From Rhizobiaceae bacterium (lineage in GTDB: Bacteria > Pseudomonadota > Alphaproteobacteria > Rhizobiales > Rhizobiaceae): a stretch of 64,000 nucleotides of DNA. Under the pieces are notes generated by a model. The model was not told where the DNA came from. It ran no database searches and worked only from the letters and a program-made list of their open reading frames with translations. Each line of letters begins with the position of its first letter. Position 1 is the stretch's first letter. This document shows positions 1 to 64,000 of the stretch, piece after piece. Location: assembly GCA_017643495.1 (NCBI GenBank), contig JAEPNK010000001.1, forward strand, positions 1,097,623-1,161,622, written 5' to 3'. A program made the position numbers and the translations under genes.

Positions 1-295
1 TGCCCAGGAAGAGTGAAAGTCCCCCTGCAAGGGGCGTTGGCAGAGAGGACTTTCCTGATCCGCCTCCTTTCGGGTTTGGATCAAAACTGCTTGCTGAAAC
101 AATGTTTAACTGCAGCGGCCCCGGCCAACTGTGCAATTTGGCACACTGCAAAGAGTAAATGCCCGGAAATACGTTTTGATGAAGCTCCGCCAAGACAGGG
201 GACTTCACCACAAGATGTCTTGCGTGTGTGCCCGCACCACTCTAGGGTCCCGTTTCAGGTCAGCACCCGGCCCGCTCAACAGATGACTTGCTGCA
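1..295. other. Non-coding upstream region with a nested inverted repeat
   Basis: No convincing gene is seen before the bacA start. Positions 15-22 (GAAAGTCC) and 47-54 (GGACTTTC) form a perfect 8-bp inverted repeat. A second small stem, CCCC at 22-25 with GGGG at 31-34, lies inside it. No T-run follows, so it is not an obvious intrinsic terminator. It could be the edge of a structured RNA or of a feature lying outside the window. The 136-codon ORF reading through here overlaps bacA in another frame and has no recognisable protein character. Confidence 0.35.
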
Positions 296-1558
296 ATGTT
301 TCATTCTTTCTTTCCCAATCCCAAACTGTTTTTTCCAAGCCTGCTGGTGTGGATAGCCCTTTCTGTTCTGGGCTGGTACACGATCGGTTCCGATCTTGCT
401 GCACTGTTCGGGTTCAATATTGAATCACAGGGTGACAACCCGGTTATCGGGTTGGGTCATTTCACGACCGAGTCATTCCAGTGGTTCTATATCTACTATA
501 TCGCGATCACTGCGATCTTTGCCGGCTTCTGGTACAGGATTTCGGACAATCGCTGGCTCTCATGGTCAATTCTGGGGTCGGCGCTGATCCTCTTTTCAAC
601 CTACTTTTCTGTCCAGGTCTCTGTTGCGATCAACAACTGGCGGCGACCGTTCTTCGATGCGGTCCAGAATGCACTGTCCCCGACTTCAACGACAACGGCT
701 GCCGATCTTTATTCCCTGATACTCATCTTTGCAGAGATTGCCTTGGTATGGATGGTTGTGTTTGTCGCAACCCGCTTTTTCGTCAGCCACTACATTTTCC
801 GCTGGCGAACCGCAATGAACGACTATTACATGTCGCGGTGGAAGGAAGTGCGTCACATCGAAGGTGCTTCCCAGCGTGTTCAGGAAGACACGATGCGGTT
901 TGCTTCCATCATGGAAAACCTCGGCGTCAATGTCGTTGATTCCGTCATGACATTGTTCGCCTTCCTGCCGATACTGTTTGCGCTTTCCATTCACGTAACG
1001 GAATTGCCTGTCGTGGGAGAGATTCCGGCACCCCTGTTTTTTGCGGCAATCTTCTGGTCACTGTTCGGCACGGTTCTGCTGGCTGCAGTCGGCATCAAGC
1101 TGCCGGGGCTGGAATTCAAGAACCAGCGTGTTGAAGCAGCTTACCGGAAAGAACTGGTCTATGGAGAGGACGATCATTCACGCGCCCAGCCGATGACGGT
1201 GGCGGAACTCTTTTCCCATGTCCGCAAGAACTATTTCCGCCTGTATTTCCACTACATGTATTTCAATGTTTTCCGTGGTCTTTACATTCAGGCAGACAAC
1301 ATCTTTTCCTATCTCATTCTCATCCCGGCCATTGCGGCGGGCAAGATTACATTCGGCATATTGCAGCAGATCCTGACGGCATTCAGCCAGGTTTCAAACT
1401 CTTTCCAGTTCCTGGTGAACTCATGGACCACCATTGTCGAACTGTTGTCCATCTACAAGCGTCTTCAGGCTTTCGAAGCTGTCCTGGATGGTGAAGAACT
1501 TCCGGACATAGACAAGGAATATCTTGAACGGCATGGCGGCAAGAAGGTTGCCGGATAA
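296..1558 (+). CDS. bacA: BacA/SbmA family peptide transporter
   Basis: Predicted inner-membrane importer of the SbmA/BacA family, which takes up peptide antimicrobials and, in rhizobia, host peptides using the proton gradient. The 420-residue product has hydrophobic segments near residues 10-30, 62-80, 88-108, 140-165, 215-235, 243-266 and 334-356. It has the family's typical aromatic-rich cytoplasmic stretches ([29 protein letters not shown]). Its length matches stand-alone BacA/SbmA (about 400-420) rather than the YddA-type ABC proteins, and no Walker motifs follow the membrane domain. It appears to be a single-gene unit, convergent with the zinc-finger gene downstream. The start has no strong Shine-Dalgarno sequence but fits the family N-terminus. 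Confidence 0.9.
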
Positions 1559-1571
1559 GCCGGCATGAAAG

Positions 1572-1895
1572 TCATGCACAGTTGATGCAACGTTCGGCCA
1601 TCGGGTCGATTGCCAACCGCCCGTCGGGGATTTCCGCATCACACTCGACACAATAACCGTATTCGCCATCGGCAATCCGCCGGTGCGCCATGTCTATCCG
1701 GGCAAGATCGTGCTTTCGTGACCTTTCCTGCGCTTCGGCCATTGCCTGTTGTTGCATGGCGTCCATGCGCGACAGTCTGCCAACAGCCTGCTGATCGAGT
1801 TCCACAACATTCCGTGCTTCACTCGACAACCGGGATTCGGCCTCGATCTCTTCCCGTTTGGTAGCGAGCCTCTCACGTGCCCTGTCGAGGTCCAA
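1572..1895 (-). CDS. TraR/DksA family zinc-finger protein
   Basis: A 107-residue protein of the TraR/DksA C4-type zinc-finger family. These bind in the RNA polymerase secondary channel or have related regulatory roles. The N-terminal two thirds is charged and helical (coiled-coil-like). The C-terminus holds the zinc knuckle with Cys82, Cys85, Cys103 and Cys106. It is shorter than true DksA (about 140-150 residues), so it is better called DksA-like. The start codon is TTG, supported by AAGGAG (complement of 1902-1907) six bases upstream. It is transcribed divergently from the NnrU gene, with only 90 bp between them. A regulatory role is inferred from the family. Confidence 0.8.
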   Translation of the reverse strand: MDLDRARERLATKREEIEAESRLSSEARNVVELDQQAVGRLSRMDAMQQQAMAEAQERSRKHDLARIDMAHRRIADGEYGYCVECDAEIPDGRLAIDPMAERCINCA

Positions 1896-1985
1896 TTGTC
1901 ACTCCTTCCGGGGTGTTTTTCAGTTTCTGTCACGAGCTGATAACAATATAGTGCCAGCATTAATGAGCAAGGAAGGGTTGGTTTC

Positions 1986-2555
1986 ATGATATATCTGGTG
2001 GCGGGAATTTTTATATTCCTGGGAATTCACAGTGTCCGGCTGGTCGCTCCGGACTTCCGCGAACGCCAGATTGCTGCACACGGCAAGGGCCGCTGGAGGA
2101 TAATCTACTCCGTGGTTTCGCTGGCGGGACTGGCCCTGCTTGTCTGGGGGTACGGCCAGGCGAGGATGGACAATGTCTATTTCTATTCACCGCCACTGTG
2201 GCTCAACCATGTCCAGGTATTGCTGATGTTGCCTGCGATGATCCTTGTCATCACCAGTGACTTGCCGGTTGGCAATATCAAGAAAACCCTCAAGAACCCG
2301 ATGCTGATCGGCATCAAGCTGTGGGCACTCGGGCATTTGCTGGTCAATGGTGATCTTGCCAGCCTGCTGCTGTTCGGAACGTTCCTCGTCTGGGCTGTTC
2401 TGGTGATGATCAGCACAAAACGGCGGGGTCAGACGTTTCCGGAGAAGGTCAATCTCAAAGGCGATCTTGTCGCCGTTCTGGGGGGCATTGCCCTGTGGGT
2501 CGCAATCATCTTCTGGCTGCATGAATGGTTGATCGGTGTACCGGTCATTGCATAA
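1986..2555 (+). CDS. NnrU family integral membrane protein
   Basis: A 189-residue polytopic membrane protein of the NnrU family. The name comes from a gene near nitric-oxide reductase regulators in denitrifiers, but the biochemical role is unknown. Hydrophobic segments lie near residues 2-20, 40-60, 76-94, 110-135 and 158-180. The conserved NnrU features are visible: an early GIHSVRL, a central NHVQVLLMLPAM and a GHLLVNGD motif. No denitrification genes are in the window, so context gives no support for that role. A GC-rich hairpin follows the stop codon. Confidence 0.75.
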   Translation: MIYLVAGIFIFLGIHSVRLVAPDFRERQIAAHGKGRWRIIYSVVSLAGLALLVWGYGQARMDNVYFYSPPLWLNHVQVLLMLPAMILVITSDLPVGNIKKTLKNPMLIGIKLWALGHLLVNGDLASLLLFGTFLVWAVLVMISTKRRGQTFPEKVNLKGDLVAVLGGIALWVAIIFWLHEWLIGVPVIA

Positions 2556-2561
2556 GTGCAA

Positions 2562-2582
2562 GCGCCCCGCTAAATAGGGCGC
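2562..2582 (+). terminator. GC-rich hairpin after the NnrU gene
   Basis: Perfect 6-bp stem GCGCCC (2562-2567) / GGGCGC (2577-2582) just after the NnrU stop. There is no T-run, so intrinsic termination is uncertain. It may instead be a transcript-stabilising end. Confidence 0.4.
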
Positions 2583-2654
2583 AACAAATGCCACCCCGCA
2601 ACTTCTCCGCCTGCAGGCGGATTGGTCCGGGCACATGACAGACAGGTCTCACAT

Positions 2655-3338
2655 ATGTCAGACGACAGTTTTTTCCGCGAAGTCGAAGAAGAGCTTCGCA
2701 GCGACCGGATACAGGGCTTCTGGGAGCGTTACAAATACATAATCATCAGCGCAGCCGTGCTGATCGTGCTCGCAACGGCCGGCTACCGGTTCTGGGAATA
2801 CTATTCCCGCAGTCTTGCCGCTGATTCCGGTGATGCATTCATTGCTGCCGTGGAATTGTCCAACGACGGACAGCATGAAGAAGCAATTGCTGCACTCAAC
2901 GAACTGGTTGAACAGGGCTCGGGCGAGTATCCGGCGCTGGCTAAGATCCGCCTTGCTGCCGAGTATGCCAAGAATGGTGACAGTGCCTCGGGCGTCGAGG
3001 CATTTGACGCGATTGCAAATGATGCGGGCTTTGACCAGACCTTGCGCAATGTGGCGCGGCTTCGTGCCGGGCTGCTTCTGGTCGACAACGGCACTTATGA
3101 CGAAGTGCGGGACCGGCTGGAACAAATGGCGGGTGACACCGGCGCCTTCCGCCATTCCGCCCGTGAGGGTCTTGGCCTGTCGGCCTGGAAGCACGGAGAA
3201 CTTGAAGATTCCCACCGCTGGTTCACCGCAATCATGGAAGACGGGGAATCGCCGCAGGGTGTGCGTCAGCGGGCTGCAATGATGCTTGAGCTTCTTGCAG
3301 GCCGGGGCATTAACGGTCCTCAGTCCGAAACCGGCTAG
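2655..3338 (+). CDS. YfgM-like TPR-fold membrane-anchored protein
   Basis: A 227-residue protein with a short cytoplasmic N-terminus and one membrane segment at about residues 27-47 (ending [11 protein letters not shown]). The long periplasmic helical-repeat domain matches the YfgM/TPR-like ancillary SecYEG translocon family. It sits directly upstream of der, as yfgM-bamB-der do in many proteobacteria, but no bamB gene lies between them here. The start chosen at 2655 (product begins MSDDSFF) is favoured over an ORF opening at 2622 because it matches the family N-terminus. A role in periplasmic chaperoning is inferred. Confidence 0.8.
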
Positions 3339-3376
3339 GACCATCCGGCTTTCGAGCCATCTGCAAGGGTCAGACA

Positions 3377-4741
3377 ATGACGTTTACCGTCGCCATTATC
3401 GGCCGACCCAATGTCGGCAAATCCACGCTGTTCAACCGTTTGGTCGGCAAGCGCCTTGCGCTGGTTGATGACCAGCCCGGTGTTACGCGCGACCGCCGGT
3501 TTGCCGAAGGTTCGATCGGCGAACTTCAGTTTCGCGTGGTCGACACCGCCGGTCTTGAAGAGGGGCATGAGGACAGCTTGCAGGGACGCATGTGGGAACA
3601 GACCCGCTCGGCGATTGAAGAGGCCGATGTCTGCCTTTTCCTGATCGATGCCCGTGCCGGTATCGTTCCGGACGATCATGCATTTGCCCGTGTTCTTCGC
3701 AAAACGGAAAAGCCCGTCATACTTGTTGCAAACAAGATGGAGGGCAAGCCCGGTGAGGCTGGCTATTATGACGCCTTCAGCCTGGGGTTTGGCGAGCCGG
3801 TTCCGATCTCTGCCGAGCACGGTCAGGGAATGGCCGACTTGCACAATGCGCTTGTCGAGGTGATCGGGGAAGAGCGTGCTTTCCCGGATCCGCTGGAGGC
3901 CGAAGGCGACGAAGACCCGGTTTTGAAAATCGCGGTTGTTGGCAGGCCCAATGCAGGCAAGTCCACACTGATCAACCAGATGGTTGGCTCCGAGCGCCTG
4001 TTGACCGGCCCGGAAGCGGGCATAACGCGCGATTCCATCTCGGTGGACTGGCAGTGGCGCGACCGGACAATCCGCCTGTTCGATACAGCCGGAATGCGCA
4101 AGAAAGCGCGTGTGCAGGAAAAGCTTGAAAAGCTGTCGGTCTCTGACGGCATTCGTGCGCTTTCCTTTGCCGAGGTGGTCATCATTGTGCTGGATGTTGC
4201 CAAGCCGTTCGAGAAGCAGGACCTCCAGATCGTTGATCTGGTGATCAGGGAAGGCCGTGCTCCTGTATTGGCACTCAACAAGTGGGACCTGGTGGAAGAC
4301 AGGCAGGAAGTGCTCAGGGAAATGCTGCTTCAGGCCAGCGAGCACATTTCACAGATAAAGAACATGAAACTGATCCCGATCTCCGGCCAGACCGGGGAGG
4401 GGCTTGATAGGTTGATGGAAGCCGTTGTTGAGGTGCATGACGCCTGGAACAAGCGCATCCCGACCGCGCCGCTGAACCGCTGGCTTGAGGATGTCCAGTA
4501 TTATCACCCCCCGCCAGCCGTGGCCGGACGGCGCATCAAGCTGAAATACGTTACCCAGGTGAAATCCCGCCCGCCAACGTTTGTCGTCCAGTGTACAAGG
4601 GCCGAAAAGCTGCCGGAATCCTACAGCCGGTATCTCGTCAATTCCATTCGCAAGGAATTTGACCTTGATGCAGTGCCGATCCGGCTTCACCTGCGCAAGG
4701 GTGACAATCCCTATGCCGGAAGAAAAAGGCGAAACCAGTAG
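3377..4741 (+). CDS. der: Ribosome-biogenesis GTPase Der (EngA)
   Basis: A 454-residue tandem-GTPase needed for 50S subunit maturation. Two G domains are visible. The first has GRPNVGKST at residues 8-16, DTAGLEE and NKMEGK. The second has [17 protein letters not shown] and NKWD. A C-terminal KH-like domain follows, ending in the basic tail GRKRRNQ. The full set of G1, G3 and G4 motifs in both halves makes the call secure. It begins 38 bp after the TPR gene and is probably co-transcribed with it. Confidence 0.97.
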
Positions 4742-4764
4742 CCGAAACCCCGTCGTTTCAGCGG

Positions 4765-4808
4765 TTAACACATCCTTAGTATCCGTTTAACCGGACATTA
4801 GGGTTAAC
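4765..4808 (+). promoter_or_regulatory. CtrA-like TTAA-N7-TTAG motifs upstream of the cell-wall hydrolase
   Basis: Two overlapping-style near matches to the alphaproteobacterial CtrA site TTAA-N7-TTAA lie at 4765-4779 and 4787-4801. Each reads TTAA, seven bases, TTAG. A further TTAAC is at 4804-4808. The region lies in the gap before the SleB-type hydrolase. CtrA control is inference from pattern alone. Confidence 0.35.
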
Positions 4809-4833
4809 ATCCTATGCTGTTCTTCACGCCCGC

Positions 4834-6048
4834 TTGGGCAGCCATTCCCGGTTATGCAAAACAGCAATTGCCGGGACCAGGGTAGGAATAGAGTGGAGTC
4901 TGGTTTTGCGTAACACTCAGCCATCTCGCGTTTCGGGAACGAAGCGCCTTGTAAAACTCGCGTTCGGTTTCACAGTGGCAGTCACAGCCGTGGCTGCATA
5001 TTCAGGATCCGTTGCCAATCAGGACATAGCCGAACTCATGGGTGAGCCGTCGCAACAGCGCTGGCTGATGCACATCGAGCAGCCCCGTGGAGAAAGCCTT
5101 GTAACGGCCTCGATCACGGCTGATGGCAGGAAACCTGGCAAGCCTGAAATAACCAATGGTGTGTCAGGCAGGCTCAAGGTCAGCGAAAAGGTGAGAAACC
5201 AGGCCAGTCCGCAACGCATCAACCGGGCGATCAAGGGGCCACGGGTTGTCCAGACTGCAGCAAAACAGGCACCCGAGAAATTTTCAGCCGGATCTGTCGT
5301 TGAGCGGCACAGCCTCTTGAACGATCTTTCCGCCGGCAAGGACACGCTGTTGGCATTCGTGCCGCCGAAACCGCACCAGGAGGCCTTGCAGGTTGCAGCC
5401 GTCTTCCACCCGAACAAGCCGAAATCCGATCCGCTTGCCACCGATCACCTGCCGGTAATGGTTGCCTCCCTTGTGAAGGAATCGGCCGGTTCAATCCTTG
5501 CCTATGCACCTGAACCGGCGTTGAAGCCCTCGCCATTCAGCGCTGTTTTGGTCGAAGAAGAGCCGGTCAAGATCGTACCGAAGCTTGGCAAGGGCGACCA
5601 TGCCTGGGCAGCAGATCCGCTTCCAAAGGCATCCTTTTCCAAACGCCAGCAACAATGCCTTGCCGAAGGAATTTACTTTGAGGCACGCGGAGAGCCGGTC
5701 CCGGGACAGGCTGCCGTTGCACAAGTCATTCTCAACCGGGTTCGCAACCCGACCTATCCGAACAGCATTTGCGGCGTTGTCTACCAGAACAAGAATTGGC
5801 GCAACCGTTGCCAGTTCTCCTTTGCCTGCGACCGGATTCGCGACCGCGTAAACGACCGGACCCGTTGGGAGATTGCCCAACACGTTGCAGCCGAAACAAC
5901 CGCCGGGCGCATCTGGCTTCCACAGGTTGGTTCGTCAACCCATTATCACGCCACTTACGTCAGCCCGCGTTGGGCACGGAAGATGAAACGGGTCGGCAAG
6001 ATCGGTCTTCACCTGTTCTACCGCACCTTCAATGGCGGCTGGTCCTAG
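4834..6048 (+). CDS. SleB-family cell wall hydrolase
   Basis: Predicted peptidoglycan hydrolase (Hydrolase_2/SleB fold). The N-terminal hydrophobic segment (VKLAFGFTVAVTAVAAYSG, about residues 40-58) acts as a signal anchor. A long low-complexity linker to about residue 265 follows. The C-terminal catalytic domain includes CLAEGIYFEARGEP, QVILNRVRNP and a terminal Ser-His-rich segment (SSTHYHATY); the Glu of FEARGE is the likely catalytic acid. The start is uncertain: a TTG at 4906 preceded by GTGGAG would give a more typical short cytoplasmic leader. It faces no partner gene, and CtrA-like motifs lie upstream. Confidence 0.82.
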   Translation: MGSHSRLCKTAIAGTRVGIEWSLVLRNTQPSRVSGTKRLVKLAFGFTVAVTAVAAYSGSVANQDIAELMGEPSQQRWLMHIEQPRGESLVTASITADGRKPGKPEITNGVSGRLKVSEKVRNQASPQRINRAIKGPRVVQTAAKQAPEKFSAGSVVERHSLLNDLSAGKDTLLAFVPPKPHQEALQVAAVFHPNKPKSDPLATDHLPVMVASLVKESAGSILAYAPEPALKPSPFSAVLVEEEPVKIVPKLGKGDHAWAADPLPKASFSKRQQQCLAEGIYFEARGEPVPGQAAVAQVILNRVRNPTYPNSICGVVYQNKNWRNRCQFSFACDRIRDRVNDRTRWEIAQHVAAETTAGRIWLPQVGSSTHYHATYVSPRWARKMKRVGKIGLHLFYRTFNGGWS

Positions 6049-6370
6049 GGCCGGTTGACGGATTCGCACGGAATCGCTGTGCCAGGCAGGCATGGCGGGT
6101 TTCCCAGGATGGGCCATTTTTCGGCAATTTGCGGCTGACGCATTGTCGCAGCCCGTTTTTGCTTCATCACAGGCATATGTATCAATGGGTTAGCAAAGCC
6201 TCTCCTTGCTTGACAGGGTAGGGGCATAAAACTATGTTGCGCGCAAGTTTTCAGGGCTAACAGTCGGATAAATCTCAGGTCTTATTCCCGTTTCCAAAAA
6301 GTAGCAGCGCCTCCGCCTTTTCACTGGCCGGTTCGTTGTCTCTCGCAGGAAAACTGTGTAAACGGATGGA
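6049..6370. other. Intergenic region upstream of the atp operon
   Basis: This 322-bp stretch has no supportable gene. It carries the atp promoter described separately. The rest shows no clear repeat or RNA structure by eye. The roughly 100-bp leader between the -10 element and the atpI start has no recognised riboswitch. Confidence 0.5.
6210..6238 (+). promoter_or_regulatory. Sigma70-type promoter of the atp F0 operon
   Basis: A consensus -35 box TTGACA (6210-6215) is separated by exactly 17 bp from TATGTT (6233-6238). It lies about 130 bp upstream of atpI, in the only long gap before the operon. Confidence 0.65.
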
Positions 6371-6724
6371 ATGAACGACCGGAAGGAAATCGACAGGGGC
6401 CTGAAAACAGACTTGGACGGAAGACTTCGGGAAATCAACCAGCGGCTGGGCCGTGACATTGACCCGGAAGTGAAGGAAAAGTCTCGCAGGCGCAACAGCG
6501 CGGGGATGGCCCTTGCGTTGCGTGTTGCAAGTGAATTTGTATCGTCAATTCTGGTCGGGGCTGCGATCGGATACGGAATTGACTGGTTGTTGGGTAGCTC
6601 GCCGTGGGTCATGATTGTGTTCCTGCTTCTCGGGTTTGCTGCCGGTGTATTGAACGTGATGCGCAGCGCGGGTGATTTTTCCACCGTGCATGACATCAAG
6701 GATGACGGGAACGAAGGGCGATAA
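6371..6724 (+). CDS. atpI: ATP synthase assembly protein I
   Basis: A 117-residue AtpI protein. It helps assemble the c-ring and F0 sector and may take part in Mg2+ handling. The N-terminus is charged. Two membrane segments near residues 55-75 and 78-98 are joined by the characteristic GYGIDWLLGSSPWVMIVFLLLG-type region. It is the first gene of the atpI-B-E-F'-F operon and ends 3 bp before the atpB start, so translation is probably coupled. Confidence 0.9.
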   Translation: MNDRKEIDRGLKTDLDGRLREINQRLGRDIDPEVKEKSRRRNSAGMALALRVASEFVSSILVGAAIGYGIDWLLGSSPWVMIVFLLLGFAAGVLNVMRSAGDFSTVHDIKDDGNEGR

Positions 6725-6727
6725 ACT

Positions 6728-7480
6728 GTGGCGAACGATCCGATCAAACAGTTTGAACTGAAAGAATACATTCCGCTTGAAATCGGTGGAGTCGACATCT
6801 CTTTCACCAATTCCTCTCTGTTCATGGTTGCTACCGTGGTTGTAACATCGGCATTCCTGCTCTGGGCGACCAGTGGCCGGGGGATGATCCCGGGTCGTGC
6901 GCAATCGCTTGCGGAAATGGCTTACGAGTTCATTGCCAACATGCTCAGGGATGCAGCAGGCTCACAGGGGATGGTGTTTTTCCCGCTCGTCTTCTCGCTG
7001 TTCATGTTCATACTCGTCGCCAACATGTTCGGCATGTTCCCCTATTTCTTCACGGTCACCAGCCACATCATCGTAACGGTTGCGCTTGCCTTGCTGGTGT
7101 TCTTTACCGTCATTATCTACGGTTTCTACAAAAACGGACTGACCTTCCTGAAGTTGTTTGTGCCCAGTGGCGTACCTGCGCCGCTTCTGCTGATTGTTGT
7201 GCCGATCGAGGTGATTTCATTTTTCTCGCGCCCGCTCAGCCATTCCGTACGACTTTTTGCCAACATGCTTGCCGGCCACATTACGCTTAAGGTATTTGCC
7301 GGATTTATCGTTTCCATGGGTGGCGCGGGAGCTCTCGGCGTTGCAGGTGCCATCCTGCCATTCCTCATGACACTCGGTCTTACCGGTCTCGAGTTTCTGG
7401 TGGCCTTCCTGCAGGCCTACGTTTTCACCATGCTTACATGCATGTACCTGAATGATGCTCTCCATCCGGACGGGCACTAA
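6728..7480 (+). CDS. atpB: F0 ATP synthase subunit a
   Basis: A 250-residue subunit a of the F0 proton channel. The essential stator arginine is visible as Arg175 in [12 protein letters not shown]. Conserved helices include the C-terminal [19 protein letters not shown]. The start is GTG, immediately after atpI. It works with the c-ring encoded next to convert proton flow into rotation in the inner membrane. Confidence 0.96.
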
Positions 7481-7544
7481 GATCAACCGGCGGCCTGGCC
7501 GCCACTGAAAGAATACAACCTGTTTCCACAAAGGAGTTTTCAAA

Positions 7545-7769
7545 ATGGAACTTGAAGCAGCTAAAGCACTCGGCGCTGGTATTGCAGCTATCGGTATCGG
7601 CGGCGCAGCCGTTGGTGTGGGTAATCTCTTTGCCGCATTCCTTTCCGGTGCCCTTCGCAATCCTTCTGCAGCCGACAGCCAGTTCGGTCGCCTGATCTTC
7701 GGCTTCGCCGTGACTGAAGCGTTGGGCATTTTCGCACTGCTCGTCGCACTGCTTCTGCTCTTCACGTAA
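7545..7769 (+). CDS. atpE: F0 ATP synthase subunit c
   Basis: A 74-residue c-ring subunit consisting of two transmembrane helices joined by the polar loop (ALRNPSA). The proton-carrying carboxylate is Glu59 (VTEALGIFALL). The Gly-rich first helix (GAGIAAIGIGGAAVGVG) is typical. A strong AAGGAG lies just upstream of the start, as expected for a subunit needed in many copies. Confidence 0.97.
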   Translation: MELEAAKALGAGIAAIGIGGAAVGVGNLFAAFLSGALRNPSAADSQFGRLIFGFAVTEALGIFALLVALLLLFT

Positions 7770-7841
7770 GAACGCTGACTGGCGGCTGGCCTGATCGGGA
7801 CGGCCGCATGCGTTCCTGTTGAATTCTCGCGGAGTGAGCAG

Positions 7842-8378
7842 ATGTTCATAAGCCAGGCAATGGCAGCAGAAGAAGCCGCCAAGAGCGGCGGTGCCTTTCC
7901 ACCGTTCGACCCGACCTATTTCGGGTCCCAGCTTCTTTGGCTGGCAATCACGTTCGGTGTTTTCTACATGATCATGGGACGTGTGATCATCCCGCGTCTT
8001 TCAGGCATTCTGGAAGACCGTCATGATCGCATATCACGTGACCTTGATGAGGCACAGCGCCTGTCGGCGGAAGCTGATGCGGCCGAAGCAGCCTATGAGC
8101 ACGAGCTGGCCAAGGCCAAGTCGAATGCTCACTCGATTGCACAGGAAGCAACAGACAAGGCCAAGGCCGAAGCTGCCGAGACCCGTGAAAAGATCGAGTC
8201 GCAGCTTGCCGACCAGATGGCTGAAGCCGAGCAGCGGATTTCTGCCATCAAGGAAAAGGCTCTCGGTGAAGTCGATACGATCGCTGCTGATACAGCCGAA
8301 ACCATCGTTGCGGAACTGATTGGTGCCAAAACCACCAAGGCCGAGATTACCAAGGCCGTTTCCGCAGTGAACAGCTAG
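7842..8378 (+). CDS. atpF': F0 ATP synthase subunit b'
   Basis: A 178-residue peripheral-stalk subunit b'. It has one membrane helix (LLWLAITFGVFYMIMGRV, about residues 32-50), then a long charged, Ala/Glu-rich coiled coil that reaches up to F1. The distinct b' and b genes in tandem are typical of alphaproteobacteria and other photosynthesis-related lineages, which use a b/b' heterodimer. Some annotations call this gene atpG or atpF2. Confidence 0.92.
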   Translation: MFISQAMAAEEAAKSGGAFPPFDPTYFGSQLLWLAITFGVFYMIMGRVIIPRLSGILEDRHDRISRDLDEAQRLSAEADAAEAAYEHELAKAKSNAHSIAQEATDKAKAEAAETREKIESQLADQMAEAEQRISAIKEKALGEVDTIAADTAETIVAELIGAKTTKAEITKAVSAVNS

Positions 8379-8389
8379 GAGGCACATCC

Positions 8390-8869
8390 ATGGACGCTAC
8401 ATTCTGGACTCTTGTCGCCCTTGTCCTGTTCATTGCACTGATCCTGTACCTGAAAGTTCCGGGCATGATCTCCAAGTCCCTGGACGACCGGTCGGACAAG
8501 ATTCGCAATGAGCTTGAAGAAGCACGCAAACTGCGTGAAGAAGCGCAGGCCCTGCTGGCCCAATATCAGGGCAAGCGCAAGGAAGCCGAGCAGGAAGCCG
8601 AGGACATTGTCGCCGCAGCAAAACGCGAAGCTGCTGCCATTACGGCTGACGCAGAAAGCAAGACTGCCGATTTCGTCAAGCGGCGTACCGCTCAGGCCGA
8701 GCAGAAAATTGCACAGGCAGAAGCTGATGCAATGGCTGAGGTGCGGGCTTCCGCAGTTGATGTCGCTATCGCTGCTGCTGAGCAGGTTATCTCCAGCAAG
8801 CTTTCTGCCACGGCGTCAAACAGCCTGATCAAGGACGGTATTGCCGAGGTCAAGGCAAAGCTGAACTGA
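8390..8869 (+). CDS. atpF: F0 ATP synthase subunit b
   Basis: A 159-residue subunit b with an N-terminal membrane helix (LVALVLFIALILYLKVPG, about residues 6-23). An Ala/Glu/Lys-rich coiled coil follows to the end (for example EEAQALLAQYQGKRKEAEQE). It lies 11 bp after atpF' with GGAGG at the right distance. It is the last gene of the operon and is followed by an intrinsic terminator. F1 genes are absent from the window. Confidence 0.94.
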   Translation: MDATFWTLVALVLFIALILYLKVPGMISKSLDDRSDKIRNELEEARKLREEAQALLAQYQGKRKEAEQEAEDIVAAAKREAAAITADAESKTADFVKRRTAQAEQKIAQAEADAMAEVRASAVDVAIAAAEQVISSKLSATASNSLIKDGIAEVKAKLN

Positions 8870-8900
8870 CTTGCTGCTGTTTATGACCGGCATGAAATCA

Positions 8901-8922
8901 AGGCGCTCCAGGGCGCCTTTTT
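8901..8922 (+). terminator. Rho-independent terminator of the atp operon
   Basis: Stem AGGCGC (8901-8906) / GCGCCT (8913-8918) with a 6-base loop, running into a T-rich tract (8918-8925). It lies 32 bp after atpF. Confidence 0.85.
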
Positions 8923-8954
8923 CTTTGGGGATTGTTGGTCAGGGATGTCCGGCT

Positions 8955-9593
8955 TCAGTCGCTTTCAACCATTTGCCGTATCGGTGAAAAACTCCGCCGG
9001 TGCAGCGGACAGGGACCATGCCCGGCTATTGCATCACGATGAAGCTTCGAACCATAACCCTTGTGCCGGGCGAACCCGTATTCGGGATACATGCTGTCGG
9101 CGCGGATCATGATCCGGTCCCGTATCACCTTGGCGACAATCGATGCAGCGGCAATCGAGACAGACCGGCTGTCGCCCTTGATCAGGCAATCGGCATGGCC
9201 GGAAAGACCCGGCGGAACATCCTTGCCGTCAATCAGTGCATGGCCTGAAGTGGCCGGCAGGTGCGTAAAGGAAATTTCCATTGCCTTGAGAGCAGCAGCC
9301 CGGATATTGATCCGGTCGATTACCGTGGCAGGCAGCGCGCACCAGGAAACATGCGCCGAAGTGAGAATTTTCGAAAATACCGCTTCACGCCGTTTGGCTG
9401 ACAGCTTTTTGGAATCGTTCAGTCCTTCGGGTATCCGGTCCGGATCAAGAATGACTGCAGCCGCAACCACCGGGCCGGCCAATGGCCCACGGCCTACTTC
9501 ATCAATGCCGGAAATCAATTGCTTGCCGCTGGAGAGCAGCTTTTCCTCGATTGAGAAATCGGGAACGTCACGGGATTCGGCAAAGGCAAACAA
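8955..9593 (-). CDS. rnhB: Ribonuclease HII
   Basis: A 212-residue RNase HII, which cuts RNA in RNA-DNA hybrids and single ribonucleotides misincorporated in DNA. The catalytic carboxylates can be placed. Asp31 and Glu32 are in GIDEVGRGP, Asp122 in LIDGKD and Asp141 in KGDSRSVSIAAASIVAK. Length and motif order match the family. The first 15 residues are variable and the start could lie slightly downstream. It stands alone, convergent with the atp operon. Confidence 0.95.
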   Translation of the reverse strand: MFAFAESRDVPDFSIEEKLLSSGKQLISGIDEVGRGPLAGPVVAAAVILDPDRIPEGLNDSKKLSAKRREAVFSKILTSAHVSWCALPATVIDRINIRAAALKAMEISFTHLPATSGHALIDGKDVPPGLSGHADCLIKGDSRSVSIAAASIVAKVIRDRIMIRADSMYPEYGFARHKGYGSKLHRDAIAGHGPCPLHRRSFSPIRQMVESD

Positions 9594-9793
9594 TCAGTCT
9601 TCCTTCCAGTGCATTCGGTTTTAGGCCATGGCCTTGAGTTGCCAAGCTTATGGATTGCCAGGGCCGTGCATTGGAAGTGATAGTCACCCGGAAAGCCCGC
9701 CGCAACAACCCGTCATCAATGCTTGAACAGGTTTTTGCAGCGGGCATTGGCGAATTGTCGGTCATGCCTGTCGGGTGACAGGCCAGCCCACCC

Positions 9794-10972
9794 CTAGAAC
9801 AGGCTCAACTGGTTTTCGGTTTCGCATTGCGGGCGAACAAACAGGTTGTTTGAAAGGCGCTTTCTGGTTTCGTTCAGCCCGAACTTCTTGCAGGCCAGTT
9901 CAAACCTTCTGCCGATTTGCCAGGCATATGGGCCTTCACCCCGCATGCGCTTTCCATATTCGGCATCATAATCCTTGCCACCCCGCATCGCCCGCAGAAG
10001 GTTCATGACATGCCTGTAGCGGTCGGGATAATGGTTGAGCAGCCAGTCCCGGAAAAGCGGGCTCACTTCGCGCGGAAGCCGCAGCAAGATAAAGCCGGCT
10101 TCCCGTGCCCCTGCTGCATGGGCCGAATCCAGTATCCGTTCGACCTCGTGATCATTGAGTGCCGGAATGACAGGGGCAACCATAACCGATGCCGGAATGC
10201 CTGCCTTGTCCAGGTCACGTATGGTCTTGAGGCGAAGTCCCGGCGTGGCGGCCCGCGGCTCCATTGCCCGTGACAGCTTTCTGTCGAGTGACGTTACGGA
10301 GATGGCAACCTTTGCAAGTCCCTTGGCCGCCATCCGGCCGAGTATGTCGATATCGCGTGTAACCAGCGAAGACTTGGTCACGATTGCAACGGGGTGGTTG
10401 GCTTCTTCGAGAACTTCAAGAATTTCACGGGTAATACGCCATTGTTTCTCAATCGGCTGATACGGATCTGTGTTCGTACCTATGGCAATGGTGCGCGGCT
10501 TGTAATTCTTTCTGGAAAGTTCCTGTCTCAGCAAGGCTGCTGCATTGGGTTTGGTGAAAAGGCTGCTCTCGAAATCAACGCCGGCAGACAGGCCCATATA
10601 GGCATGTGTGGGCCGGGCGAAGCAGTAAATGCATCCATGTTCACACCCCCTGTAGGGGTTGATTGACCGGTCGAAACCAATGTCCGGGGAATCATTGCGT
10701 GTTATGATCTGCTTTGCGGTTTCCGCCTGCACTTCCGTCTTGAATGGCGGCAGTTCATCCAGGGTTTGCCAGCCATCGTCAAACACGTGCCTGGACTGGC
10801 TTTCGTACCTGCCAGCCGGATTGAGCGTTGCACCCCGCCCGCGTGAGCGCCGGTTGTCCAGCGCACCACCACTGTTGGAGATGACCGACTTGCCCATGAA
10901 TGCCTCATGGGCAGAGACTGTATTGATATTCGGTTCACGCAGTGCACCCATGGCAGTTCTCCATTCATTCAA
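9794..10972 (-). CDS. PA0069-family radical SAM protein
   Basis: A 392-residue radical SAM protein of the PA0069/Rv2578c group, distantly related to spore photoproduct lyase. The iron-sulfur cluster motif CxxxCxxC is visible as GCEHGCIYC in the first third (RSINPYRGCEHGCIYCF). The following GTNTDPYQPIEK is a hallmark of this subfamily. The substrate of the family is not established. It lies on the same strand as rnhB, but a 200-bp gap separates them, so it is probably an independent unit. Confidence 0.88.
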   Translation of the reverse strand: MNEWRTAMGALREPNINTVSAHEAFMGKSVISNSGGALDNRRSRGRGATLNPAGRYESQSRHVFDDGWQTLDELPPFKTEVQAETAKQIITRNDSPDIGFDRSINPYRGCEHGCIYCFARPTHAYMGLSAGVDFESSLFTKPNAAALLRQELSRKNYKPRTIAIGTNTDPYQPIEKQWRITREILEVLEEANHPVAIVTKSSLVTRDIDILGRMAAKGLAKVAISVTSLDRKLSRAMEPRAATPGLRLKTIRDLDKAGIPASVMVAPVIPALNDHEVERILDSAHAAGAREAGFILLRLPREVSPLFRDWLLNHYPDRYRHVMNLLRAMRGGKDYDAEYGKRMRGEGPYAWQIGRRFELACKKFGLNETRKRLSNNLFVRPQCETENQLSLF

Positions 10973-11025
10973 CGATTCATGACATGAAAATATTCCTATA
11001 TCAGAAAGAAGAACAAATCAAGAAC

Positions 11026-11052
11026 AAAAAACCGGCTCCGTTGAGGAGCCGG
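11026..11052 (-). terminator. Rho-independent terminator of ohr
   Basis: On the minus strand, CCGGCTCC (complement of 11045-11052) pairs with GGAGCCGG (complement of 11032-11039) around a 5-base loop. Six T residues (complement of 11026-11031) follow. It sits directly after the ohr stop codon. Confidence 0.88.
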
Positions 11053-11062
11053 CACATTGAAG

Positions 11063-11491
11063 TCAGGCCACGACAGGCTGGATTGTCAACGAATTGCGGG
11101 TGGCATCGGAATACGGGCAGACTTGGTGGGCACCGGCAACCAGGTCTTCAGCAACTGATTTTTCAACACCGGGGAGGGAGGCCTTGATCTCCACTTTCAG
11201 ACCAAACCCGAGGTCCTCGCGGGGGCCGATCCCGACTGTGGTGGTAATTTCAGCATCATCCGGAACCTTGATGTTTTTCTGGCCTGCGTAAAATTTCAGT
11301 GCGCCCAGAAAACAGGCTGCATAACCGGATGCGAACAATTGTTCCGGATTGAGGCCATCGCCGCCGTCACCGCCAAGTTCTTTCGGTGTGCTCAGTTTTG
11401 TTTCGAATTTGCCATCGGCGGTCGATGCATGCCCGTCGCGACCCCCGGTAGCGGTTGCACTTGTTGAGTAAAGAACTTCTTTTGCAGGCAT
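11063..11491 (-). CDS. ohr: Organic hydroperoxide resistance protein Ohr
   Basis: A 142-residue Ohr/OsmC-family thiol peroxidase that reduces organic hydroperoxides in the cytoplasm using lipoyl or dithiol donors. The redox pair is Cys60 (GYAACFLGAL) and Cys125 (HQVCPYSDATR), with the Ohr-specific signature around each. It is transcribed divergently from ohrR, and a palindromic operator lies between the two. The genes therefore form the standard peroxide-responsive pair. A strong terminator follows. Confidence 0.95.
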   Translation of the reverse strand: MPAKEVLYSTSATATGGRDGHASTADGKFETKLSTPKELGGDGGDGLNPEQLFASGYAACFLGALKFYAGQKNIKVPDDAEITTTVGIGPREDLGFGLKVEIKASLPGVEKSVAEDLVAGAHQVCPYSDATRNSLTIQPVVA

Positions 11492-11506
11492 ATTGATTCT
11501 CCTTCA

Positions 11507-11531
11507 TCGTGTACGATTTAATATTACACGA
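11507..11531. promoter_or_regulatory. Probable OhrR operator between ohr and ohrR
   Basis: Perfect 7-bp inverted repeat TCGTGTA (11507-11513) / TACACGA (11525-11531) with an AT-rich 11-bp spacer. It starts 16 bp upstream of the ohr start codon on the ohr side. MarR-family OhrR proteins bind AT-rich palindromes at such positions. Confidence 0.65.
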
Positions 11532-11614
11532 TATAATTAAGTGCCTGAATACATGAGGTCAAGGCTTGCGATTGAATCGCGCGCTATATAATTTCTGCGG
11601 TAAGGGAGCTGCAA

Positions 11615-12073
11615 ATGAACAAACCCGAAAACATCTCGGCGCGTGCCTTCAACGTCACGGACATGCTTTGTTTTGACATATATTCTGCAAACCAGGCCTT
11701 TGGTCAGGTTTACAAGGATCTCTTGAACCCGCTTGGCATCACCTATCCCCAGTATCTTGTATTCGTCAGCCTTTGGGCAAAAGACAGACAGACGGTCAGT
11801 GAAATTGGTTCAAACATCGGGCTTGAATCGAGCACACTTACTCCGTTGATCAAACGGCTTGAGCAGAAGGGTCTTGTAGTCCGCAAACGCGATGAAGGGG
11901 ATGAACGCAAGGTCATCGTATCCCTGACCCCGAGGGGTATGGCGCTAGAAGAGGAGGCGCAGCTCATACCGGAATGTGTGGCCAGGGCAACAGGATTGAC
12001 TGTGACCGAGATTGCCCATCTGCAGCAGCTTCTGACAAAAACCAGAATGACCCTTTCATCACGCACGGATTGA
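11615..12073 (+). CDS. ohrR: MarR-family organic hydroperoxide sensor OhrR
   Basis: A 152-residue winged-helix repressor. Cys19 in DMLCFDIYSAN is at the position of the peroxide-reactive cysteine of OhrR. The recognition region (SSTLTPLIKRLEQKGLV) and the wing (RDEGDERKVIVSLT) are intact. Another Cys near residue 121 (PECVAR) makes a two-Cys mechanism possible. The product should repress ohr, and probably itself, through the palindrome in the shared promoter region until oxidised. Confidence 0.92.
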   Translation: MNKPENISARAFNVTDMLCFDIYSANQAFGQVYKDLLNPLGITYPQYLVFVSLWAKDRQTVSEIGSNIGLESSTLTPLIKRLEQKGLVVRKRDEGDERKVIVSLTPRGMALEEEAQLIPECVARATGLTVTEIAHLQQLLTKTRMTLSSRTD

Positions 12074-12267
12074 GTAGTCCCGTCAGGGAAATGCCTTGTG
12101 AAAGACGGGCTTGCCGGCAAGCTGTGTGTCATTTTTGCCGCAGCGGATAATTCCGGACAAACAGCATTGCAATTCCACGAAATCGAAATTTTTCCGCCAC
12201 ACAAAAGTCTTGAAGCGGGAGTTTTAATGCGCCCGATCTCGAAATCGTTATTGGGAAGCCGTTTAAA

Positions 12268-12546
12268 ATGCGTCCGGACAATCTCGTCCAGTATCAGTTC
12301 ATGAAGGCCGTCGGTGCCGTGCGCCGCACAGCCAGATCGCAGCCATTCGCCCTTGTGGGGCAGGTTGCGCTGGTTGTTGTGCAGGTCATTTTCCTTGTGG
12401 CACTTCTCGACTGGATTGTTTCATCCCTGCTTAATCTTCCGCTGGAAGTTACCCTGATTGTCACAATGATAATCATGACCCCGGCATTTTATCTGTGCTG
12501 GATGATCCTTCAGTATTTCAGCGATACAAAAACCGGCTGGAACTGA
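12268..12546 (+). CDS. Small two-helix membrane protein of unknown function
   Basis: A 92-residue hypothetical protein. After a basic N-terminus (KAVGAVRRTARSQ) come two strongly hydrophobic segments near residues 28-48 and 58-82. No family is recognised. An alternative start at 12301 (MKAVGAV) is possible. The hydrophobic pattern and isolation between ohrR and a tRNA gene argue for a real gene, but evidence is limited to the ORF and its composition. Confidence 0.5.
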   Translation: MRPDNLVQYQFMKAVGAVRRTARSQPFALVGQVALVVVQVIFLVALLDWIVSSLLNLPLEVTLIVTMIIMTPAFYLCWMILQYFSDTKTGWN

Positions 12547-12667
12547 TTGTCGGCAGCACCGGCACAATCATTGCTGTTCTTTCTGCACAAGCTTGCATCC
12601 CGTACTGGCCCGAACAGGCGTGTATCGGTAATCCGCAGCCGGATCATCCTGGTTGTAGGGAGAATTC

Positions 12668-12744
12668 TGGTCGGAGCGAGAGGATTTGAACCTCCGACCC
12701 CTTGCACCCCATGCAAGTGCGCTACCAGGCTGCGCCACGCTCCG
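12668..12744 (-). tRNA. tRNA-Pro (anticodon GGG)
   Basis: On the minus strand a full cloverleaf can be folded. The acceptor is CGGAGCG/CGCTCCG, the D arm GCGC/GCGC with loop AGCCTGGTA, and the anticodon stem CTTGC/GCAAG with loop ATGGGGT (anticodon GGG). The T arm is GGAGG/CCTCT with loop TTCAAAT, followed by discriminator A and an encoded CCA. Confidence 0.97.
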
Positions 12745-12896
12745 ACATTTCCGCCAATTGCCTGCCGTGCAGGCCGGTATTGCGGAAAGCCGATGAGATT
12801 TGCCATCACAATGGACAGGCCATCATCGACCGTCCCGAACTTATAATCACGCCATTGAATGAATTCAACACAATTCCGGACCGATATTCGGCCTAA

Positions 12897-14213
12897 TCAC
12901 GTTGATGCAGGGCGGGGGCTGTCCGGATGTGTTCCGGCAATCCTTCCTGCCTTGGAAAGGCGCGTCTTTAGCACCTCTTTTTGCCATTTCCGTTCAAGCA
13001 GGATGCATCCCCAGATGACCCCGAGCAGCAGGTAGACATGACGCCAGTGGTCAATATCGATCACCCATGCAACCATGAGGTGGCCAAGGAAGGCGACATA
13101 GGCAACCTGGAAATAGACTTGCCAGGGCCGCTGCCGGAAGAGCGACTTGAAACCGGCTATCAGTGGCCAGAGCACGATGGTCAGCCACGATACAAAGCCG
13201 ATCCACCCGTAGGTTAGCAGCGAGCGCAAATAGACATTGTGTTCGTCTTCCCCGTAGATCACGCCAAATTGCAGGTTGCCGATACCGAACGGTTTGCTCA
13301 GTGCCAGTTCAAACCCGATCGCATGGCGGGCAAACCGTCCGAGTCTGGCTCCGTCATATTCCTGAACGACCTGCGCCCGTTGCGAGATGATTGCCCAGAC
13401 GGCATCCACCTGCAATGCGCCGATTACACCAACGATAAGAACGGCAAGTCCGGCAACTCCCATCAGGATGTATTTCGCCCGGACCTGGGCCTTGGGTTCG
13501 TTGATCAGCAGCAGAATGTAAAATATGCCTGCAGAGGCAAGCGTCAGTCCCCAGCCAGCCCGTGAACCGGCCAGCAGTTCTCCGAGCAGCAGAACGAAAA
13601 GAAGGCCAAGTCGTACCGGCAACATGGTGGCCGAGCGGTTCATGACCCCGTACATCAGATACAGGATCGGCGGCACAAGAAACGGCGCATAGACATTGGG
13701 GTCGGCAAAGGCGCCCTGTGCCCGGTCGTACCGGGTAAACATCTCAAAGCCGGGCATCCCGAAATAGCCGAGAATACCGAGAATGGAAGTCGCCACCGCT
13801 GCCAGCACATACATGCGGAAGATCAACCTTAGCCGCCCCATCTGGTTCTGGATCAGGATGGCGTAGAATACGGTTGTCAGCCCGAGAAAGAAGGTAACCG
13901 CACTGTAGATCAGGCCGCGCTGGTAATCATCAATCATGAACGAGGAGATAATCCCGCCCAGTGTAAAGGTGGCAACCGGGATCAGGACAGGAAGAATGCC
14001 GGCAGGAATGCGCATGCCCAGCATGAAGGCGCAAAACAGCATGGCCGCCAGAAGCAACTCGTAGGGCGCAGGTTCGAAGACAACAAACCCGCCCAGGAAA
14101 ACAGCAAGGCCAATGAAAATATTGGCTACGCTGGAGGCCTTTATATAGGTGCGTGCGGAACCGGAGCCGTAGTCAGCGGCCTGTCCCGGCGTGATGGGCA
14201 GGCTAGTAGGCAT
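12897..14213 (-). CDS. O-antigen ligase/polymerase-like membrane protein (Wzy/WaaL type)
   Basis: A 438-residue polytopic membrane protein with about eleven to twelve hydrophobic segments. A large periplasmic loop in the C-terminal half contains QRAQVVQEYDGARLGRFARH and the motif GEDEHNVYLRSLLTYG. This arrangement is typical of the Wzy_C/O-antigen ligase family that polymerises or transfers polysaccharide repeat units. Its start overlaps the end of the sugar-transferase gene by 11 bp, so the two are translationally coupled. Polymerase versus ligase cannot be separated by sequence inspection; the exopolysaccharide context favours polymerase. Confidence 0.8.
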   Translation of the reverse strand: MPTSLPITPGQAADYGSGSARTYIKASSVANIFIGLAVFLGGFVVFEPAPYELLLAAMLFCAFMLGMRIPAGILPVLIPVATFTLGGIISSFMIDDYQRGLIYSAVTFFLGLTTVFYAILIQNQMGRLRLIFRMYVLAAVATSILGILGYFGMPGFEMFTRYDRAQGAFADPNVYAPFLVPPILYLMYGVMNRSATMLPVRLGLLFVLLLGELLAGSRAGWGLTLASAGIFYILLLINEPKAQVRAKYILMGVAGLAVLIVGVIGALQVDAVWAIISQRAQVVQEYDGARLGRFARHAIGFELALSKPFGIGNLQFGVIYGEDEHNVYLRSLLTYGWIGFVSWLTIVLWPLIAGFKSLFRQRPWQVYFQVAYVAFLGHLMVAWVIDIDHWRHVYLLLGVIWGCILLERKWQKEVLKTRLSKAGRIAGTHPDSPRPAST

Positions 14214-15756
14214 TTTCCGTATTCAGCAGTTTGAAGGGTGTGATTGCGAGAATGTAGATGTCAAACAGGATTGACCAGTTCTCGATGTAATAGAGGTCGT
14301 AATCGACACGGCCGTGGATTTTTTCCTCCGTATCAACTTCTCCACGCCAGCCGTTCACCTGGGCCCAGCCGGTCACGCCCGGCTTCACCTTGTGGCGTGC
14401 AAAATAGCTGTCGACCACATCATTCCAAAGCTTGTTTCCGGTTTGTGCATTGGCGACATGTGGCCTTGGCCCAACCAGGGAGAGGCTGCCGAGAATGACA
14501 TTGAACAGTTGGGGAAGCTCGTCAATCGAACTTTTGCGAATGAACCGTCCCACGCGTGTGACGCGGCTGTCATTCTTTGTCACGACATTGATACCGGAGC
14601 GGTCGCCCTGATCGGTATGCAGTGAACGGAACTTGAAGATCTCGATTTCCTCATTGTTGAAACCTTCCCGTTTCTGCTTGAAGAATACCGGACCCTTGCT
14701 GTCGAGCTTCACGGCAATGGCGGTGAGCACCATTAGCGGGCTCAGCAATACCAGCGCCATGCTGGCGACAACGATATCGAAGCCGCGCTTCATTACATAA
14801 TCCCAGTCGGCGATTGGCCGCTCGAAAACATCGAGAAACGGAACACCGCCTTCATAGGTGTATGAACGCTGGCGGAATGCCAGTTTGTTTGTGTGTGCAG
14901 ACAGTCTGATGTCTACCGGCAGCACCCAGAGGCGTTTCAGCAATTGCAGCACGCGTTGCTGCGCTGTCAGCGGGATCGAGACAATCAGCATGTTGATTTT
15001 TGCCAGCCGTGCAAATTCAACCAGTTCCGGGACTGTTCCAAGTTTTGGATACCCGGCAACGATTTCGGGTGAGCGGTCACCGCTTCGGTCATCGAAAATG
15101 CCGCAGATACGAATATCGGAATTTGAATTGGCTTCCATTGAATGGATCAGCTCTGCTGCGCCATTGCCACCACCGACAATCACTGCACGGCGTTCCAGGC
15201 GGCCATCATTCATCAGGCGTGATACCCACATGCCAAGTCCAACCCGCAATACCAGTATTGAGGCAAGGGTAATGCCGAACCAGTTGGCCAGCGTATAAGC
15301 CGTCTTGTCTTCAAGACCGGTCACGAAGAACAGGGCACAGGCAACAAGCAACATGGCCATGGTCAGGCCGGTTGCTGCCTTGATGAAGGAAGTTGTAATC
15401 CGCCTGAGGGTCGTGATCGGATAACCGTCTATGCCCTGAATGAAGGCAACAGTTGCAAGCCCGCAACCTGCTGATGCCGCAAAACCGTGCCAGCTTACAA
15501 GCCGACCCGTGGTCTCTCCACCGAGAAAAACGGCAAGCCCGATGGCCATGACAAGCAGAAACTCGAAAATTCTCAGAAAGCCGCTGACCAGTGAAGGACT
15601 GATGGAGTCCGCATCGAACTGTTCGGCAACCTGTTTGGCAAGCTCATTGAGCTCAACCTTTTTTGCCGGTGTAAGCTTTTCTTCCGAGACTGCCTTCTTG
15701 ATTGCGTCTCGCGAGAATCCGTTTCCAATGTTTTTTGTCGTTATTGTCATTTCCAC
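14203..15756 (-). CDS. Undecaprenyl-phosphate hexose-1-phosphate transferase (WcaJ/ExoY type)
   Basis: A 517-residue polyisoprenyl-phosphate sugar transferase that starts repeat-unit synthesis on undecaprenyl phosphate. After a cytoplasmic N-terminus, four to five membrane helices span about residues 60-180. A Rossmann-like central domain starts at [14 protein letters not shown]. The catalytic bacterial sugar-transferase domain contains a re-entrant helix ([20 protein letters not shown]) and the motifs [22 protein letters not shown] and [16 protein letters not shown]. It lies upstream of and overlaps the Wzy-like gene. Confidence 0.92.
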
Positions 15757-15891
15757 ATTCCCATGAACCTGCCCGCACAGGAACCATAGGAGGAAAATAC
15801 TAAGAAACCGGGCCGCGAGCGCTTACCTCCGGCCGAATCTTGGGATCATGAATAATGACAGGTTAAGATGACCGATAAACTTGTCAGCGGT

Positions 15892-17013
15892 TCATCTGCG
15901 ATAGGTTTTTTCCATGCTGGACGCCATGACCGGCCTGGAAAACCGCGTTTTCAGACGTGCTGCATAAACATTCGCCTCACGGTTTCTTTCCCGGTTATCA
16001 TGACTGTCGATCATTGCACGGGCCAGCGCCTCCGGGTCTCCCGGTTCAACAAGCTGCCCGACATCATGGTCAAAAATTTCGGGAATGCCGCCAACCCGGG
16101 TGCAGACCATCGGTTTGTGTGCGGCAATCGCCTCCAACACAAGATAGGGCATGGATTCTGCCCGCGACGGAACGACGACAATTTCGGCAAGTGCGAAAGC
16201 CTCGCGTGCGGGCATGGCAGCCTGCTCCTTCACCTGGTTGGTCAGCCCCAGCTTTTGTATTTGCGTGTGATACTTGTCGACATCAGGTCCGTCACCGACA
16301 AACCACGCACTGAAAGTTCGCCCGTGCCGGTCCCGTGCAATGGCAAGGGCATCGAGGAATACATCCGGCCCCTTGAGATCGCGTTTCATGCCGATATAGA
16401 GGAAGTCCGCTGCACCAGGCTTTGCCGGTACGGCTGTAAATTCTGTTTCGTCGAGGCCGTTGTAAACGACAGTCTCCGGGCAACGGGGCATGCCCACCTT
16501 TTCATGATACGCGGATTGTTCGTAACCGCTGACAAAAATCAGGCTGTCGGTATAGCGTTCCAGAAACCGTTCTGCGGCAAAGAAGATGATGCCCTTCAGT
16601 GAGCGCTTGTCATAATGCATTGCTCCGCCATGCGGGCAGTAAAAGGCCTTGCTTCTTGTTTTCTTGCCGGATGCAAAACGCGCGGCAAGCCTGCCATAAA
16701 CGCCGCCTTTTGCGCTGTGCGAATGAATGACGTCCGGTTGTATTGTCCTGATGATCGAGCGTGTTTTCAGCGTTGCCACAATGTCAACGGGCGTGATCGA
16801 GCGCGTCATTGGAATGCGGTGCAAACCAAGTGCCAGGTCAGGCCGTATCTGCTCAAACATCCGCGCTTCATAGTCTCCGCCGGTATTTGAATCACAAATG
16901 ATGCCGACTTGGTGGCCGGCTGCCGACTGTTCTGCAAGAAGATCACGGACGTGGCGGAATATGCCGCCAACAGGGTCGCGAAACACATGTACGATTTTCA
17001 GCGGTTGTTCCAT
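15892..17013 (-). CDS. Glycosyltransferase family 4
   Basis: A 373-residue GT-B fold glycosyltransferase that probably adds a sugar to the lipid-linked repeat unit in the cytoplasm. The N-terminal domain begins IVHVFRDPVGGIFRHVRDL. The C-terminal nucleotide-sugar site shows the family motif PSRAESMPYLVLEAIAAHK with the two spaced glutamates, then VGGIPEI. It ends 135 bp before the sugar-transferase start and begins 18 bp after the Wza-like gene on the same strand, so all four genes may form one operon. Confidence 0.9.
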   Translation of the reverse strand: MEQPLKIVHVFRDPVGGIFRHVRDLLAEQSAAGHQVGIICDSNTGGDYEARMFEQIRPDLALGLHRIPMTRSITPVDIVATLKTRSIIRTIQPDVIHSHSAKGGVYGRLAARFASGKKTRSKAFYCPHGGAMHYDKRSLKGIIFFAAERFLERYTDSLIFVSGYEQSAYHEKVGMPRCPETVVYNGLDETEFTAVPAKPGAADFLYIGMKRDLKGPDVFLDALAIARDRHGRTFSAWFVGDGPDVDKYHTQIQKLGLTNQVKEQAAMPAREAFALAEIVVVPSRAESMPYLVLEAIAAHKPMVCTRVGGIPEIFDHDVGQLVEPGDPEALARAMIDSHDNRERNREANVYAARLKTRFSRPVMASSMEKTYRR

Positions 17014-17031
17014 CGGGGCTGTGCTTTGGCG

Positions 17032-17610
17032 TCAGAACAGGCGTTCGCGCACGTGGATGGTATCGCCGGGCAGTATGGGATCACTGGTCGGCACGCGCCC
17101 GGTGATGACCTTGCCGTTGATGTGTCTTGTAATGTCGACATCCTGTTGCTGGGCACGCCCGGTAAAGCCGCCGGCGATTGCGATTGCATTCTGGACGGTC
17201 ATGCCCGGCACATAGACATATTGTCCGGCAGTGCCGACCTCGCCAAGAATGAAAAACGGCCGGTAAGTGTCGATTTCGATTGCAACATCAGGGTTGCGAA
17301 GAAACCCCTGCTTGAGACGGGTGGCAATGTCGCTTTCAAGCATTTTGGTTGTGCGCCCGCGCGCAGCAACGGCTCCAACCAGGGGGAAGGCAACATACCC
17401 GGCCTTGTCCACGGCATAGGTGTTGGTCAGTTCGTTCTGGCCGAAAACGGTCACACGCAGCACATCACCCGAATCCAGTGTATAGGGCTGGGAGAGTGCC
17501 TTGTGAAAAGCCGGGTTCAGGGGCTTGTAGGTGGCGCAGGCAGATATTGCCATGGTCAGCATGAACAGTAACAACAACCGCATGGCCCGACCTGTACGCA
17601 ATACTGGCAT
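17032..17610 (-). CDS. Polysaccharide export lipoprotein (Wza/ExoF-like, short form)
   Basis: A 192-residue outer-membrane polysaccharide export protein. The signal peptide ends in a lipobox (LTMAISAC), so it is predicted to be lipidated. It then carries the Poly_export domain (YTLDSGDVLRVTVFGQ) and a SLBB-type domain (FILGEVGTAGQYVYVPGMTV). It is about half the length of E. coli Wza and lacks the additional SLBB repeat and the C-terminal membrane helix. Short forms are common in alphaproteobacterial exopolysaccharide loci. The start could instead be the ATG at 17583. It is divergent from the Wzc-like gene. Confidence 0.87.
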   Translation of the reverse strand: MPVLRTGRAMRLLLLFMLTMAISACATYKPLNPAFHKALSQPYTLDSGDVLRVTVFGQNELTNTYAVDKAGYVAFPLVGAVAARGRTTKMLESDIATRLKQGFLRNPDVAIEIDTYRPFFILGEVGTAGQYVYVPGMTVQNAIAIAGGFTGRAQQQDVDITRHINGKVITGRVPTSDPILPGDTIHVRERLF

Positions 17611-17664
17611 CTGGTTTTTCCTCGTGACGCAAAATTACCGGACGAAGCGCCGGTACGAGCTGCA

Positions 17665-17686
17665 TTAAACAATCATTATGGTTAAC
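17665..17686. promoter_or_regulatory. TTAA-N7-TTAT motif in the divergent export/co-polymerase promoter region
   Basis: TTAA (17665-17668), seven bases, TTAT (17676-17679), then TTAAC (17682-17686) lie in the 222-bp gap between the divergent wza-like and wzc-like genes. It resembles a CtrA half-site pair. No clear -35/-10 pair was found. Confidence 0.25.
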
Positions 17687-17832
17687 ACCCGGTAAAATGC
17701 CGGTTTTGCTGTTCGTGCGGCTTTTCTTTCCCGCCCATGCGTTCTTAACGGCTTGGTTACCATGTTCCTTCATTACTGGTTCACAGACCATTGCGTGCAG
17801 GATCACGCATGCCAGTATTTAGGAGTAGGTGA

Positions 17833-20134
17833 ATGTCAGGTTCTGATGTTCTGGAAAGAGACAATGATATCGACGTGGCAGGGCTGTTTGGTGCCCTGAA
17901 GCGCAAATGGTGGCTGATCCTGTTTGTCATGCTGCTCTCGGGCGCAGCGTTGTTTTTCGTACTGCTTTCAATTTCTCCGCGCTATCTTTCCACGGCGGAA
18001 GTCCTGATTGCCGGCAAGACATCATCGGCGACCGAACAAATTCAGGAAGGCGGAGGCCGTAATAGCGACAACAGGCTGGACGAGCGTGCCGTACGTACCG
18101 AGGTTGAAATCCTGGCATCGGACAAGATTGCCCTCGAAGTCATCGACCAGCTTGGACTTGTCAATCTTTCCGAGTTTCAGGACGATGCCGAGATGCAGGG
18201 GGATCTTCTCTCCTTTGCCAAGGAAGCTACAGGCAACTTCATCAAGGGTGATGGTGAGCAGGATGAAGACAAACCTGCGGAACCGACAGTCAGTGTAACG
18301 GATGTTGCCCGCAGTACGGCCTTGCGGAAGTTTCGGGAGAAGCTCGAAGTCTATGCCATAGACAATTCCCAGGTCATCAGGATGGAATTCTGGTCCGTCA
18401 ATCCGCTTCTGGCACGCAACTGTGGTGGAAGCAATCTCCGAGCGCTATCAGGACTCGCAGGTTGATGCGACTGCCGAAAACGTTGCCCGTGCGGAAGGGT
18501 TCGTCAATCCCCGCATTGCCGAATTGCGTTCACTGATTGAAAAAGAACGCAAGGCGGTTGCCCGGTTCGAATCGGAAAACCAGATCTTCAAAACCAATAA
18601 TGGTAGTGGTGATACACCCGGCCTGCTTGTAAACCAGGAGCTTTCGGAAGCATCCAGTGAACTGTCGCGCCTCAGGGCGGAGCGGTCGGCGGCACAGGCA
18701 AAGATTGCCTCAATCCGTGCTGCCTTGAACAGCGGTTCTTCCATTGATGTGATACCGGAAGTCCTGTCATCCCAGTATATCCAGAACCTTCGCCAGAGCG
18801 AGGTGGCACTGGAAGCACAGATATCCGACCTTTCGACTTCCCTTCTGCCCCAGCACCCCCAGATGAAGGCATTGAATTCCCAGCTCCAGCGGTATCGCAG
18901 CCAGATACGCAAGGCGACACAGGACATCATCACCAGCCTTGAAAACAATGTGCAGTCGGCCCGCAATGCCGAGAAGAAACTTGCTGAAGAAATCGACCAG
19001 TTGAAAAACGAGCAGTTGAAGATCAACTCCTTGCTGGTCAATCTTGATGGACGCAAGAAGCGTATCGCCGGTTATGAGGAAGAATTGCAGCAGCGGCTTG
19101 TCGATTCCCGGCAAGTGAGAAGTCGTGCGGAGATTCCGCCCGCCGCCGCAACAATCATCTCTCCGGCTTCCATTCCGGACGAGCCTTATTTTCCGAAAGT
19201 TGTGCCATTCACGGTGGCAGGAATGGCGGCAAGTGGTGTTCTCACTGTTCTTGCCATTCTTGCAACAAGCCTTGTGACGAGCGTTGCCACCTACAATGCA
19301 AATGAACAGTACCGGGCCTCGCATGAATTTGACCGCGCCATGGCCGAAGAACCGAAACTGGCATCTGTCGCGGTTGAAAGACCCCGGCCGCTGGACAGTA
19401 TTGTCCGGGCGCAGGATGGCGGAGATGGTATGGATGGAACCAACCGGGAACCGGTAAAACCGGTATTGGCGAATGCGCCTGACCAGACGCACAGCAGCGC
19501 CGGGGGATACCACAGTGCTGACAGTGAAAGTGTTGACAGTGAGAATGAGATCATCGCGGTTCGTTATGCAGCAAGTGTGCTCGCAGATGCTGACCGGGGG
19601 AGGATTGTTTCCGTTTCCCCGGCTGGTGAGGCCGGCTCGCAAACGGCATGGATACTGGTCAGGCAACTTGTTGCCGCCGGGCGCAGTGTGGTTGCCATTG
19701 ACATGAGCGGCGATCTTGCAACGACGCGGGAAATGCTTGGAACAACGGATGTACCCGGTGTCTTCAATCTGGTCAGCGGTTCGACAGGAATAGAAAATGT
19801 CATTTACCGAGACCGCCGTTCAAACGCTCATGTGGTTTCTGCGGGCCAACTTTTCCCCGGCACACCCATGCCGCAGGTCGAAGTGGTTTCCGACATTGTT
19901 GATGCAATCGCCGAATCTTACGATTTCTGTGTTGTTGATTGCGGCGATGCCAGTCTCGAAGGCATGGAACTGGTGGCAACGGATGACGCAATCATGGTTA
20001 TCAGCACCATTGATGCCAACCCGCGTGATTGCGAAAAGCTTGAAAAGGATCTGAAGGAAGCAGGCTTCCGGGATATTCTCCAGATCAAGCCGGACCATGC
20101 CGATCTGGAAAACGAAGCACTCGCCCGCGTCTGA
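17833..20134 (+). pseudogene. Wzc/ExoP-like polysaccharide co-polymerase with degenerate kinase domain, frameshifted
   Basis: A chain-length determinant/tyrosine-kinase-type protein split over two frames. Frame one (17833-18465) encodes the Wzz N-terminal domain with a membrane helix (KWWLILFVMLLSGAALFFV). Frame two (from 18422, GTG) resumes at VEAISERYQDSQ and gives 570 residues: a periplasmic coiled coil, a second membrane helix (about 19200-19290) and a cytoplasmic P-loop-like domain. The shift falls near 18410-18421 and fits a one-base insertion or two-base loss. In the ATPase domain the Walker A position reads SPAGEAGSQTAW, which lacks the GKS/T lysine. No C-terminal tyrosine cluster is present, so the domain is probably not a kinase even if translated intact. 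It may be a real pseudogene or an assembly error. Confidence 0.8.
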
Positions 20135-20215
20135 TTTTCAAGCGTGGATAATGGCTGCCCGGCCTCCAGCATAATGTGGTGGCCGACACGCCAACCAAGC
20201 AAGGGTGCGGGGTTT

Positions 20216-21403
20216 TTATCCGGGCTTTTTCAGGGATGCGAGTTTCTGGCGAAGCTTTCGGGCTGATTGCCAGAGCATTTCGTTACGCCTTACAAATCGC
20301 TTGATGCCGATCTTGGTTCTTGTTGCCATCACGAAGGGGACCGCACTGCCTGTGACCGGTATTACGGTGTCAAACAGGTTATGGCCGCTCTTGCACCAGG
20401 AGCGCTTGTAGCGTTCATCACCAAGGCCAAGGTCAAGTTTGTTGAAGCCTTCCTCGCATAAGTGTTCCACCATCAGGTAGAGCACCATTTCTCCGGGGCT
20501 CATGTGGGCCAGATCATCATAGGTCACACAATTGACGCTGGCCTGACAATAGTCACCGTAAATTCCGCAACCATACATTGCGCGGGATTTGCCTCCCACT
20601 TTTAGCTCGAAAATCCTGAAAGGCTGTATGCCGTTTTTTTTCGGGCTGTGCGCCAGCATGCGGATAAACTCTCTCGCCTCGGGCGTGTCGAAAACTTCCG
20701 GTGCGCCGAGTTCCTTGAGACGTTTCGTCTTCTCGATAAAAAAGATCTCCAGCGCAGCATCAATCTCTTCCGGTGTCTCGGGAATGGTGAATTCGTACCC
20801 GCCGTTTTCTTCGGCCAGCCGTCCCTGACGGCGGAAAATCTTCCGTTTGCGTTTTGCATTGCCGATTTGCAGGACAGCTTCAAAACCGGAAGACAAATCC
20901 ATGTCATACATCCGGTTGACTGAAATCTGGTGGGGGTATGCAAGTAGCGGGTTGCGATATCCATTCAGTTCGAAACGCTGGTTTCCAAGCCTCGCGATCA
21001 CCGGGCCGGGAAGGTGTTTGCCAATGGCTGCAAAAACCTTTCGTATGATTGCAGTGTCGCTGTGTTTGAGAAACGGAATTGAATAAAGGCCGCTGCACAG
21101 GTTTGCGTGCGTTCCTCCCGCCCACCGAAGGGTACTGAAAAAACGGCCCCTGGCAATGACCAGTGGCAGTATGAACTGGAGACCGTCATCGTTTCTGCCT
21201 GTCACGAGGCACGGTTCGTTCTTGCCGTCGATGGTCTGCAGCGCCATGCGAACCCAGTCATAATGCTGGTACATGCAAGCCGATCCGGTTGCTTCCAGTT
21301 GCCGCCATTCTGTTTCAAGATCAGCGATTTCCCGGTTAAGTTCAATAACAAGGCCTTCAATGGTATCCAGATGGATACCTTTGATTTGGGTTGTTGAGGC
21401 CAT
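20216..21403 (-). CDS. GNAT-fold acyltransferase (CelD/BcsL or FemAB-like)
   Basis: A 395-residue acetyltransferase-fold protein of the kind often found in exopolysaccharide and cellulose loci (Acetyltransf_6/CelD). Visible features include the polar YQHYDWVRMAL near the N-terminus. The C-terminal half has a GNAT-like region with YGCGIYGDYCQASVNCVTYDD and KLDLGLGDERYKRSW, which is typical of this family. The ORF extends upstream to 21565, but the start at 21403 (MASTTQIKG) avoids overlap with the divergent deacetylase gene. A role in decorating the polysaccharide with acyl groups is inferred from neighbours. Confidence 0.72.
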   Translation of the reverse strand: MASTTQIKGIHLDTIEGLVIELNREIADLETEWRQLEATGSACMYQHYDWVRMALQTIDGKNEPCLVTGRNDDGLQFILPLVIARGRFFSTLRWAGGTHANLCSGLYSIPFLKHSDTAIIRKVFAAIGKHLPGPVIARLGNQRFELNGYRNPLLAYPHQISVNRMYDMDLSSGFEAVLQIGNAKRKRKIFRRQGRLAEENGGYEFTIPETPEEIDAALEIFFIEKTKRLKELGAPEVFDTPEAREFIRMLAHSPKKNGIQPFRIFELKVGGKSRAMYGCGIYGDYCQASVNCVTYDDLAHMSPGEMVLYLMVEHLCEEGFNKLDLGLGDERYKRSWCKSGHNLFDTVIPVTGSAVPFVMATRTKIGIKRFVRRNEMLWQSARKLRQKLASLKKPG

Positions 21404-21504
21404 GTAAAAACTTGTCCCGGAAATATCAGATACTGCTGGATAGCAATATTTTCTAAAGAAACGGTATGCTACCAGATATAAATTATTCAGGTGGAGATTC
21501 GGTA

Positions 21505-22623
21505 ATGTTGCGCAAGGCAATCCTGCAGGGATTGTATTATTCAGGTATCCAGAAAGCGTTGTCACCGCTGACGCGTGGCATGGGCTCCATCCTGATGCTG
21601 CATCGGGTAACCGAACATGGCCGTGATCCCTTTCAGCCCAATTATCATCTGGCTGTGTGTCCCGAGTTTCTGGACAGGATCATTCTTTGCCTGAAACGGG
21701 CCGGATACGAGTTCATTTCCATGGATGAAGTACACAGGCGCCTGTCAGACCCCGATGCATATCGCGATGCCAAACCGTTCCTGTGCATGACGCTGGACGA
21801 CGGATATCGTGACAATATGAAAAAGGCTGTTCCGGTATTTCGCCGCCATGAGGTTCCCTATCTCATTTATGTGGCACCCGGTCTTGTCGAGGGATCGGCG
21901 CCATTGTGGTGGGAAGACCTTGAAACGGTTTTCCGCAAGCGCAGCCACATTTATGCGGAAATGCCGCAGGGTCGCGTGGAATACGACCTTTCAACCACAG
22001 AGAAAAAACTGAAGGCTTTCAATGAACTGGTTCATGAGCTTCTGTTTGAAACGCCGGAAGAGGACCAGAGAAGACTGGTATCCCAGATTTCCAGGGCCTA
22101 CAAACATGACCAGGAAACTTATGCGCGTGACCAGATCATGGACTGGAGCCAGCTGCATGAGCTTTCAGAGGATACGCTCTGCACGATAGGTGCCCACACG
22201 ATCAACCATCATGCCCTTGCAAAGCTGCCGGAAAAAAGGGTTCGTTTCGAGATTGGCCAGAGCCGGGAAGTAATCCGGACGGAACTTGGAACGGCACCTG
22301 CCCATTTTGCATATCCTTATGGGCACCAGGTTCTGGCGGGTACACGCGAATTCGAAATTGCAGAAGAGTTTGGGTTTGATACGGCAGTCACAACCAGACA
22401 CGGTGTTGTCTATCCCGAACACAAGGATTATCTGACGGCATTGCCGCGGGTTTCGATGAACGGGAATTTTCAGTCCGCCGCCTATGTAAAGACGCTGGTT
22501 TCCGGCGTTCCGGGCCGCCTGTTCAACAAGGGCCGCAAACTGCAGATCAAGGATTCGGGAAAGCCCTACGAACCGGGGCCTGAATTCAATTCGTTTTCCG
22601 GTCTGGCTTTAGCATCCAGTTAA
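21505..22623 (+). CDS. Polysaccharide deacetylase family protein
   Basis: A 372-residue NodB-homology deacetylase. The first motif TLDDGYRDN supplies the catalytic Asp and the metal-binding Asp. The second motif GAHTINHHAL supplies the metal-binding His pair. HFAYPYG is the third typical element. There is no obvious signal peptide, so it may act on cytoplasmic or lipid-linked sugars. The start at 21505 follows GGTGGAG at good spacing; the in-frame ATG at 21466 lacks a ribosome-binding site. It probably modifies the polysaccharide made by the neighbouring genes. Its last 38 bp overlap the convergent DUF2842 gene. Confidence 0.88.
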   Translation: MLRKAILQGLYYSGIQKALSPLTRGMGSILMLHRVTEHGRDPFQPNYHLAVCPEFLDRIILCLKRAGYEFISMDEVHRRLSDPDAYRDAKPFLCMTLDDGYRDNMKKAVPVFRRHEVPYLIYVAPGLVEGSAPLWWEDLETVFRKRSHIYAEMPQGRVEYDLSTTEKKLKAFNELVHELLFETPEEDQRRLVSQISRAYKHDQETYARDQIMDWSQLHELSEDTLCTIGAHTINHHALAKLPEKRVRFEIGQSREVIRTELGTAPAHFAYPYGHQVLAGTREFEIAEEFGFDTAVTTRHGVVYPEHKDYLTALPRVSMNGNFQSAAYVKTLVSGVPGRLFNKGRKLQIKDSGKPYEPGPEFNSFSGLALASS

Positions 22624-22801
22624 TGATGAACATTGCCGGTACAATCCAGAGAATGCCGGTAGCCAGAAAATAGATCATGTGGATCCATCCGCCGGCTTCG
22701 GAAAGTTTGGCAGCAGCAATCGTTGTTGCCACCAGGGCGTAGAGGATTGCGATCAGGACGATCAGTACAGTGCCGATCAGTTTGCGTGTGCGCTGGTTCA
22801 T
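22586..22801 (-). CDS. DUF2842 small membrane protein
   Basis: A 71-residue protein with two membrane helices (residues 8-30 and 40-62), beginning MNQRTRKLIG and ending LKPDRKTN. This is the pattern of alphaproteobacterial DUF2842. Such genes commonly sit next to the heme A synthase gene, as here (22925, divergent), which suggests but does not prove a link to cytochrome oxidase biogenesis. The 3' end overlaps the deacetylase gene by 38 bp tail to tail. Confidence 0.8.
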   Translation of the reverse strand: MNQRTRKLIGTVLIVLIAILYALVATTIAAAKLSEAGGWIHMIYFLATGILWIVPAMFIINWMLKPDRKTN

Positions 22802-22924
22802 GGGGGATAAATACGCCTGATTGACGCGATGTCAAAGCCTGTTTGCGCGACGGCTTGTCACAATCTGCCTACTTGATGAAACATGCGGGCAGTGCCATTC
22901 CAGTGAAGAACTGGCAAAAACCTG

Positions 22925-24004
22925 GTGGTGCCCATGTCCATGACTGTCAACGAGGTGACGGCCGCAACCCGGTCGGTAACGGAGCGTGATCGCGCGCAAG
23001 TCCGTTTCTGGTTGTACGCAATCTGTGTGCTTGTTTTCGCAATGGTGATCGTGGGTGGCGCGACAAGACTTACGGATTCAGGCCTCTCCATCACGGAATG
23101 GCAGCCCTTGCTGGGTGCAATTCCGCCGTTGAATGCGCAGGACTGGCAACTTGCATTTGAAAAATACAAGCTCATTCCCGAGTATCAGCTCATCAACAAG
23201 GGCATGAGCCTGGCAGAGTTCAAGTTTATTTACTGGTGGGAATGGGCGCACCGTTTTCTGGGCCGGTTTGTTGGTCTGGCTTTCTTTGTGCCGATGGTCT
23301 GGTTTTGGGCAACCGGAAAGCTGGAAAAGGGCATTCGCGGAAAATTGGTCTTCCTGCTTCTGCTTGGCGGGCTTCAGGGTTTCATTGGTTGGTGGATGGT
23401 CTCTTCAGGACTGGCCGAACGTGTTGACGTAAGCCAGTATCGTCTTGCTGTTCACCTGACACTCGCCAACCTCATCTTTGCATGGTGCCTGTGGATCGCC
23501 CGTGGCCTTGCGCCACACAGTGACGAACATGCCTCGGAGCGTGTACGCAGCTTCGCCCCGCTTGTGGTGTTTGCGCTGTTTGTCCAGATATTCTGGGGTG
23601 CGCTGGTTGCCGGCATGGATGCAGGCCTTGCCTTCAATGACTGGCCATTGATGGACGGCGCGGTTTTGCCGGGAGGGCTGTGGGTTCAGGAACCATTTTG
23701 GATCAATCTTTTTGAAAACCCGAAAATGGTGCAGTTCACCCATCGCCTGTTTGCCTATCTGCTTGTGATCCTGATCGTGTTGCAGATGGTCGTGGCGCTT
23801 GGTTCGGATTCAGGCAATACACACAAGCGCCGTACGGTACTGCTCGTTGGGTTTGCTCTTTTGCAGGCTTCGTTCGGTGTAATCACACTGGTCATGCAGG
23901 TGCCGCTGTTCTGGGGGCTGGTACACCAGGGCGGCGCGACATTACTGCTGGGCGCAGCCATTGCCCATTGGCGGGGCATACACGGAGAATACCGGCGGTT
24001 GTGA
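22925..24004 (+). CDS. ctaA: Heme A synthase (COX15/CtaA)
   Basis: A 359-residue membrane enzyme that oxidises heme O to heme A for cytochrome c oxidase. It has about eight membrane helices. The heme-ligand histidines are visible in the expected order: EWAHRFLGR, VHLTLANL, QFTHRLFAYL and LVHQGGATLLLG. The early signature VGGATRLTDSGLSITEW is diagnostic of the alphaproteobacterial/mitochondrial COX15 type. The initiating Met could be residue 1, 4 or 6. It is convergent with argC. Confidence 0.96.
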   Translation: MVPMSMTVNEVTAATRSVTERDRAQVRFWLYAICVLVFAMVIVGGATRLTDSGLSITEWQPLLGAIPPLNAQDWQLAFEKYKLIPEYQLINKGMSLAEFKFIYWWEWAHRFLGRFVGLAFFVPMVWFWATGKLEKGIRGKLVFLLLLGGLQGFIGWWMVSSGLAERVDVSQYRLAVHLTLANLIFAWCLWIARGLAPHSDEHASERVRSFAPLVVFALFVQIFWGALVAGMDAGLAFNDWPLMDGAVLPGGLWVQEPFWINLFENPKMVQFTHRLFAYLLVILIVLQMVVALGSDSGNTHKRRTVLLVGFALLQASFGVITLVMQVPLFWGLVHQGGATLLLGAAIAHWRGIHGEYRRL

Positions 24005-24048
24005 CAGCCTTGTCGGCAGCAGGGGCGCCGCTTTCCTGTCGGCCGGAC

Positions 24049-24990
24049 TTACTTGTTGCCGAGCATCAGGTCGAGGTTTTGAACCGCTGCACCGGAAGCG
24101 CCTTTTCCAAGATTGTCCAACTGCGCCACCAGGTTGACATGACCGGTTTCCGGATCGCCGAATACCCAAAGCTTCATGTCGTTCCGTCCGGCAAAATCCT
24201 CGGGCCGCAGATGCGCAGTCTTTGAAGCTTCTTCACGGCTGGCAACGGTCACATGTTTGCAGCCGGTGTAATGGTCAGCAAGTGCATCGTGAATGTCGGC
24301 GGGTTTGCCAGCACCGTTCAGGCTGTCGAGATGCAAGGGGATATTGACCAGCATGCCTTGTGCAAACCGGCCCACGGCAGGGGTGAAAACGGGTCTGCGA
24401 TCAAGGCCTGCACGGACCATGATTTCTGGCACATGCTTGTGCTTCAGGGGCAGTGCATAAGCATGGTAGGACGTTGCGATATGGTCTTCGTGGTTCTTGT
24501 CTTCCATCTGTGCAATGAGCTGCTTTCCGCCCCCCGTATAACCGGAAACCGCATTGATGGTGACGGGGAAGTCCGTCGCCATCAGGCCAGTGGAGATCAA
24601 TGGCTTCAGCAAGGCAATCGCACCGGTTGAATAACAACCCGGATTGCTGACGCGACGAGCCGCGGATACGGCCTCTGCCTGACCCTTTTCCAGTTCGGCA
24701 AACCCGAATACCCAGTCAGGCGAAGTCCGGTGGGCTGTAGACGTGTCGATGATCTTGCAGGCTTCATTGCCGCTGGCCTCGATCAGGCTTACGGCTTCCC
24801 GGGCTGCATCATCAGGCAGGCAGAGGATTGCAACATCACAACCGGCAAGCATGTCGCGGCGTTTTTCCGTGTCGCGGCGTTCTGCATGCGGAATCGACAG
24901 CACCTCGATATCGCTACGCGAGGCAAGCCGCTCCCTGATCTGCAATCCGGTAGTTCCGTGTTCTCCGTCGATGAACAGTCTGGGCTTCAT
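24049..24990 (-). CDS. argC: N-acetyl-gamma-glutamyl-phosphate reductase
   Basis: A 313-residue ArgC of the shorter type 2 family, which makes N-acetylglutamate semialdehyde in arginine synthesis. It has an N-terminal NADP-binding stretch (LFIDGEHGTTGLQI) and catalytic Cys119 in SNPGCYSTG. The family fingerprint ends near PGMLVNIPLHL. It lies 81 bp downstream of speB on the same strand. The pairing of argC and agmatinase, both in arginine/polyamine metabolism, is common in this order. Confidence 0.95.
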   Translation of the reverse strand: MKPRLFIDGEHGTTGLQIRERLASRSDIEVLSIPHAERRDTEKRRDMLAGCDVAILCLPDDAAREAVSLIEASGNEACKIIDTSTAHRTSPDWVFGFAELEKGQAEAVSAARRVSNPGCYSTGAIALLKPLISTGLMATDFPVTINAVSGYTGGGKQLIAQMEDKNHEDHIATSYHAYALPLKHKHVPEIMVRAGLDRRPVFTPAVGRFAQGMLVNIPLHLDSLNGAGKPADIHDALADHYTGCKHVTVASREEASKTAHLRPEDFAGRNDMKLWVFGDPETGHVNLVAQLDNLGKGASGAAVQNLDLMLGNK

Positions 24991-25071
24991 GGTTCTGGTA
25001 CTTTTACAAATCGTGTTGGTTCAGTCAGGTGAGCTTCCGGCCAGCCGGTCAGATCGGGCTTATCCGAAAAT

Positions 25072-26022
25072 CTAGTCGGCTTTTTTCTCGGCCTGGAGAC
25101 ACAGCATGTACATGGCAACCGTCGATCCTGCAATGGCAGTCACCTCTGCATGGTCATAGGCAGGGGCAACTTCAACAACATCGGAGCCGACAATGTCGAG
25201 GCTGCCGAGCTTGCGCAGGACGGCCAGCATCTTTGCCGAGGTCGGCCCGCCGGAAACCGGGGTTCCCGTACCCGGCGCAAAAGCCGGGTCAAGGCAGTCA
25301 ATGTCGAAGGTTACATAAACCGGGCCACTGCCTGTCCGCTCCTTGATCTGCTGGGCGATTTCCTCGCTGCTCAGTTCCTCCACTTCGTCGCCATAGATGA
25401 TTTCGATGCCGTAATCTTCCGGCGCATGGGTCCGTATCCCGATCTGGATCGAGCGTTCCGGGTCGATGATCCCTTCACGAACGGCCCGCGTGACAAACGT
25501 CCCGTGGTCGATTTCCTCGCCATGATCTTCCCAGGTGTCCTGGTGTGCATCAAACTGTACAAGTGCCAGTGGCCCGTGCCGTTCTGCATGGGCCTTGAGA
25601 AGCGGCCATGTCACATAATGGTCACCACCAAGGGACAGCAGATAGGCCCCGCTATCCAGAATGTTCTTTGCTTCTGTTTCTATGCGTTCCGGGTTTTCCC
25701 ATACCTTGTTGCTGCTCAGGGCCACATCGCCGTAATCGGCGCAGGCCAGTGTTTCGAACGGGTCCATGTGAAAGGGATACTGGGGATCAAGGTCCAGAAT
25801 GCAGGAAGCCTTGCGTATGGCCGCCGGTCCGAAGCGGGCTCCCGGGCGGTTGGTTACGGATGTATCCAGCGGAATGCCCAGAATGACGAGATCGGCTTCA
25901 TCAATATCCTTGGTGTATTTGCGGCGCATGAACGACATGACACCGGAAAATGTTGGCTCGTGACCACTGCCCAGAAGGGCGTTTTTGGTGATTGCCTGAT
26001 CGCTGTCCGATTTGGTTTTCAT
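25072..26022 (-). CDS. speB: Agmatinase
   Basis: A 316-residue ureohydrolase predicted to convert agmatine to putrescine and urea. The binuclear manganese site motifs are present: SLGGDHYVTWPLL, FDAHQDTWE and VTFDIDCLDPAFAPGTG. Arginase-family members are hard to separate by motif. The argC neighbour and overall similarity to rhizobial SpeB favour agmatinase over arginase or guanidinobutyrase. Confidence 0.87.
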   Translation of the reverse strand: MKTKSDSDQAITKNALLGSGHEPTFSGVMSFMRRKYTKDIDEADLVILGIPLDTSVTNRPGARFGPAAIRKASCILDLDPQYPFHMDPFETLACADYGDVALSSNKVWENPERIETEAKNILDSGAYLLSLGGDHYVTWPLLKAHAERHGPLALVQFDAHQDTWEDHGEEIDHGTFVTRAVREGIIDPERSIQIGIRTHAPEDYGIEIIYGDEVEELSSEEIAQQIKERTGSGPVYVTFDIDCLDPAFAPGTGTPVSGGPTSAKMLAVLRKLGSLDIVGSDVVEVAPAYDHAEVTAIAGSTVAMYMLCLQAEKKAD

Positions 26023-26129
26023 GTTCTTTCCGCCTCAATCGATGGTGAGCGCATGACAAGTCTGTGCGCATGCTTGATTTTCGCTTGTACCCGCTACACA
26101 CTTTTCCTGGCAACAGAAAAGGAATTCGC

Positions 26130-26732
26130 ATGCAGGAAGACAAGGTTTCCTTCGCCCGGATGAAGGACGGCACCCGGGAAGACTACATGCTTTTGCGCGA
26201 GCTTGAGAGGCCTCATCTGTCAATGACGGCAGACCGTATCCTGCGGGAGTTGCGCATGCAGGGTGAAGAGGGCATGGCGGGCTACAACATTACCCGGCTT
26301 GACCACGGCTTGCAGGCCGCTACCCGGGCAGAACGCGATGGGGCTGATACCGACTGGGTTATTGCAGCCCTGCTTCATGATATCGGAGACGGGCTGGCAC
26401 CGCAGAACCATGACCGGTTTGCAGCAGAGATCATCCGGCCTTTCGTGCGCGACGAAGTTGCCTGGACCGTGGAGCATCACGGTATTTTCCAGATGCTTTA
26501 CTATGCACATCATTATGGCTGGGACCGGGAAGAGCGACAGAAATACAGCAGCCATCCGTATTACCAAACATGTGCGGATTTTTGCGAACGCTGGGACCAG
26601 TCGAGTTTTGATCCCGAATATGATGCCCTTCCGCTATCGCATTTCGAACCAAGGGTGAGGGAGGTCTTTTCCAGAAAGGCTTATGACCCGAAGGTCATGT
26701 GTGAAGGGGAGGTAAGAGGACTGGTGTCCTGA
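26130..26732 (+). CDS. HD-domain protein related to PhnZ/inositol-oxygenase-type enzymes
   Basis: A 200-residue HD-fold metalloprotein. Metal-binding elements are in order: ITRLDHGLQAA, ALLHDIGDGL and TVEHHGIF. The sequence around them (LQAATRAERDGADTDWVIAALLHDIG) resembles the mixed-valent diiron HD oxygenases (PhnZ, MIOX) more than plain phosphohydrolases, but the substrate is unknown. The start at 26130 follows AAAGGA. The longer ORF from 26064 lacks a site. No phosphonate or inositol genes lie nearby. Confidence 0.7.
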   Translation: MQEDKVSFARMKDGTREDYMLLRELERPHLSMTADRILRELRMQGEEGMAGYNITRLDHGLQAATRAERDGADTDWVIAALLHDIGDGLAPQNHDRFAAEIIRPFVRDEVAWTVEHHGIFQMLYYAHHYGWDREERQKYSSHPYYQTCADFCERWDQSSFDPEYDALPLSHFEPRVREVFSRKAYDPKVMCEGEVRGLVS

Positions 26733-26765
26733 AGGTGGGCAACAAAAACAATACGCGGCAGGGTC

Positions 26766-26800
26766 GGCAGCAGCAAATTGTTGTTGCTGCTGCTGCTGCC
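26766..26800. repeat. Triplet-repeat hairpin
   Basis: GCAGCAGCAA (26767-26776) pairs with TTGCTGCTGC (26784-26793), with extra TGC triplets to 26799. It lies between the HD gene and the 48-codon ORF on the opposite strand. Either transcript could use it as a weak terminator, although no T-run is adjacent. Confidence 0.5.
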
Positions 26801-26807
26801 CTGTAAA

Positions 26808-26954
26808 TCAGCCTATCAGGGCCTTGAGGTTTTGATATCCCTGAACGAGGCTTTGTCCCAACCGGGACAGCCTGCAGGAAAATTCTGCATGGGATTTCAG
26901 GTCAGGCGATTGGTGGCCCAGGGCCGCCCTGCCATACAGGAGGTGTGTCAGCAT
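26808..26954 (-). CDS. Candidate 48-residue protein divergent from the XRE regulator
   Basis: A short ORF running from ATG at 26954 to TGA at 26808. A good Shine-Dalgarno (GGAAGGA, about 8 bases upstream) precedes it. The product begins MLTHLLYGRAALG and ends YQNLKALIG. It is rich in Leu, Ser and Gln, has one Cys at residue 27, and has no signal peptide. No family is recognised. It is transcribed away from an array of three palindromes toward a triplet hairpin, an arrangement expected of a regulated small gene. Confidence 0.4.
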   Translation of the reverse strand: MLTHLLYGRAALGHQSPDLKSHAEFSCRLSRLGQSLVQGYQNLKALIG

Positions 26955-27016
26955 TAACTCTGTCCTTCCAAAAACATTGCACCGGCAAAATCGCTGGGAT
27001 AGTAGAGATTTGTCTG

Positions 27017-27081
27017 GTGCACTGAGTGCACTTTAGCGCACTAAGTGCGCTTTTGTCAATGTTTAGGCGCACATTGTGCGC
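27017..27081. promoter_or_regulatory. Array of three perfect 15-bp palindromes, probable XRE operators
   Basis: Three palindromes, each seven bases, one central base and seven bases. They are GTGCACTGAGTGCAC (27017-27031), GCGCACTAAGTGCGC (27036-27050) and GCGCACATTGTGCGC (27067-27081), with shared half-site GYGCAC. Centres are 19 and 31 bp apart. A minus-strand TTGACA (complement of 27054-27059) lies between the second and third. The array is upstream of an XRE regulator, its likely binder. Confidence 0.75.
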
Positions 27082-27130
27082 TTTTCGTGGCGCAGGACAG
27101 GGATTGGTGGGACTTTACGGACGGAGCATC

Positions 27131-27355
27131 ATGCAGCCAAAACAGTTCAGGCAATGGCGGAAAAGCATGGATTTGAAGCAGAAGGAGGCCGCGGAACTCC
27201 TTGGCCTCAACAAGCGGATGATCCAGTATTACGAAAAGGGCGAGCGTGACGGAAAAGCCGTCCAGATACCCAAATATATCCGTTTGGCGTGTTATGCCCT
27301 TGAAAAGAAGGTCAAGGATTTTGACGGGGAAAAGGTTACGCAGCTCGACGACTGA
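27131..27355 (+). CDS. XRE-family helix-turn-helix regulator
   Basis: A 74-residue single-domain DNA-binding protein. The helix-turn-helix spans KQFRQWRKSMDLKQKEAAEL through LGLNKRMIQYYEKGERDG, with the typical Q-x3-A...I-x2-YE-x-G pattern. The start at 27131 follows CGGAG; the ORF upstream to 27026 would read through the operators. With three palindromes just upstream, it is probably autoregulated. What else it controls is unknown, but the divergent 48-codon ORF is the nearest candidate. Confidence 0.82.
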   Translation: MQPKQFRQWRKSMDLKQKEAAELLGLNKRMIQYYEKGERDGKAVQIPKYIRLACYALEKKVKDFDGEKVTQLDD

Positions 27356-27411
27356 AACAGGTCGCCACGCGGCAAGGAGAGGCGTGGCAACTCATTCGTT
27401 ATTTCCGCAGC

Positions 27412-28392
27412 TCAGGGCAGCAGAACGGTCTGTCCGGTCGTTTTCCGGGCATTGAGATCACGATGTGCCTTTGCGACATCCTTGAGCGGGTAGGTCTGGT
27501 TCACCTGTATGTCTATCTTGCCGCTGGCGATCATCCGGAAAAGCTGGCGTGAACGCTTGCCGAGTTCATCGCCCTTTATGAAATGAAACAGCGTCGGACG
27601 TGTTGCAAACAGTGAACCGTTCGCCGAAAGGTCTGCCAGCTTGAAATCCTCGACCATGCCCGAGGACTGGCCGAAAGATACAAAATACCCGAAGTCACGG
27701 AGCACTTCGAGAGAGCCGGGATAAGTGTCCTTGCCAACAGAGTCGTAGACTGCTGCTACTCCCTGCTTTTTGGTAAGTCGCATGGTTTTGGCGACAAAAT
27801 CGTCTTTCTTGTAATCAATGACATGCGCGTATCCGGCAGCCTTTGCCAGCTTGCATTTTTCCGGTCCGCCAGCCGTGCCGATGGCTGTAATGCCGTTGGC
27901 ACTGAGCCATTGTCCGGCAATCAGCCCCACTCCGCCGGCTGCTGCGTGCACCAGTACGGTGTCATCTTTCTTGGGCTTGTAGCAATCATGTATCAGATAA
28001 TGTGCTGTCAGGCCTTTCAGCATGCATGCCGCTGCGACCTCATCAGAAACCTTTGCCGGGATCTTCACCAGCCGGTCGGCAGCAATCATCCGGTGCGAAC
28101 AGTATGAGCCGCCGGGAATGGTATAGGCAACCCGGTCACCTTCCTTCAGTCCGTCAACTCCGGCACCCACGGCTTCAACCACGCCGGCACCTTCACAACC
28201 AAGAATGGCAGGATAACCACCCGGTGCAGGGTAAAGGCCGGAGCGTTGGTAAATGTCGATGAAGTTCATGCCGATCGCGGTATGACGAACCAGCGCCTGG
28301 CCTTTTCTCGGCTTGCCGAGTTTGATTTCCTGTTTCTTGAAAACCTGCGGCCCTCCGGCTTCGTCCGCGATCATTGCATACATGGTGGTCAT
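27412..28392 (-). CDS. NADPH:quinone oxidoreductase (zinc-independent MDR family)
   Basis: A 326-residue medium-chain dehydrogenase/reductase of the QOR1 type, which reduces quinones with NADPH. The N-terminal GroES-like domain contains GMNFIDIYQRSGLYP, a diagnostic QOR sequence. The nucleotide site is VLVHAAAGGVGLIAGQW. Zinc-ligand cysteines of alcohol dehydrogenases are absent. It is 12 bp upstream-adjacent to the AhpD-like gene on the same strand, which suggests a shared redox-stress operon. Confidence 0.9.
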   Translation of the reverse strand: MTTMYAMIADEAGGPQVFKKQEIKLGKPRKGQALVRHTAIGMNFIDIYQRSGLYPAPGGYPAILGCEGAGVVEAVGAGVDGLKEGDRVAYTIPGGSYCSHRMIAADRLVKIPAKVSDEVAAACMLKGLTAHYLIHDCYKPKKDDTVLVHAAAGGVGLIAGQWLSANGITAIGTAGGPEKCKLAKAAGYAHVIDYKKDDFVAKTMRLTKKQGVAAVYDSVGKDTYPGSLEVLRDFGYFVSFGQSSGMVEDFKLADLSANGSLFATRPTLFHFIKGDELGKRSRQLFRMIASGKIDIQVNQTYPLKDVAKAHRDLNARKTTGQTVLLP

Positions 28393-28404
28393 TCCTCCTT
28401 TGCT

Positions 28405-28803
28405 TCAGTCTGCCTTGAATACCGCATCCACCGGAACTTGCAAACTTGTCACCAGATGGTTGGTCTGGCCGGCCATTCCGATGATCGCTGTCAGTTCGTT
28501 GTGTTGCGCGTCGCTCATGCCCTTCGCCCTGGCAGCAGTGGTGTGCGAATGGATGCAGTAGGAGCATCCGTTGGCGACAGAAACTGCAATGTAGATCATC
28601 TCTTTCGTAAGGGGATCGATCTCGCCTGGCCCCATGACGGTTTTCAGATCATTCCATACCGCTTTCAGCCGTTCCGGGTCATGGGCCAATGCCCGCCAGA
28701 AATTGTTTATGAAGTCGGATTTTCTGGTTTTTCGTATGTCGTCAAAAACGGCGGCAACTTCCGGTGATGCTTCTTCGTCGGTGATGAGCTTTCGTGTAGC
28801 CAT
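28405..28803 (-). CDS. AhpD-like carboxymuconolactone decarboxylase family protein
   Basis: A 132-residue alkylhydroperoxidase-D-like protein. The redox signature Cys80-x-x-Cys83-x3-His87 is visible in VANGCSYCIHSHTTAARAKG, with Glu68 (TKEMI) at the upstream proton-relay position. The family shows peroxidase or disulfide-reductase activity, often with lipoylated partners. The start at 28803 is chosen because the extended ORF is antisense to the chemotaxis gene. It lies upstream of the quinone reductase gene in the same direction. Confidence 0.9.
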   Translation of the reverse strand: MATRKLITDEEASPEVAAVFDDIRKTRKSDFINNFWRALAHDPERLKAVWNDLKTVMGPGEIDPLTKEMIYIAVSVANGCSYCIHSHTTAARAKGMSDAQHNELTAIIGMAGQTNHLVTSLQVPVDAVFKAD

Positions 28804-28896
28804 GGTGGTTTTCCTCGTTTTGGCAAGCCTGGGGTCAGTTTCGCGAAAACTTTGGATGGTATGGACCAAAAACACAACCGAATTTGAGGTGGGTGC

Positions 28897-30393
28897 ATGT
28901 CCGGTAATCTTGCAGAGAAATACATCGGTGAAATGCCTGAAACGGACGAACCGGAAGCGATTGTTCCGGCACCGGGTAGTGAACCGGCCGACAACAATGC
29001 CTTGCCGCAGGTTGTCGCCCGCATCGGCGGGAGTATTGGTGAGCTTTCCGTCAACGTGGCGGACATGTCCGGAACGGTTGGCGATGTCTCGTCCGATCTC
29101 ACGGACCAATTGATGGCCTTTGAGGAAGTCGTTACCTCTGTTGAACACATATCCGAACAGAACAGCCGGATAGCTGCACTGGCCAGTGAGGCAAATGCGA
29201 TCGCCGAGCGGGTCGGTGGCGGCCTCGAAACCACCGTTTCTTCGATTGAGGGCACGTTTTCGAAATCCGTTGAGGACATTCAGGCCATGGCCAGTTCGTC
29301 TGAACGGACCCACGCAGAGTTTGGCGGGGTAAAGGCCAAGCTCGACGAGGTTTACGGTTTCTCGCAATCGATTACCAAGATTTCCAGTGAAACCCAGTTT
29401 CTGGCAATCAATGCAGGGATCATGGCAGCCAATACCGGCGAGGCAGGCAAGGGCTTTGCAGTCATCGCGGAATCCATTCGTGAACTGGCACTGGAAACAT
29501 CGAGCGTTTCGAAAAACATTGTCCAGCAACTGGACCGCCTCAAGCAGACTTTCGACATTCTCGTTGGCAATACGGAAGCAAACAACTCGATAGCTGTGGA
29601 AGCGGTCAACCGCACGGACGAGATAGAAACCCAGATCAGGCAGTTTCGCGAGTTCAGTGGCGAAGTCAGCGAAATGACCAGGCACATCGTGGAAATCTCA
29701 GAGCCGATTGAGCGCAATTCCGCGACCTGTCTGCAAGTCGCTGACCGGGCAAGGTCGCTGAACCGTGAATCGGGACAAAACGCAAAGGCACTGAACGAGA
29801 CCTTTCACAAGTTCGATGAACTGGTGTCGTTCTGCGAGGAAATGATCCTGCTGGTTGAACAAAGTGGCGTCGAGACGCGGGATACCCCGGTCATCAAGCT
29901 TTGCATGCAGGCTGCGGGTGAAATTGAAAACCTGTTTGAAAGTGCAGTGCGTTCCGGACGAATATCCATGAATGCGCTGTTTGATGAAAACTATGTGCCG
30001 GTAACCGGCTCCGATCCCCAGCAGCACATGACTGCATTTACCGGGTTCACAGACGAAATCCTGCCACCTGTCCAAGAACTCGCGCGTGATGCCCATTCAC
30101 GGGTTGTTTTTGCAGCCTGTGTCGACCGCAATGGTTATCTGCCGACCCACAACAACATCTACTCCCACCCGCAGGGTGATGACCCTGTCTGGAATGCTGC
30201 AAATTGCAGAAACCGTCGCATCTTCAATGACCGTACCGGCGCGGCTGCGGGTCGCAATACCAAGCCGTTTCTCATGCAGACCTATCGCCGGGACATGGGA
30301 GGTGGACAGTTTGCACTGATGAAAGATCTCTCTGTGCCGATTTATGTACGCGGGCGCCACTGGGGCGGGCTGCGGATGGGTGTGCAGGTCTGA
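28897..30393 (+). CDS. Cytoplasmic methyl-accepting chemotaxis protein
   Basis: A 498-residue chemoreceptor with no transmembrane segment. After an acidic Pro-rich N-terminus, a long helical signalling domain covers about residues 40-300. It contains the CheA/CheW-contact tip SETQFLAINAGIMAANTGEA and GKGFAVIAESIRELA (about residues 163-195). The C-terminal 170 residues form a separate domain with NRRIFNDRTGAAAGRNTKPF and a closing GGLRMG(V) motif, resembling the C-terminal sensory modules of some alphaproteobacterial soluble receptors. No che genes lie in the window. Ligand unknown. Confidence 0.88.
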   Translation: MSGNLAEKYIGEMPETDEPEAIVPAPGSEPADNNALPQVVARIGGSIGELSVNVADMSGTVGDVSSDLTDQLMAFEEVVTSVEHISEQNSRIAALASEANAIAERVGGGLETTVSSIEGTFSKSVEDIQAMASSSERTHAEFGGVKAKLDEVYGFSQSITKISSETQFLAINAGIMAANTGEAGKGFAVIAESIRELALETSSVSKNIVQQLDRLKQTFDILVGNTEANNSIAVEAVNRTDEIETQIRQFREFSGEVSEMTRHIVEISEPIERNSATCLQVADRARSLNRESGQNAKALNETFHKFDELVSFCEEMILLVEQSGVETRDTPVIKLCMQAAGEIENLFESAVRSGRISMNALFDENYVPVTGSDPQQHMTAFTGFTDEILPPVQELARDAHSRVVFAACVDRNGYLPTHNNIYSHPQGDDPVWNAANCRNRRIFNDRTGAAAGRNTKPFLMQTYRRDMGGGQFALMKDLSVPIYVRGRHWGGLRMGVQV

Positions 30394-30533
30394 TCCCAGT
30401 CTCTTGCCGGATTATGCGCATGCTTCAACGGGCTTGCGAGCGTTTGCAATTGCATTGTTGATCCTGCCAAACTTGACGATGTCATACAGGTCCGGGTTAT
30501 TGTTCTTGTGAACAACAAGACGGGAGAGAATGC

Positions 30534-31358
30534 ATGTGTGACATTTGTGTAATGAACTCGGTCAAGGAGAGAATGTTGTCACGCCGTGACCTGTTTCGGG
30601 TATCCGGGGTAGCCATGGTGGGAGGCGCGGCCCTGGCGGCAAGTACGATGGCACCCGCAGCATTGGCAGCCGGACACTCGAAGGTCGAAGACATGACCTA
30701 TGCCTATGACGAGCAATTCCCTACCTATTTTGGTGAGCCCGGCATCAAGTATGACCAGAAATTCAAGTTTGATGAGCACGGGTTCAACCTGTTTGAACTG
30801 TCGGTTAATGAGCATACCGGCACCCACATGGACGCCCCGCTTCACTTTTCAGCAGACGGTCAATCGGTCGATGAGATCCCTGTCGAAAACCTGGTGGTGC
30901 CCCTGTGTGTGATTGATATCCGGGAAACCGTGGCGCGTGATGACGATGCGCAGGTGACCCCCGGTGACATCAAGGCATGGATATCGAAAAACGGTCCGAT
31001 ACCGTAAAAGGCGTGTGTTGCCATGCTGTCTGGTTGGGGCAAGCACATGGGTACCGAAAAGTTTCGAAATCCGGATGCTGATGGCAAGATGCATTTCCCG
31101 GGTTTCCATGTAGAGGCAGCACAAATGTTGCTGGAAGAAACCACGGCATCCGGCATTGCTGTTGATACATTGTCACTGGATCACGGCATGTCCGGTGATT
31201 TTGCTACGCACTATGCCTGGTTGCCGCAAAATCGCTGGGGTATCGAAAACCTGGCAAATCTTGAAAACGTGCCTGACAAGGGGGCAACGCTGGTGGTCGG
31301 GGCGCCCAGTCACAAGCGGGGAACCGGAGGCCCGGCCAGAATATTTGCCCTCGTGTGA
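30534..31358 (+). pseudogene. Tat-exported cyclase-family hydrolase interrupted by an in-frame TAA
   Basis: Two consecutive ORFs in the same frame (30534-31007 and 31023-31358) make up one cyclase-family (kynurenine formamidase-like) protein. The N-terminus has a twin-arginine signal (SRRDLFRVSG then a hydrophobic stretch ending APAALA). The metal-binding motif NEHTGTHMDAPLHF follows. After the stop at 31005-31007 the reading continues KACVAMLSGWG and TLSLDHGMSGD, where the family expects continuous protein. A single codon change to TAA explains the break. Unless read through, the N-terminal part lacks half of the fold. The lesion may be real or an assembly error. Confidence 0.8.
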
Positions 31359-31397
31359 TGAATGACTTGAGCAATTGGCTGTAAATCCTTAGGGAAG

Positions 31398-31424
31398 GGA
31401 GCCGGGAAATTGTTTTCCGGCTCC
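31398..31424 (+). terminator. Hairpin between the cyclase remnant and ilvE
   Basis: Stem GGAGCCGG (31398-31405) / CCGGCTCC (31417-31424) around an 11-base loop containing TGTTTT. It probably ends the upstream transcript. It lies four bases before an ATG at 31429 and so argues against that codon as the ilvE start. Confidence 0.55.
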
Positions 31425-31485
31425 AGTCATGTCCGGTGTTGAAACACATCCCATGACAAAGCCACAATCCGGAGACGGCAAGAAC

Positions 31486-32346
31486 ATGAGTATGAATCCA
31501 AACCGCAAGATATGGACCTGGTACGAGGGCGACTGGCACGAAGGCAATGTCCCGATCATGGGTTCGGCGGACCATGGAACCTGGCTTGGTACGCTGGTGT
31601 TTGACGGTGCCCGCCATTTTGACGGTGTATCACCGGACCTTGACCTGCATTGCAAGCGGGTGAACCATTCAACCCGCGCACTTGGCATGGACGAGGCGGT
31701 TGAAACCGGGAAAATACTCGAGCTTGCCCAGGAAGGTGTGAAAAAGTTTGATGGCAAGACGGCGCTCTACATTCGACCCATGTGCTGGTCCCGCGAGGCT
31801 GGTGACATGACCGTGGATGCCGATCCTGCTTCAACGGCATTTGCCTTGTGCATTGAAGAAGCGGCCATGCCGCCATTTGTCGGCACCACCCTGACGACCA
31901 CCCGGTTTGTGCGGCCGACACTTGCCAGTGCAACCGTCAATGCCAAGGCAGGCTGTCTTTATCCCAACAATGCCAGGATGTTGAAGGAGGCCCAGTCGAA
32001 AGGCTTCAAGAATGCGATCTGTTGCGACCAGTTGGGTAATGTTGCCGAAACCGCAACGTCAAACATCTTCATGGTGCGTGGCGGAGAATACTTCACGCCC
32101 GTTGCGAACGGAACCTTTCTGGCAGGTATCACGCGCGCCCGGGTCATCAAGCTGTTGCGGGATGCCGGAGAGAGCGTCCATGAAACCGTACTGACGCTGG
32201 ATGATTTTCGTCAGGCCGACGAGGTTTTCCTTACCGGAAACTACTCCAAGGTTTCGCCTGCCGTACAGTTCGATGACCGTGAATACGAAATCGGCAAGGC
32301 CACCACCCGTGCCCGTGACCTGTACTGGGAATGGGCCGGAGCCTGA
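31486..32346 (+). CDS. ilvE: Branched-chain-amino-acid aminotransferase (class IV)
   Basis: A 286-residue fold-type IV PLP aminotransferase, predicted to transfer amino groups between Val/Leu/Ile and 2-oxoglutarate. The catalytic Lys is in VNAKAGCLYPNNARMLKEA. The substrate/PLP loops show GNVAETATSNIFM and FLTGNYSKVSP, typical of the alphaproteobacterial type. The start at 31486 is preferred, with GGAG 11 bases upstream; ATGs at 31429 and 31453 are possible. D-amino-acid or aminodeoxychorismate activities in the same fold cannot be fully excluded. Confidence 0.85.
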   Translation: MSMNPNRKIWTWYEGDWHEGNVPIMGSADHGTWLGTLVFDGARHFDGVSPDLDLHCKRVNHSTRALGMDEAVETGKILELAQEGVKKFDGKTALYIRPMCWSREAGDMTVDADPASTAFALCIEEAAMPPFVGTTLTTTRFVRPTLASATVNAKAGCLYPNNARMLKEAQSKGFKNAICCDQLGNVAETATSNIFMVRGGEYFTPVANGTFLAGITRARVIKLLRDAGESVHETVLTLDDFRQADEVFLTGNYSKVSPAVQFDDREYEIGKATTRARDLYWEWAGA

Positions 32347-32395
32347 TGCAATCGGGTTGTTTCTGATCAGGTAATTGACAGCAACAGGACTTGTT

Positions 32396-32421
32396 GGGGC
32401 AGGTATGGTTTTACCTGCCCC
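32396..32421. terminator. Convergent-gene hairpin after ilvE
   Basis: Perfect 10-bp stem GGGGCAGGTA (32396-32405) / TACCTGCCCC (32412-32421) with loop TGGTTT. It sits between ilvE and the convergent transglycosylase gene and could end both transcripts. There is no long T-run. Confidence 0.65.
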
Positions 32422-32436
32422 TATTGTGTCCGCTGC

Positions 32437-33279
32437 TTACCCGCGGATTTCCTTGGCAAGGCGCGGGATTGTGCGCTGGTAATTGGTTGCACGGTTCCAC
32501 TGCATGATGATGCGGTAGTTGGCCGTTCCTTCACCATAATCCTGGCCGCGCCGCCAGCCGTGAACCTTGAACCATTTCGCCGTTGAACCGATTACGTCCG
32601 GTGGTGAGTTGAAAACATCAACGCCACCGCCATCATAATCGGTTGCACCTTCCAGAAACCGTGCAGACAGGAATTGTGTCTGGCCGATTTCACCGGCCCA
32701 TGCGCCCTTGCGTTTTGAAAGGTCGATCAGTCCCCGGTCGATCACTTCCATTGCTGCAATCATCTGCGGGAAGAAAAGTGATTCCGACCTGCGGCAGTCA
32801 TAAGCCAGCGTGGCGGTGGATTGCAGAATGTTCTTGTTGCCGGAATAACGCCCAAAGGCTGTTTCCAGACCCCAGATCGACAGGATCAACTCGGCAGGAA
32901 CACCGAATTCCCGTTCTGCCCGGTCAAAATATTGCTTGTACTGTTTCCATTTCTTGCGCGCCAGCGGGGCAACGCCGCGCGAACGCCGGTCATAAAAGCT
33001 TTCAAATGTACCCTTGAAACTTTTCTTGTTGTTGCGGTCGAGCTTGATCACCGAAGTGTCGTACTTGATGCCGTCAAGCTTGTTGAGCGTCGATTTCTTG
33101 TAACGCCCTGCATATTCCTTCTTGAAAGCTGCCTTCCATTCGTTGAAGCGTCCGCCGTCATTTGAACAGAACAGTTTGGCATTGGCCGCGGCAACACCGG
33201 TCAGGGGGGAGGCGGTTGGCAGGAAGGTGAATGCGCTGGCCAGTGCTGTAGCAGCCAGCAGGGTTTTTCTGAATGTCAT
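32437..33279 (-). CDS. MltB-type lytic murein transglycosylase
   Basis: A 280-residue periplasmic lytic transglycosylase (SLT_2 family) that cleaves peptidoglycan to form 1,6-anhydro-muramic ends. It has an N-terminal signal peptide (TLLAATALASAFTF...). The catalytic Glu139 is in SIWGLETAFGRYSGN. The family motif AWAGEIGQTQFLSARF follows. The C-terminus lacks the peptidoglycan-binding domain seen in some homologues. It is monocistronic and ends at a strong convergent hairpin. Confidence 0.92.
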   Translation of the reverse strand: MTFRKTLLAATALASAFTFLPTASPLTGVAAANAKLFCSNDGGRFNEWKAAFKKEYAGRYKKSTLNKLDGIKYDTSVIKLDRNNKKSFKGTFESFYDRRSRGVAPLARKKWKQYKQYFDRAEREFGVPAELILSIWGLETAFGRYSGNKNILQSTATLAYDCRRSESLFFPQMIAAMEVIDRGLIDLSKRKGAWAGEIGQTQFLSARFLEGATDYDGGGVDVFNSPPDVIGSTAKWFKVHGWRRGQDYGEGTANYRIIMQWNRATNYQRTIPRLAKEIRG

Positions 33280-33431
33280 TAATGTCTCCGCAAAAAAAAG
33301 ATTCCGTGCCCCTCAGTCAGGTGCAGTATGGCAGAAGCGATTCTTGCGTCAATAATTTGCCAGCATGATGACAATTGTCTGCCAAGGGAACTTTTCCGTA
33401 TGGCTGGTCGGCATGTCCCGGTATGTCCTTG

Positions 33432-34028
33432 TCAGGACTGCATGGCGATCCGGATACCCTGGAATATCAGATAGCCTCCGAATGCCGTCAGCAGGATGGC
33501 ATTGAAATAGCTGATATACCTGAAAGAGATACGCGCGCCTGCGCGACCGATAATGCCCCAGAAAAACACGCCGAACAGGAAGACCGGGATTCCCGAAAAA
33601 TAGTAGAATGCTATTCGCACCAGCAGGCTGTCCGAGACAGAGGCGGTCAGAAATCCGATGGGGACGAGTATCCATACCTTGGGGTTGAAATAGGTGACCA
33701 GCGACATTGCTTTCCAGTCGAAGTCAAAACCTGTGCCTTTTGTCACCTTCGCCCTGACCACCTTGTATGCGAGATAGCAGACATAGGCGCCGCCAAGCAG
33801 GTGGAGGCCGGTCAGTACCCGTATGTCGATCCCCGCAACAAGGCCTGACAGCAGGCTGCTTGCCACGAGTACAGGCAGCCAGCCGAAAATAAGATAGAGC
33901 ACGTAATCAGAGTAAAGACGGGCAAAGCTGGTATTCGGTGCCGCTTCCATCGTTGCAATCCAGAACGGCCCTGCCGAGAAGACAAAGGTACACCAGAACA
34001 AGAACGTGGCAATTACAGCTTCCTGCAT
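33432..34028 (-). CDS. LysE/RhtB family exporter
   Basis: A 198-residue inner-membrane protein with about six helices, matching the LysE/RhtB amino-acid and metabolite exporter family in length and topology. The N-terminal FSAGPFWIATMEAA corresponds to the family's conserved G-P-x4 segment. The middle AYVCYLAYKVVRAKV and the YFNPKVWILV motif are also typical. The substrate cannot be told from sequence. It is flanked by the transglycosylase and rpsI genes with no sign of an operon. Confidence 0.82.
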   Translation of the reverse strand: MQEAVIATFLFWCTFVFSAGPFWIATMEAAPNTSFARLYSDYVLYLIFGWLPVLVASSLLSGLVAGIDIRVLTGLHLLGGAYVCYLAYKVVRAKVTKGTGFDFDWKAMSLVTYFNPKVWILVPIGFLTASVSDSLLVRIAFYYFSGIPVFLFGVFFWGIIGRAGARISFRYISYFNAILLTAFGGYLIFQGIRIAMQS

Positions 34029-34126
34029 GCTGTTTTCCGCTTTCTTTCACCAAGGCTTTGAGCGGATAGTCTATTGCCGAATGTATCTGGCCGCATTGCA
34101 CCAGATCCGGGAAAATCTGGACCCAT

Positions 34127-34153
34127 AAAAAAAGCCCCGGCTGGCGGGGCTTT
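34127..34153 (-). terminator. Rho-independent terminator of rplM-rpsI
   Basis: On the minus strand, AAAGCCCCG (complement of 34145-34153) pairs with CGGGGCTTT (complement of 34131-34139). Seven T residues (complement of 34127-34133) follow. It lies 27 bp after rpsI. Confidence 0.93.
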
Positions 34154-34179
34154 CGATTGATTGTGGTATTGTAACCGGA

Positions 34180-34746
34180 TCAGCGTTTTGAGAACTGGAA
34201 TGAACGGCGGGCTTTTGCGCGGCCGTATTTCTTCCGTTCCACAACGCGGGAGTCGCGTGTCAGGAAACCACCCTGTTTGAGCACCGGGCGAAGGCCTGGC
34301 TCATAATAGGTCAGGGCTTTCGAGATGCCGTGACGCAGGGCACCGGCCTGGCCTGAAAGACCGCCACCGGAAACAGTTGCAACAATGTCGTACTGACCAT
34401 CACGGGCAGCCGCAACGATGGGTTGCTGAACGATCATCTGAAGGACCGGACGGGAAAAATATTCGGTGAAATCCCGTGACTTGGTAGCCTTTGTGTTTTC
34501 ACGACGGTTCTTCGCAGCCACGGCGCGTTTCTTGACAGCACCTTCAACTGTGATTTTGCCGGTGCCGGGCTTCAGCCATACGCGGGCAATTGCATCCTTG
34601 CGCTTGCCGGTTGCATAGGCACGGCCATGCTCGTCCAGTTTCTGAACGTGAACCGGAGCCTCTTGCGCTGCTTCGGTGGTCGCATCGGCATTTTCAGCGC
34701 CGGAAACGGCTGCGCCAAGCTCTTCGAGAGAATTTAGATCAGCCAT
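34180..34746 (-). CDS. rpsI: 30S ribosomal protein S9
   Basis: A 188-residue S9. The conserved ribosomal core begins at [17 protein letters not shown] and ends in the universal basic tail RRSFQFSKR, which reaches the P-site tRNA. A 40-residue acidic N-terminal extension precedes the core; such extensions are usual in alphaproteobacteria. The start overlaps the rplM stop codon by one base (TAATG), so translation is coupled. A strong terminator follows. Confidence 0.98.
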
Positions 34747-35213
34747 TATGATGCGATCCTTTTGTTTTTCGGGTTCATGGAAGCAACATCAACAACCGTT
34801 GGTGACTGTGCCTCGTGTGGGTGTTCCGCGCCTGCATAAACGCGCAGGTTTTTCATCTGGCGACGGGAAAGGGGACCGCCGGGCATCATGCGTTCAACAG
34901 CTTTCTGTACAACGCGCTCGGGGAAACGGCCCTCGAGAATTGCGCGAGCGGTACGCTCACGAATGCCGCCCGGATAACCGGTGTGCCAGTAATATTTCTT
35001 TTCGGAGTATTTTTTGCCGGTCAGTTTGACCTTGTCGGCATTGATGACGATGACATTGTCACCATCGTCAACGTGTGGTGTGAAGGTCGGCTTGTGCTTG
35101 CCGCGCAGGCGGCTGGCAACGATCGATGCAAGACGGCCGAGGACAAGGCCCTCTGCGTCGATGATCAGCCATTTCTTCTCAACCTCTGCAGGTTTCTGCG
35201 AGAATGTTTTCAT
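34746..35213 (-). CDS. rplM: 50S ribosomal protein L13
   Basis: A 155-residue L13. Conserved segments include [31 protein letters not shown] and [19 protein letters not shown]. The start at 35213 (MKTFSQKP) matches the family, whereas the ORF extends upstream to 35270. It is the first gene of the rplM-rpsI operon, with a good promoter 87-115 bp upstream. Confidence 0.98.
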
Positions 35214-35299
35214 GTCGGATGGCCCTTTTTGGGATGGCACTTTCAAAATGTGCCGGTTCATTGGGTGCAAGGGTTGTTATACCGCTTGCAGATGGCGAG

Positions 35300-35328
35300 G
35301 TTATACGGGAGTGAAAATTTTCGGTCAA
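35300..35328 (-). promoter_or_regulatory. Promoter of rplM-rpsI
   Basis: On the minus strand, TTGACC (complement of 35323-35328) and TATAAC (complement of 35300-35305) are spaced 17 bp apart. The -10 box is 87 bp upstream of the rplM ATG. The -10 sequence is the same as at the tRNA-Glu gene. Confidence 0.75.
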
Positions 35329-35500
35329 GTCACTATTTCGCGCTATTCCAATAAATAAGTAATAAAAAACAATAACTTGAAAATACGGTATCATAATACC
35401 TCAAGAATAAACCCTGTTATGCGGTCCCACTTCAACCACAATCATCCTATATCGCATTGGTTTTCACGAAATGATAACCTGAATGCCTGATTGGTAGTGC

Positions 35501-35968
35501 ATGGAAACCGGAAACTTGACAGCGATGGCGTGTGTATTGTCCCGACAGGTGAGGGCTGTTTTGCCTGTGGGGCTTGTATTTGCTTCGATAGGCCTGACTG
35601 CCTGTGTTTCCGATACCTTGAGCACCACCAATACCCAGCCCCAACCCCAGGCAGTCAAGGCTGCAAGTCAGGAAGTGCCTGACTATGATCCGGTCCAGCG
35701 GGCAGAGGCTGTCGCGGAAATGCGTGAAAAGGCGGTCAACGCCAATTCCGGTGAACTGACAAATGCCTATGCTTCACAGGACGGGCCCAATGAGCCAATG
35801 TTGCCTGCCCAAAGCGCGGCCAGGATACAGGAATTGCAACAGGCTGCAGAGCGCAATGAAAGCTCTGCCGGTGCAAATGATGCCCAGGCAAAGCAGCGTC
35901 AGATCCGTGCGATGCAGGAAAAGGCCCGTACCCATTATGGAAGTGCTGTTCAGACGATCGAGAACTGA
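35501..35968 (+). CDS. Hypothetical lipoprotein
   Basis: A 155-residue protein with a signal peptide ending in a lipobox (FASIGLTAC, Cys35), so it is predicted to be lipid-anchored. The mature part is hydrophilic, rich in Ala, Gln and Glu, and probably helical or disordered (QELQQAAERNESSAG). No family is recognised. The start may instead be the ATG at 35525. It is a lone gene upstream of hom. Confidence 0.65.
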   Translation: METGNLTAMACVLSRQVRAVLPVGLVFASIGLTACVSDTLSTTNTQPQPQAVKAASQEVPDYDPVQRAEAVAEMREKAVNANSGELTNAYASQDGPNEPMLPAQSAARIQELQQAAERNESSAGANDAQAKQRQIRAMQEKARTHYGSAVQTIEN

Positions 35969-36169
35969 TTTTCTTCGTTTGCCAGTCTGTCTTGTGATGC
36001 ATCTGTCACCTGTTCCGGACACATCCGGCTGGGGATGGTACCCCCATTGTTCCGAATAATCCCGCCCGATGCTTGCAACTGATCCGCAAAAATTGCAAAA
36101 GAACCTCGATTGTGGCTTGTGAGCTGATCACGGGCCAGACCTTTTCATTTCAACCGGACCGCTGACATC

Positions 36170-37480
36170 ATGAGCAATCCTCCGTTGCGGCTTGGCATAG
36201 CTGGCCTTGGCACCGTTGGCGTCGCACTTGTTAAACTGCTTGAACAGCACCGGCCGCTTCTGGCCGGCAGGTGTGGCCGCGAAATCACTGTAACAGCGGT
36301 CAATGCCCGCAATCGTGATCGCGACAGGGGCATCGCCATTTCGGATTTCATTTGGTTTGACACGGCCGAAGAACTCGCTGCCTCGCCAGACATTGACGTG
36401 TTTGTCGAACTGATTGGCGGTGAGGACGGTGCAGCGCTTGATGCTTCCCGTGCGGCCATCGCCAATGGCAAGCACGTGGTGACAGCAAACAAGGCAATGC
36501 TCGCAAAGCACGGCGTCGAACTGGCCGCACTCGCTGAAGAGGAAGGTGTCCTTCTCAATTTCGAAGCTGCAGTGGCCGGCGGTATTCCGGTGATCAAGAC
36601 CATGCGTGAAAGCCTGACCGCAAACCGTGTGGGCAGGGTCTATGGCATTCTCAACGGTACGTGCAACTACATGCTGACGCGCATGGAGCGGGAAGGCATT
36701 TCCTACGAGGACTGTCTGGCCGATGCCCAGGCACTTGGGTATGCGGAAGCGGATCCCACCTTCGATGTGGAAGGCTTCGATACGGCCCACAAGATCGCCA
36801 TTCTGGCAAGCCTTGCATTCGGCACCAGGATAGCCAGCGACGAAGTCTATGTGGAAGGCATTTCCAGTATCACCACCGCTGACATCAAGGCAGCAGCAAG
36901 TCTTGGATACCGCATCAAGCTGCTGGGTGTTGCCGTGAAAACCGAGAGTGGTGTTGAGCAGCGTGTCCACCCGACAATGGTTCCCGTGGAAAGCGAGATT
37001 GCGCAGATATCCGGCGTGACCAATGCTGTGGCGATTGACGCCGATATTGTCGGTACGCTGGTCATGTCCGGGCCGGGTGCCGGTGGGGATGCCACCGCTT
37101 CTGCTGTTGCCGGGGATATTGCCGATATTGCGAAATGCCTGCCCGGGGAACAAAAGGTTCCGGCGCTTGGTCGTCCTGCAACAGAACTTGAACCATACAA
37201 GCGCGCGCGGATGCGCAGCCATGAAGGCGGCTATTTTGTCCGCATGACGGTCAAGGACATGGCAGGTGTGTTTGCCAAGGTCGCAACGGCAATGGCCGAC
37301 CAGAAAATTTCACTGGAATCCATCGTGCAACATGCGGATGATACGGCTCCTGAAACCAACAAGACCATTATTCTGATTACCCATGAAACCACGGAAGCGG
37401 CTGCGCGCAAGGCACTGGAAGCCATCGGCAATGATGATTTCCTTGTCAGCCCGCCGCAAATGATAAGAATTGAGAAGTGA
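36170..37480 (+). CDS. hom: Homoserine dehydrogenase
   Basis: A 436-residue enzyme that reduces aspartate semialdehyde to homoserine on the way to threonine and methionine. The N-terminal NAD(P)-binding loop is GIAGLGTVGVALVKLL. The catalytic domain shows NGTCNYMLTRME and ADPTFDVEGFDTAHKIAILA. A C-terminal ACT domain (about residues 355-430) suggests feedback control by threonine. It precedes glpX by 13 bp, so the pair is likely co-transcribed. Confidence 0.97.
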   Translation: MSNPPLRLGIAGLGTVGVALVKLLEQHRPLLAGRCGREITVTAVNARNRDRDRGIAISDFIWFDTAEELAASPDIDVFVELIGGEDGAALDASRAAIANGKHVVTANKAMLAKHGVELAALAEEEGVLLNFEAAVAGGIPVIKTMRESLTANRVGRVYGILNGTCNYMLTRMEREGISYEDCLADAQALGYAEADPTFDVEGFDTAHKIAILASLAFGTRIASDEVYVEGISSITTADIKAAASLGYRIKLLGVAVKTESGVEQRVHPTMVPVESEIAQISGVTNAVAIDADIVGTLVMSGPGAGGDATASAVAGDIADIAKCLPGEQKVPALGRPATELEPYKRARMRSHEGGYFVRMTVKDMAGVFAKVATAMADQKISLESIVQHADDTAPETNKTIILITHETTEAAARKALEAIGNDDFLVSPPQMIRIEK

Positions 37481-37493
37481 GGGAGCCAAGGCT

Positions 37494-38474
37494 GTGAGTG
37501 ACAAGCAAAAGAGCGTTCTGGATCGCATTTTGACCCTGGAGATTGTCCGGGTCACCGAAGCTGCCGCTGTGGCTGCTGCCCGCCTGCGTGGCCAGGGGGA
37601 TGAGAAATCGGCTGATCAGGTTGCCGTTGACGCCATGCGCAGCGAGTTGAACCGCTTGCCCATCGACGGCAAGGTCGTGATTGGCGAGGGTGAGCGTGAT
37701 GAAGCCCCGATGCTCTATATCGGTGAGGAAGTCGGCACCAAGGATGGCCCCAAGGTTGATATCGCGCTTGACCCGCTGGAAGGAACCACGATCTGTGCCA
37801 AGAACCAGCCGAATTCCCTGGCTGTGATCGCCCTGGCTGAAGGCGGAAGCCTGCTCTATGCACCGGACGTCTACATGGACAAGATTGCCATCGGACCGGG
37901 CTATCCGGAAGGCCTGATTGACCTTGATGCAAAGCCGGGTGACAACCTTGCCCGCCTTGCGGAAGCCAAGGGCTGCAAGGTGAACGAACTGACAGCCTGT
38001 ATTCTGGATCGCCCAAGACATGCCGAACTGATTGCCGCCGTTCGCAAGGCCGGCGCTGCAATTAGACTGATCGGCGACGGTGATGTGGCAGGTGTTATCC
38101 ACACAACCGACCCCGATGAAACAGGAATAGACATCTATTTCGGAACCGGTGGCGCACCGGAAGGCGTGCTTGCTGCCGCCGCACTGCGCTGCATCGGTGG
38201 CCAGATGCAGGGCAGGTTGCTGCTTGATACACCTGAAAAGGTTGAGCGCGCCAGCAAGATGGGAATTGCCGACCCCAACAAGAAATACTCGATGATCGAA
38301 ATGGCGCAGGGAGATGTTCTGTTCGCAGCCACGGGCGTGACCGATGGCAACATGCTCAGCGGTGTGAAGTTCGGCAATGGTGAAATCCACACGCACACGG
38401 TAGTCATGCGCTCAGCGTCCGGTACGGTTCGTGAAATTCGCGCCCGTCACCAGAACATCGCAAAGTTCAATTGA
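37494..38474 (+). CDS. glpX: Class II fructose-1,6-bisphosphatase
   Basis: A 326-residue GlpX-type phosphatase acting in gluconeogenesis and possibly as sedoheptulose bisphosphatase. Motifs include VVIGEGERDEAPMLYIGEE and ALDPLEGTTICAKN (metal and phosphate site) and the late GGAPEGVLAAAALR. The chosen GTG start follows GGGAG. The longer ORF uses TTG inside hom. The order hom-glpX-recJ is frequent in alphaproteobacteria. Confidence 0.95.
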   Translation: MSDKQKSVLDRILTLEIVRVTEAAAVAAARLRGQGDEKSADQVAVDAMRSELNRLPIDGKVVIGEGERDEAPMLYIGEEVGTKDGPKVDIALDPLEGTTICAKNQPNSLAVIALAEGGSLLYAPDVYMDKIAIGPGYPEGLIDLDAKPGDNLARLAEAKGCKVNELTACILDRPRHAELIAAVRKAGAAIRLIGDGDVAGVIHTTDPDETGIDIYFGTGGAPEGVLAAAALRCIGGQMQGRLLLDTPEKVERASKMGIADPNKKYSMIEMAQGDVLFAATGVTDGNMLSGVKFGNGEIHTHTVVMRSASGTVREIRARHQNIAKFN

Positions 38475-38492
38475 AGCATGTAACGTGGCGGT

Positions 38493-40310
38493 ATGAAACT
38501 GCCTGACAGCAACGCTCCGCGCCCATTTCTCGAGGTCGGTTCCTCCGCATCCGGACAGTTGTGGGTTGAGCGCATGGATGCATCTGCCCGCAATACGGCG
38601 ATTGCCATTTCGCAAACCCTTGATGTTCCCGAACTGCTTGGGCGTGTCATGGCCGGGCGCGGGGTGAACCTGGAGGAAGCGGAAGCCTTTCTTGATCCCA
38701 CGATCCGCGATCTCATGCCGGATCCCGAAACCCTGACCGACATGAAGCCCGCAGCTGAAAGGCTCGCCAGGGCTGTTCTTGCCGGTGAGCGGGTCGCCAT
38801 ATTCGGTGATTATGATGTTGACGGAGCGTGTTCTTCCGCACTGCTTTCCAAGTTTCTCGAACATCACGGGCTGACCAGTGAAATCTACATTCCCGACCGG
38901 ATTTTCGAAGGCTATGGCCCGAATCCGGAAGCCATTCGCCTGCTCGTGGAAAATGGCGCTGGGCTGATCGTTACCGTTGATTGTGGCGCTACGAGTTTTG
39001 AAGCCCTGGAAGAAGCGGCCAGGCTTGGTGTGGATGTGGTTGTTCTGGACCACCACCAGATGGGGGCGGAACTTCCGGCCTGTGTGGCGCTTGTCAATCC
39101 GAACAGGCAGGATGACCTGTCCGGCCTTGGCTACATGTGTGCGGCAGGTGTCGTCTTCATGACTCTGGTCGCCTTGCTCAGGCAATTGCGTCAAAAGCGG
39201 GCATATGAAGACAAGAACCGCTTTCCCGGCGGGATGCCGGATCTCCTTTCCTGGCTGGATCTTGTTGCCCTTGCGACCGTTTGTGATGTCGTACCCCTGA
39301 CAGGACTCAACCGCGCGTTTGTGGTCAAGGGCCTGCAGGTCATGCAGTTGCGCAAAAATCCCGGCCTCAAGGCGCTGATGAAGATTGGCAGGCTTGATGG
39401 TCCACCAAGGCCCTATCATCTGGGGTTTGTCCTGGGTCCCAGGATCAATGCGGGCGGGCGCATTGGCGATGCTGCCCTTGGCTCGCGCCTGCTGACCAGC
39501 TCAGACGAAAATGTGGCCGAGGATATTGCCCGGCAACTCGAAGCGTTGAACCAGGAACGCCAGCGCGCCGAAAAGAAAATGCTGGAGGAAGCCGTTGCCG
39601 AAGCAGAAGCGGAAATCGGGGATGGCGAGGGACCGGCGGTGATTGTTGTGGCAAGTGACCGTTGGCATCCAGGGATTGTCGGGCTTCTGGCATCCCGCCT
39701 CAAGGAACGGTTTTCCCGTCCTGCCTTTGCCGTCGCGTTTGACGGGCATGGCAAGGGGGCCGGTTCCGGGCGTTCGGTCTCGGGGGTTGATATCGGCCTT
39801 GCCGTGCGTTCAGCCGTTGCCGAAGGATTTCTTGAAAAGGGCGGTGGCCATGCCATGGCGGCAGGCTTGACCGTGAGCCGGGACAAACTGGGCGACTTGC
39901 GCGGCTATCTGGAGAGCATGCTGGCTGATCAGGTGTCGGGCGCAAGGGCAGCGCGGCAACTCAAGATTGATGGCGCCCTTACAGCAAGAAGTGCCACGCT
40001 TGACCTGGTTGAATTGCTGGAACGGGCCGGACCCTACGGACAATCCCATCCCCAGCCGGTTTTCGCTTTCCCTGCCCACCATGTGCGTAATGCCAGGGTG
40101 GTGGGGGCTGACCATGTTTCCTTCGAAATGACGGCAGGCGATGGTGCCCGCCTTCGCGGCATTGCGTTCCGGGCGGCAGATACCGAGACCGGCAAACTGT
40201 TGTTGGCCCGCAATTCCGGACCTGTGCATCTTGCAGGCACCATCGGGGCGGATTTCTATCAGGGCAATCGGCGTGTCCAGTTCCGACTGATTGACGCCAG
40301 CAAAGCCTGA
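38493..40310 (+). CDS. recJ: Single-stranded-DNA-specific exonuclease RecJ
   Basis: A 605-residue 5'-3' exonuclease of the DHH phosphoesterase family used in RecF-pathway recombination and mismatch repair. The catalytic motifs are clear: IFGDYDVDGACSSALL, IVTVDCGATS and VVLDHHQMG (the DHH motif). The DHHA1 domain carries GRINAGGRIGDA-like and GSGRSVSG sequences and KGGGHAMAAGL. A C-terminal OB-like region completes the protein. It begins 18 bp after glpX. Confidence 0.97.
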   Translation: MKLPDSNAPRPFLEVGSSASGQLWVERMDASARNTAIAISQTLDVPELLGRVMAGRGVNLEEAEAFLDPTIRDLMPDPETLTDMKPAAERLARAVLAGERVAIFGDYDVDGACSSALLSKFLEHHGLTSEIYIPDRIFEGYGPNPEAIRLLVENGAGLIVTVDCGATSFEALEEAARLGVDVVVLDHHQMGAELPACVALVNPNRQDDLSGLGYMCAAGVVFMTLVALLRQLRQKRAYEDKNRFPGGMPDLLSWLDLVALATVCDVVPLTGLNRAFVVKGLQVMQLRKNPGLKALMKIGRLDGPPRPYHLGFVLGPRINAGGRIGDAALGSRLLTSSDENVAEDIARQLEALNQERQRAEKKMLEEAVAEAEAEIGDGEGPAVIVVASDRWHPGIVGLLASRLKERFSRPAFAVAFDGHGKGAGSGRSVSGVDIGLAVRSAVAEGFLEKGGGHAMAAGLTVSRDKLGDLRGYLESMLADQVSGARAARQLKIDGALTARSATLDLVELLERAGPYGQSHPQPVFAFPAHHVRNARVVGADHVSFEMTAGDGARLRGIAFRAADTETGKLLLARNSGPVHLAGTIGADFYQGNRRVQFRLIDASKA

Positions 40311-40461
40311 TTGCGTTAACCATACCCCTGTTTTTCCTTTTGTTTACAAGTCGCTGTGCAACGAAACCGGCTTTTTGCGCGTTGTGTGTGTGAAACAGCA
40401 CAGATGTCGGAATTTTAGGCGGATAAAATCCGGACAAACAAAACAAATACCGGAGGGTCAA

Positions 40462-40653
40462 ATGAAAAACGCAATATTCCTGGCTGCTGTCGTGCTTGGC
40501 GTTTCATACATCGCGCATGCCAATATGGGTGAAAAACACGCTGAAGCGCTCGCAAAAACCAATTCAAGGATTCACGCAGCGGTGGATGCGCGCGAAAACG
40601 CCCAGATCAAATCGGCGTCCATCGACTCGCAAGATTCTGAAAACAAGCTTTGA
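40462..40653 (+). CDS. Small secreted protein
   Basis: A 63-residue protein with a signal peptide (KNAIFLAAVVLGVSYIAHA). The mature part of about 43 residues is polar and helical. An excellent GGAGG lies eight bases before the ATG at 40462, which strongly supports the start over the longer ORF. No family is recognised. It follows recJ after a 151-bp gap and is probably expressed from its own promoter. Confidence 0.65.
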   Translation: MKNAIFLAAVVLGVSYIAHANMGEKHAEALAKTNSRIHAAVDARENAQIKSASIDSQDSENKL

Positions 40654-40664
40654 AAACAAGTGCT

Positions 40665-41696
40665 TCAGTCAATCATGTCTCGCATGCTGATGCTTGAGCC
40701 CTGACCGATACGGTCAAAATTTTGCTCAAGCCAGCCTGCAGCAGATTTTCGACCGAGATCACGCAAATAGATCAGAAAATCCAGTTCAAGATTGTGTTTT
40801 GATGAACTGGAAAGTTCTTTCATCTCGTCGGCCGCAGAAATCACATGCATGTAAACGCGCATGTATTCCTTCGGATCAAGTTTTCCTTCATCAATCAGCC
40901 GTGTCACGAATTCCACATTGCGCAACTCCCTGAGAAGGGTGGAATTGAAGGTGATTTCGTTTAAGCGGTTTTCAATGGCCCGCGCACTTTTCGGCACATC
41001 ATCCGCCTCGACAGGGTTTACCTGCACCAGAATGACATCCTGGCAGCCGGTTTCGTAAAACAGCGGATAAAGCGGCGGATTGCCCATGTATCCGCCGTCC
41101 CAGTAAGCTTCGCCATCAATTTCCACTGCCTGGAAAATATGTGGCAGGCAACTTGATGCCAGTACCGCATCAACGGTCACATGATCTTCGTCAAAAACCT
41201 TGATCTTGCCTGTCCGTACATTCGTTGCGCTGACAAAAAGCTTGAAACGGCTGCTCTTGCGGATCAGTTCAAAGTCGACCATGTCGGTAAGCAGTTCCCG
41301 CAAGGGGTTGATATCGAGCGGGTTGAATTCATAGGGCGAGTACATCCGGACCATGGCATCGAAAAACATCCGGCCTGGAGAATTGTCGAGTGTCCAGTCG
41401 GAAACAAGTTTGGAGTAGGGAAGTCGCTGGATCGGGCTGAACAGGTCGAAACTGCTCAGTCTCCGCCAGAAATTCTCAAGTGCCTCACGTGCACCTTCTT
41501 CGCGGTTCCGGCAGAAACCGTCTGCAAGTACCACGGCGTTGATCGCACCGGCGCTTGTTCCGCTGATGCCCTCGATTTCTATGCGGGCATCTTCAAGAAG
41601 ATAATCGAGAACACCCCATGTGAATGCCCCGTGGGCACCACCCCCCTGCAGGGCGAGGTTGACGGTTTTGGTTTTGCTCGTACGCTTGCGGGCCAA
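40665..41696 (-). CDS. Patatin-like phospholipase
   Basis: A 343-residue patatin-fold acyl hydrolase. The oxyanion hole glycines are in LALQGGGAHGAFTWGVL. The nucleophile Ser is in the GxSxG motif SGTSAGAINAVVLADG. The dyad Asp is in YWDGGYMGNPPLYPL. There is no signal peptide, so it is probably cytoplasmic and acts on phospholipids or polyhydroxyalkanoate-type esters. The substrate cannot be assigned. Confidence 0.9.
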   Translation of the reverse strand: MARKRTSKTKTVNLALQGGGAHGAFTWGVLDYLLEDARIEIEGISGTSAGAINAVVLADGFCRNREEGAREALENFWRRLSSFDLFSPIQRLPYSKLVSDWTLDNSPGRMFFDAMVRMYSPYEFNPLDINPLRELLTDMVDFELIRKSSRFKLFVSATNVRTGKIKVFDEDHVTVDAVLASSCLPHIFQAVEIDGEAYWDGGYMGNPPLYPLFYETGCQDVILVQVNPVEADDVPKSARAIENRLNEITFNSTLLRELRNVEFVTRLIDEGKLDPKEYMRVYMHVISAADEMKELSSSSKHNLELDFLIYLRDLGRKSAAGWLEQNFDRIGQGSSISMRDMID

Positions 41697-41818
41697 ACTT
41701 CATTCCTGCTGTTAACGGCTGTTTTCCGGGAAAACGATATCCAGCACATATCGCAACAGTCGACAAGTTCAACATGCCTGTCCCGGGTTGATTGGATGAA
41801 TTGTTTTGCGGGTTCGCA

Positions 41819-42547
41819 TCAGCGCCTGTCGAGACTGGCGACCCCGCTTCCCATCACTTCGCGGATCAGTTTGTTGAGAATGGCATTTCTGAAATCCTTG
41901 AAGCTGGCAGCTTCCATCAGAAAGGCGCCCGGTCCCCCGATCACATGGTTGAGATAGTGTTCCCTCAACTCGATCTTGGCCAGGGCTCCGAGATCATAGT
42001 CTTCATTGTAGATGACCAGCCCGTTTATGGTAATGCCCTTGCCGAGTGCTGCATCCCGGCCACTGCGCGAACTGGCAGTGCTGCCCGAGCCGTCCCCTGA
42101 AATGTCAATAACCGCACGGCTGCCACTGAAACCGTTATTCTCAATGGACCTTGCTGCGTAGCGGATTGCCCCGCCAATATCCGTCATGCCGGAGATGAGC
42201 CTTGGCGCAGTTCTCACCCTTGCAGCAAATTCCACAGCACGTTCTGCTGAATTCACATGGGTCCATCCGACAACGGTTTTCTGCCTGCCCAGGCCCGCCC
42301 ACTCCACCAGTGTGACTGCAATTCCGATATTCCCCATTCCTTCGATGACTGCAATGAAGTCCGGATGGGCAAACGCATGGGAAAGCCCCTGCCGCTGAAG
42401 TTCAAATTCCACGCCGTCAACACTGGTGGACGTATCCATGGCCAGAACAAGTTCAAGCACAACAGGTTGTTGCTGCGCCCGCACACCTGGCTGGACGAGC
42501 AAAAGCGAAAACAGCAATGTCAGTAAAATGCGGGCCTGCAACCGCAC
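41819..42547 (-). CDS. DUF1194 secreted von Willebrand A-like protein
   Basis: A 242-residue exported protein of the DUF1194 family. It has a signal peptide (ILLTLLFSLLLVQPGVRA) and a VWA-like fold with the metal-site motif AMDTSTSVDGVEF (DxSxS) near the start. Further typical segments are SGMTDIGGAIRYAA and VIDISGDGSGS. It begins with GTG directly after the stop of the upstream SDR gene, so the two are coupled. The function of the family is unknown. Confidence 0.85.
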   Translation of the reverse strand: MRLQARILLTLLFSLLLVQPGVRAQQQPVVLELVLAMDTSTSVDGVEFELQRQGLSHAFAHPDFIAVIEGMGNIGIAVTLVEWAGLGRQKTVVGWTHVNSAERAVEFAARVRTAPRLISGMTDIGGAIRYAARSIENNGFSGSRAVIDISGDGSGSTASSRSGRDAALGKGITINGLVIYNEDYDLGALAKIELREHYLNHVIGGPGAFLMEAASFKDFRNAILNKLIREVMGSGVASLDRR

Positions 42548-43294
42548 TTAATACGTGGCACGGCCGCCCGAAATATCGAACACGCCGGCTGTGGTGAATG
42601 AGTTTTCGCGACTGGCAAGCCAGCAAACGAGTGAGGCAATTTCCTCGACCTTTACAAACCTGCCACGGGGAACCTTGGACAGCATGTAGTCGATATGTTC
42701 CTGCGTCATCTGGTCGAAAATTCGTGTTTTTGCCGCTGCCGGGGTAATGCAGTTCGCGGCGATATCAACATCCGCAAGTTCCTTGCCAAGCGACTTGGTG
42801 AACCCGATCACGGCAGCCTTGGAGGCGGAGTATGCCGATGCATTCGGATTGCCCTCCTTGCCGGCGATCGAAGCAATGTTGATGATCCGTCCGTAGCCAA
42901 GTTTCTTCATGTGCGGAACGGCAGCCCGGCATGTATGGAACGTGCCGTTGAGGTTCAGGCTGATGATCCGGTTCCATTCATCGACCGGATAGGCGTCGAC
43001 AGTGGTGTTCATCCCTGCCATGCCTGCTGAATTGACAAGTATGGAAAGGTGGCCGAGCTCGCTTGCAACCTGGTCAGCGGCAGTCTGCACGGCTTCATGG
43101 TCGGTAATGTCAACGCGGCAGGATGAGGCTGCGTCACCCAGTTCAGCCACGGCCTTGTCGAGCAGGTCCCCGTCAATGTCCCACAGGGACACCCTGGAAC
43201 CGGAATCAATCATGCGCTTGGCACATGCAAGGCCGATACCCTGTGCGCCACCGGTTATCACGGCAACTTCGCCTGCGAGATCATAACTGTTCAA
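42548..43294 (-). CDS. Short-chain dehydrogenase/reductase
   Basis: A 248-residue classical SDR. The nucleotide site is ITGGAQGIGLA. The conserved LVNSAG and the catalytic Ser-Tyr-Lys (NIASIAGKEG...SAYSASKAA) are visible. Asp at the end of the second strand (LWDIDGD) points to NAD(H) preference. It lies 72 bp downstream of the fumarylacetoacetate-hydrolase-like gene on the same strand, so both may act on a sugar acid or ketoacid such as in L-fucose or rhamnose oxidation. The exact substrate is unknown. Confidence 0.88.
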   Translation of the reverse strand: MNSYDLAGEVAVITGGAQGIGLACAKRMIDSGSRVSLWDIDGDLLDKAVAELGDAASSCRVDITDHEAVQTAADQVASELGHLSILVNSAGMAGMNTTVDAYPVDEWNRIISLNLNGTFHTCRAAVPHMKKLGYGRIINIASIAGKEGNPNASAYSASKAAVIGFTKSLGKELADVDIAANCITPAAAKTRIFDQMTQEHIDYMLSKVPRGRFVKVEEIASLVCWLASRENSFTTAGVFDISGGRATY

Positions 43295-43366
43295 CGGTCT
43301 GCTCCTCCTGCTGACTGCAATGCCGGGAACCGGTTGTTTTCAGGCAGCCGGTTCCCGGGCTTTGTT

Positions 43367-44215
43367 TTACTTGTCCATTTTGACGGTCTGGCGTTGCTGG
43401 CCAAGGCCTTCAATGCTGAGTTCCATCACGTCACCGACTTTCAGGAATTTCGGCTTTGGCTTGATCCCTGCGCCCACGCCTGGCGGTGTGCCGGTGATAA
43501 TGACATCACCCGGATTGAGCGTGAAAAGGTGTGACAGGTGTTCAATGATCTCCGCAACGGTGAAAATCATCAGTGATGTGCTGCCGGTCTGCATGCGCTT
43601 GCCGTTGACATCAAGTGTCAGTTCCAGGTTCTGGACATCCTTAACCTCGTCCCTGGTGACAAGCCACGGGCCAAGCGGACCGAATGTGTCGCAGGATTTT
43701 CCCTTGGTCCATTGACCGGTCAGGCTTTTCTGGAAGGTGCGTTCGGAAACATCGTTTGCAACGCAATAGCCCGCAACATATTTCAGCGCGTCATCCTTGC
43801 TGACGTATTTTGCCTTGCGACCGATGACTACGCCGAGTTCGACTTCCCAATCGGTTGTTTTGGATTTGCGCGGCATGACAACATTGTCATTGGGGCCGAT
43901 AATGGCCGATGTTGCCTTCATGAACAAAAGCGGATGTTCAGGAATGTCTGCGCCGGTTTCCTTTGCATGGTCAATGTAATTGAGGCCGATACACATCATC
44001 TTGCCGACATTGCCGACACAGGGGCCGATCCGTGGTTTGCCTTTCACAATCGGCAGGGAATCCGGATCCAGCTTCTTCAGTTTTGACAGGGAACTGGAGG
44101 TGATTGTCTCGCCTGTAATGTCACTGACATGATCGGAAAGGTCACGGATTTTTCCGTCAGGTCCCACCAGACCGGGTTTTTCGGCACCCGCCTTGCCATA
44201 TCGTACAAGTTTCAT
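43367..44215 (-). CDS. Fumarylacetoacetate hydrolase family protein
   Basis: A 282-residue FAH-fold protein. The metal site carboxylates are in DWEVELGVVIGRKA and the downstream CVANDVSERTFQ. The active-site stretches CIGLNYIDHAKETG and GDVIITGTPPGVG are typical of the group annotated as ureidoglycolate lyase or 2,4-diketo-3-deoxy-sugar-acid hydrolase. Together with the SDR gene that follows, the second role (an SDR then FAH step) is plausible. The reaction is not proven. Confidence 0.87.
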   Translation of the reverse strand: MKLVRYGKAGAEKPGLVGPDGKIRDLSDHVSDITGETITSSSLSKLKKLDPDSLPIVKGKPRIGPCVGNVGKMMCIGLNYIDHAKETGADIPEHPLLFMKATSAIIGPNDNVVMPRKSKTTDWEVELGVVIGRKAKYVSKDDALKYVAGYCVANDVSERTFQKSLTGQWTKGKSCDTFGPLGPWLVTRDEVKDVQNLELTLDVNGKRMQTGSTSLMIFTVAEIIEHLSHLFTLNPGDVIITGTPPGVGAGIKPKPKFLKVGDVMELSIEGLGQQRQTVKMDK

Positions 44216-44330
44216 GAAAAGTCCTCATTGATGCAATGCAGCCCGAATGCAACCATACCCGTGCGGAGTCAAGCTTGTAACGTCCGTGACATAGCTTTCG
44301 GTATGTTTTTGATGAGGGGGGAAACAACAC

Positions 44331-44405
44331 TGGTACTCCCTAGGGGAATCGAACCCCTCTTTCCAGGTTGAAAACCTGGCGTCCTAACCGATAGACGAAG
44401 GGAGC
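44331..44405 (-). tRNA. tRNA-Glu (anticodon TTC)
   Basis: On the minus strand, acceptor GCTCCCT pairs with AGGGAGT. The anticodon stem CCAGG/CCTGG encloses TTTTCAA (anticodon TTC). The T arm is AGGGG/CCCCT with TTCGATT, followed by A and encoded CCA. Confidence 0.97.
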
Positions 44406-44420
44406 ATCAGTGTGAGCCGC

Positions 44421-44449
44421 GTTATAAAAGCGCGAGGGCAGCACTTCAA
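44421..44449 (-). promoter_or_regulatory. Promoter of the tRNA-Glu gene
   Basis: On the minus strand, TTGAAG (complement of 44444-44449), a 17-bp spacer and TATAAC (complement of 44421-44426). The -10 box lies 16 bp before the mature 5' end. Confidence 0.7.
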
Positions 44450-44540
44450 GCGATATTTTCGGTGAAACGGAAAAAAATTCACACCCGATGCCTGCGGATC
44501 ATTCATACATGTCGTGCAGGCTGCGGAAGCGGTGAGAGGC

Positions 44541-45836
44541 TCAGGTTTTCTTGCGTTTTCTCACGCTGGAGCGGCGGCACGGATGATGCCAGTCACGCTT
44601 TGAGCCGATATCGAAGTGAACGGATTTGGTACGGCAATACGTGCCGACACCACCCCGACCGGGAATGGACCTCAGGTATTTGGCAAGATCCCATTTGGAA
44701 ACGCCTTCAACCTGGATATCTGCTGCCTTGCAGAAAATGTGCTGGGAATTTCGGGCTCCCCCGGCGCGGCGGTTCCGCTTGGGGCTTCGGTAACCCGAAG
44801 TAATGATGGGTTTGGAACCGTAGCGTCTTTCCACGATCTTCAGAATTTTCAGGACACCGGGTTTCAGGCAGGAAACTTCCACCTTGTCATGCTGTACCCG
44901 CAGACCGTTCGGGGAAAGCCGTCCGAAACTGCCCACGGCTGCAACCTGTGTTGCACGCAATTCATCATCATCCTGTTCGGATTCATTGATGCCGAACAGT
45001 TCGGCATTTGATTTCACGCCAGGTAGTCCGCCGTTCCCGGCTGCAAGGCTGGCTCGTGAGGCATTGCCTGCCGTACGGCTGCGAACCGCAATTTCCGGTT
45101 TGTCTGTATTGCCGAGGGCGGCAAAAAGGCCACCGCTTGACCGGCTGGTTTTCTTGCGCCGGTTGCGGACAATTCCTGATTCATCGGCCATTCTTCCGGC
45201 CCTGCGGGCACGTTTCGCAACCCTTGGCTTGGCTGCCGGTGCTGATTGCGTGGCCAATTGGGCCTCTGCGCTGGCTGCTGCATCGCTGTCTGTGCTGAGT
45301 GCCGCAAGTTCTGTTTCATCCTGAACCGCATCATCGCCCGAAGAGGATGGTTGAAAGCTTTCACTGATCCGGGTTTGGGCTTCGTTTGCAGGCTGGGCAG
45401 GCTGCGCATTCAGCAAGGCCTGGGATGGATTGTTGTCTGTGGGGGAAACAATGGCCAGCGTGTTTGTAGCAGCCTGGTTGTCCGGGCTTGCCTGCGATTG
45501 CGATGGAGCTGCAGATGCAATTTCTCTTGGAGCCTTGACCGGAACACCAAGAGCCTCTCCATTGCTGTCGGTCACGATGGTGGCTTGAACGGTGTCCTGG
45601 GAAGTTGCACCTTCGGTGACATCATCGCCGCTAGAGTCAGATGCAACGCTGTCAACTGAAAGCTGGCTGGTATCCTGGGTAACCTGTGAATGGCCGGAAA
45701 GTCCGAGAGCCGGATCCTGTGAAACGCAGGAAGCAAGAATGAGACCTGCAGCCCCGAGCATGGCGATTCGGCAGGCTGCGGTTACGAGGGGTCCTTGTCG
45801 GTCCTGTCTGCTCCTTGTAAGGGCACCGCCGCTCAT
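44541..45836 (-). CDS. Peptidase M15-type lipoprotein (D-Ala-D-Ala carboxypeptidase-like)
   Basis: A 431-residue lipoprotein. The signal peptide ends in the lipobox LILASC (Cys37). A very long Ser/Ala/Gln/Asp-rich linker runs to about residue 290. The C-terminal Peptidase_M15_3 domain has ITSGYRSPKRN, the zinc-binding SQHIFCKAADIQV (His, Asp) and VHFDIG (His). It probably trims peptidoglycan stem peptides from the membrane surface. The start at 45836 is chosen because it places the signal peptide correctly; the ORF reaches 45968. Confidence 0.8.
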   Translation of the reverse strand: MSGGALTRSRQDRQGPLVTAACRIAMLGAAGLILASCVSQDPALGLSGHSQVTQDTSQLSVDSVASDSSGDDVTEGATSQDTVQATIVTDSNGEALGVPVKAPREIASAAPSQSQASPDNQAATNTLAIVSPTDNNPSQALLNAQPAQPANEAQTRISESFQPSSSGDDAVQDETELAALSTDSDAAASAEAQLATQSAPAAKPRVAKRARRAGRMADESGIVRNRRKKTSRSSGGLFAALGNTDKPEIAVRSRTAGNASRASLAAGNGGLPGVKSNAELFGINESEQDDDELRATQVAAVGSFGRLSPNGLRVQHDKVEVSCLKPGVLKILKIVERRYGSKPIITSGYRSPKRNRRAGGARNSQHIFCKAADIQVEGVSKWDLAKYLRSIPGRGGVGTYCRTKSVHFDIGSKRDWHHPCRRSSVRKRKKT

Positions 45837-46321
45837 GTCTTTGGTATCAGGCAAACCGGTTAAAAATTCCCGTAATAGCAAAAGATCGAGACAATATCGC
45901 AATTCATGATGGCGTCTCGCGAATGCATGCGTACAAAAAATCGAAACAGTGCGAAAGCCCCTGCGCACCGTTACAATCTGATAAATAAAAAATGCGGCTG
46001 AATAAAGTCAAATTATCCAACTGGTTCGGGAGGATGCCCGATCATTCTTGCCTGCAACTGGTGACTTGCTCCACCCGGCCCTGATTGAAATCATGTGTTT
46101 CAGGCTGGCCAATTCGCCATTTTGGCAGTGCCGGTCAGTAAATATCGGTCAGGTGAAGGTTGAAAACGGAAAAACAGGTAACTTTTTACTGGGTGTATTT
46201 GAGATTTTCACAAGATTTGCGATCTCTACAAGTTTTTTTGCGCCAGGGCTTGCAGTAATTGCTCCAATAAGTGCTATCATCGGGTGAATCGCTTCGTTGC
46301 GGTTCAGGTTTCAAGCGGTAA
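45837..46321. other. Intergenic region before the cold-shock-domain gene
   Basis: An AT-rich 485-bp gap between divergent genes, with no supportable ORF. A short direct repeat CGGTCAG occurs twice around 46133-46153. A -10-like TATCAT is at about 46274, but no well-spaced -35 was found. A long untranslated leader for the cold-shock gene is possible. Confidence 0.4.
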
Positions 46322-46918
46322 GTGAGTAAGCCAATGGCGGGGATGAAGGACCAGTTTGGGGGAGCTGCCGACAGGGGCAAGGAAGTTTCCGGGGATACGG
46401 AAGCGGTAGATCTCATAGAAATAGCCGGTGCAATAAAATGGTTCGATGTGTCGAAGGGATTCGGCTTTATCGTTCCCGATGACGGCATGCCGGATGTCCT
46501 GCTGCATGTCACATGCCTGAGGCGCGACGGATACCAGACTGCACCGGAAGGTGCCCGCATTGTTTGTGAAATAGTCAAGCGCGAAAGAGGCTACCAGGCT
46601 TTTCGCATCCTCTCCATGGATGAATCGACCGCTACCCACCCGTCCCAGAAAGAGGGCGGCAAAACCCATTTTGACGTCAAGGCCGAAAGCGATCTTGAGC
46701 GTGTGCAGGTCAAATGGTTCAACCGCACAAAGGGATACGGGTTTGTAACGCGCCGGGGCCAGGACATTTTCGTTCACATGGAGACCTTGCGCAGATACGG
46801 GCTGACGGAATTGCGGCCAGGCCAATATGTCCTTGTTCGTTTTGGCAACGGGCCGAAAGGGCTTATGGCCGCGGAAATATTCCCTGACAATGAAGCCCAG
46901 GCCAAAAACTCTCACTGA
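46322..46918 (+). CDS. Protein with two cold-shock domains
   Basis: A 198-residue nucleic-acid-binding protein with tandem cold-shock domains. The first is at about residues 34-98, with [20 protein letters not shown] and VLLHVTCL. The second is at about residues 127-190, with [19 protein letters not shown] and DIFVHMETL. The RNP1 (KGFGFI, KGYGFV) and RNP2 motifs are intact in both. This double-domain form is common in alphaproteobacteria (CspC/CspD-like in Caulobacter). The start is GTG; in-frame ATGs at 46334 and 46343 are alternatives. It overlaps the DUF192 gene. Confidence 0.9.
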
Positions 46919-47480
46919 AAACCTGACCGCCCGCCTGCTGCATCGTGCTGCATGGCGGCAGTTTCCTGTTTGCCGGAACCGGTTTCTTTGCGCCTGTCTG
47001 ACAGGTTGGTTGATCCTGTTTGCTTGCCAGCCCTTCATTTCGCCCGCAACGGCTGACAGCACAGCAGCAAGACCGACACTGGCTGATGACCCGCTGGCGG
47101 TATTGCCTGTTGAGGAACTGGAAATCGTGACAGCCGCCGGAAGTTTCAGGTTCAGCGTGGAAATTGCAGACGAAGCCGATGAGCGCTCCACGGGCCTGAT
47201 GCACCGGCCCAGAATGCTGCCCACTCACGGGATGCTTTTTGATTTCGGCAAGACAGGTCCGGTAATGATGTGGATGGAAAACACACCCTTGTCTCTCGAC
47301 ATGGTTTTCATCCGTTCAGACGGTACCATAGCCCGCATTGCCCGCAACACGACGCCCTTTTCCCGTGATATCGTTTCTTCGGGCGAACCTGTTTCGCACG
47401 TGCTTGAGTTGAATGCCGGCATGGCAACCCTGATTGGTCTCAAGTCTGGTGACAGGGTCAGGCACCGCATGTTCCGGTAG
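46890..47480 (+). CDS. DUF192 exported protein
   Basis: A 196-residue protein of the DUF192 family. It has a basic N-terminus, then a hydrophobic export or anchor segment ([18 protein letters not shown]). The DUF192 core follows: [35 protein letters not shown] and HVLELNAG. The family function is unknown. It overlaps the end of the two-domain cold-shock gene by 29 bp. This gene pair is conserved in many alphaproteobacteria, so co-expression is likely. Confidence 0.82.
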
Positions 47481-47501
47481 ACATACTTGGCTGACTGGCT
47501 T

Positions 47502-47528
47502 GAACGGGAGACGGCTGTCTTCCCGTTC
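47502..47528. terminator. Hairpin between convergent DUF192 and aldehyde dehydrogenase genes
   Basis: GAACGGGA (47502-47509) pairs with TCCCGTTC (47521-47528), with a partial inner stem GAC/GTC. No long T-run. It lies in the 75-bp gap between convergent genes and marks the left edge of the catabolic island. Confidence 0.5.
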
Positions 47529-47555
47529 CGGTTGGTTTTCACCATGCAAGCGGGT

Positions 47556-48995
47556 TCACGCTGCCATCCGCTGCCCGGTTGTCCGGGTTACAAGGTAGGG
47601 CTCGAGGCCTTCTGATGCCCCCTCGATTCCGTACCCGCTTTCCTTGCATCCTGCAAAGGGTGTTTCCGGAAGGGAAATCGTGCAGGTATTCAACCCGATC
47701 ATGCCGGTTTCCAGCCGTTCAGATATCTCCCGGGCCCGGGAAAGCGATTGGGTGAAGGCATAACCAGCAAGGCCGAACTGAAGGGCGTTTGCTCGCGAAC
47801 ATACATCATCAATGTCGGTGAAACTGGTGATGGGTGCAATTGGTCCAAATGGCTCTTCGGTCATGACCATCGAACTGTCGGGAGCATCAGCAATGACTGT
47901 TGGCGGGTAGTAAAAGCCTTCATTACCCTGTCGTGCTCCACCAGTAAGGATTCGTGCACCACTCTTTTCTGCATCCGCGACGAAAGTATCCATGGCATCC
48001 AGTCGCCGCGTGTTTGCCAATGGCCCCATTTGTGTTGCGGCCTCAAGACCGTTGCCGATCCGCCGCGCTTTTGCCCGGCTGACAAATCCCTCGACAAAGG
48101 CATTGTAGACATTTTCCTGCACGTAAAACCGGGTAGGTGAAACGCATACCTGCCCAGCATTTCGCAATTTGCCCTCGATTGCAACGTCGAGTACGCGATC
48201 AAGGTCAATGTCATCAAATACCACGACGGGTGCATGCCCGCCCAGCTCCATGGTTGCCCGTTGCATGTTGCCGGCGGCAAGGGCTGCGATGTGTTTGCCG
48301 ACAGGGATCGAGCCGGTAAAGGAGACTTTTCTGATAACAGGTGAGGCCATCAGGTGCCGTGAAACCTGGTCGGGAACTCCGAAAACAAGCTGGATCGCAC
48401 CGGCAGGAACCCCGGCATCGTGAATTGCCCGGACATACTCCACGGCACTTGCCGGTGTTTCCTCAGCCGCTTTTGCGATGATTGCGCAACCCGCTGCCAG
48501 GCCAGCGGCAATTTTTCTCGAAGGCGTGTTTATCGGAAAGTTCCATGGTGTCATAGAAAGTGAAACACCTACCGGGTGTTTGCGAACCTGATATTCGGTT
48601 TCGCTTTCCCGCGATGCGATGATCCGGCCATAGGAGCGTCTTCCCTCTTCGGCAAACCACTCTGTATAATCGGCAGCAGAGGACACTTCGGCGCGTGCCT
48701 CTGTGATCGTCTTTCCCTGTTCGAGAGTCAGAATGGTTGCAATATGCTCTCTTCTTTCACGCAGCAGGTTTGCTGCACGGCGCAGAATTTCAGCTCGCTC
48801 ATGCGGCTGTATTCGCCGCCAGGTTTCGAATCCCGTTTGTGCAGCGTCCAGTGCTTCATCCAGATCTGTTGAGCTTGCATGTGGCAGTATCGCAAGCGGT
48901 GTTCCTGTTGCAGGGTTGATAACCTCTTCGCCTGTGTTCTCACTGCCTTTGCGCCATTGACCGGCAATTAGCATATTAAGATCTGGATATGTCAT
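47556..48995 (-). CDS. Succinate-semialdehyde-type aldehyde dehydrogenase
   Basis: A 479-residue NAD(P)-dependent aldehyde dehydrogenase. The active site has the catalytic Glu in ATMELGGHAPVVVFDD and Cys in NAGQVCVSPTRFYVQ. The cofactor loop is TPWNFPINTPSRKIAAGLA. The overall pattern is of GabD and alpha-ketoglutaric semialdehyde dehydrogenases. It is the last gene of the left operon. Its likely job is to oxidise the aldehyde made by the class III aminotransferase or the PLP lyases encoded nearby. The start at 48995 matches family length; the ORF runs to 49052. Confidence 0.87.
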   Translation of the reverse strand: MTYPDLNMLIAGQWRKGSENTGEEVINPATGTPLAILPHASSTDLDEALDAAQTGFETWRRIQPHERAEILRRAANLLRERREHIATILTLEQGKTITEARAEVSSAADYTEWFAEEGRRSYGRIIASRESETEYQVRKHPVGVSLSMTPWNFPINTPSRKIAAGLAAGCAIIAKAAEETPASAVEYVRAIHDAGVPAGAIQLVFGVPDQVSRHLMASPVIRKVSFTGSIPVGKHIAALAAGNMQRATMELGGHAPVVVFDDIDLDRVLDVAIEGKLRNAGQVCVSPTRFYVQENVYNAFVEGFVSRAKARRIGNGLEAATQMGPLANTRRLDAMDTFVADAEKSGARILTGGARQGNEGFYYPPTVIADAPDSSMVMTEEPFGPIAPITSFTDIDDVCSRANALQFGLAGYAFTQSLSRAREISERLETGMIGLNTCTISLPETPFAGCKESGYGIEGASEGLEPYLVTRTTGQRMAA

Positions 48996-49041
48996 GCTGA
49001 TTTCTCGCTTGTGTTTGTAAAAGGGCCTGATCGGGTTCCTG

Positions 49042-49920
49042 TCAGCTAGCAAATGGCCACGCCCTTCCGGGCCGGGAAAGTTTCAGGCGGTAAACAGAGG
49101 TTTGGGCGGTAACAAACAGCGTGCACAAGTCGCTGCCACCCCATGTGAAATTTGTTGCTTCCTCGGGAAATGCGAGTGTTTCAAGCAATTCCGCATCCGA
49201 TGAAAATACCTGTATTCCGCCGGGGCCACAGGAAAACACACGCCCGGAAGCGTCCAGCTTCAATCCATCAGGGCAGCCGTTATCCTGACCGCTTGTTACT
49301 GCAAAAATACCGTTGTCTTCGAGTTTGCCGGGTCCGGCTATGTTGAAATGGCGGATGTGAAACCGCCTTGTGTCCGAGACATAGAGCGTTTTACCGTTTT
49401 CGCCGATACACAGCCCGTTGGGCTGGTCAAAATCATCGGCAGCCAGATGCAGCTGGCCATCAGGCGCAATGCAGTAAACCCCCTGGAAACCCAGCTGTTG
49501 GGGACGTTCGATACCATACTCGGCCAAGCGCCCGTAAACGGGATCGGTGAACCAGATTGCACCTGTGCAATCGGCAATGACATCATTCGGGCTGTTGAGT
49601 TCGTGTTGTTGCCAGTGGGAGGCAAGAACACTCAACGTTCCGTCCGCTTCTTCTCGAACAATTCTGCTTGTGCCGTGTTCGCAACTCACCAGTCTGCCCT
49701 GACAATCCCTGGTGCTGCCATTGGCAAAATTGCTGGGTTTTCGATAAACGCCCAATTTCCCGTCGGCCTCGAGCCTGTAGATGACATTGCCACGAATGTC
49801 ACTGAACACAAGACTTCCGGTTTCATGATACCAGACAGGGCCTTCGGTAAATTGCAGGCCGCCAACAACCAGTTCAACCGTTGCGCCGGGCGCAACAATA
49901 TTTGAGGATATCCCGGTCAT
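49042..49920 (-). CDS. SMP-30/gluconolactonase family protein
   Basis: A 292-residue six-bladed propeller hydrolase of the SMP-30/Gnl family that opens sugar lactones. The metal-site Glu is in QFTEGPVWYHETGSLVFSDI. The segments NSPNDVIADCTGAIWFTDPVYG and FDQPNGLCIGENGKTLYVSD supply Asn and Asp ligands. Its start overlaps the GntR gene stop by four bases (ATGA). A lactonase here suggests that a sugar or polyol is oxidised to a lactone by one of the SDRs. Confidence 0.87.
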   Translation of the reverse strand: MTGISSNIVAPGATVELVVGGLQFTEGPVWYHETGSLVFSDIRGNVIYRLEADGKLGVYRKPSNFANGSTRDCQGRLVSCEHGTSRIVREEADGTLSVLASHWQQHELNSPNDVIADCTGAIWFTDPVYGRLAEYGIERPQQLGFQGVYCIAPDGQLHLAADDFDQPNGLCIGENGKTLYVSDTRRFHIRHFNIAGPGKLEDNGIFAVTSGQDNGCPDGLKLDASGRVFSCGPGGIQVFSSDAELLETLAFPEEATNFTWGGSDLCTLFVTAQTSVYRLKLSRPGRAWPFAS

Positions 49921-50624
49921 TGTTCTTCTTCTGATGCCTCACCGGCCGCTTCGCTTTCCTGAATTCGGGCAATCGTGTAATTCATGGCGCCGGTGATATC
50001 TGCCTGGATGAAGGTTTTGGCTGACGACCCGTCTCCGTTTTTCATGGCATCAATGATCATCAGCCTGAGATTGCCCCGCTCCATGCTAGAGTAATCAGGG
50101 AAAAGCAGGCTGCGATAGGGTGCGGTGCGTAACCAAAGGCCGCGGATCAGGTTGATCAGATGGGTTTGCCGGGTTGCATCATACAATGTGAAATGAAACC
50201 GTTGAATCCGTTCCATGGCAGCAGCGATATCACCGACATCCCGCGTTGCACGGATTTCGTCATCAATCTGGCGCAGCTTTCCGATAAACTCGGGAGTGCT
50301 GTTTCCGGTGGCTATTTCAACAGCCCGGCCCTCTAGCAACACTCTTATGTCCCTTAATTCCCGCAGCTCTCCGGATGTAAGCAAAGGCACGCGGATATGC
50401 CTGTTGGGGGCAAAATCAATGGCGTTCTCGACTGACAACTGGCGGATAGCGTCCCGGATTGGTGTTGATGAGGTGTCAAGCATCGCCATCAATTGCCTGA
50501 GCGTGATTTTTTCACCCGGCTTCAACCGCCCGGAAAGCAGCGCCTGCGCAATCTGCTCATACGCATAATCAGACAATGTTTGCTTTTCAGAGCCGTTTTC
50601 CTGTTCGCCCATGTTGCCGTTCAT
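49917..50624 (-). CDS. GntR-family regulator (FCD type)
   Basis: A 235-residue repressor. The N-terminal winged helix is LSDYAYEQIAQALLSGRLKP then LRQLMAMLDTSSTPIRDAIR. The C-terminal helical FCD effector domain shows the usual Asp and His metal ligands region (RFHFTLYDATRQTHLINLI). The start at 50624 overlaps the stop of the SDR gene (TGATG), which suggests coupling; the ORF opens at 50642. Lying inside the left operon, it is the prime candidate for binding the TGTTGCAACA sites at 57027 and 57120. Confidence 0.9.
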   Translation of the reverse strand: MNGNMGEQENGSEKQTLSDYAYEQIAQALLSGRLKPGEKITLRQLMAMLDTSSTPIRDAIRQLSVENAIDFAPNRHIRVPLLTSGELRELRDIRVLLEGRAVEIATGNSTPEFIGKLRQIDDEIRATRDVGDIAAAMERIQRFHFTLYDATRQTHLINLIRGLWLRTAPYRSLLFPDYSSMERGNLRLMIIDAMKNGDGSSAKTFIQADITGAMNYTIARIQESEAAGEASEEEQ

Positions 50625-51412
50625 CAAAATAGCCTTCCACAATCAACCTGAAGTGTTTGCCCCGTAATTGCTTTTTGCATGCTCAGAAACACGATCGCAT
50701 CAGCAACATCATCAGCCTCGACCATACGGCCAAGCATTGTATTGGCAAGTGAGCGCTGTTTACGTTCTTCAGGCCACTTCTCTGTCCACGGTGTTCTGGT
50801 CAGGCCAGGAGCCACAGCATTTACATTGATATCGGGACCAAGGCCTTTCGCAAGGTTCCGTGTCAGGTTGATAAGCGCCGCCTTGCTGGCCCCGTATGCA
50901 AGGGAGCTTGCATCGCCACCGAGGCCGGCAGTGGATGCAACATTCACGATGGAACCATTTGAGTTTTTGAGGGCCTTGCTTGCAGCATGGATTGTGTTGA
51001 ACGCCCCGACAAGATTGGTATTGAGCGTTGCTTCCCACAGCTCCGGTGTTATTCCGTCCAGATCCGAGAACGGGACCGGGTCCTGAACGCCTGACGTGCC
51101 GGCATTGTTTACAAGTGTGTCCAGTCCGTCGAAATCATCAATTGCATACTGGATCATTGCCTTTGCAGAGACAGGATCTGAGATGTCGGCAGGCAAGGCC
51201 GTAACCATGCCCACCCATTCTTGTGCCAGGTTTCCGATTTGTGTTTCGGCTGATGCATCTCCAGCCAGGAAATTGCAGCCCACCCTGGCCCCGGCCCGAA
51301 GAAAATTTCGTGCCGTTGCCAGTCCAATCCCGGATCCTGCCCCGGTTACGACAATGCGCAATCCGGACAGGTTTGCGTTGATCCTTTGGTGAGTGAAAAC
51401 CTGTTTGCTCAT
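50624..51412 (-). CDS. Short-chain dehydrogenase/reductase
   Basis: A 262-residue classical SDR. Key elements are VVTGAGSGIGLATARNF, LVNNAGTSG and the catalytic SIVNVASTAG...SLAYGASKAA. The second-strand end lacks the Asp of strict NAD-dependent forms (VGCNFLAGDASA), so NADP is possible. It lies between the PLP-enzyme and GntR genes in the left operon. Its substrate is probably an intermediate of the island's pathway. The start at 51412 (MSKQVF) fits family length. Confidence 0.88.
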   Translation of the reverse strand: MSKQVFTHQRINANLSGLRIVVTGAGSGIGLATARNFLRAGARVGCNFLAGDASAETQIGNLAQEWVGMVTALPADISDPVSAKAMIQYAIDDFDGLDTLVNNAGTSGVQDPVPFSDLDGITPELWEATLNTNLVGAFNTIHAASKALKNSNGSIVNVASTAGLGGDASSLAYGASKAALINLTRNLAKGLGPDINVNAVAPGLTRTPWTEKWPEERKQRSLANTMLGRMVEADDVADAIVFLSMQKAITGQTLQVDCGRLF

Positions 51413-51425
51413 CAGCCTGCTCTTG

Positions 51426-52673
51426 TCAGTAGGTTGCGGCGGCAGCCTGTTTTGCAACGGCTCCTGTATTCCGCACTTCACTGACCGAAGCCGCCAGATC
51501 TGAAAGATAGAGATCCGCAGTTTTCGCATGCACAGGATTGAGATGCATGTGAATGCCCACCGGCTCTGCCTGACGTCCGATAAACCAGCCGCGCTTGGTC
51601 ATTTCTTCACCGACCGCACCGATATCAAGGTCAGGGTCTTCGGATGTATAAACGAACAGGCACAGTTCGTGTGGTTTGAGAACTGTCAATCCCTCAATGG
51701 CATCAATGCCGTCCGTCAGCTTCTTGACTGTATCCATAATCACCTTGGCCCACAGGGTGTATCCTTCTTCGCCAAGATAGTTCATCACAGCCCATGCTGC
51801 TGCAACAACACCGCCGGCCCGTGTGCCTTGCATGGTGTCATTGACATAGGGGCCGCGCTCCCAGTCGTTGAAGTCAAATACCTGGTATTTGTGAAGAGCT
51901 TCATCACGCAACATCATCATGGATGCTCCCTTGGGGGCATAGCCGTATTTGTGAATATCGGCCGAGATTGATGTAACGCCGGGTACGGAGAAATCGAAAT
52001 CGGGTATGTCATATCCCAGCTTTTTGACCCAGGGTGCCAGAAATCCGCCTACGCACGCATCTACATGCATCCAGAGATTGTGTTTCTGAGCCACGTCAGC
52101 GACATCAGCGACGGGGTCGAAAACTCCGTACGGATAATTTGGCGCACTGGCCATTGTCATGATGGTGTTGCTGTCAAAGCGTTTTTCCAGTTCTGCTGGA
52201 TCCGCACGGTAATCGGCCCGGGTGGTTGGCACACGGATTACCTTGATGTTCAGGAATGCGGCAGACCGGTCAAAGGCCGGATGGGCCGTGCGGGGTATGA
52301 CGATATTCGGCTCCGTAATCCCTTTGGTATCCCTGGCCCAGTCCCGGGCAGTTTTCATTGCCATGAAAATTGATTCAGACCCGCCGGATGTGAAGGTAGC
52401 CTTTGCGTTCGCCGGTGCATGATGCAAAGCCAGCCCCATTTCCAGCACTTCTGATTCAAGTTTGAGCATGCTGAAGAAGGTTTTCTTGCCCATCGCATTT
52501 TCAGTCCAGTAGGTTTTATAGGCTTCCTGCTGAACACGTTTAACTTCCTCGTCGAGATAGTAGAAATACAAGGCCATTCGGCCTTCTTCCCATTTGAAGT
52601 CATCCTTCTTCGCGTCTTCCAGTTCGGTTTTCAGTTCGTCCCAGGGACGGCCTTTTAGCGGGATTACGGTCAT
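51426..52673 (-). CDS. PLP-dependent lyase/decarboxylase, sphingosine-1-phosphate-lyase-like (paralogue 1)
   Basis: A 415-residue fold-type I group II PLP enzyme. Asp205 in MHVDACVGGFLAP should contact the pyridine nitrogen. Lys242 in SADIHKYGYAPKGA is the Schiff-base lysine. The pattern HVDACxGGF...GVTSIS-SAD-x-HKYGYAPKG is closer to sphingosine-1-phosphate lyase than to glutamate decarboxylase (which has SxxxHK in a different setting). It could therefore cleave a C-C bond of a hydroxylated amine or decarboxylate an amino acid. No membrane helix is present. It follows aapP by 46 bp in the left operon and is paralogous to the product of 57164-58426. Confidence 0.85.
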   Translation of the reverse strand: MTVIPLKGRPWDELKTELEDAKKDDFKWEEGRMALYFYYLDEEVKRVQQEAYKTYWTENAMGKKTFFSMLKLESEVLEMGLALHHAPANAKATFTSGGSESIFMAMKTARDWARDTKGITEPNIVIPRTAHPAFDRSAAFLNIKVIRVPTTRADYRADPAELEKRFDSNTIMTMASAPNYPYGVFDPVADVADVAQKHNLWMHVDACVGGFLAPWVKKLGYDIPDFDFSVPGVTSISADIHKYGYAPKGASMMMLRDEALHKYQVFDFNDWERGPYVNDTMQGTRAGGVVAAAWAVMNYLGEEGYTLWAKVIMDTVKKLTDGIDAIEGLTVLKPHELCLFVYTSEDPDLDIGAVGEEMTKRGWFIGRQAEPVGIHMHLNPVHAKTADLYLSDLAASVSEVRNTGAVAKQAAAATY

Positions 52674-52719
52674 GTTTTCCTCTTCATGTGTTAGGTTCGG
52701 TATTTCATTGCTGGCCCAG

Positions 52720-53475
52720 CTAGGCGTGCATGATCTGGTTGAGAAACGCTTCCACGCGGGGATTGGCGAGGTCGCGGTCAAAAAACTGTTCGGGTGGAAG
52801 GTTTTCGATAATGGATCCCTGCTCCATCATCACCACGCGGTCGGCGACACGTTTTGTGAATCCCATTTCATGGGTAACAACAATCATGGTCATGCCGCGT
52901 TCGGAGAGTTCGCTCATCACATCAAGAACTTCGCCGACCATTTCAGGATCAAGGGCAGATGTCGGTTCGTCGAAAAGCATTACCCTCGGGCGCATGCAAA
53001 GTGCACGGCAGATCGCCACCCGTTGCTGCTGGCCACCGGACAGCATTTCAGGATACTTCAATGCTTGATCGGCGATTTGCACCCGAGCAAGTTCTTCCAT
53101 TGCCCTGGCTTCCGCCTCGGCACGTGAAACCTTGAGAATTTTCATGGGGCCGATACAGCAGTTTTCCAGTATCGAGAGATGAGGGAAGAGATTGTATTGC
53201 TGAAACACCATCCCGACGTGACGGCGAAGGTCGTGGGCGGTACCGTCGCGTTCGGAAACAACAGTGCCTCCGACGCTTACTTCACCGCCTTGATAGGCTT
53301 CAAGTCCGTTGATGGTGAATACAGCCGTGGATTTTCCCGAACCCGACGGTCCGCACAGCACGATCTTTTCACCTTCGCTTACTTCAAGGTTCACATCGCG
53401 CAGGACATGAAGGTTGCCATACCATTTGTTGACATTGCGCAGTGCGATGATCGGTGGCCTGTGTGTTGTCATCAT
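52720..53475 (-). CDS. aapP: Amino-acid ABC transporter ATP-binding protein (AapP-like)
   Basis: A 251-residue ABC ATPase of the polar amino-acid group. Walker A is [16 protein letters not shown], the signature is [15 protein letters not shown], and Walker B is [12 protein letters not shown]. The H-loop is VVTHEMGF. It energises the AapQ/AapM permease pair encoded upstream. Gene order J-Q-M-P and protein lengths match the rhizobial general L-amino-acid permease, although the catabolic context suggests a specialised substrate. Confidence 0.92.
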
Positions 53476-53485
53476 CGGTCCGGCC

Positions 53486-54592
53486 TCAATGTTGCTGACG
53501 CATGCTGATGCGTCGTTCGATGCGGCGGCTGTACCAGCTCATGCTTGCACACACCGCCAGATAAATTGCGGCGATGAACACATAAGCCTCGATGAAAAGC
53601 CCAAGCCATTCCGGGTCTGCCTTGGCTGCGTTTGCCGTTCCCAGAAGATCGAGCATCGAGATCACAATGACGAGTGAGGTATCCTTGAAACCCGCGATGA
53701 ACAGATTGACCATGGAGGGAATGGTTATACGCAGTGCCTGGGGCAGGATGATGTATATCATCGATTGCCAGTATCCCATGCCCATTGCTTTGGCAGCTGC
53801 ATACTGACCGTCTGGCACTGCCTGCAATCCACCGCGAACCGTTTCAGCCATGTAGGCGGCAAAGAACATGATGAATGCCACCTGGGCCCGGACGATATTG
53901 GGTATGGTTACATCTGCCGGGAGCAACAGCGGCAACATGATGTTGGCCATAAACAGGAGTGATATCAGCGGAACACCCCTGATAACTTCAATATAGACAA
54001 TGCAAATCCACCTGATGGCCGGCATGGAAGAACGCCGTCCCAGTGCCAGCAGTATCGAGGCAAGGAAACAGGCCGCCATGCCAACAACTGCCAGAAGGAC
54101 AGTAAGCGGCAGGCCAGACCAGAAACGGATCTCGACATGTGGAAGTCCAAGGCCACCGGACATCAGAACACCGATAAGCAATATTCCGACGAGCCATAGG
54201 CCGAACATCCAGCGCTTGCGTTCCTGCGTTTTCCAACTGGCCGGAATGCAGGTTGCAATCACCAGCAGCAAGAACAGCACCAACGCCAATGCCGGACGCC
54301 ACTGCTGGTCAAACGGGTAAGTCCCGAAAAGGATCAGCCGCCATTTGTCCTGAATGAATGCCCAGCAGGCACCGCCTGCATCAATACATTCCCGGATGGT
54401 CGCAGGTGCCAGGGTTGCATCCAGAACAGCCCAGGTGAAGGCGCCCGTTATGGCTTTGTACAATATCCACAGGATCACCAGGGTCAGAACCGAATTGCCC
54501 AGGCTGCCAAAGAAATTTTGCCAAATCCAGGTAACCAGTCCCTTTTGTGGTGGGCGCGGTGGAGAGGGGATATCTGTCATCGGTACAGTCAT
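53486..54592 (-). CDS. aapM: Amino-acid ABC transporter permease (AapM-like)
   Basis: A 368-residue inner-membrane permease with about eight helices. The EAA-type loop is [27 protein letters not shown]. The preceding [14 protein letters not shown] is typical of the HisM/GlnP family. Its length with extra N-terminal helices matches AapM (about 380). The start at 54592 lies one base after the aapQ stop, with GGAG upstream; the ORF itself opens at 54622. It forms a heterodimer with AapQ. Confidence 0.9.
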
Positions 54593-54593
54593 C

Positions 54594-55811
54594 CTATTTC
54601 TCCACAAATGCGATGCGGGCATTGTACCAGTTCATGAATGCCGAGGTCAGAAGGCTCAGGCACAGGTAGATGGCCATCAGGATTGTGATGCATTCAATTG
54701 CGCGCCCGGTTTCGGAAATGACTGCCGTCGAGACGCGCACGAGTTCCGGATAACCAATGACAACTGCCAGTGAACTGTTCTTGGTCAGGCTCATGTATTG
54801 CCCGGCCATGGGAGGTACGATGATCCGCATTGCCTGGGGCAAAACCACCTTGCTGAGAACTAGTGAGCCGGGAAGACCCAAGCTGCGTGCTGCCTCAAGC
54901 TGACCTTTCCGGACACCCATGATGCCGGAACGTATGGTCTCCGCCGCAAATCCGGACTGGTATACGGAAAGGGACACGAGAACAGCTACAAATTCAGGGG
55001 TTATTGTGGTGCCGCCCAGAAAATTGAAACCCTTGAGCTCAGGTACATCAAAACTCATGCCGAAGCTGGCTATCACGACCATTGCCAATGGCAGGCCGAT
55101 CAGCGCAGTCATGCCGGCAAGCGCAGGCTTGTGAACTGCACCGGTTCTTTTTCGATAGTTCTGCGCGAAACGATAGACAAAAAATGCAGCGACAACCCCG
55201 AGAAGCAAGCCGACAAAACCCCAATAGTGCAGGGGGGACATGACCGGAGACGGCATGTAGATGCCGCGGTTGGAAACAAAGACGCCGGGTGCAGGATTGA
55301 GCGCCTGGCCAGGAAACGGCAACAGGGTCGAGAAGCCGTACCAGAACAGCATTTGCAGCAATAGCGGGATATTGCGAACGGTCTCGGTGTAGACCAGTGC
55401 GACGTTTGAAACGAGTTTGTTTTCAGACAACCTTGCAAGGGCAACGACAAGGCCCAGAAAAGTGCAGCAGATAATGCCCAGAATTGAAACCCGTACCGTA
55501 TTGATGAAGCCGACTGCGAAGGTCAGCCATATGGGGCTCTTGGCTGTAGCATCCAGATAGTTCGGACCCATTTCAAATCGGGTCGGTAGCGAAAGAAAAT
55601 CCAGGCCAAAACCAATGTTTGAACGGGGCAGATTGGTGCTGACATTGGCCACGATGGACCAGGCAACATAGAGAATGAAGGAAATGGCGAGCATTTGCCA
55701 GACAACATGAATTACCCATGGGCGGCGCCAAAACGGACGTTGTCTTACATCCTCCAGTCTTTGAACTGACTGGCTGGAAAAGTTTCCGGTTTTGTTTGTC
55801 AGGTCTGTCAT
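54594..55811 (-). CDS. aapQ: Amino-acid ABC transporter permease (AapQ-like)
   Basis: A 405-residue permease. It has about eight hydrophobic helices and the conserved QSGFAAETIRSGIMGVRKGQ and LEAARSLGLPGSLVLSKVVL segments that contact the ATPase. The length fits AapQ (about 400). It is the second gene of the transporter block, 75 bp after the binding-protein gene, and abuts aapM. Confidence 0.9.
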   Translation of the reverse strand: MTDLTNKTGNFSSQSVQRLEDVRQRPFWRRPWVIHVVWQMLAISFILYVAWSIVANVSTNLPRSNIGFGLDFLSLPTRFEMGPNYLDATAKSPIWLTFAVGFINTVRVSILGIICCTFLGLVVALARLSENKLVSNVALVYTETVRNIPLLLQMLFWYGFSTLLPFPGQALNPAPGVFVSNRGIYMPSPVMSPLHYWGFVGLLLGVVAAFFVYRFAQNYRKRTGAVHKPALAGMTALIGLPLAMVVIASFGMSFDVPELKGFNFLGGTTITPEFVAVLVSLSVYQSGFAAETIRSGIMGVRKGQLEAARSLGLPGSLVLSKVVLPQAMRIIVPPMAGQYMSLTKNSSLAVVIGYPELVRVSTAVISETGRAIECITILMAIYLCLSLLTSAFMNWYNARIAFVEK

Positions 55812-55886
55812 GTCGCCAGCTTCCGTAATGCGCCTTGTCCAGTCTGGCAGCGCTGCCGCCAGACCAGTCTTCTCAAGTGTAGTAAA

Positions 55887-56909
55887 TCAGCGCCAGTTGG
55901 GAGCCCACTGCAAGCCACCATCCTTTGCAAGGGCATTCAGGCCCCGCGGCAACTTGACGGCCGACTTCATGCCGAAATTGCGCTCCCAAATATCGTCATA
56001 GTTGCCCGTCGCGCGGATGATGTTGACGGTGAAGTCGTTCGGCAGTCCCATTTTTTCTCCCAGCGTCTCTGTTACACCGAGAAACCGCTGAAGTTCCGGG
56101 TCTTCGGTTTTGAGCATTTCGTCGATGTTTTCCTGGTTGATGCCAAACTCGTCAGCCTGGATGAGGGCATAATGCACCCAGCGGGCAACGTTGGACCACT
56201 GCGGGTCTGATTCAAGGATCACCGGTCCCATATGCGATTTTGCAAAGACTTCCTCGAAAATGACGTGATCATCCGGGTTCTTCATGCGCAAGCGGCGCGT
56301 ACCCAGAAACGGGATTTCCGATGTTACAACATCGCAGCGGCCATTTTCGTAATACTCGTATCTCTGATTGGTATTCTCAAAGGCAACGGGTGTGTAAGTG
56401 AGGTTGCGTGCTGAAAAGTAATCCGAAATCAGGCTGTCAGTCACGGTGCCTGCAACCACGCAGACCGAAGCGCCGTTCAGGTCTGCAATTTTGGTTGCGC
56501 CTGTACGCTTGTGAACCATGAAGCCGTGACCCGAGTAGAGGGTTGGTCCGACAAAATCGAGACCCAGTTCGCTGTCACGTCCAATTGTGTAGGTTATTGC
56601 CAGTCCCGCCATGTCCACTTCGCGGGATTTTACTGCCGGCATGCCCTGGGCAAAGGTCATTGTTACGAATTCCACGGCGTCGCCATCACCAAAGAGTGCG
56701 GCTGCCAGGGCTCGGCAATAGTCGACATCAAAGCCTTGCCACCGGCCCTGGTCGTCGAGCGTCGCAAGTGCAGGCACATTTTGGTATATGCCGCAGCGAA
56801 GCTTTCCCCGTTCCTTGATCTCGTCAAGAATGGCGCCTGCAGTTGCCGTAGTGGCAGATGCCGCAGCAATCACGCCTGCGGCTAGAATGGATTTCAATAG
56901 AGTTCTCAT
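55887..56909 (-). CDS. aapJ: Amino-acid ABC transporter substrate-binding protein (AapJ-like)
   Basis: A 340-residue periplasmic binding protein with a signal peptide (LKSILAAGVIAAASATTATA). The SBP_bac_3 fold shows LRCGIYQNVPALATLDDQGR, GFDVDYCRALAAAL and the AapJ-type ending in IWERNFG. The general L-amino-acid binding proteins of rhizobia are about 341 residues. A strong AGGAGGAAG precedes the start. It heads the left operon; the TGTTGCAACA palindrome at 57027 is 118 bp upstream. Confidence 0.92.
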   Translation of the reverse strand: MRTLLKSILAAGVIAAASATTATAGAILDEIKERGKLRCGIYQNVPALATLDDQGRWQGFDVDYCRALAAALFGDGDAVEFVTMTFAQGMPAVKSREVDMAGLAITYTIGRDSELGLDFVGPTLYSGHGFMVHKRTGATKIADLNGASVCVVAGTVTDSLISDYFSARNLTYTPVAFENTNQRYEYYENGRCDVVTSEIPFLGTRRLRMKNPDDHVIFEEVFAKSHMGPVILESDPQWSNVARWVHYALIQADEFGINQENIDEMLKTEDPELQRFLGVTETLGEKMGLPNDFTVNIIRATGNYDDIWERNFGMKSAVKLPRGLNALAKDGGLQWAPNWR

Positions 56910-57026
56910 ACTCTTCCTCCTGTTGTCAGTCAGTATGCGGATATTGTTCCCCTCCCGGAGTTACCTCTTCAAGGCGGCCCGCAATGATGTGGAGGCTACA
57001 TGTAGTTTTCCCAATTGTCACTATAA

Positions 57027-57036
57027 TGTTGCAACA
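57027..57036. promoter_or_regulatory. Palindrome TGTTGCAACA, copy 1 (probable GntR operator)
   Basis: Perfect 10-bp palindrome in the divergent promoter region, on the aapJ side. The centre-to-centre distance to copy 2 is 93 bp, close to nine helical turns, which would suit looping by a dimeric or tetrameric repressor. Confidence 0.6.
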
Positions 57037-57119
57037 AAAATTTCGAAAAGTGGGAAAATACACAAAACAAGAGGTTTAATAAGGTATTTTTTGCAAATCT
57101 GGTTGACTAATAAAAAATA

Positions 57120-57129
57120 TGTTGCAACA
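57120..57129. promoter_or_regulatory. Palindrome TGTTGCAACA, copy 2 (probable GntR operator)
   Basis: Second perfect copy, extended to the 12-bp palindrome ATGTTGCAACAT (57119-57130). It lies 34 bp before the start of the right operon. A -35-like TTGACT at about 57103 is just upstream, so binding here could block that promoter. Confidence 0.6.
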
Positions 57130-57163
57130 TTTAAAGCCTGGATGCCAATTGAGGAGTGGTTGA

Positions 57164-58426
57164 ATGTTGCGCGAAGGCGGCGGATTTCCCAAGGACGGGG
57201 CAGCTTGGGCTGACGTTGAGGAGGCCTTGATATCGTTCAAGCAGGATGACCTGGATTGGCGACGCGGAAGGTTGCCTGCCTACATCTACTATTTCGATGA
57301 AGATGTTCTTCGCGTGCAGATGGATGCCTATCGTCTCTATGCGGTTGAGAACGGCTTGGGCGAAGGAAAGGCTTTTTTCAGTCTGACCAGAATGCTCGAG
57401 GATATCAGTTCGATGTGCCTTGATCTCTTCAACGGCCCTTCTGATGGTGCTGCATCATTCACCTCCGGGGGGACGGAGAGTCTCATTGAGGCGGTACGCA
57501 CCGCCAAGAAGCGGCATGTACTTGAAAAAGGCCGTGATTATCCTTTGAACGTTGTTGCCCCGTATTCTGCCCACGCCGCTCTGAACAAGGCTGGTGAAGT
57601 GCTTGATGTGGAGATCAGGCGCATTCCCTTGGCTGACGAATTTCGTGCCGACCCCGCGGCGATGGCCGGTGCGGTCGACGATGGAACGATCATGCTTTTC
57701 GGCTCTGCGCCGTGTTTTCCATACGGTGTGATTGATCCGATCCGCGAGCTCGGAAAGGTCGCGCTGGAAAAAGGCCTCTGGTTGCATGTGGACGCATGCT
57801 GGGGTGGGTTCATTTCACCTTTCGCCAAGCAACTGGGTTATCCGATACCGGATTGGGATCTTGGCGTGCCAGGGGTGACCAGCGTATCTGCCGACATTCA
57901 CAAGTTTGCATATGGAGCCAAAGGCGCCTCCCTGCTGCTCTTCCGCGATGCGTCCCTGAAAGAACTGGAACGCTTCAGCTTTTCAGACTGGCCAAGAGGT
58001 ACATATGCCACGCCGACGCTGATGGGCAGCAAACCTGCCGGATCTATCGCCTCGGCATGGGCTGTAATGAACTATCTGGGAAATGAAGGATATCTGCGGA
58101 CAACAAAGGCGGCGATGGACGCCACGATGGGGTTCATTCGCGGCATTGATGCAATCGACGGATTGCATTGTCTTCAACCAACCGGTGAAGCCAACCTGTA
58201 CGCTTTCGTATCCGATGACCCGCAGGTGGATATCATGGCCGTGGCCGATGTCCTGCAGAACAAGGGCTGGTTCCCGGGCAGGATGCGTGAGCCGTTGGCC
58301 ATACAGCAAGGTGTCAATCCGGTGCACCTGCCAATTGTCGATGAATATGTTTCGGATGTTGCCAGTGCAGTCGCCGAAGTGCGGAGCAGGGGTAGGCAGG
58401 GTCAATATGACGAGAACAGCTACTGA
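57164..58426 (+). CDS. PLP-dependent lyase/decarboxylase, sphingosine-1-phosphate-lyase-like (paralogue 2)
   Basis: A 420-residue paralogue of the enzyme at 51426-52673. They share collinear motifs throughout: an early YIYYFDED, SGGTES (phosphate contact), WLHVDACWGGFISPF with Asp210, and SVSADIHKFAYGAKGAS with Lys247. The Trp in place of Val after DAC, and AYGAKG for GYAPKG, suggest a different substrate or a partner role. It opens the right operon with GAGGAG before the ATG, 34 bp after the palindrome. Decarboxylase or retro-aldol lyase activity is not settled. Confidence 0.85.
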   Translation: MLREGGGFPKDGAAWADVEEALISFKQDDLDWRRGRLPAYIYYFDEDVLRVQMDAYRLYAVENGLGEGKAFFSLTRMLEDISSMCLDLFNGPSDGAASFTSGGTESLIEAVRTAKKRHVLEKGRDYPLNVVAPYSAHAALNKAGEVLDVEIRRIPLADEFRADPAAMAGAVDDGTIMLFGSAPCFPYGVIDPIRELGKVALEKGLWLHVDACWGGFISPFAKQLGYPIPDWDLGVPGVTSVSADIHKFAYGAKGASLLLFRDASLKELERFSFSDWPRGTYATPTLMGSKPAGSIASAWAVMNYLGNEGYLRTTKAAMDATMGFIRGIDAIDGLHCLQPTGEANLYAFVSDDPQVDIMAVADVLQNKGWFPGRMREPLAIQQGVNPVHLPIVDEYVSDVASAVAEVRSRGRQGQYDENSY

Positions 58427-58450
58427 GAACGACAAGGCTCTGACAGCAAA

Positions 58451-59839
58451 ATGACTATACAGAATTCAACCGCTGAAATGGACAGGGTTGCACATTTGCA
58501 CCCATACACCAATGCCCGCAAACAGGAGGCGGAAGGTCCTCGCGTCATGGTGCGCGGCGACGGAATTCATGTCTATGATGCGCAGGGAAACGAGTATATC
58601 GAGGGCCTGGCCGGTCTTTGGTCCGTGGCGGTTGGCTTCGGAGAAAAACGGTTGCAGAAAGCTGCTTCGGACCAGATGGGGAAGCTCCCATATTACCATG
58701 TGTTCGCACAGAAAACCCATGATCCCGCTGCCCGTCTGGCTGACAAGCTCGTTGAAATTACGCCCGATCACCTGACCAAGGTGTTTTTCACCAATTCAGG
58801 CTCTGAAGCCAATGACACGGTGGTCAAGCTCGTCTGGTTCATGAACAACGCGCTGGGGCGGCCGGGCAAGAAGAAGTTTATTGCCCGAACCAATGCCTAT
58901 CATGGAATTACCGTTGCCAGCGGTTCGCTGACCGGCCTGCCCTGGAACCACAACTCTTTTGACCTCCCGGCCATTCCGGTGCGCCATCTGACATGTCCCC
59001 ATGCCTATTTCCATGCGAATGAAGGCGAGACTGAAGAACAGTTTACCGAGCGGCTAGCCGATGAACTCGAAGCGGTAATCGAGGAGGAAGGGCCGGAAAC
59101 AATCGCTGCATTCATTGGGGAGCCTTTAATCGGTGCTGGCGGTGTGCTGGTGCCGCCAAAGGGTTACTGGCAGAAGGTGCAGGAGATATGCCGTCGTCAC
59201 GAGATACTCATCGTCGCCGATGAGGTAATTACCGGATTTGGCCGTACCGGCAATATGTTTGCCTGTGAGACATTTGGCATTCATCCTGATGTTTTGGTCA
59301 CGTCAAAACAGATTACTTCTTCGTATCAACCCCTGGCCGCAATCATGTTTGCGGATGAAATGTACCAGGTTATTGCCGATCATACTGACAAGCTGGGGAC
59401 CCTCGGACACGGATTTACCGGCTCCGCACATCCTGTTGCAACGGCTGTGGCACTCGAAAACCTGGCAATCATTGAAGAGCAAATGCTTGTTCAAAACGCT
59501 GGGAAAATGGGGGCGGTACTGCAAAAAGAGCTCGCAAGATTTCTTGATCATCCCATGGTCGGGGAAGTGCGCGGATGCGGGCTCATTGCCGCTGTTCAAC
59601 TGGTTGCAGACAAGTCCGGACGGAAACCCTTCAATCCTGAGGGGAAAGTGGGGGGATATTTCTTTGAGTGCGCACACGATCATGGCCTGATTGTTCGCAA
59701 CATCAAGGACGCGATCGCAATATGTCCGCCTCTCATCATCAATGAAGCTCAGGTGAAAGAACTGGTAACGCGTTTTGAAAAGGCGCTTGACCAGACCTGG
59801 GAGTTTGCAATTTCCGCAGGGCTCACGGCTGGGGCATAG
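58451..59839 (+). CDS. Class III omega-aminotransferase
   Basis: A 462-residue PLP aminotransferase related to putrescine-, taurine- and beta-alanine-pyruvate aminotransferases. The cofactor sites are FFTNSGSEANDTVVKL, YHGITVASGSLTG, ADEVITGFGRTG, and the Schiff-base Lys in TSKQITSSYQPL. These enzymes turn a terminal amine into an aldehyde. It follows the PLP lyase gene by 24 bp, so a decarboxylate-then-transaminate order is likely, with the aldehyde passed to the dehydrogenase at 47556-48995 or an SDR. Confidence 0.9.
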   Translation: MTIQNSTAEMDRVAHLHPYTNARKQEAEGPRVMVRGDGIHVYDAQGNEYIEGLAGLWSVAVGFGEKRLQKAASDQMGKLPYYHVFAQKTHDPAARLADKLVEITPDHLTKVFFTNSGSEANDTVVKLVWFMNNALGRPGKKKFIARTNAYHGITVASGSLTGLPWNHNSFDLPAIPVRHLTCPHAYFHANEGETEEQFTERLADELEAVIEEEGPETIAAFIGEPLIGAGGVLVPPKGYWQKVQEICRRHEILIVADEVITGFGRTGNMFACETFGIHPDVLVTSKQITSSYQPLAAIMFADEMYQVIADHTDKLGTLGHGFTGSAHPVATAVALENLAIIEEQMLVQNAGKMGAVLQKELARFLDHPMVGEVRGCGLIAAVQLVADKSGRKPFNPEGKVGGYFFECAHDHGLIVRNIKDAIAICPPLIINEAQVKELVTRFEKALDQTWEFAISAGLTAGA

Positions 59840-59854
59840 GAAAAGGATACCGAC

Positions 59855-60547
59855 ATGACATCTGTTGCAATCGTGACGGGCGGAGGCTCGGGGATCGGGC
59901 TGGCGGCCGCCCAATACCTCTCACAAACACACAGGGTTATATGCTGTGGATTGGACCACATTGATGAATTCCCGGATGATCTGGAGTTCAGGGAACTTGA
60001 TGTAACTGACGAAAATGCGGTTACTGCTTGCTTCAGCGACATTTCGGAATGTTCAGCGCTGGTAAACTGTGCAGGCATGATTGTGCAGGACAGGCAGGAA
60101 TTCGAGATACAGAATTTCCGCAAGGTTATCGATGTCAATCTCAACGCAGTTCATCTCGTAACCAACAGTCTGGTTGATGCACTGGCCGTTGCAGGCGGAA
60201 GTGTCGTCAACATCGCTTCCATGTACAGTGTGTTCGGTTCTCCCAATACACCGGCCTATTCCGCCAGCAAGGGTGGTATCGTTTCACTGACCCGTTCCCA
60301 TGCCGTTGCCTTTGCAGGCAGGGGTGTGCGCGTAAACGCAGTGGCACCTGGCTGGATTGATACGCGACTGGCTTCAAATGCAATTCACAATGAAGAACGC
60401 AGAAACAGGATAATGGAGCGTTTGCCGATGCGCCGTTTCGGGGAACCGGCAGATGTTGGAAGCGTGATCGCTTTTCTTGTTTCAGAGGAAGCCCGTTACA
60501 TCACAGGCGCTGTGCTTCCAGTTGATGGAGGCTACTCGATTGCTTGA
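59855..60547 (+). CDS. Short-chain dehydrogenase/reductase
   Basis: A 230-residue SDR. It shows IVTGGGSGIGLAAAQYL, LVNCAGMI and the catalytic SVVNIASMYSVFG...PAYSASKGG. The second strand ends in CGLDH, a possible NAD-binding Asp. AAAGGA precedes the start at good spacing. It sits 15 bp after the aminotransferase gene and 32 bp before another SDR gene. Two adjacent SDRs in one operon suggest stepwise oxidation or reduction of a polyol-type intermediate. Confidence 0.88.
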   Translation: MTSVAIVTGGGSGIGLAAAQYLSQTHRVICCGLDHIDEFPDDLEFRELDVTDENAVTACFSDISECSALVNCAGMIVQDRQEFEIQNFRKVIDVNLNAVHLVTNSLVDALAVAGGSVVNIASMYSVFGSPNTPAYSASKGGIVSLTRSHAVAFAGRGVRVNAVAPGWIDTRLASNAIHNEERRNRIMERLPMRRFGEPADVGSVIAFLVSEEARYITGAVLPVDGGYSIA

Positions 60548-60579
60548 AATCTGCCATTTGCCAGAAAAGGAAATCTGAC

Positions 60580-61341
60580 ATGTTCAACGACCTCACGGGC
60601 AAGGCCGTTTTGGTCACCGGTGCCAGCAGGGGTATCGGTGCGGCTATCGCAAACGGTTTTGCAGAAGCTGGAGCCCATGTGGCGATCCACTATAATGCCA
60701 GCCGGGAACCTGCGGAGAAACTGGCCGAATCTATCAATCAGTCCGGCGGAAAGGCCGTGACAATAGGAGGGGATTTTTCACGGTCCCCCGAGGCACGCAA
60801 GACTGTTGAAGAGGCAGCAACCCGTTTGGGCGGGTTGGATGTCCTTGTCAATAATGCAGGCGCCATGGTCGACCGCCGGGATTTTGTTGACATTGATGAT
60901 GAACTTCTCGATGCAGTAAATGATCTCAACATCAAGTCTTTGGTGGCTGCTTCTCAGGCTGCGGTTCCTCATCTGGAAAAGTCGGCTAACGGTGCCATTG
61001 TGAACCTTGGTTCCATTGCCGGGGCAAATGGCGGTGGCGCCTCCGTCGCACACTATGCGGCAGCCAAGGGTTATGTACACACAGTAACCCGTTCCATGGC
61101 CATGGCGCTTGCCGGAAAGGGAATTCGGGTGAATGCCATCGCGCCGGGCGTTATCAATACGGATTTCCACGCTGCTACCCCGCCCGAGATCCTCAATAAT
61201 CTGAAAAGCATGATCGTCATGGGACGCCTTGGGGATGCGGAAGATTGTGTTGGTTCCGCGCTGTTTTTGTCATCCAGGAAAGCCAGCGGATACATCACAG
61301 GCCAGGTTCTGCACATCAACGGCGGCCAGTACATGGCGTAA
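60580..61341 (+). CDS. Short-chain dehydrogenase/reductase (FabG-like)
   Basis: A 253-residue SDR close to the 3-oxoacyl-ACP-reductase/glucose-dehydrogenase type. It shows VLVTGASRGIGAAIANGF, VLVNNAGAMV and GAIVNLGSIAGANGGGASVA with HYAAAKGYV (Ser-Tyr-Lys). The HYNASREPAE at the end of strand two favours NADP. The start at 60580 follows AAAAGGA; the ORF opens at 60544. It lies 30 bp before the transketolase genes, where a ketose product could be used. Confidence 0.88.
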   Translation: MFNDLTGKAVLVTGASRGIGAAIANGFAEAGAHVAIHYNASREPAEKLAESINQSGGKAVTIGGDFSRSPEARKTVEEAATRLGGLDVLVNNAGAMVDRRDFVDIDDELLDAVNDLNIKSLVAASQAAVPHLEKSANGAIVNLGSIAGANGGGASVAHYAAAKGYVHTVTRSMAMALAGKGIRVNAIAPGVINTDFHAATPPEILNNLKSMIVMGRLGDAEDCVGSALFLSSRKASGYITGQVLHINGGQYMA

Positions 61342-61371
61342 CTGCCTGTTCTGATCATACAGGATACAATC

Positions 61372-62250
61372 ATGACAAACCCGAAACACAATGCCCCACC
61401 AGCTGGGCACAACTTTTCACCCGAGGAACTGGCCCGGTTGCGCGATCGTGCCCGCTTTGTCAGGCTTGAAACCATCAGGCTTATCGAAATTGCGAAGATA
61501 GGCCACTACAGTTCGGTGTTTTCTGCTGCAGAGATTTTTGCAGCGCTTTACTACAGTGTGATGCGCCTGCACGAGGACAATCCGGACTGGCCAGACCGTG
61601 ACCGGTTCCTGATGGGCAAGGGTCACGCTGCTGTCGGCCTGTTCCCGATACTTGCCGATCTCGGATATCTCGATACGGAAACGCTGAACGGATACACACG
61701 TCTCGGTAACCCGCTGGGGGATCATCCGGACATGCGAAAAGTTCCCGGGGTGGATTTCAGTTCAGGATCAATCGGTCACGCACTTTCAAACGGTGCAGGC
61801 ATGGCACTGGGAGGGCGTTTGCAGGGTCGCGATTTTTCGGTGTTCGTAATGATGGGAGACGGAGAAATGCAGGAGGGTCAGGTTTGGGAAGCAGCGCAGT
61901 TTGCAGCGCATCACAAGTTGTCACGCCTGATTGCCATTGTTGACCGAAACGGATTCCAACTGGACGGAGCGGTTGACGATGTAATCGGTGTCGAGCCCCT
62001 GGATGAGCGTTGGCGCAGTTTTGGTTGGGAAACCCATGTCGTGGATGGCCATGACCTGACAGAACTGACGCCGCTTTTGCATCGTCTGAAAAACGATTGC
62101 GGACGGGAGCGACCTGCCTGCGTTATTGCAAAAACGCTTAAGGGCAAGGGTGTTTCCTACATGGAAACCGAACCCGGATGGCATTTGGGCTATCTGGACC
62201 CGGTTGATGCCGAGTCAGCGATTGCAGAAATCATGAGCCGGGAGATTTGA
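61372..62250 (+). CDS. Transketolase, N-terminal (TPP-binding) subunit
   Basis: A 292-residue subunit equal to the N-terminal half of transketolase. TPP/Mg-binding residues are in MGDGEMQEGQVWEAAQFA, followed by LIAIVDRNGFQLDG. The catalytic-site His residues are in GKGHAAVGLFPIL and GSIGHALSNGAGMALG. It pairs with the next gene (TGATG overlap), as in other split transketolases that act in sugar catabolism, such as the apulose-4-phosphate and sulfosugar types. No sugar kinase is in the cluster. Confidence 0.92.
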   Translation: MTNPKHNAPPAGHNFSPEELARLRDRARFVRLETIRLIEIAKIGHYSSVFSAAEIFAALYYSVMRLHEDNPDWPDRDRFLMGKGHAAVGLFPILADLGYLDTETLNGYTRLGNPLGDHPDMRKVPGVDFSSGSIGHALSNGAGMALGGRLQGRDFSVFVMMGDGEMQEGQVWEAAQFAAHHKLSRLIAIVDRNGFQLDGAVDDVIGVEPLDERWRSFGWETHVVDGHDLTELTPLLHRLKNDCGRERPACVIAKTLKGKGVSYMETEPGWHLGYLDPVDAESAIAEIMSREI

Positions 62251-63239
62251 TGATGAAGGCCGAGATAAAATCCGACAAGTCCTGGCAGTACCGTGCGTTG
62301 AACGTGAACAATCCGGGGCTTCATTTTCTTTCAGATGGACTGATTGAACTACGTGAGGCAGGTCATCCTGTGGTCGCGGGTGCAGCAGATCTCCAGTATT
62401 CCAACGGGCTGAACAAGTTTGCCGAGCGTTTTCCCGATCGTTACGTCCAGTGCGGGATTTCTGAACAGAACATGGTGTCAATGGCTGCAGGCCTGGCTAC
62501 TACCGGAGAGATGCCGTTCTTTGCAACCTTTGCATCATTTCTGGGGTTGTTGTGCTGTGAACAGATTCGCATGGATGTCGCATATTGTGCGCAGCCTGTC
62601 CGCCTGATCGGTCACCATACAGGCATTTCAATGGGTTTTTACGGGACTTCGCATCATGCTACTGAAGATATTTCAACGATGCGCGCAATTGCGGATCTGA
62701 CAATTATTTCTCCTGCTGATGGCCCACAACTCCATGCGGCGATAAAGGCATCCGTTGACTGGGACCAGCCAATATACTTTCGAACCGGCCGTGGACGTGA
62801 ACCGGATGTATATGAAAAGGGCAGGGTATTCGAGATTGGCAAGGCGATAGAACACATGGAAGGGGAGGACCTGACCATCATTGCATGCGGGATTACCGTG
62901 CATTCGGCAATTCAGGCAGCAAAGGCAATGCGAAAGGACGGTTTGTCCGTGGGTGTGATCGACATGGCAACCATAAAACCGCTTGATCGCGATGCCGTAC
63001 TTGCAGCAGCCGACCGCTCCAAAATCATGATGACGGTAGAAGAACACAATATCATGGGCGGTCTTGGTTCAGCGGTTGCAGAAGTTCTGGCTGATGAGGG
63101 GTGCGGTGTGCGCCTGGCACGCCACGGAATCTATGACGAGTACAGCCTGATTGCGCCTCCTGCCCATCTTTATTCTCATTACAGGCTCGACGGTGCAGGA
63201 GTTGAGCAGGCGGCGAGGGAAGCGATCCGGAACGCCTGA
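62250..63239 (+). CDS. Transketolase, C-terminal (pyrimidine-binding) subunit
   Basis: A 329-residue subunit equal to the middle and C-terminal domains of transketolase. The TPP-activating Glu is in QCGISEQNMVSMAAGLA. TSHHATEDISTMRAI and the C-terminal domain (VGVIDMATIKPLD, EEHNIMGGLGSAVAEVL) are typical. The ATG at 62250 overlaps the preceding stop; an ATG at 62253 is also possible. It closes the right operon. The complex should move a two-carbon ketol unit; donor and acceptor are unknown. Confidence 0.92.
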   Translation: MMKAEIKSDKSWQYRALNVNNPGLHFLSDGLIELREAGHPVVAGAADLQYSNGLNKFAERFPDRYVQCGISEQNMVSMAAGLATTGEMPFFATFASFLGLLCCEQIRMDVAYCAQPVRLIGHHTGISMGFYGTSHHATEDISTMRAIADLTIISPADGPQLHAAIKASVDWDQPIYFRTGRGREPDVYEKGRVFEIGKAIEHMEGEDLTIIACGITVHSAIQAAKAMRKDGLSVGVIDMATIKPLDRDAVLAAADRSKIMMTVEEHNIMGGLGSAVAEVLADEGCGVRLARHGIYDEYSLIAPPAHLYSHYRLDGAGVEQAAREAIRNA

Positions 63240-63262
63240 CCGCAGTTGGCCTTTGTGCCCGG

Positions 63263-63931
63263 TTATTGCCGCAGCGTCTGGTCCTGTAGATACATGTCGC
63301 GCGAGGGCAAGATGTGCTGACGGCAAAGACGGGCAAGGTCATCCCGGTTTCCGGTCCGGGCGGCCTCGATAATCTGCTTGTGTTCCTCGATGGCCATTTG
63401 CAGGAGCTTCGGGTCGCCAATCCTGTAAGAGCGGATGGCATTGCTTGCTGCATCCATGCGCTTGATGGTTTCCGTCAGAAACGCGTTGTCACATTGGCCA
63501 AACAGGGTGTCGTGAAACCTGTTGTTGAGTGCGATGACCTGAACGAGGTCACCTTGTTCTGCTGCCACTTCGTGATCCTGGGCAATTCTGGTCAGCTCGG
63601 ACAGTGTTTCACCGGACATTGGAAGCTGTATCCGGGATATTGCCAGTTGATGAAGGTCGTCACGAAACTCGTACAGTGCAACAACCTCTTCGGTGGAATA
63701 GTCCCTTACGCGCGCTCCGCGATTCTGGGGGCGTTCGATCAGGCCCCGTTGCTCCAGTTCGCTCAGCGCAGAGCGAACCGTATGGCGCTTTGCCCCGAAA
63801 CGCGCCATGAGTTCATCTTCAACAAGACGTTCGCGCGGGCGCATTCTGCCCAGTACCAGATCAAGTTCCAGGTCTTGTACCAGTTCATCCAGCGTTGGAT
63901 TTGGTCTCTGTTTTTTGGCTGTATACGACAT
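63263..63931 (-). CDS. GntR-family regulator (FCD type)
   Basis: A 222-residue FCD-type GntR protein. The winged helix is LVLGRMRPRERLVEDELMAR then FGAKRHTVRSALSELEQRGL. The effector domain has the metal-ligand pattern ALNNRFHDTLFGQC and IEEHKQIIEA. It is convergent with the transketolase genes and has its own upstream region at the window edge, where no TGTTGCAACA copy is seen. It may control the island together with, or instead of, the first GntR protein. Confidence 0.9.
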   Translation of the reverse strand: MSYTAKKQRPNPTLDELVQDLELDLVLGRMRPRERLVEDELMARFGAKRHTVRSALSELEQRGLIERPQNRGARVRDYSTEEVVALYEFRDDLHQLAISRIQLPMSGETLSELTRIAQDHEVAAEQGDLVQVIALNNRFHDTLFGQCDNAFLTETIKRMDAASNAIRSYRIGDPKLLQMAIEEHKQIIEAARTGNRDDLARLCRQHILPSRDMYLQDQTLRQ

Positions 63932-64000
63932 CTGCCATATCTCCGGATTAAGGGCACAGACCCGCCTGACTGGTCCTGCTTTGGCTTGTGACTATCGCCG

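Follow-up and report, generated by a model that had tools for sequence, protein, structure and literature searches.

The window analysed here, the whole stretch of 64,000 nucleotides from a Rhizobiaceae bacterium, carries two operons, with 15 genes between them, and a further, second GntR regulator gene; we tentatively read these genes, which encode 16 proteins, as a catabolic island. Two modules joined under one control region would import a compound, decarboxylate it, transaminate it and pass on part of the product by ketol transfer. We give this reading a probability of about 40%, and we infer all of its chemical steps, their order, the reaction type of the PLP enzymes and the substrate. 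The gene families named by the initial annotation were all found where it had placed them by Pfam and NCBIfam profile matches (Table 1), and its proposal that the island serves the catabolism of an amino compound, with an amino-acid-type importer, two S1P-lyase-like PLP enzymes and a split transketolase, was supported. A search of the open-access literature, in which a subscription paper could be missed, found no described pathway with this gene set, in agreement with what had been claimed.

Table 1. Genes and candidate operators of the island (positions in the window)
Feature	Position	Strand	Evidence or remark
Aldehyde dehydrogenase, SSADH-like (ALDH)	47556..48995	-	Pfam Aldedh 510.5 bits
SMP-30/gluconolactonase-like protein	49042..49920	-	Pfam SGL 163.4 bits
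GntR1, GntR/FCD regulator	49917..50642	-	Pfam GntR + FCD
SDR1, short-chain dehydrogenase	50624..51412	-	Pfam adh_short_C2
PLP1, S1P-lyase-like PLP enzyme	51426..52676	-	Pfam Pyridoxal_deC
ABC transporter ATPase	52720..53475	-	Pfam ABC_tran
ABC permease, AapM-like	53486..54622	-	Pfam BPD_transp_1; relatives annotated amino acid permease
ABC permease, AapQ-like	54594..55811	-	Pfam BPD_transp_1; relatives in L045, L046, L085
Solute-binding protein, AapJ-like, changed ligand motif	55887..56909	-	Pfam SBP_bac_3
Palindrome TGTTGCAACA, candidate operator 1	57027..57036		sequence scan of shared region
Palindrome TGTTGCAACA, candidate operator 2	57120..57129		sequence scan of shared region
PLP2, S1P-lyase-like PLP enzyme	57164..58426	+	StSPL variant chain 3.4e-75
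Class III aminotransferase (AT3)	58451..59839	+	NCBIfam NF004767 733.9 bits, cut-off 517
SDR2, short-chain dehydrogenase	59855..60547	+	Pfam adh_short_C2
SDR3, short-chain dehydrogenase	60544..61341	+	Pfam adh_short_C2; start possibly ATG at 60580
Split transketolase, N half	61372..62250	+	Pfam Transketolase_N; 6yak 5e-72
Split transketolase, C half, GFYG subfamily	62247..63239	+	Pfam Transket_pyr + Transketolase_C; 6yaj 3e-61
GntR2, GntR/FCD regulator	63263..63931	-	Pfam FCD + GntR; island membership uncertain

Operon layout and the shared control region

The two operons, described by the initial annotation as face to face, are divergent and start from a single region of 254 bp (56910-57163). 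Read from this promoter region, the minus operon encodes the binding protein, two permeases, the ATPase, PLP1, SDR1, GntR1, the SMP-30 protein and the aldehyde dehydrogenase, and the plus operon encodes PLP2, the class III aminotransferase, SDR2, SDR3 and the N and C halves of the transketolase, after which the GntR2 gene follows in convergent orientation. The gaps within either operon, taken from the gene coordinates with the chosen starts, were of 75 bases at most or negative. The right boundary of the island was not settled by comparing congeners. The GntR2 gene diverges from a sugar-type ABC operon starting near 64204, beyond the window, and may therefore serve that neighbouring operon; two GntR regulator genes are present as claimed, but the second possibly belongs outside the island.

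The palindrome TGTTGCAACA occurs twice in the shared region and five times in total across the 3.74-Mb genome. This duplication of a candidate operator favours joint control of both operons and makes the co-regulation considered in the initial annotation likelier. A GntR regulator, probably GntR1, would act at the pair. A palindrome of the TGT-N4-ACA type was absent from the stretches read of loci L044, L046, L002 and L063, which counts against the proposed reading. A scan for sigma-70-like promoters gave six for 12.0 expected and was uninformative; terminator-like sites numbered 26 for 18.1 expected.

Importer and S1P-lyase-like enzymes

The importer is of the same family as the general amino acid importer AapJQMP, with the genes of the binding protein and two permeases in the same order and an ATPase, and the solved structure 4z9n matched the binding protein at 8e-86. 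Comparison of the ligand motifs showed that the D-x-S motif of AapJ-type L-amino-acid binding proteins, found in 29 of 29 ordinary AapJ-like relatives, is replaced by E-x-P in the island protein, whose first motif moreover lacks the Asn. The changed motif is common to the binding proteins of the window and of L002, L085 and L046. It is not found in those of L044 and L045, an observation that counts against the proposed route.

PLP1 and PLP2 are 45% identical to each other and their closest relatives differ. Among solved chains, PLP1 matched StSPL (3mad) at 1.1e-86 and MfnA at 8.7e-25; group II amino acid decarboxylases (MfnA, GAD) belong to the same superfamily, but MfnA is much more distant from both enzymes than S1P lyase, and the NCBIfam MfnA model gave 220.1 and 198.4 bits for the two, below its cut-off of 299.4. 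The best Foldseek match of a mediocre structure model of PLP2 (mean pLDDT 65.6, built from four sequences) was again StSPL, which repeats the sequence result. The nearest solved structures are thus lyases and not decarboxylases, which speaks against a decarboxylation route.

Alignment showed that the equivalents of the PLP-binding lysine K311 and the sandwich histidine H201 of StSPL, residues whose roles are given in a table of PMC6148460, are kept in both enzymes, as is that of Asp274. The five listed phosphate-binding positions of S1P lyase (Y105, H129, A103, N126 and K317) gave a mixed result: Y105, N126 and K317 are kept in PLP1 and PLP2, while A103 is changed to Tyr and H129 to Gly in both. 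In the five S1P lyases listed in that table, position 103 is Ala or Thr, and position 129 is His in four and Gln in one (PMC6148460). Relative to StSPL, the two enzymes form a clade of their own, tied to an amino-acid importer. A search of the phylum with PLP1 at an E value of 1e-110 found as sole match the genome of the window itself (1/398).

Split transketolase and accessory enzymes

The TPP-binding and pyrimidine domains of the transketolase were found above the Pfam cut-off in two chains. The split transketolase of Carboxydothermus hydrogenoformans, likewise encoded by adjacent genes for the N and C halves, was the top solved match of both (6yaj and 6yak; PMC7661550). The two differ in the specificity motif, which is GEDG in 6yaj and in the conventional transketolase of the same genome but GFYG in the island protein and in 12 of 12 close relatives (13 of the 13 subfamily sequences read). 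We take the position of this motif to be that of D469 in the numbering of the E. coli transketolase. An Arg is also missing near its expected place in the subfamily, whereas the Ser and Arg that contact the substrate phosphate in ordinary transketolase are kept. The changed motif and the missing Arg suggest, despite the kept residues, that the substrate differs, but not what it is. The proposal that the enzyme acts on an unphosphorylated ketose therefore gains from the first two features and loses from the third, and the kept Ser and Arg count against the proposed route as well. The absence of a sugar kinase, on which that proposal was based, was borne out, as no sugar-kinase family turned up when the 16 island proteins were matched to Pfam. 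A catabolic transketolase that uses an unusual ketose has a precedent in sulfo-TK, the two-subunit transketolase of sulfoquinovose degradation, which we liken to the island enzyme by description and not by sequence; we know of no counterpart of the importer and PLP enzymes of the island in that system. A sulfonate substrate (cysteate or taurine) was considered and dropped for lack of a marker gene.

The assignment of the aldehyde dehydrogenase as a semialdehyde dehydrogenase needs qualifying: the top model among the matches listed was that of SSADH (TIGR01780), but its score of 474.5 bits was below the cut-off of 646.35, as were those of the other 24 NCBIfam models (best 25 of 42) relative to theirs.

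Recurrence of the modules and the proposed route

Comparison with other loci showed that the island is made of two modules that recur separately: an AapJQM-like importer with an S1P-lyase-like PLP enzyme and a GntR gene, and a class III aminotransferase with an SDR and a split transketolase. The first was found in L085 (binding protein 63%, both permeases, PLP1 relative 59%, adjoined by a GntR1 relative 44% identical) and in L002 (binding protein 64%, with a PLP2 relative of 65% adjoining the importer), while L045 and L046 combine the importer subfamily with an S1P-lyase-like enzyme at lower identity. For the second, relatives of AT3 (43-46%) and of ALDH (39-42%) were located near the transketolase in 4/12 and 7/12 loci, respectively, and relatives of SDR2 (48-51%) beside it in 4/12. 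Within 5 kb of 48 other S1P-lyase-like genes, many of them on short contigs, no transketolase was found (0/48), an AT3 relative was found in 5/48 (a raw count with no background) and an ALDH relative in 1/48. These counts speak against the proposed route. Among the loci read, none besides the window joined both modules, so the single conserved pathway of all genes that had been suggested gave way to two sub-modules. Breakdown of chloramphenicol base (nitrophenylserinol) was considered because such a route would call for an amidase along with an aminotransferase and a transketolase, and because an annotated amidase is present in three (L136, L146 and L148) of the four loci where an AT3 relative accompanies the transketolase; it was rejected, as the island has no amidase and the literature search gave no support.

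This separate recurrence, the different closest relatives of PLP1 and PLP2 and the possible membership of GntR2 in the neighbouring operon would all fit two independent catabolic operons, importer with PLP enzyme and aminotransferase with transketolase, placed back to back by chance alongside SDR, lactonase and dehydrogenase genes of a generic kind. We consider this somewhat unlikely, since PLP2 heads the transketolase operon although its L002 relative adjoins the importer, which links the modules across the operons, and since the duplicated palindrome lies in a single shared control region. A sphingolipid degradation cluster, with true S1P lyases and a dehydrogenase acting on fatty aldehyde, would account for the family resemblance of PLP1 and PLP2; it is very improbable given the two changed phosphate-binding positions, the polar amino-acid-type importer and the lack of any sphingoid-kinase family in the Pfam results for the island proteins.

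The PLP enzymes may retain the retro-aldol reaction of S1P lyase and cleave a beta-hydroxy amino compound. Of the products, an aldehyde would go to the SDRs, SMP-30 protein and transketolase; the other product would be glycine or a small amine, which would pass to the aminotransferase. The closeness to S1P lyases in sequence and fold, the kept PLP-site residues with Tyr105, Asn126 and Lys317, and the minimal conserved set of importer, PLP enzyme and GntR gene in L085, which would need few extra enzymes if the products are common ones, agree with such cleavage; the substitutions at positions 103 and 129 in both enzymes do not. In a Microvirga locus, moreover, the gene that follows a PLP1 relative (50%) scores above the cut-off for agmatinase; this makes an amine product plausible there and reads more easily with decarboxylation. 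Retro-aldol cleavage thus appears to us rather less than an even prospect and on balance somewhat improbable, and the present data do not separate it from decarboxylation.

In the decarboxylation route that we prefer, module 1 would comprise the minus operon and PLP2, and module 2 the rest of the plus operon. In its favour count the joint recurrence of importer subfamily and S1P-lyase-like enzyme, the changed ligand motif, the agmatinase-like neighbour in Microvirga, the relatives of AT3, ALDH and SDR2 near the transketolase, the GFYG motif and the duplicated palindrome. The variant AapJQMP system would bring in an amino-acid-like compound. PLP1 and PLP2 would break a bond at its alpha carbon; decarboxylation, yielding a hydroxylated primary amine, is the likeliest reaction. 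The class III aminotransferase would convert the amine to an aldehyde or ketone, and SDR2 and SDR3 could shift the carbonyl, for instance through a polyol that is formed by reduction and then oxidised again, so that a 1,3-dihydroxy-2-ketone results. In the next step, the split transketolase would transfer the two-carbon ketol unit to an acceptor in central metabolism, which would make a sugar kinase unnecessary. The aldehyde released could be oxidised by the SSADH-like dehydrogenase, and SDR1 and the SMP-30 protein may handle a lactone side step. A more specific form, in which decarboxylation and transamination of an amino acid, without any kinase, lead to an unphosphorylated dihydroxyketone whose C2 unit enters the pentose phosphate pathway through the GFYG transketolase, and in which the same core serves several plasmid-borne clusters with differing front ends (importers of amino acids, other amines or sugars), is quite unlikely as stated.

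If the proposed route is correct, the island would provide a test case for three subfamilies for which no assigned substrate was found, namely the AapJ variant, the S1P-lyase-like clade linked to it and the GFYG split transketolase, and some bacteria would channel the C2 units of unusual ketoses into their central pathways with no sugar kinase involved.

Gene layout and the shared control region

Every gene named in the initial annotation was found in place, while the two operons, described there as face to face, are divergent from a 254-bp region. The minus operon comprises nine genes, from the gene of the AapJ-like solute-binding protein (SBP) leftward to the aldehyde dehydrogenase, and the plus operon comprises six genes, beginning with PLP2 and running rightward as far as the transketolase C half. 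Beyond it, convergent to the plus operon, comes GntR2, which may not belong to the island, since its other neighbour, a sugar-type ABC operon just beyond the window, runs divergently from it. Further right in the same genome lies another catabolic-looking run, the ABC genes of which were identified by reading the sequence only. At the left edge of the island, the DUF192 gene is probably listed with too early a start, which overlaps a gene encoding two cold-shock domains; the real start would lie further in.

Positions of the features discussed, in window numbering
Feature	Position	Strand	Remark
Gene with two cold-shock domains	46322-47480		overlaps listed DUF192 start
GntR1	49917-50642	-	inside minus operon
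PLP1	51426-52676	-	S1P-lyase-like
SBP gene	55887-56909	-	first gene of minus operon
Palindromes	57027 and 57120		spacing 93 bp
PLP2	57164-58426	+	first gene of plus operon
GntR2	63263-63931	-	right end
Sugar-type ABC operon (SBP_bac_8, permeases, ATPase, RraA-like gene)	64204-69126 (L154:1327-6249)		outside window; divergent to GntR2
Class IV aminotransferase, amino-acid-type ABC genes, FAD-dependent oxidoreductase	71926-77774 (L154:9049-14897)		outside window

The divergent region contains two identical 10-bp palindromes, TGTTGCAACA, with zero copies elsewhere in the window; shuffled sequence held a mean of 0.14 copies and reached two in 1 of 100 shuffles. The whole genome (3,737,753 bases, 18 contigs) held five copies in total and two of the backward control pattern, and a pair at about 93 bp was found in the island region only. 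Ten stretches close to related genes, the window's among them (3.1 kb together), contained six TGT-N4-ACA sites, whereas about 0.6 would be expected at the background density of the eight sequences concerned (0.195 per kb). The window had two of the six sites, as did L045; L085 and L047 had one each, and the stretches read from L044, L046, L002 and L063 had none. Joint control of both operons is favoured because the palindrome pair lies in the shared region and TGT-N4-ACA is in excess near related genes; the palindromes are candidate operators, and GntR1 is probably the regulator that would act at them.

The PLP enzymes and their importer

PLP1 and PLP2 are 45% identical, and the solved proteins closest to both are S1P lyases. 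A tree of 59 sequences placed them together in a 10-member clade (support 89/95), with the solved S1P lyase StSPL outside; PLP1 grouped with L018 (a gene also present in L085) and PLP2 with L002 and L006. This tree excluded identical copies, the two loci of the window itself (L004 and L005), L062 as a duplicate, L014 as a partial sequence, and any match of fewer than 330 residues or with significance weaker than 1e-30. Three of the five phosphate-binding positions given in the S1P lyase table of PMC6148460 (Tyr105, Asn126 and Lys317) are kept in both enzymes, and both have Tyr for Ala103 and Gly for His129. Position 129 is Gly in the whole clade and position 103 is Tyr in 9 of its 10 members (Phe in L007), while His at position 129 was present in StSPL and L048 only among the 59 rows. 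These residue changes suggest a different substrate for PLP1 and PLP2, short of proof, because the published table itself varies: two of the lyases listed there have Thr at position 103 and one has Gln at position 129 (PMC6148460). S1P-lyase-like proteins in which Gly or Tyr takes the place of His129 were widespread in the class (45 of 385 genomes at E 1e-70; for example L021, L038 and L051), mostly distant from importer genes.

Gene neighbours were surveyed at 48 S1P-lyase-like places, spread over 47 loci: five of eight listed plasmid records, three genome-contig loci and 39 of 40 fetched genome stretches, the fortieth, L062, being a copy of L001. The gene combination of the initial annotation recurred in part: within 5 kb, an SBP relative was found at 4 of the 48 places, a permease at 6, GntR at 9, the class III aminotransferase AT3 at 5, an SDR at 5 and the SSADH-like aldehyde dehydrogenase (ALDH) at 1, and neither transketolase nor SMP-30 at any, counts that are lower bounds because many contigs are short. 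L084, where a class III aminotransferase (Pfam) adjoins the PLP gene, stands outside the AT3 count.

Members of the PLP1/PLP2 clade are tied to the importer in L085 (SBP 63%, two permeases, GntR 44%, PLP1 59% identity), in L002 (SBP 64%, permease and ATPase genes, PLP2 65%, the AapQ-like match being split in two pieces) and, at lower identity, in L045. L046 has the same gene set, but its PLP gene belongs to another clade. The SBPs of the window, L002, L085 and L046 have an E-x-P motif and lack the first-motif Asn; D-x-S and this Asn are present in all 29 of the best-matching ordinary AapJ-like relatives within the order. The SBP of L045 has neither form, nor does that of L044, which is encoded some 8 kb away from the PLP gene. 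The changed positions presumably bind amino and carboxyl groups, as in related proteins. In Microvirga (L044), the same-strand gene after the clade member exceeded the agmatinase cut-off (191.1 vs 174.3 bits). A second S1P-lyase-like gene of this locus lies in a run (L044:2791-13149) with an aldehyde dehydrogenase, a GABA-transaminase-like gene, a LysR regulator and an amidase.

The split transketolase and its partners

Both transketolase halves matched best the split transketolase of Carboxydothermus (6yak for the N half, 6yaj for the C half). At the specificity motif, 6yaj and the genome's conventional transketolase (L153) have GEDG, whereas the window and the relatives read have GFYGTSHHATED. 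This motif was present in 12 of the 12 C-half relatives read, out of 33 from plasmid records. We take its second variable residue to be D469 of E. coli transketolase. The D469T substitution is reported to have made that enzyme accept aromatic aldehydes (PMC5073344). In an alignment with L153, the window transketolase lacks an Arg that L153 has in the stretch before the SADL motif, and keeps the following Ser, the His before this motif and a later Arg. Some of these Arg, Ser and His residues presumably contact the phosphate; Ser385 is named as such a contact (PMC5073344).

The 12 transketolase loci are not independent, because L138, L147 and L149 are near copies; glycerol dehydrogenase is annotated in 8, several of which also carry sugar-type importers, and the other 4 have an AT3 relative (43-46%, in two pieces in L139). 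An SDR2 relative (48-51%) was found in 4 of the 12 and an ALDH relative (39-42%) in 7. The window resembles the AT3 context, with the importer and PLP enzymes (module 1) placed in front. Six loci (L132, L133, L135, L138, L147 and L149) combine a GFYG transketolase with glycerol-dehydrogenase-like and shikimate-dehydrogenase-like genes, which looks like another undescribed pathway.

Distribution and proposed route

A strong PLP match was found in none of 11 congeners, only 3 of which are at least 90% complete; one had an 85-residue match (1.6e-4). The left-edge DUF192 gene was present in 10 of the 11. The genes adjoining it in six congener contigs (two more fetched stretches being too short) matched nothing in the window or in the 53 kb that follow it in the genome, except for one distant match at window position 11660. 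Base composition is ordinary. Counting its own genome each time, PLP2 had relatives within the order in 8 of 397 genomes (E 1e-40), within the family in 11 of 394 (1e-60) and within the class in 45 of 385 (1e-70).

We infer every chemical step of the route. PLP1 and PLP2 would cleave an imported amino-acid-like compound at its alpha carbon; transamination would follow, then two oxidoreductions catalysed by SDR2 and SDR3, possibly standing in for an isomerase, ketol transfer by the transketolase and oxidation of the aldehyde. The main doubts are whether one substrate serves both modules, the second being AT3, the SDRs and the transketolase, and which of two reactions, decarboxylation or splitting, the PLP enzymes catalyse. 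Each gene family in the island is already known, and searches of the open-access literature yielded no pathway described for this gene set, in line with the initial annotation, which knew of none. The island would be a catabolic amino-compound cluster, the interest of which lies in its three changed subfamilies and its shared control region.
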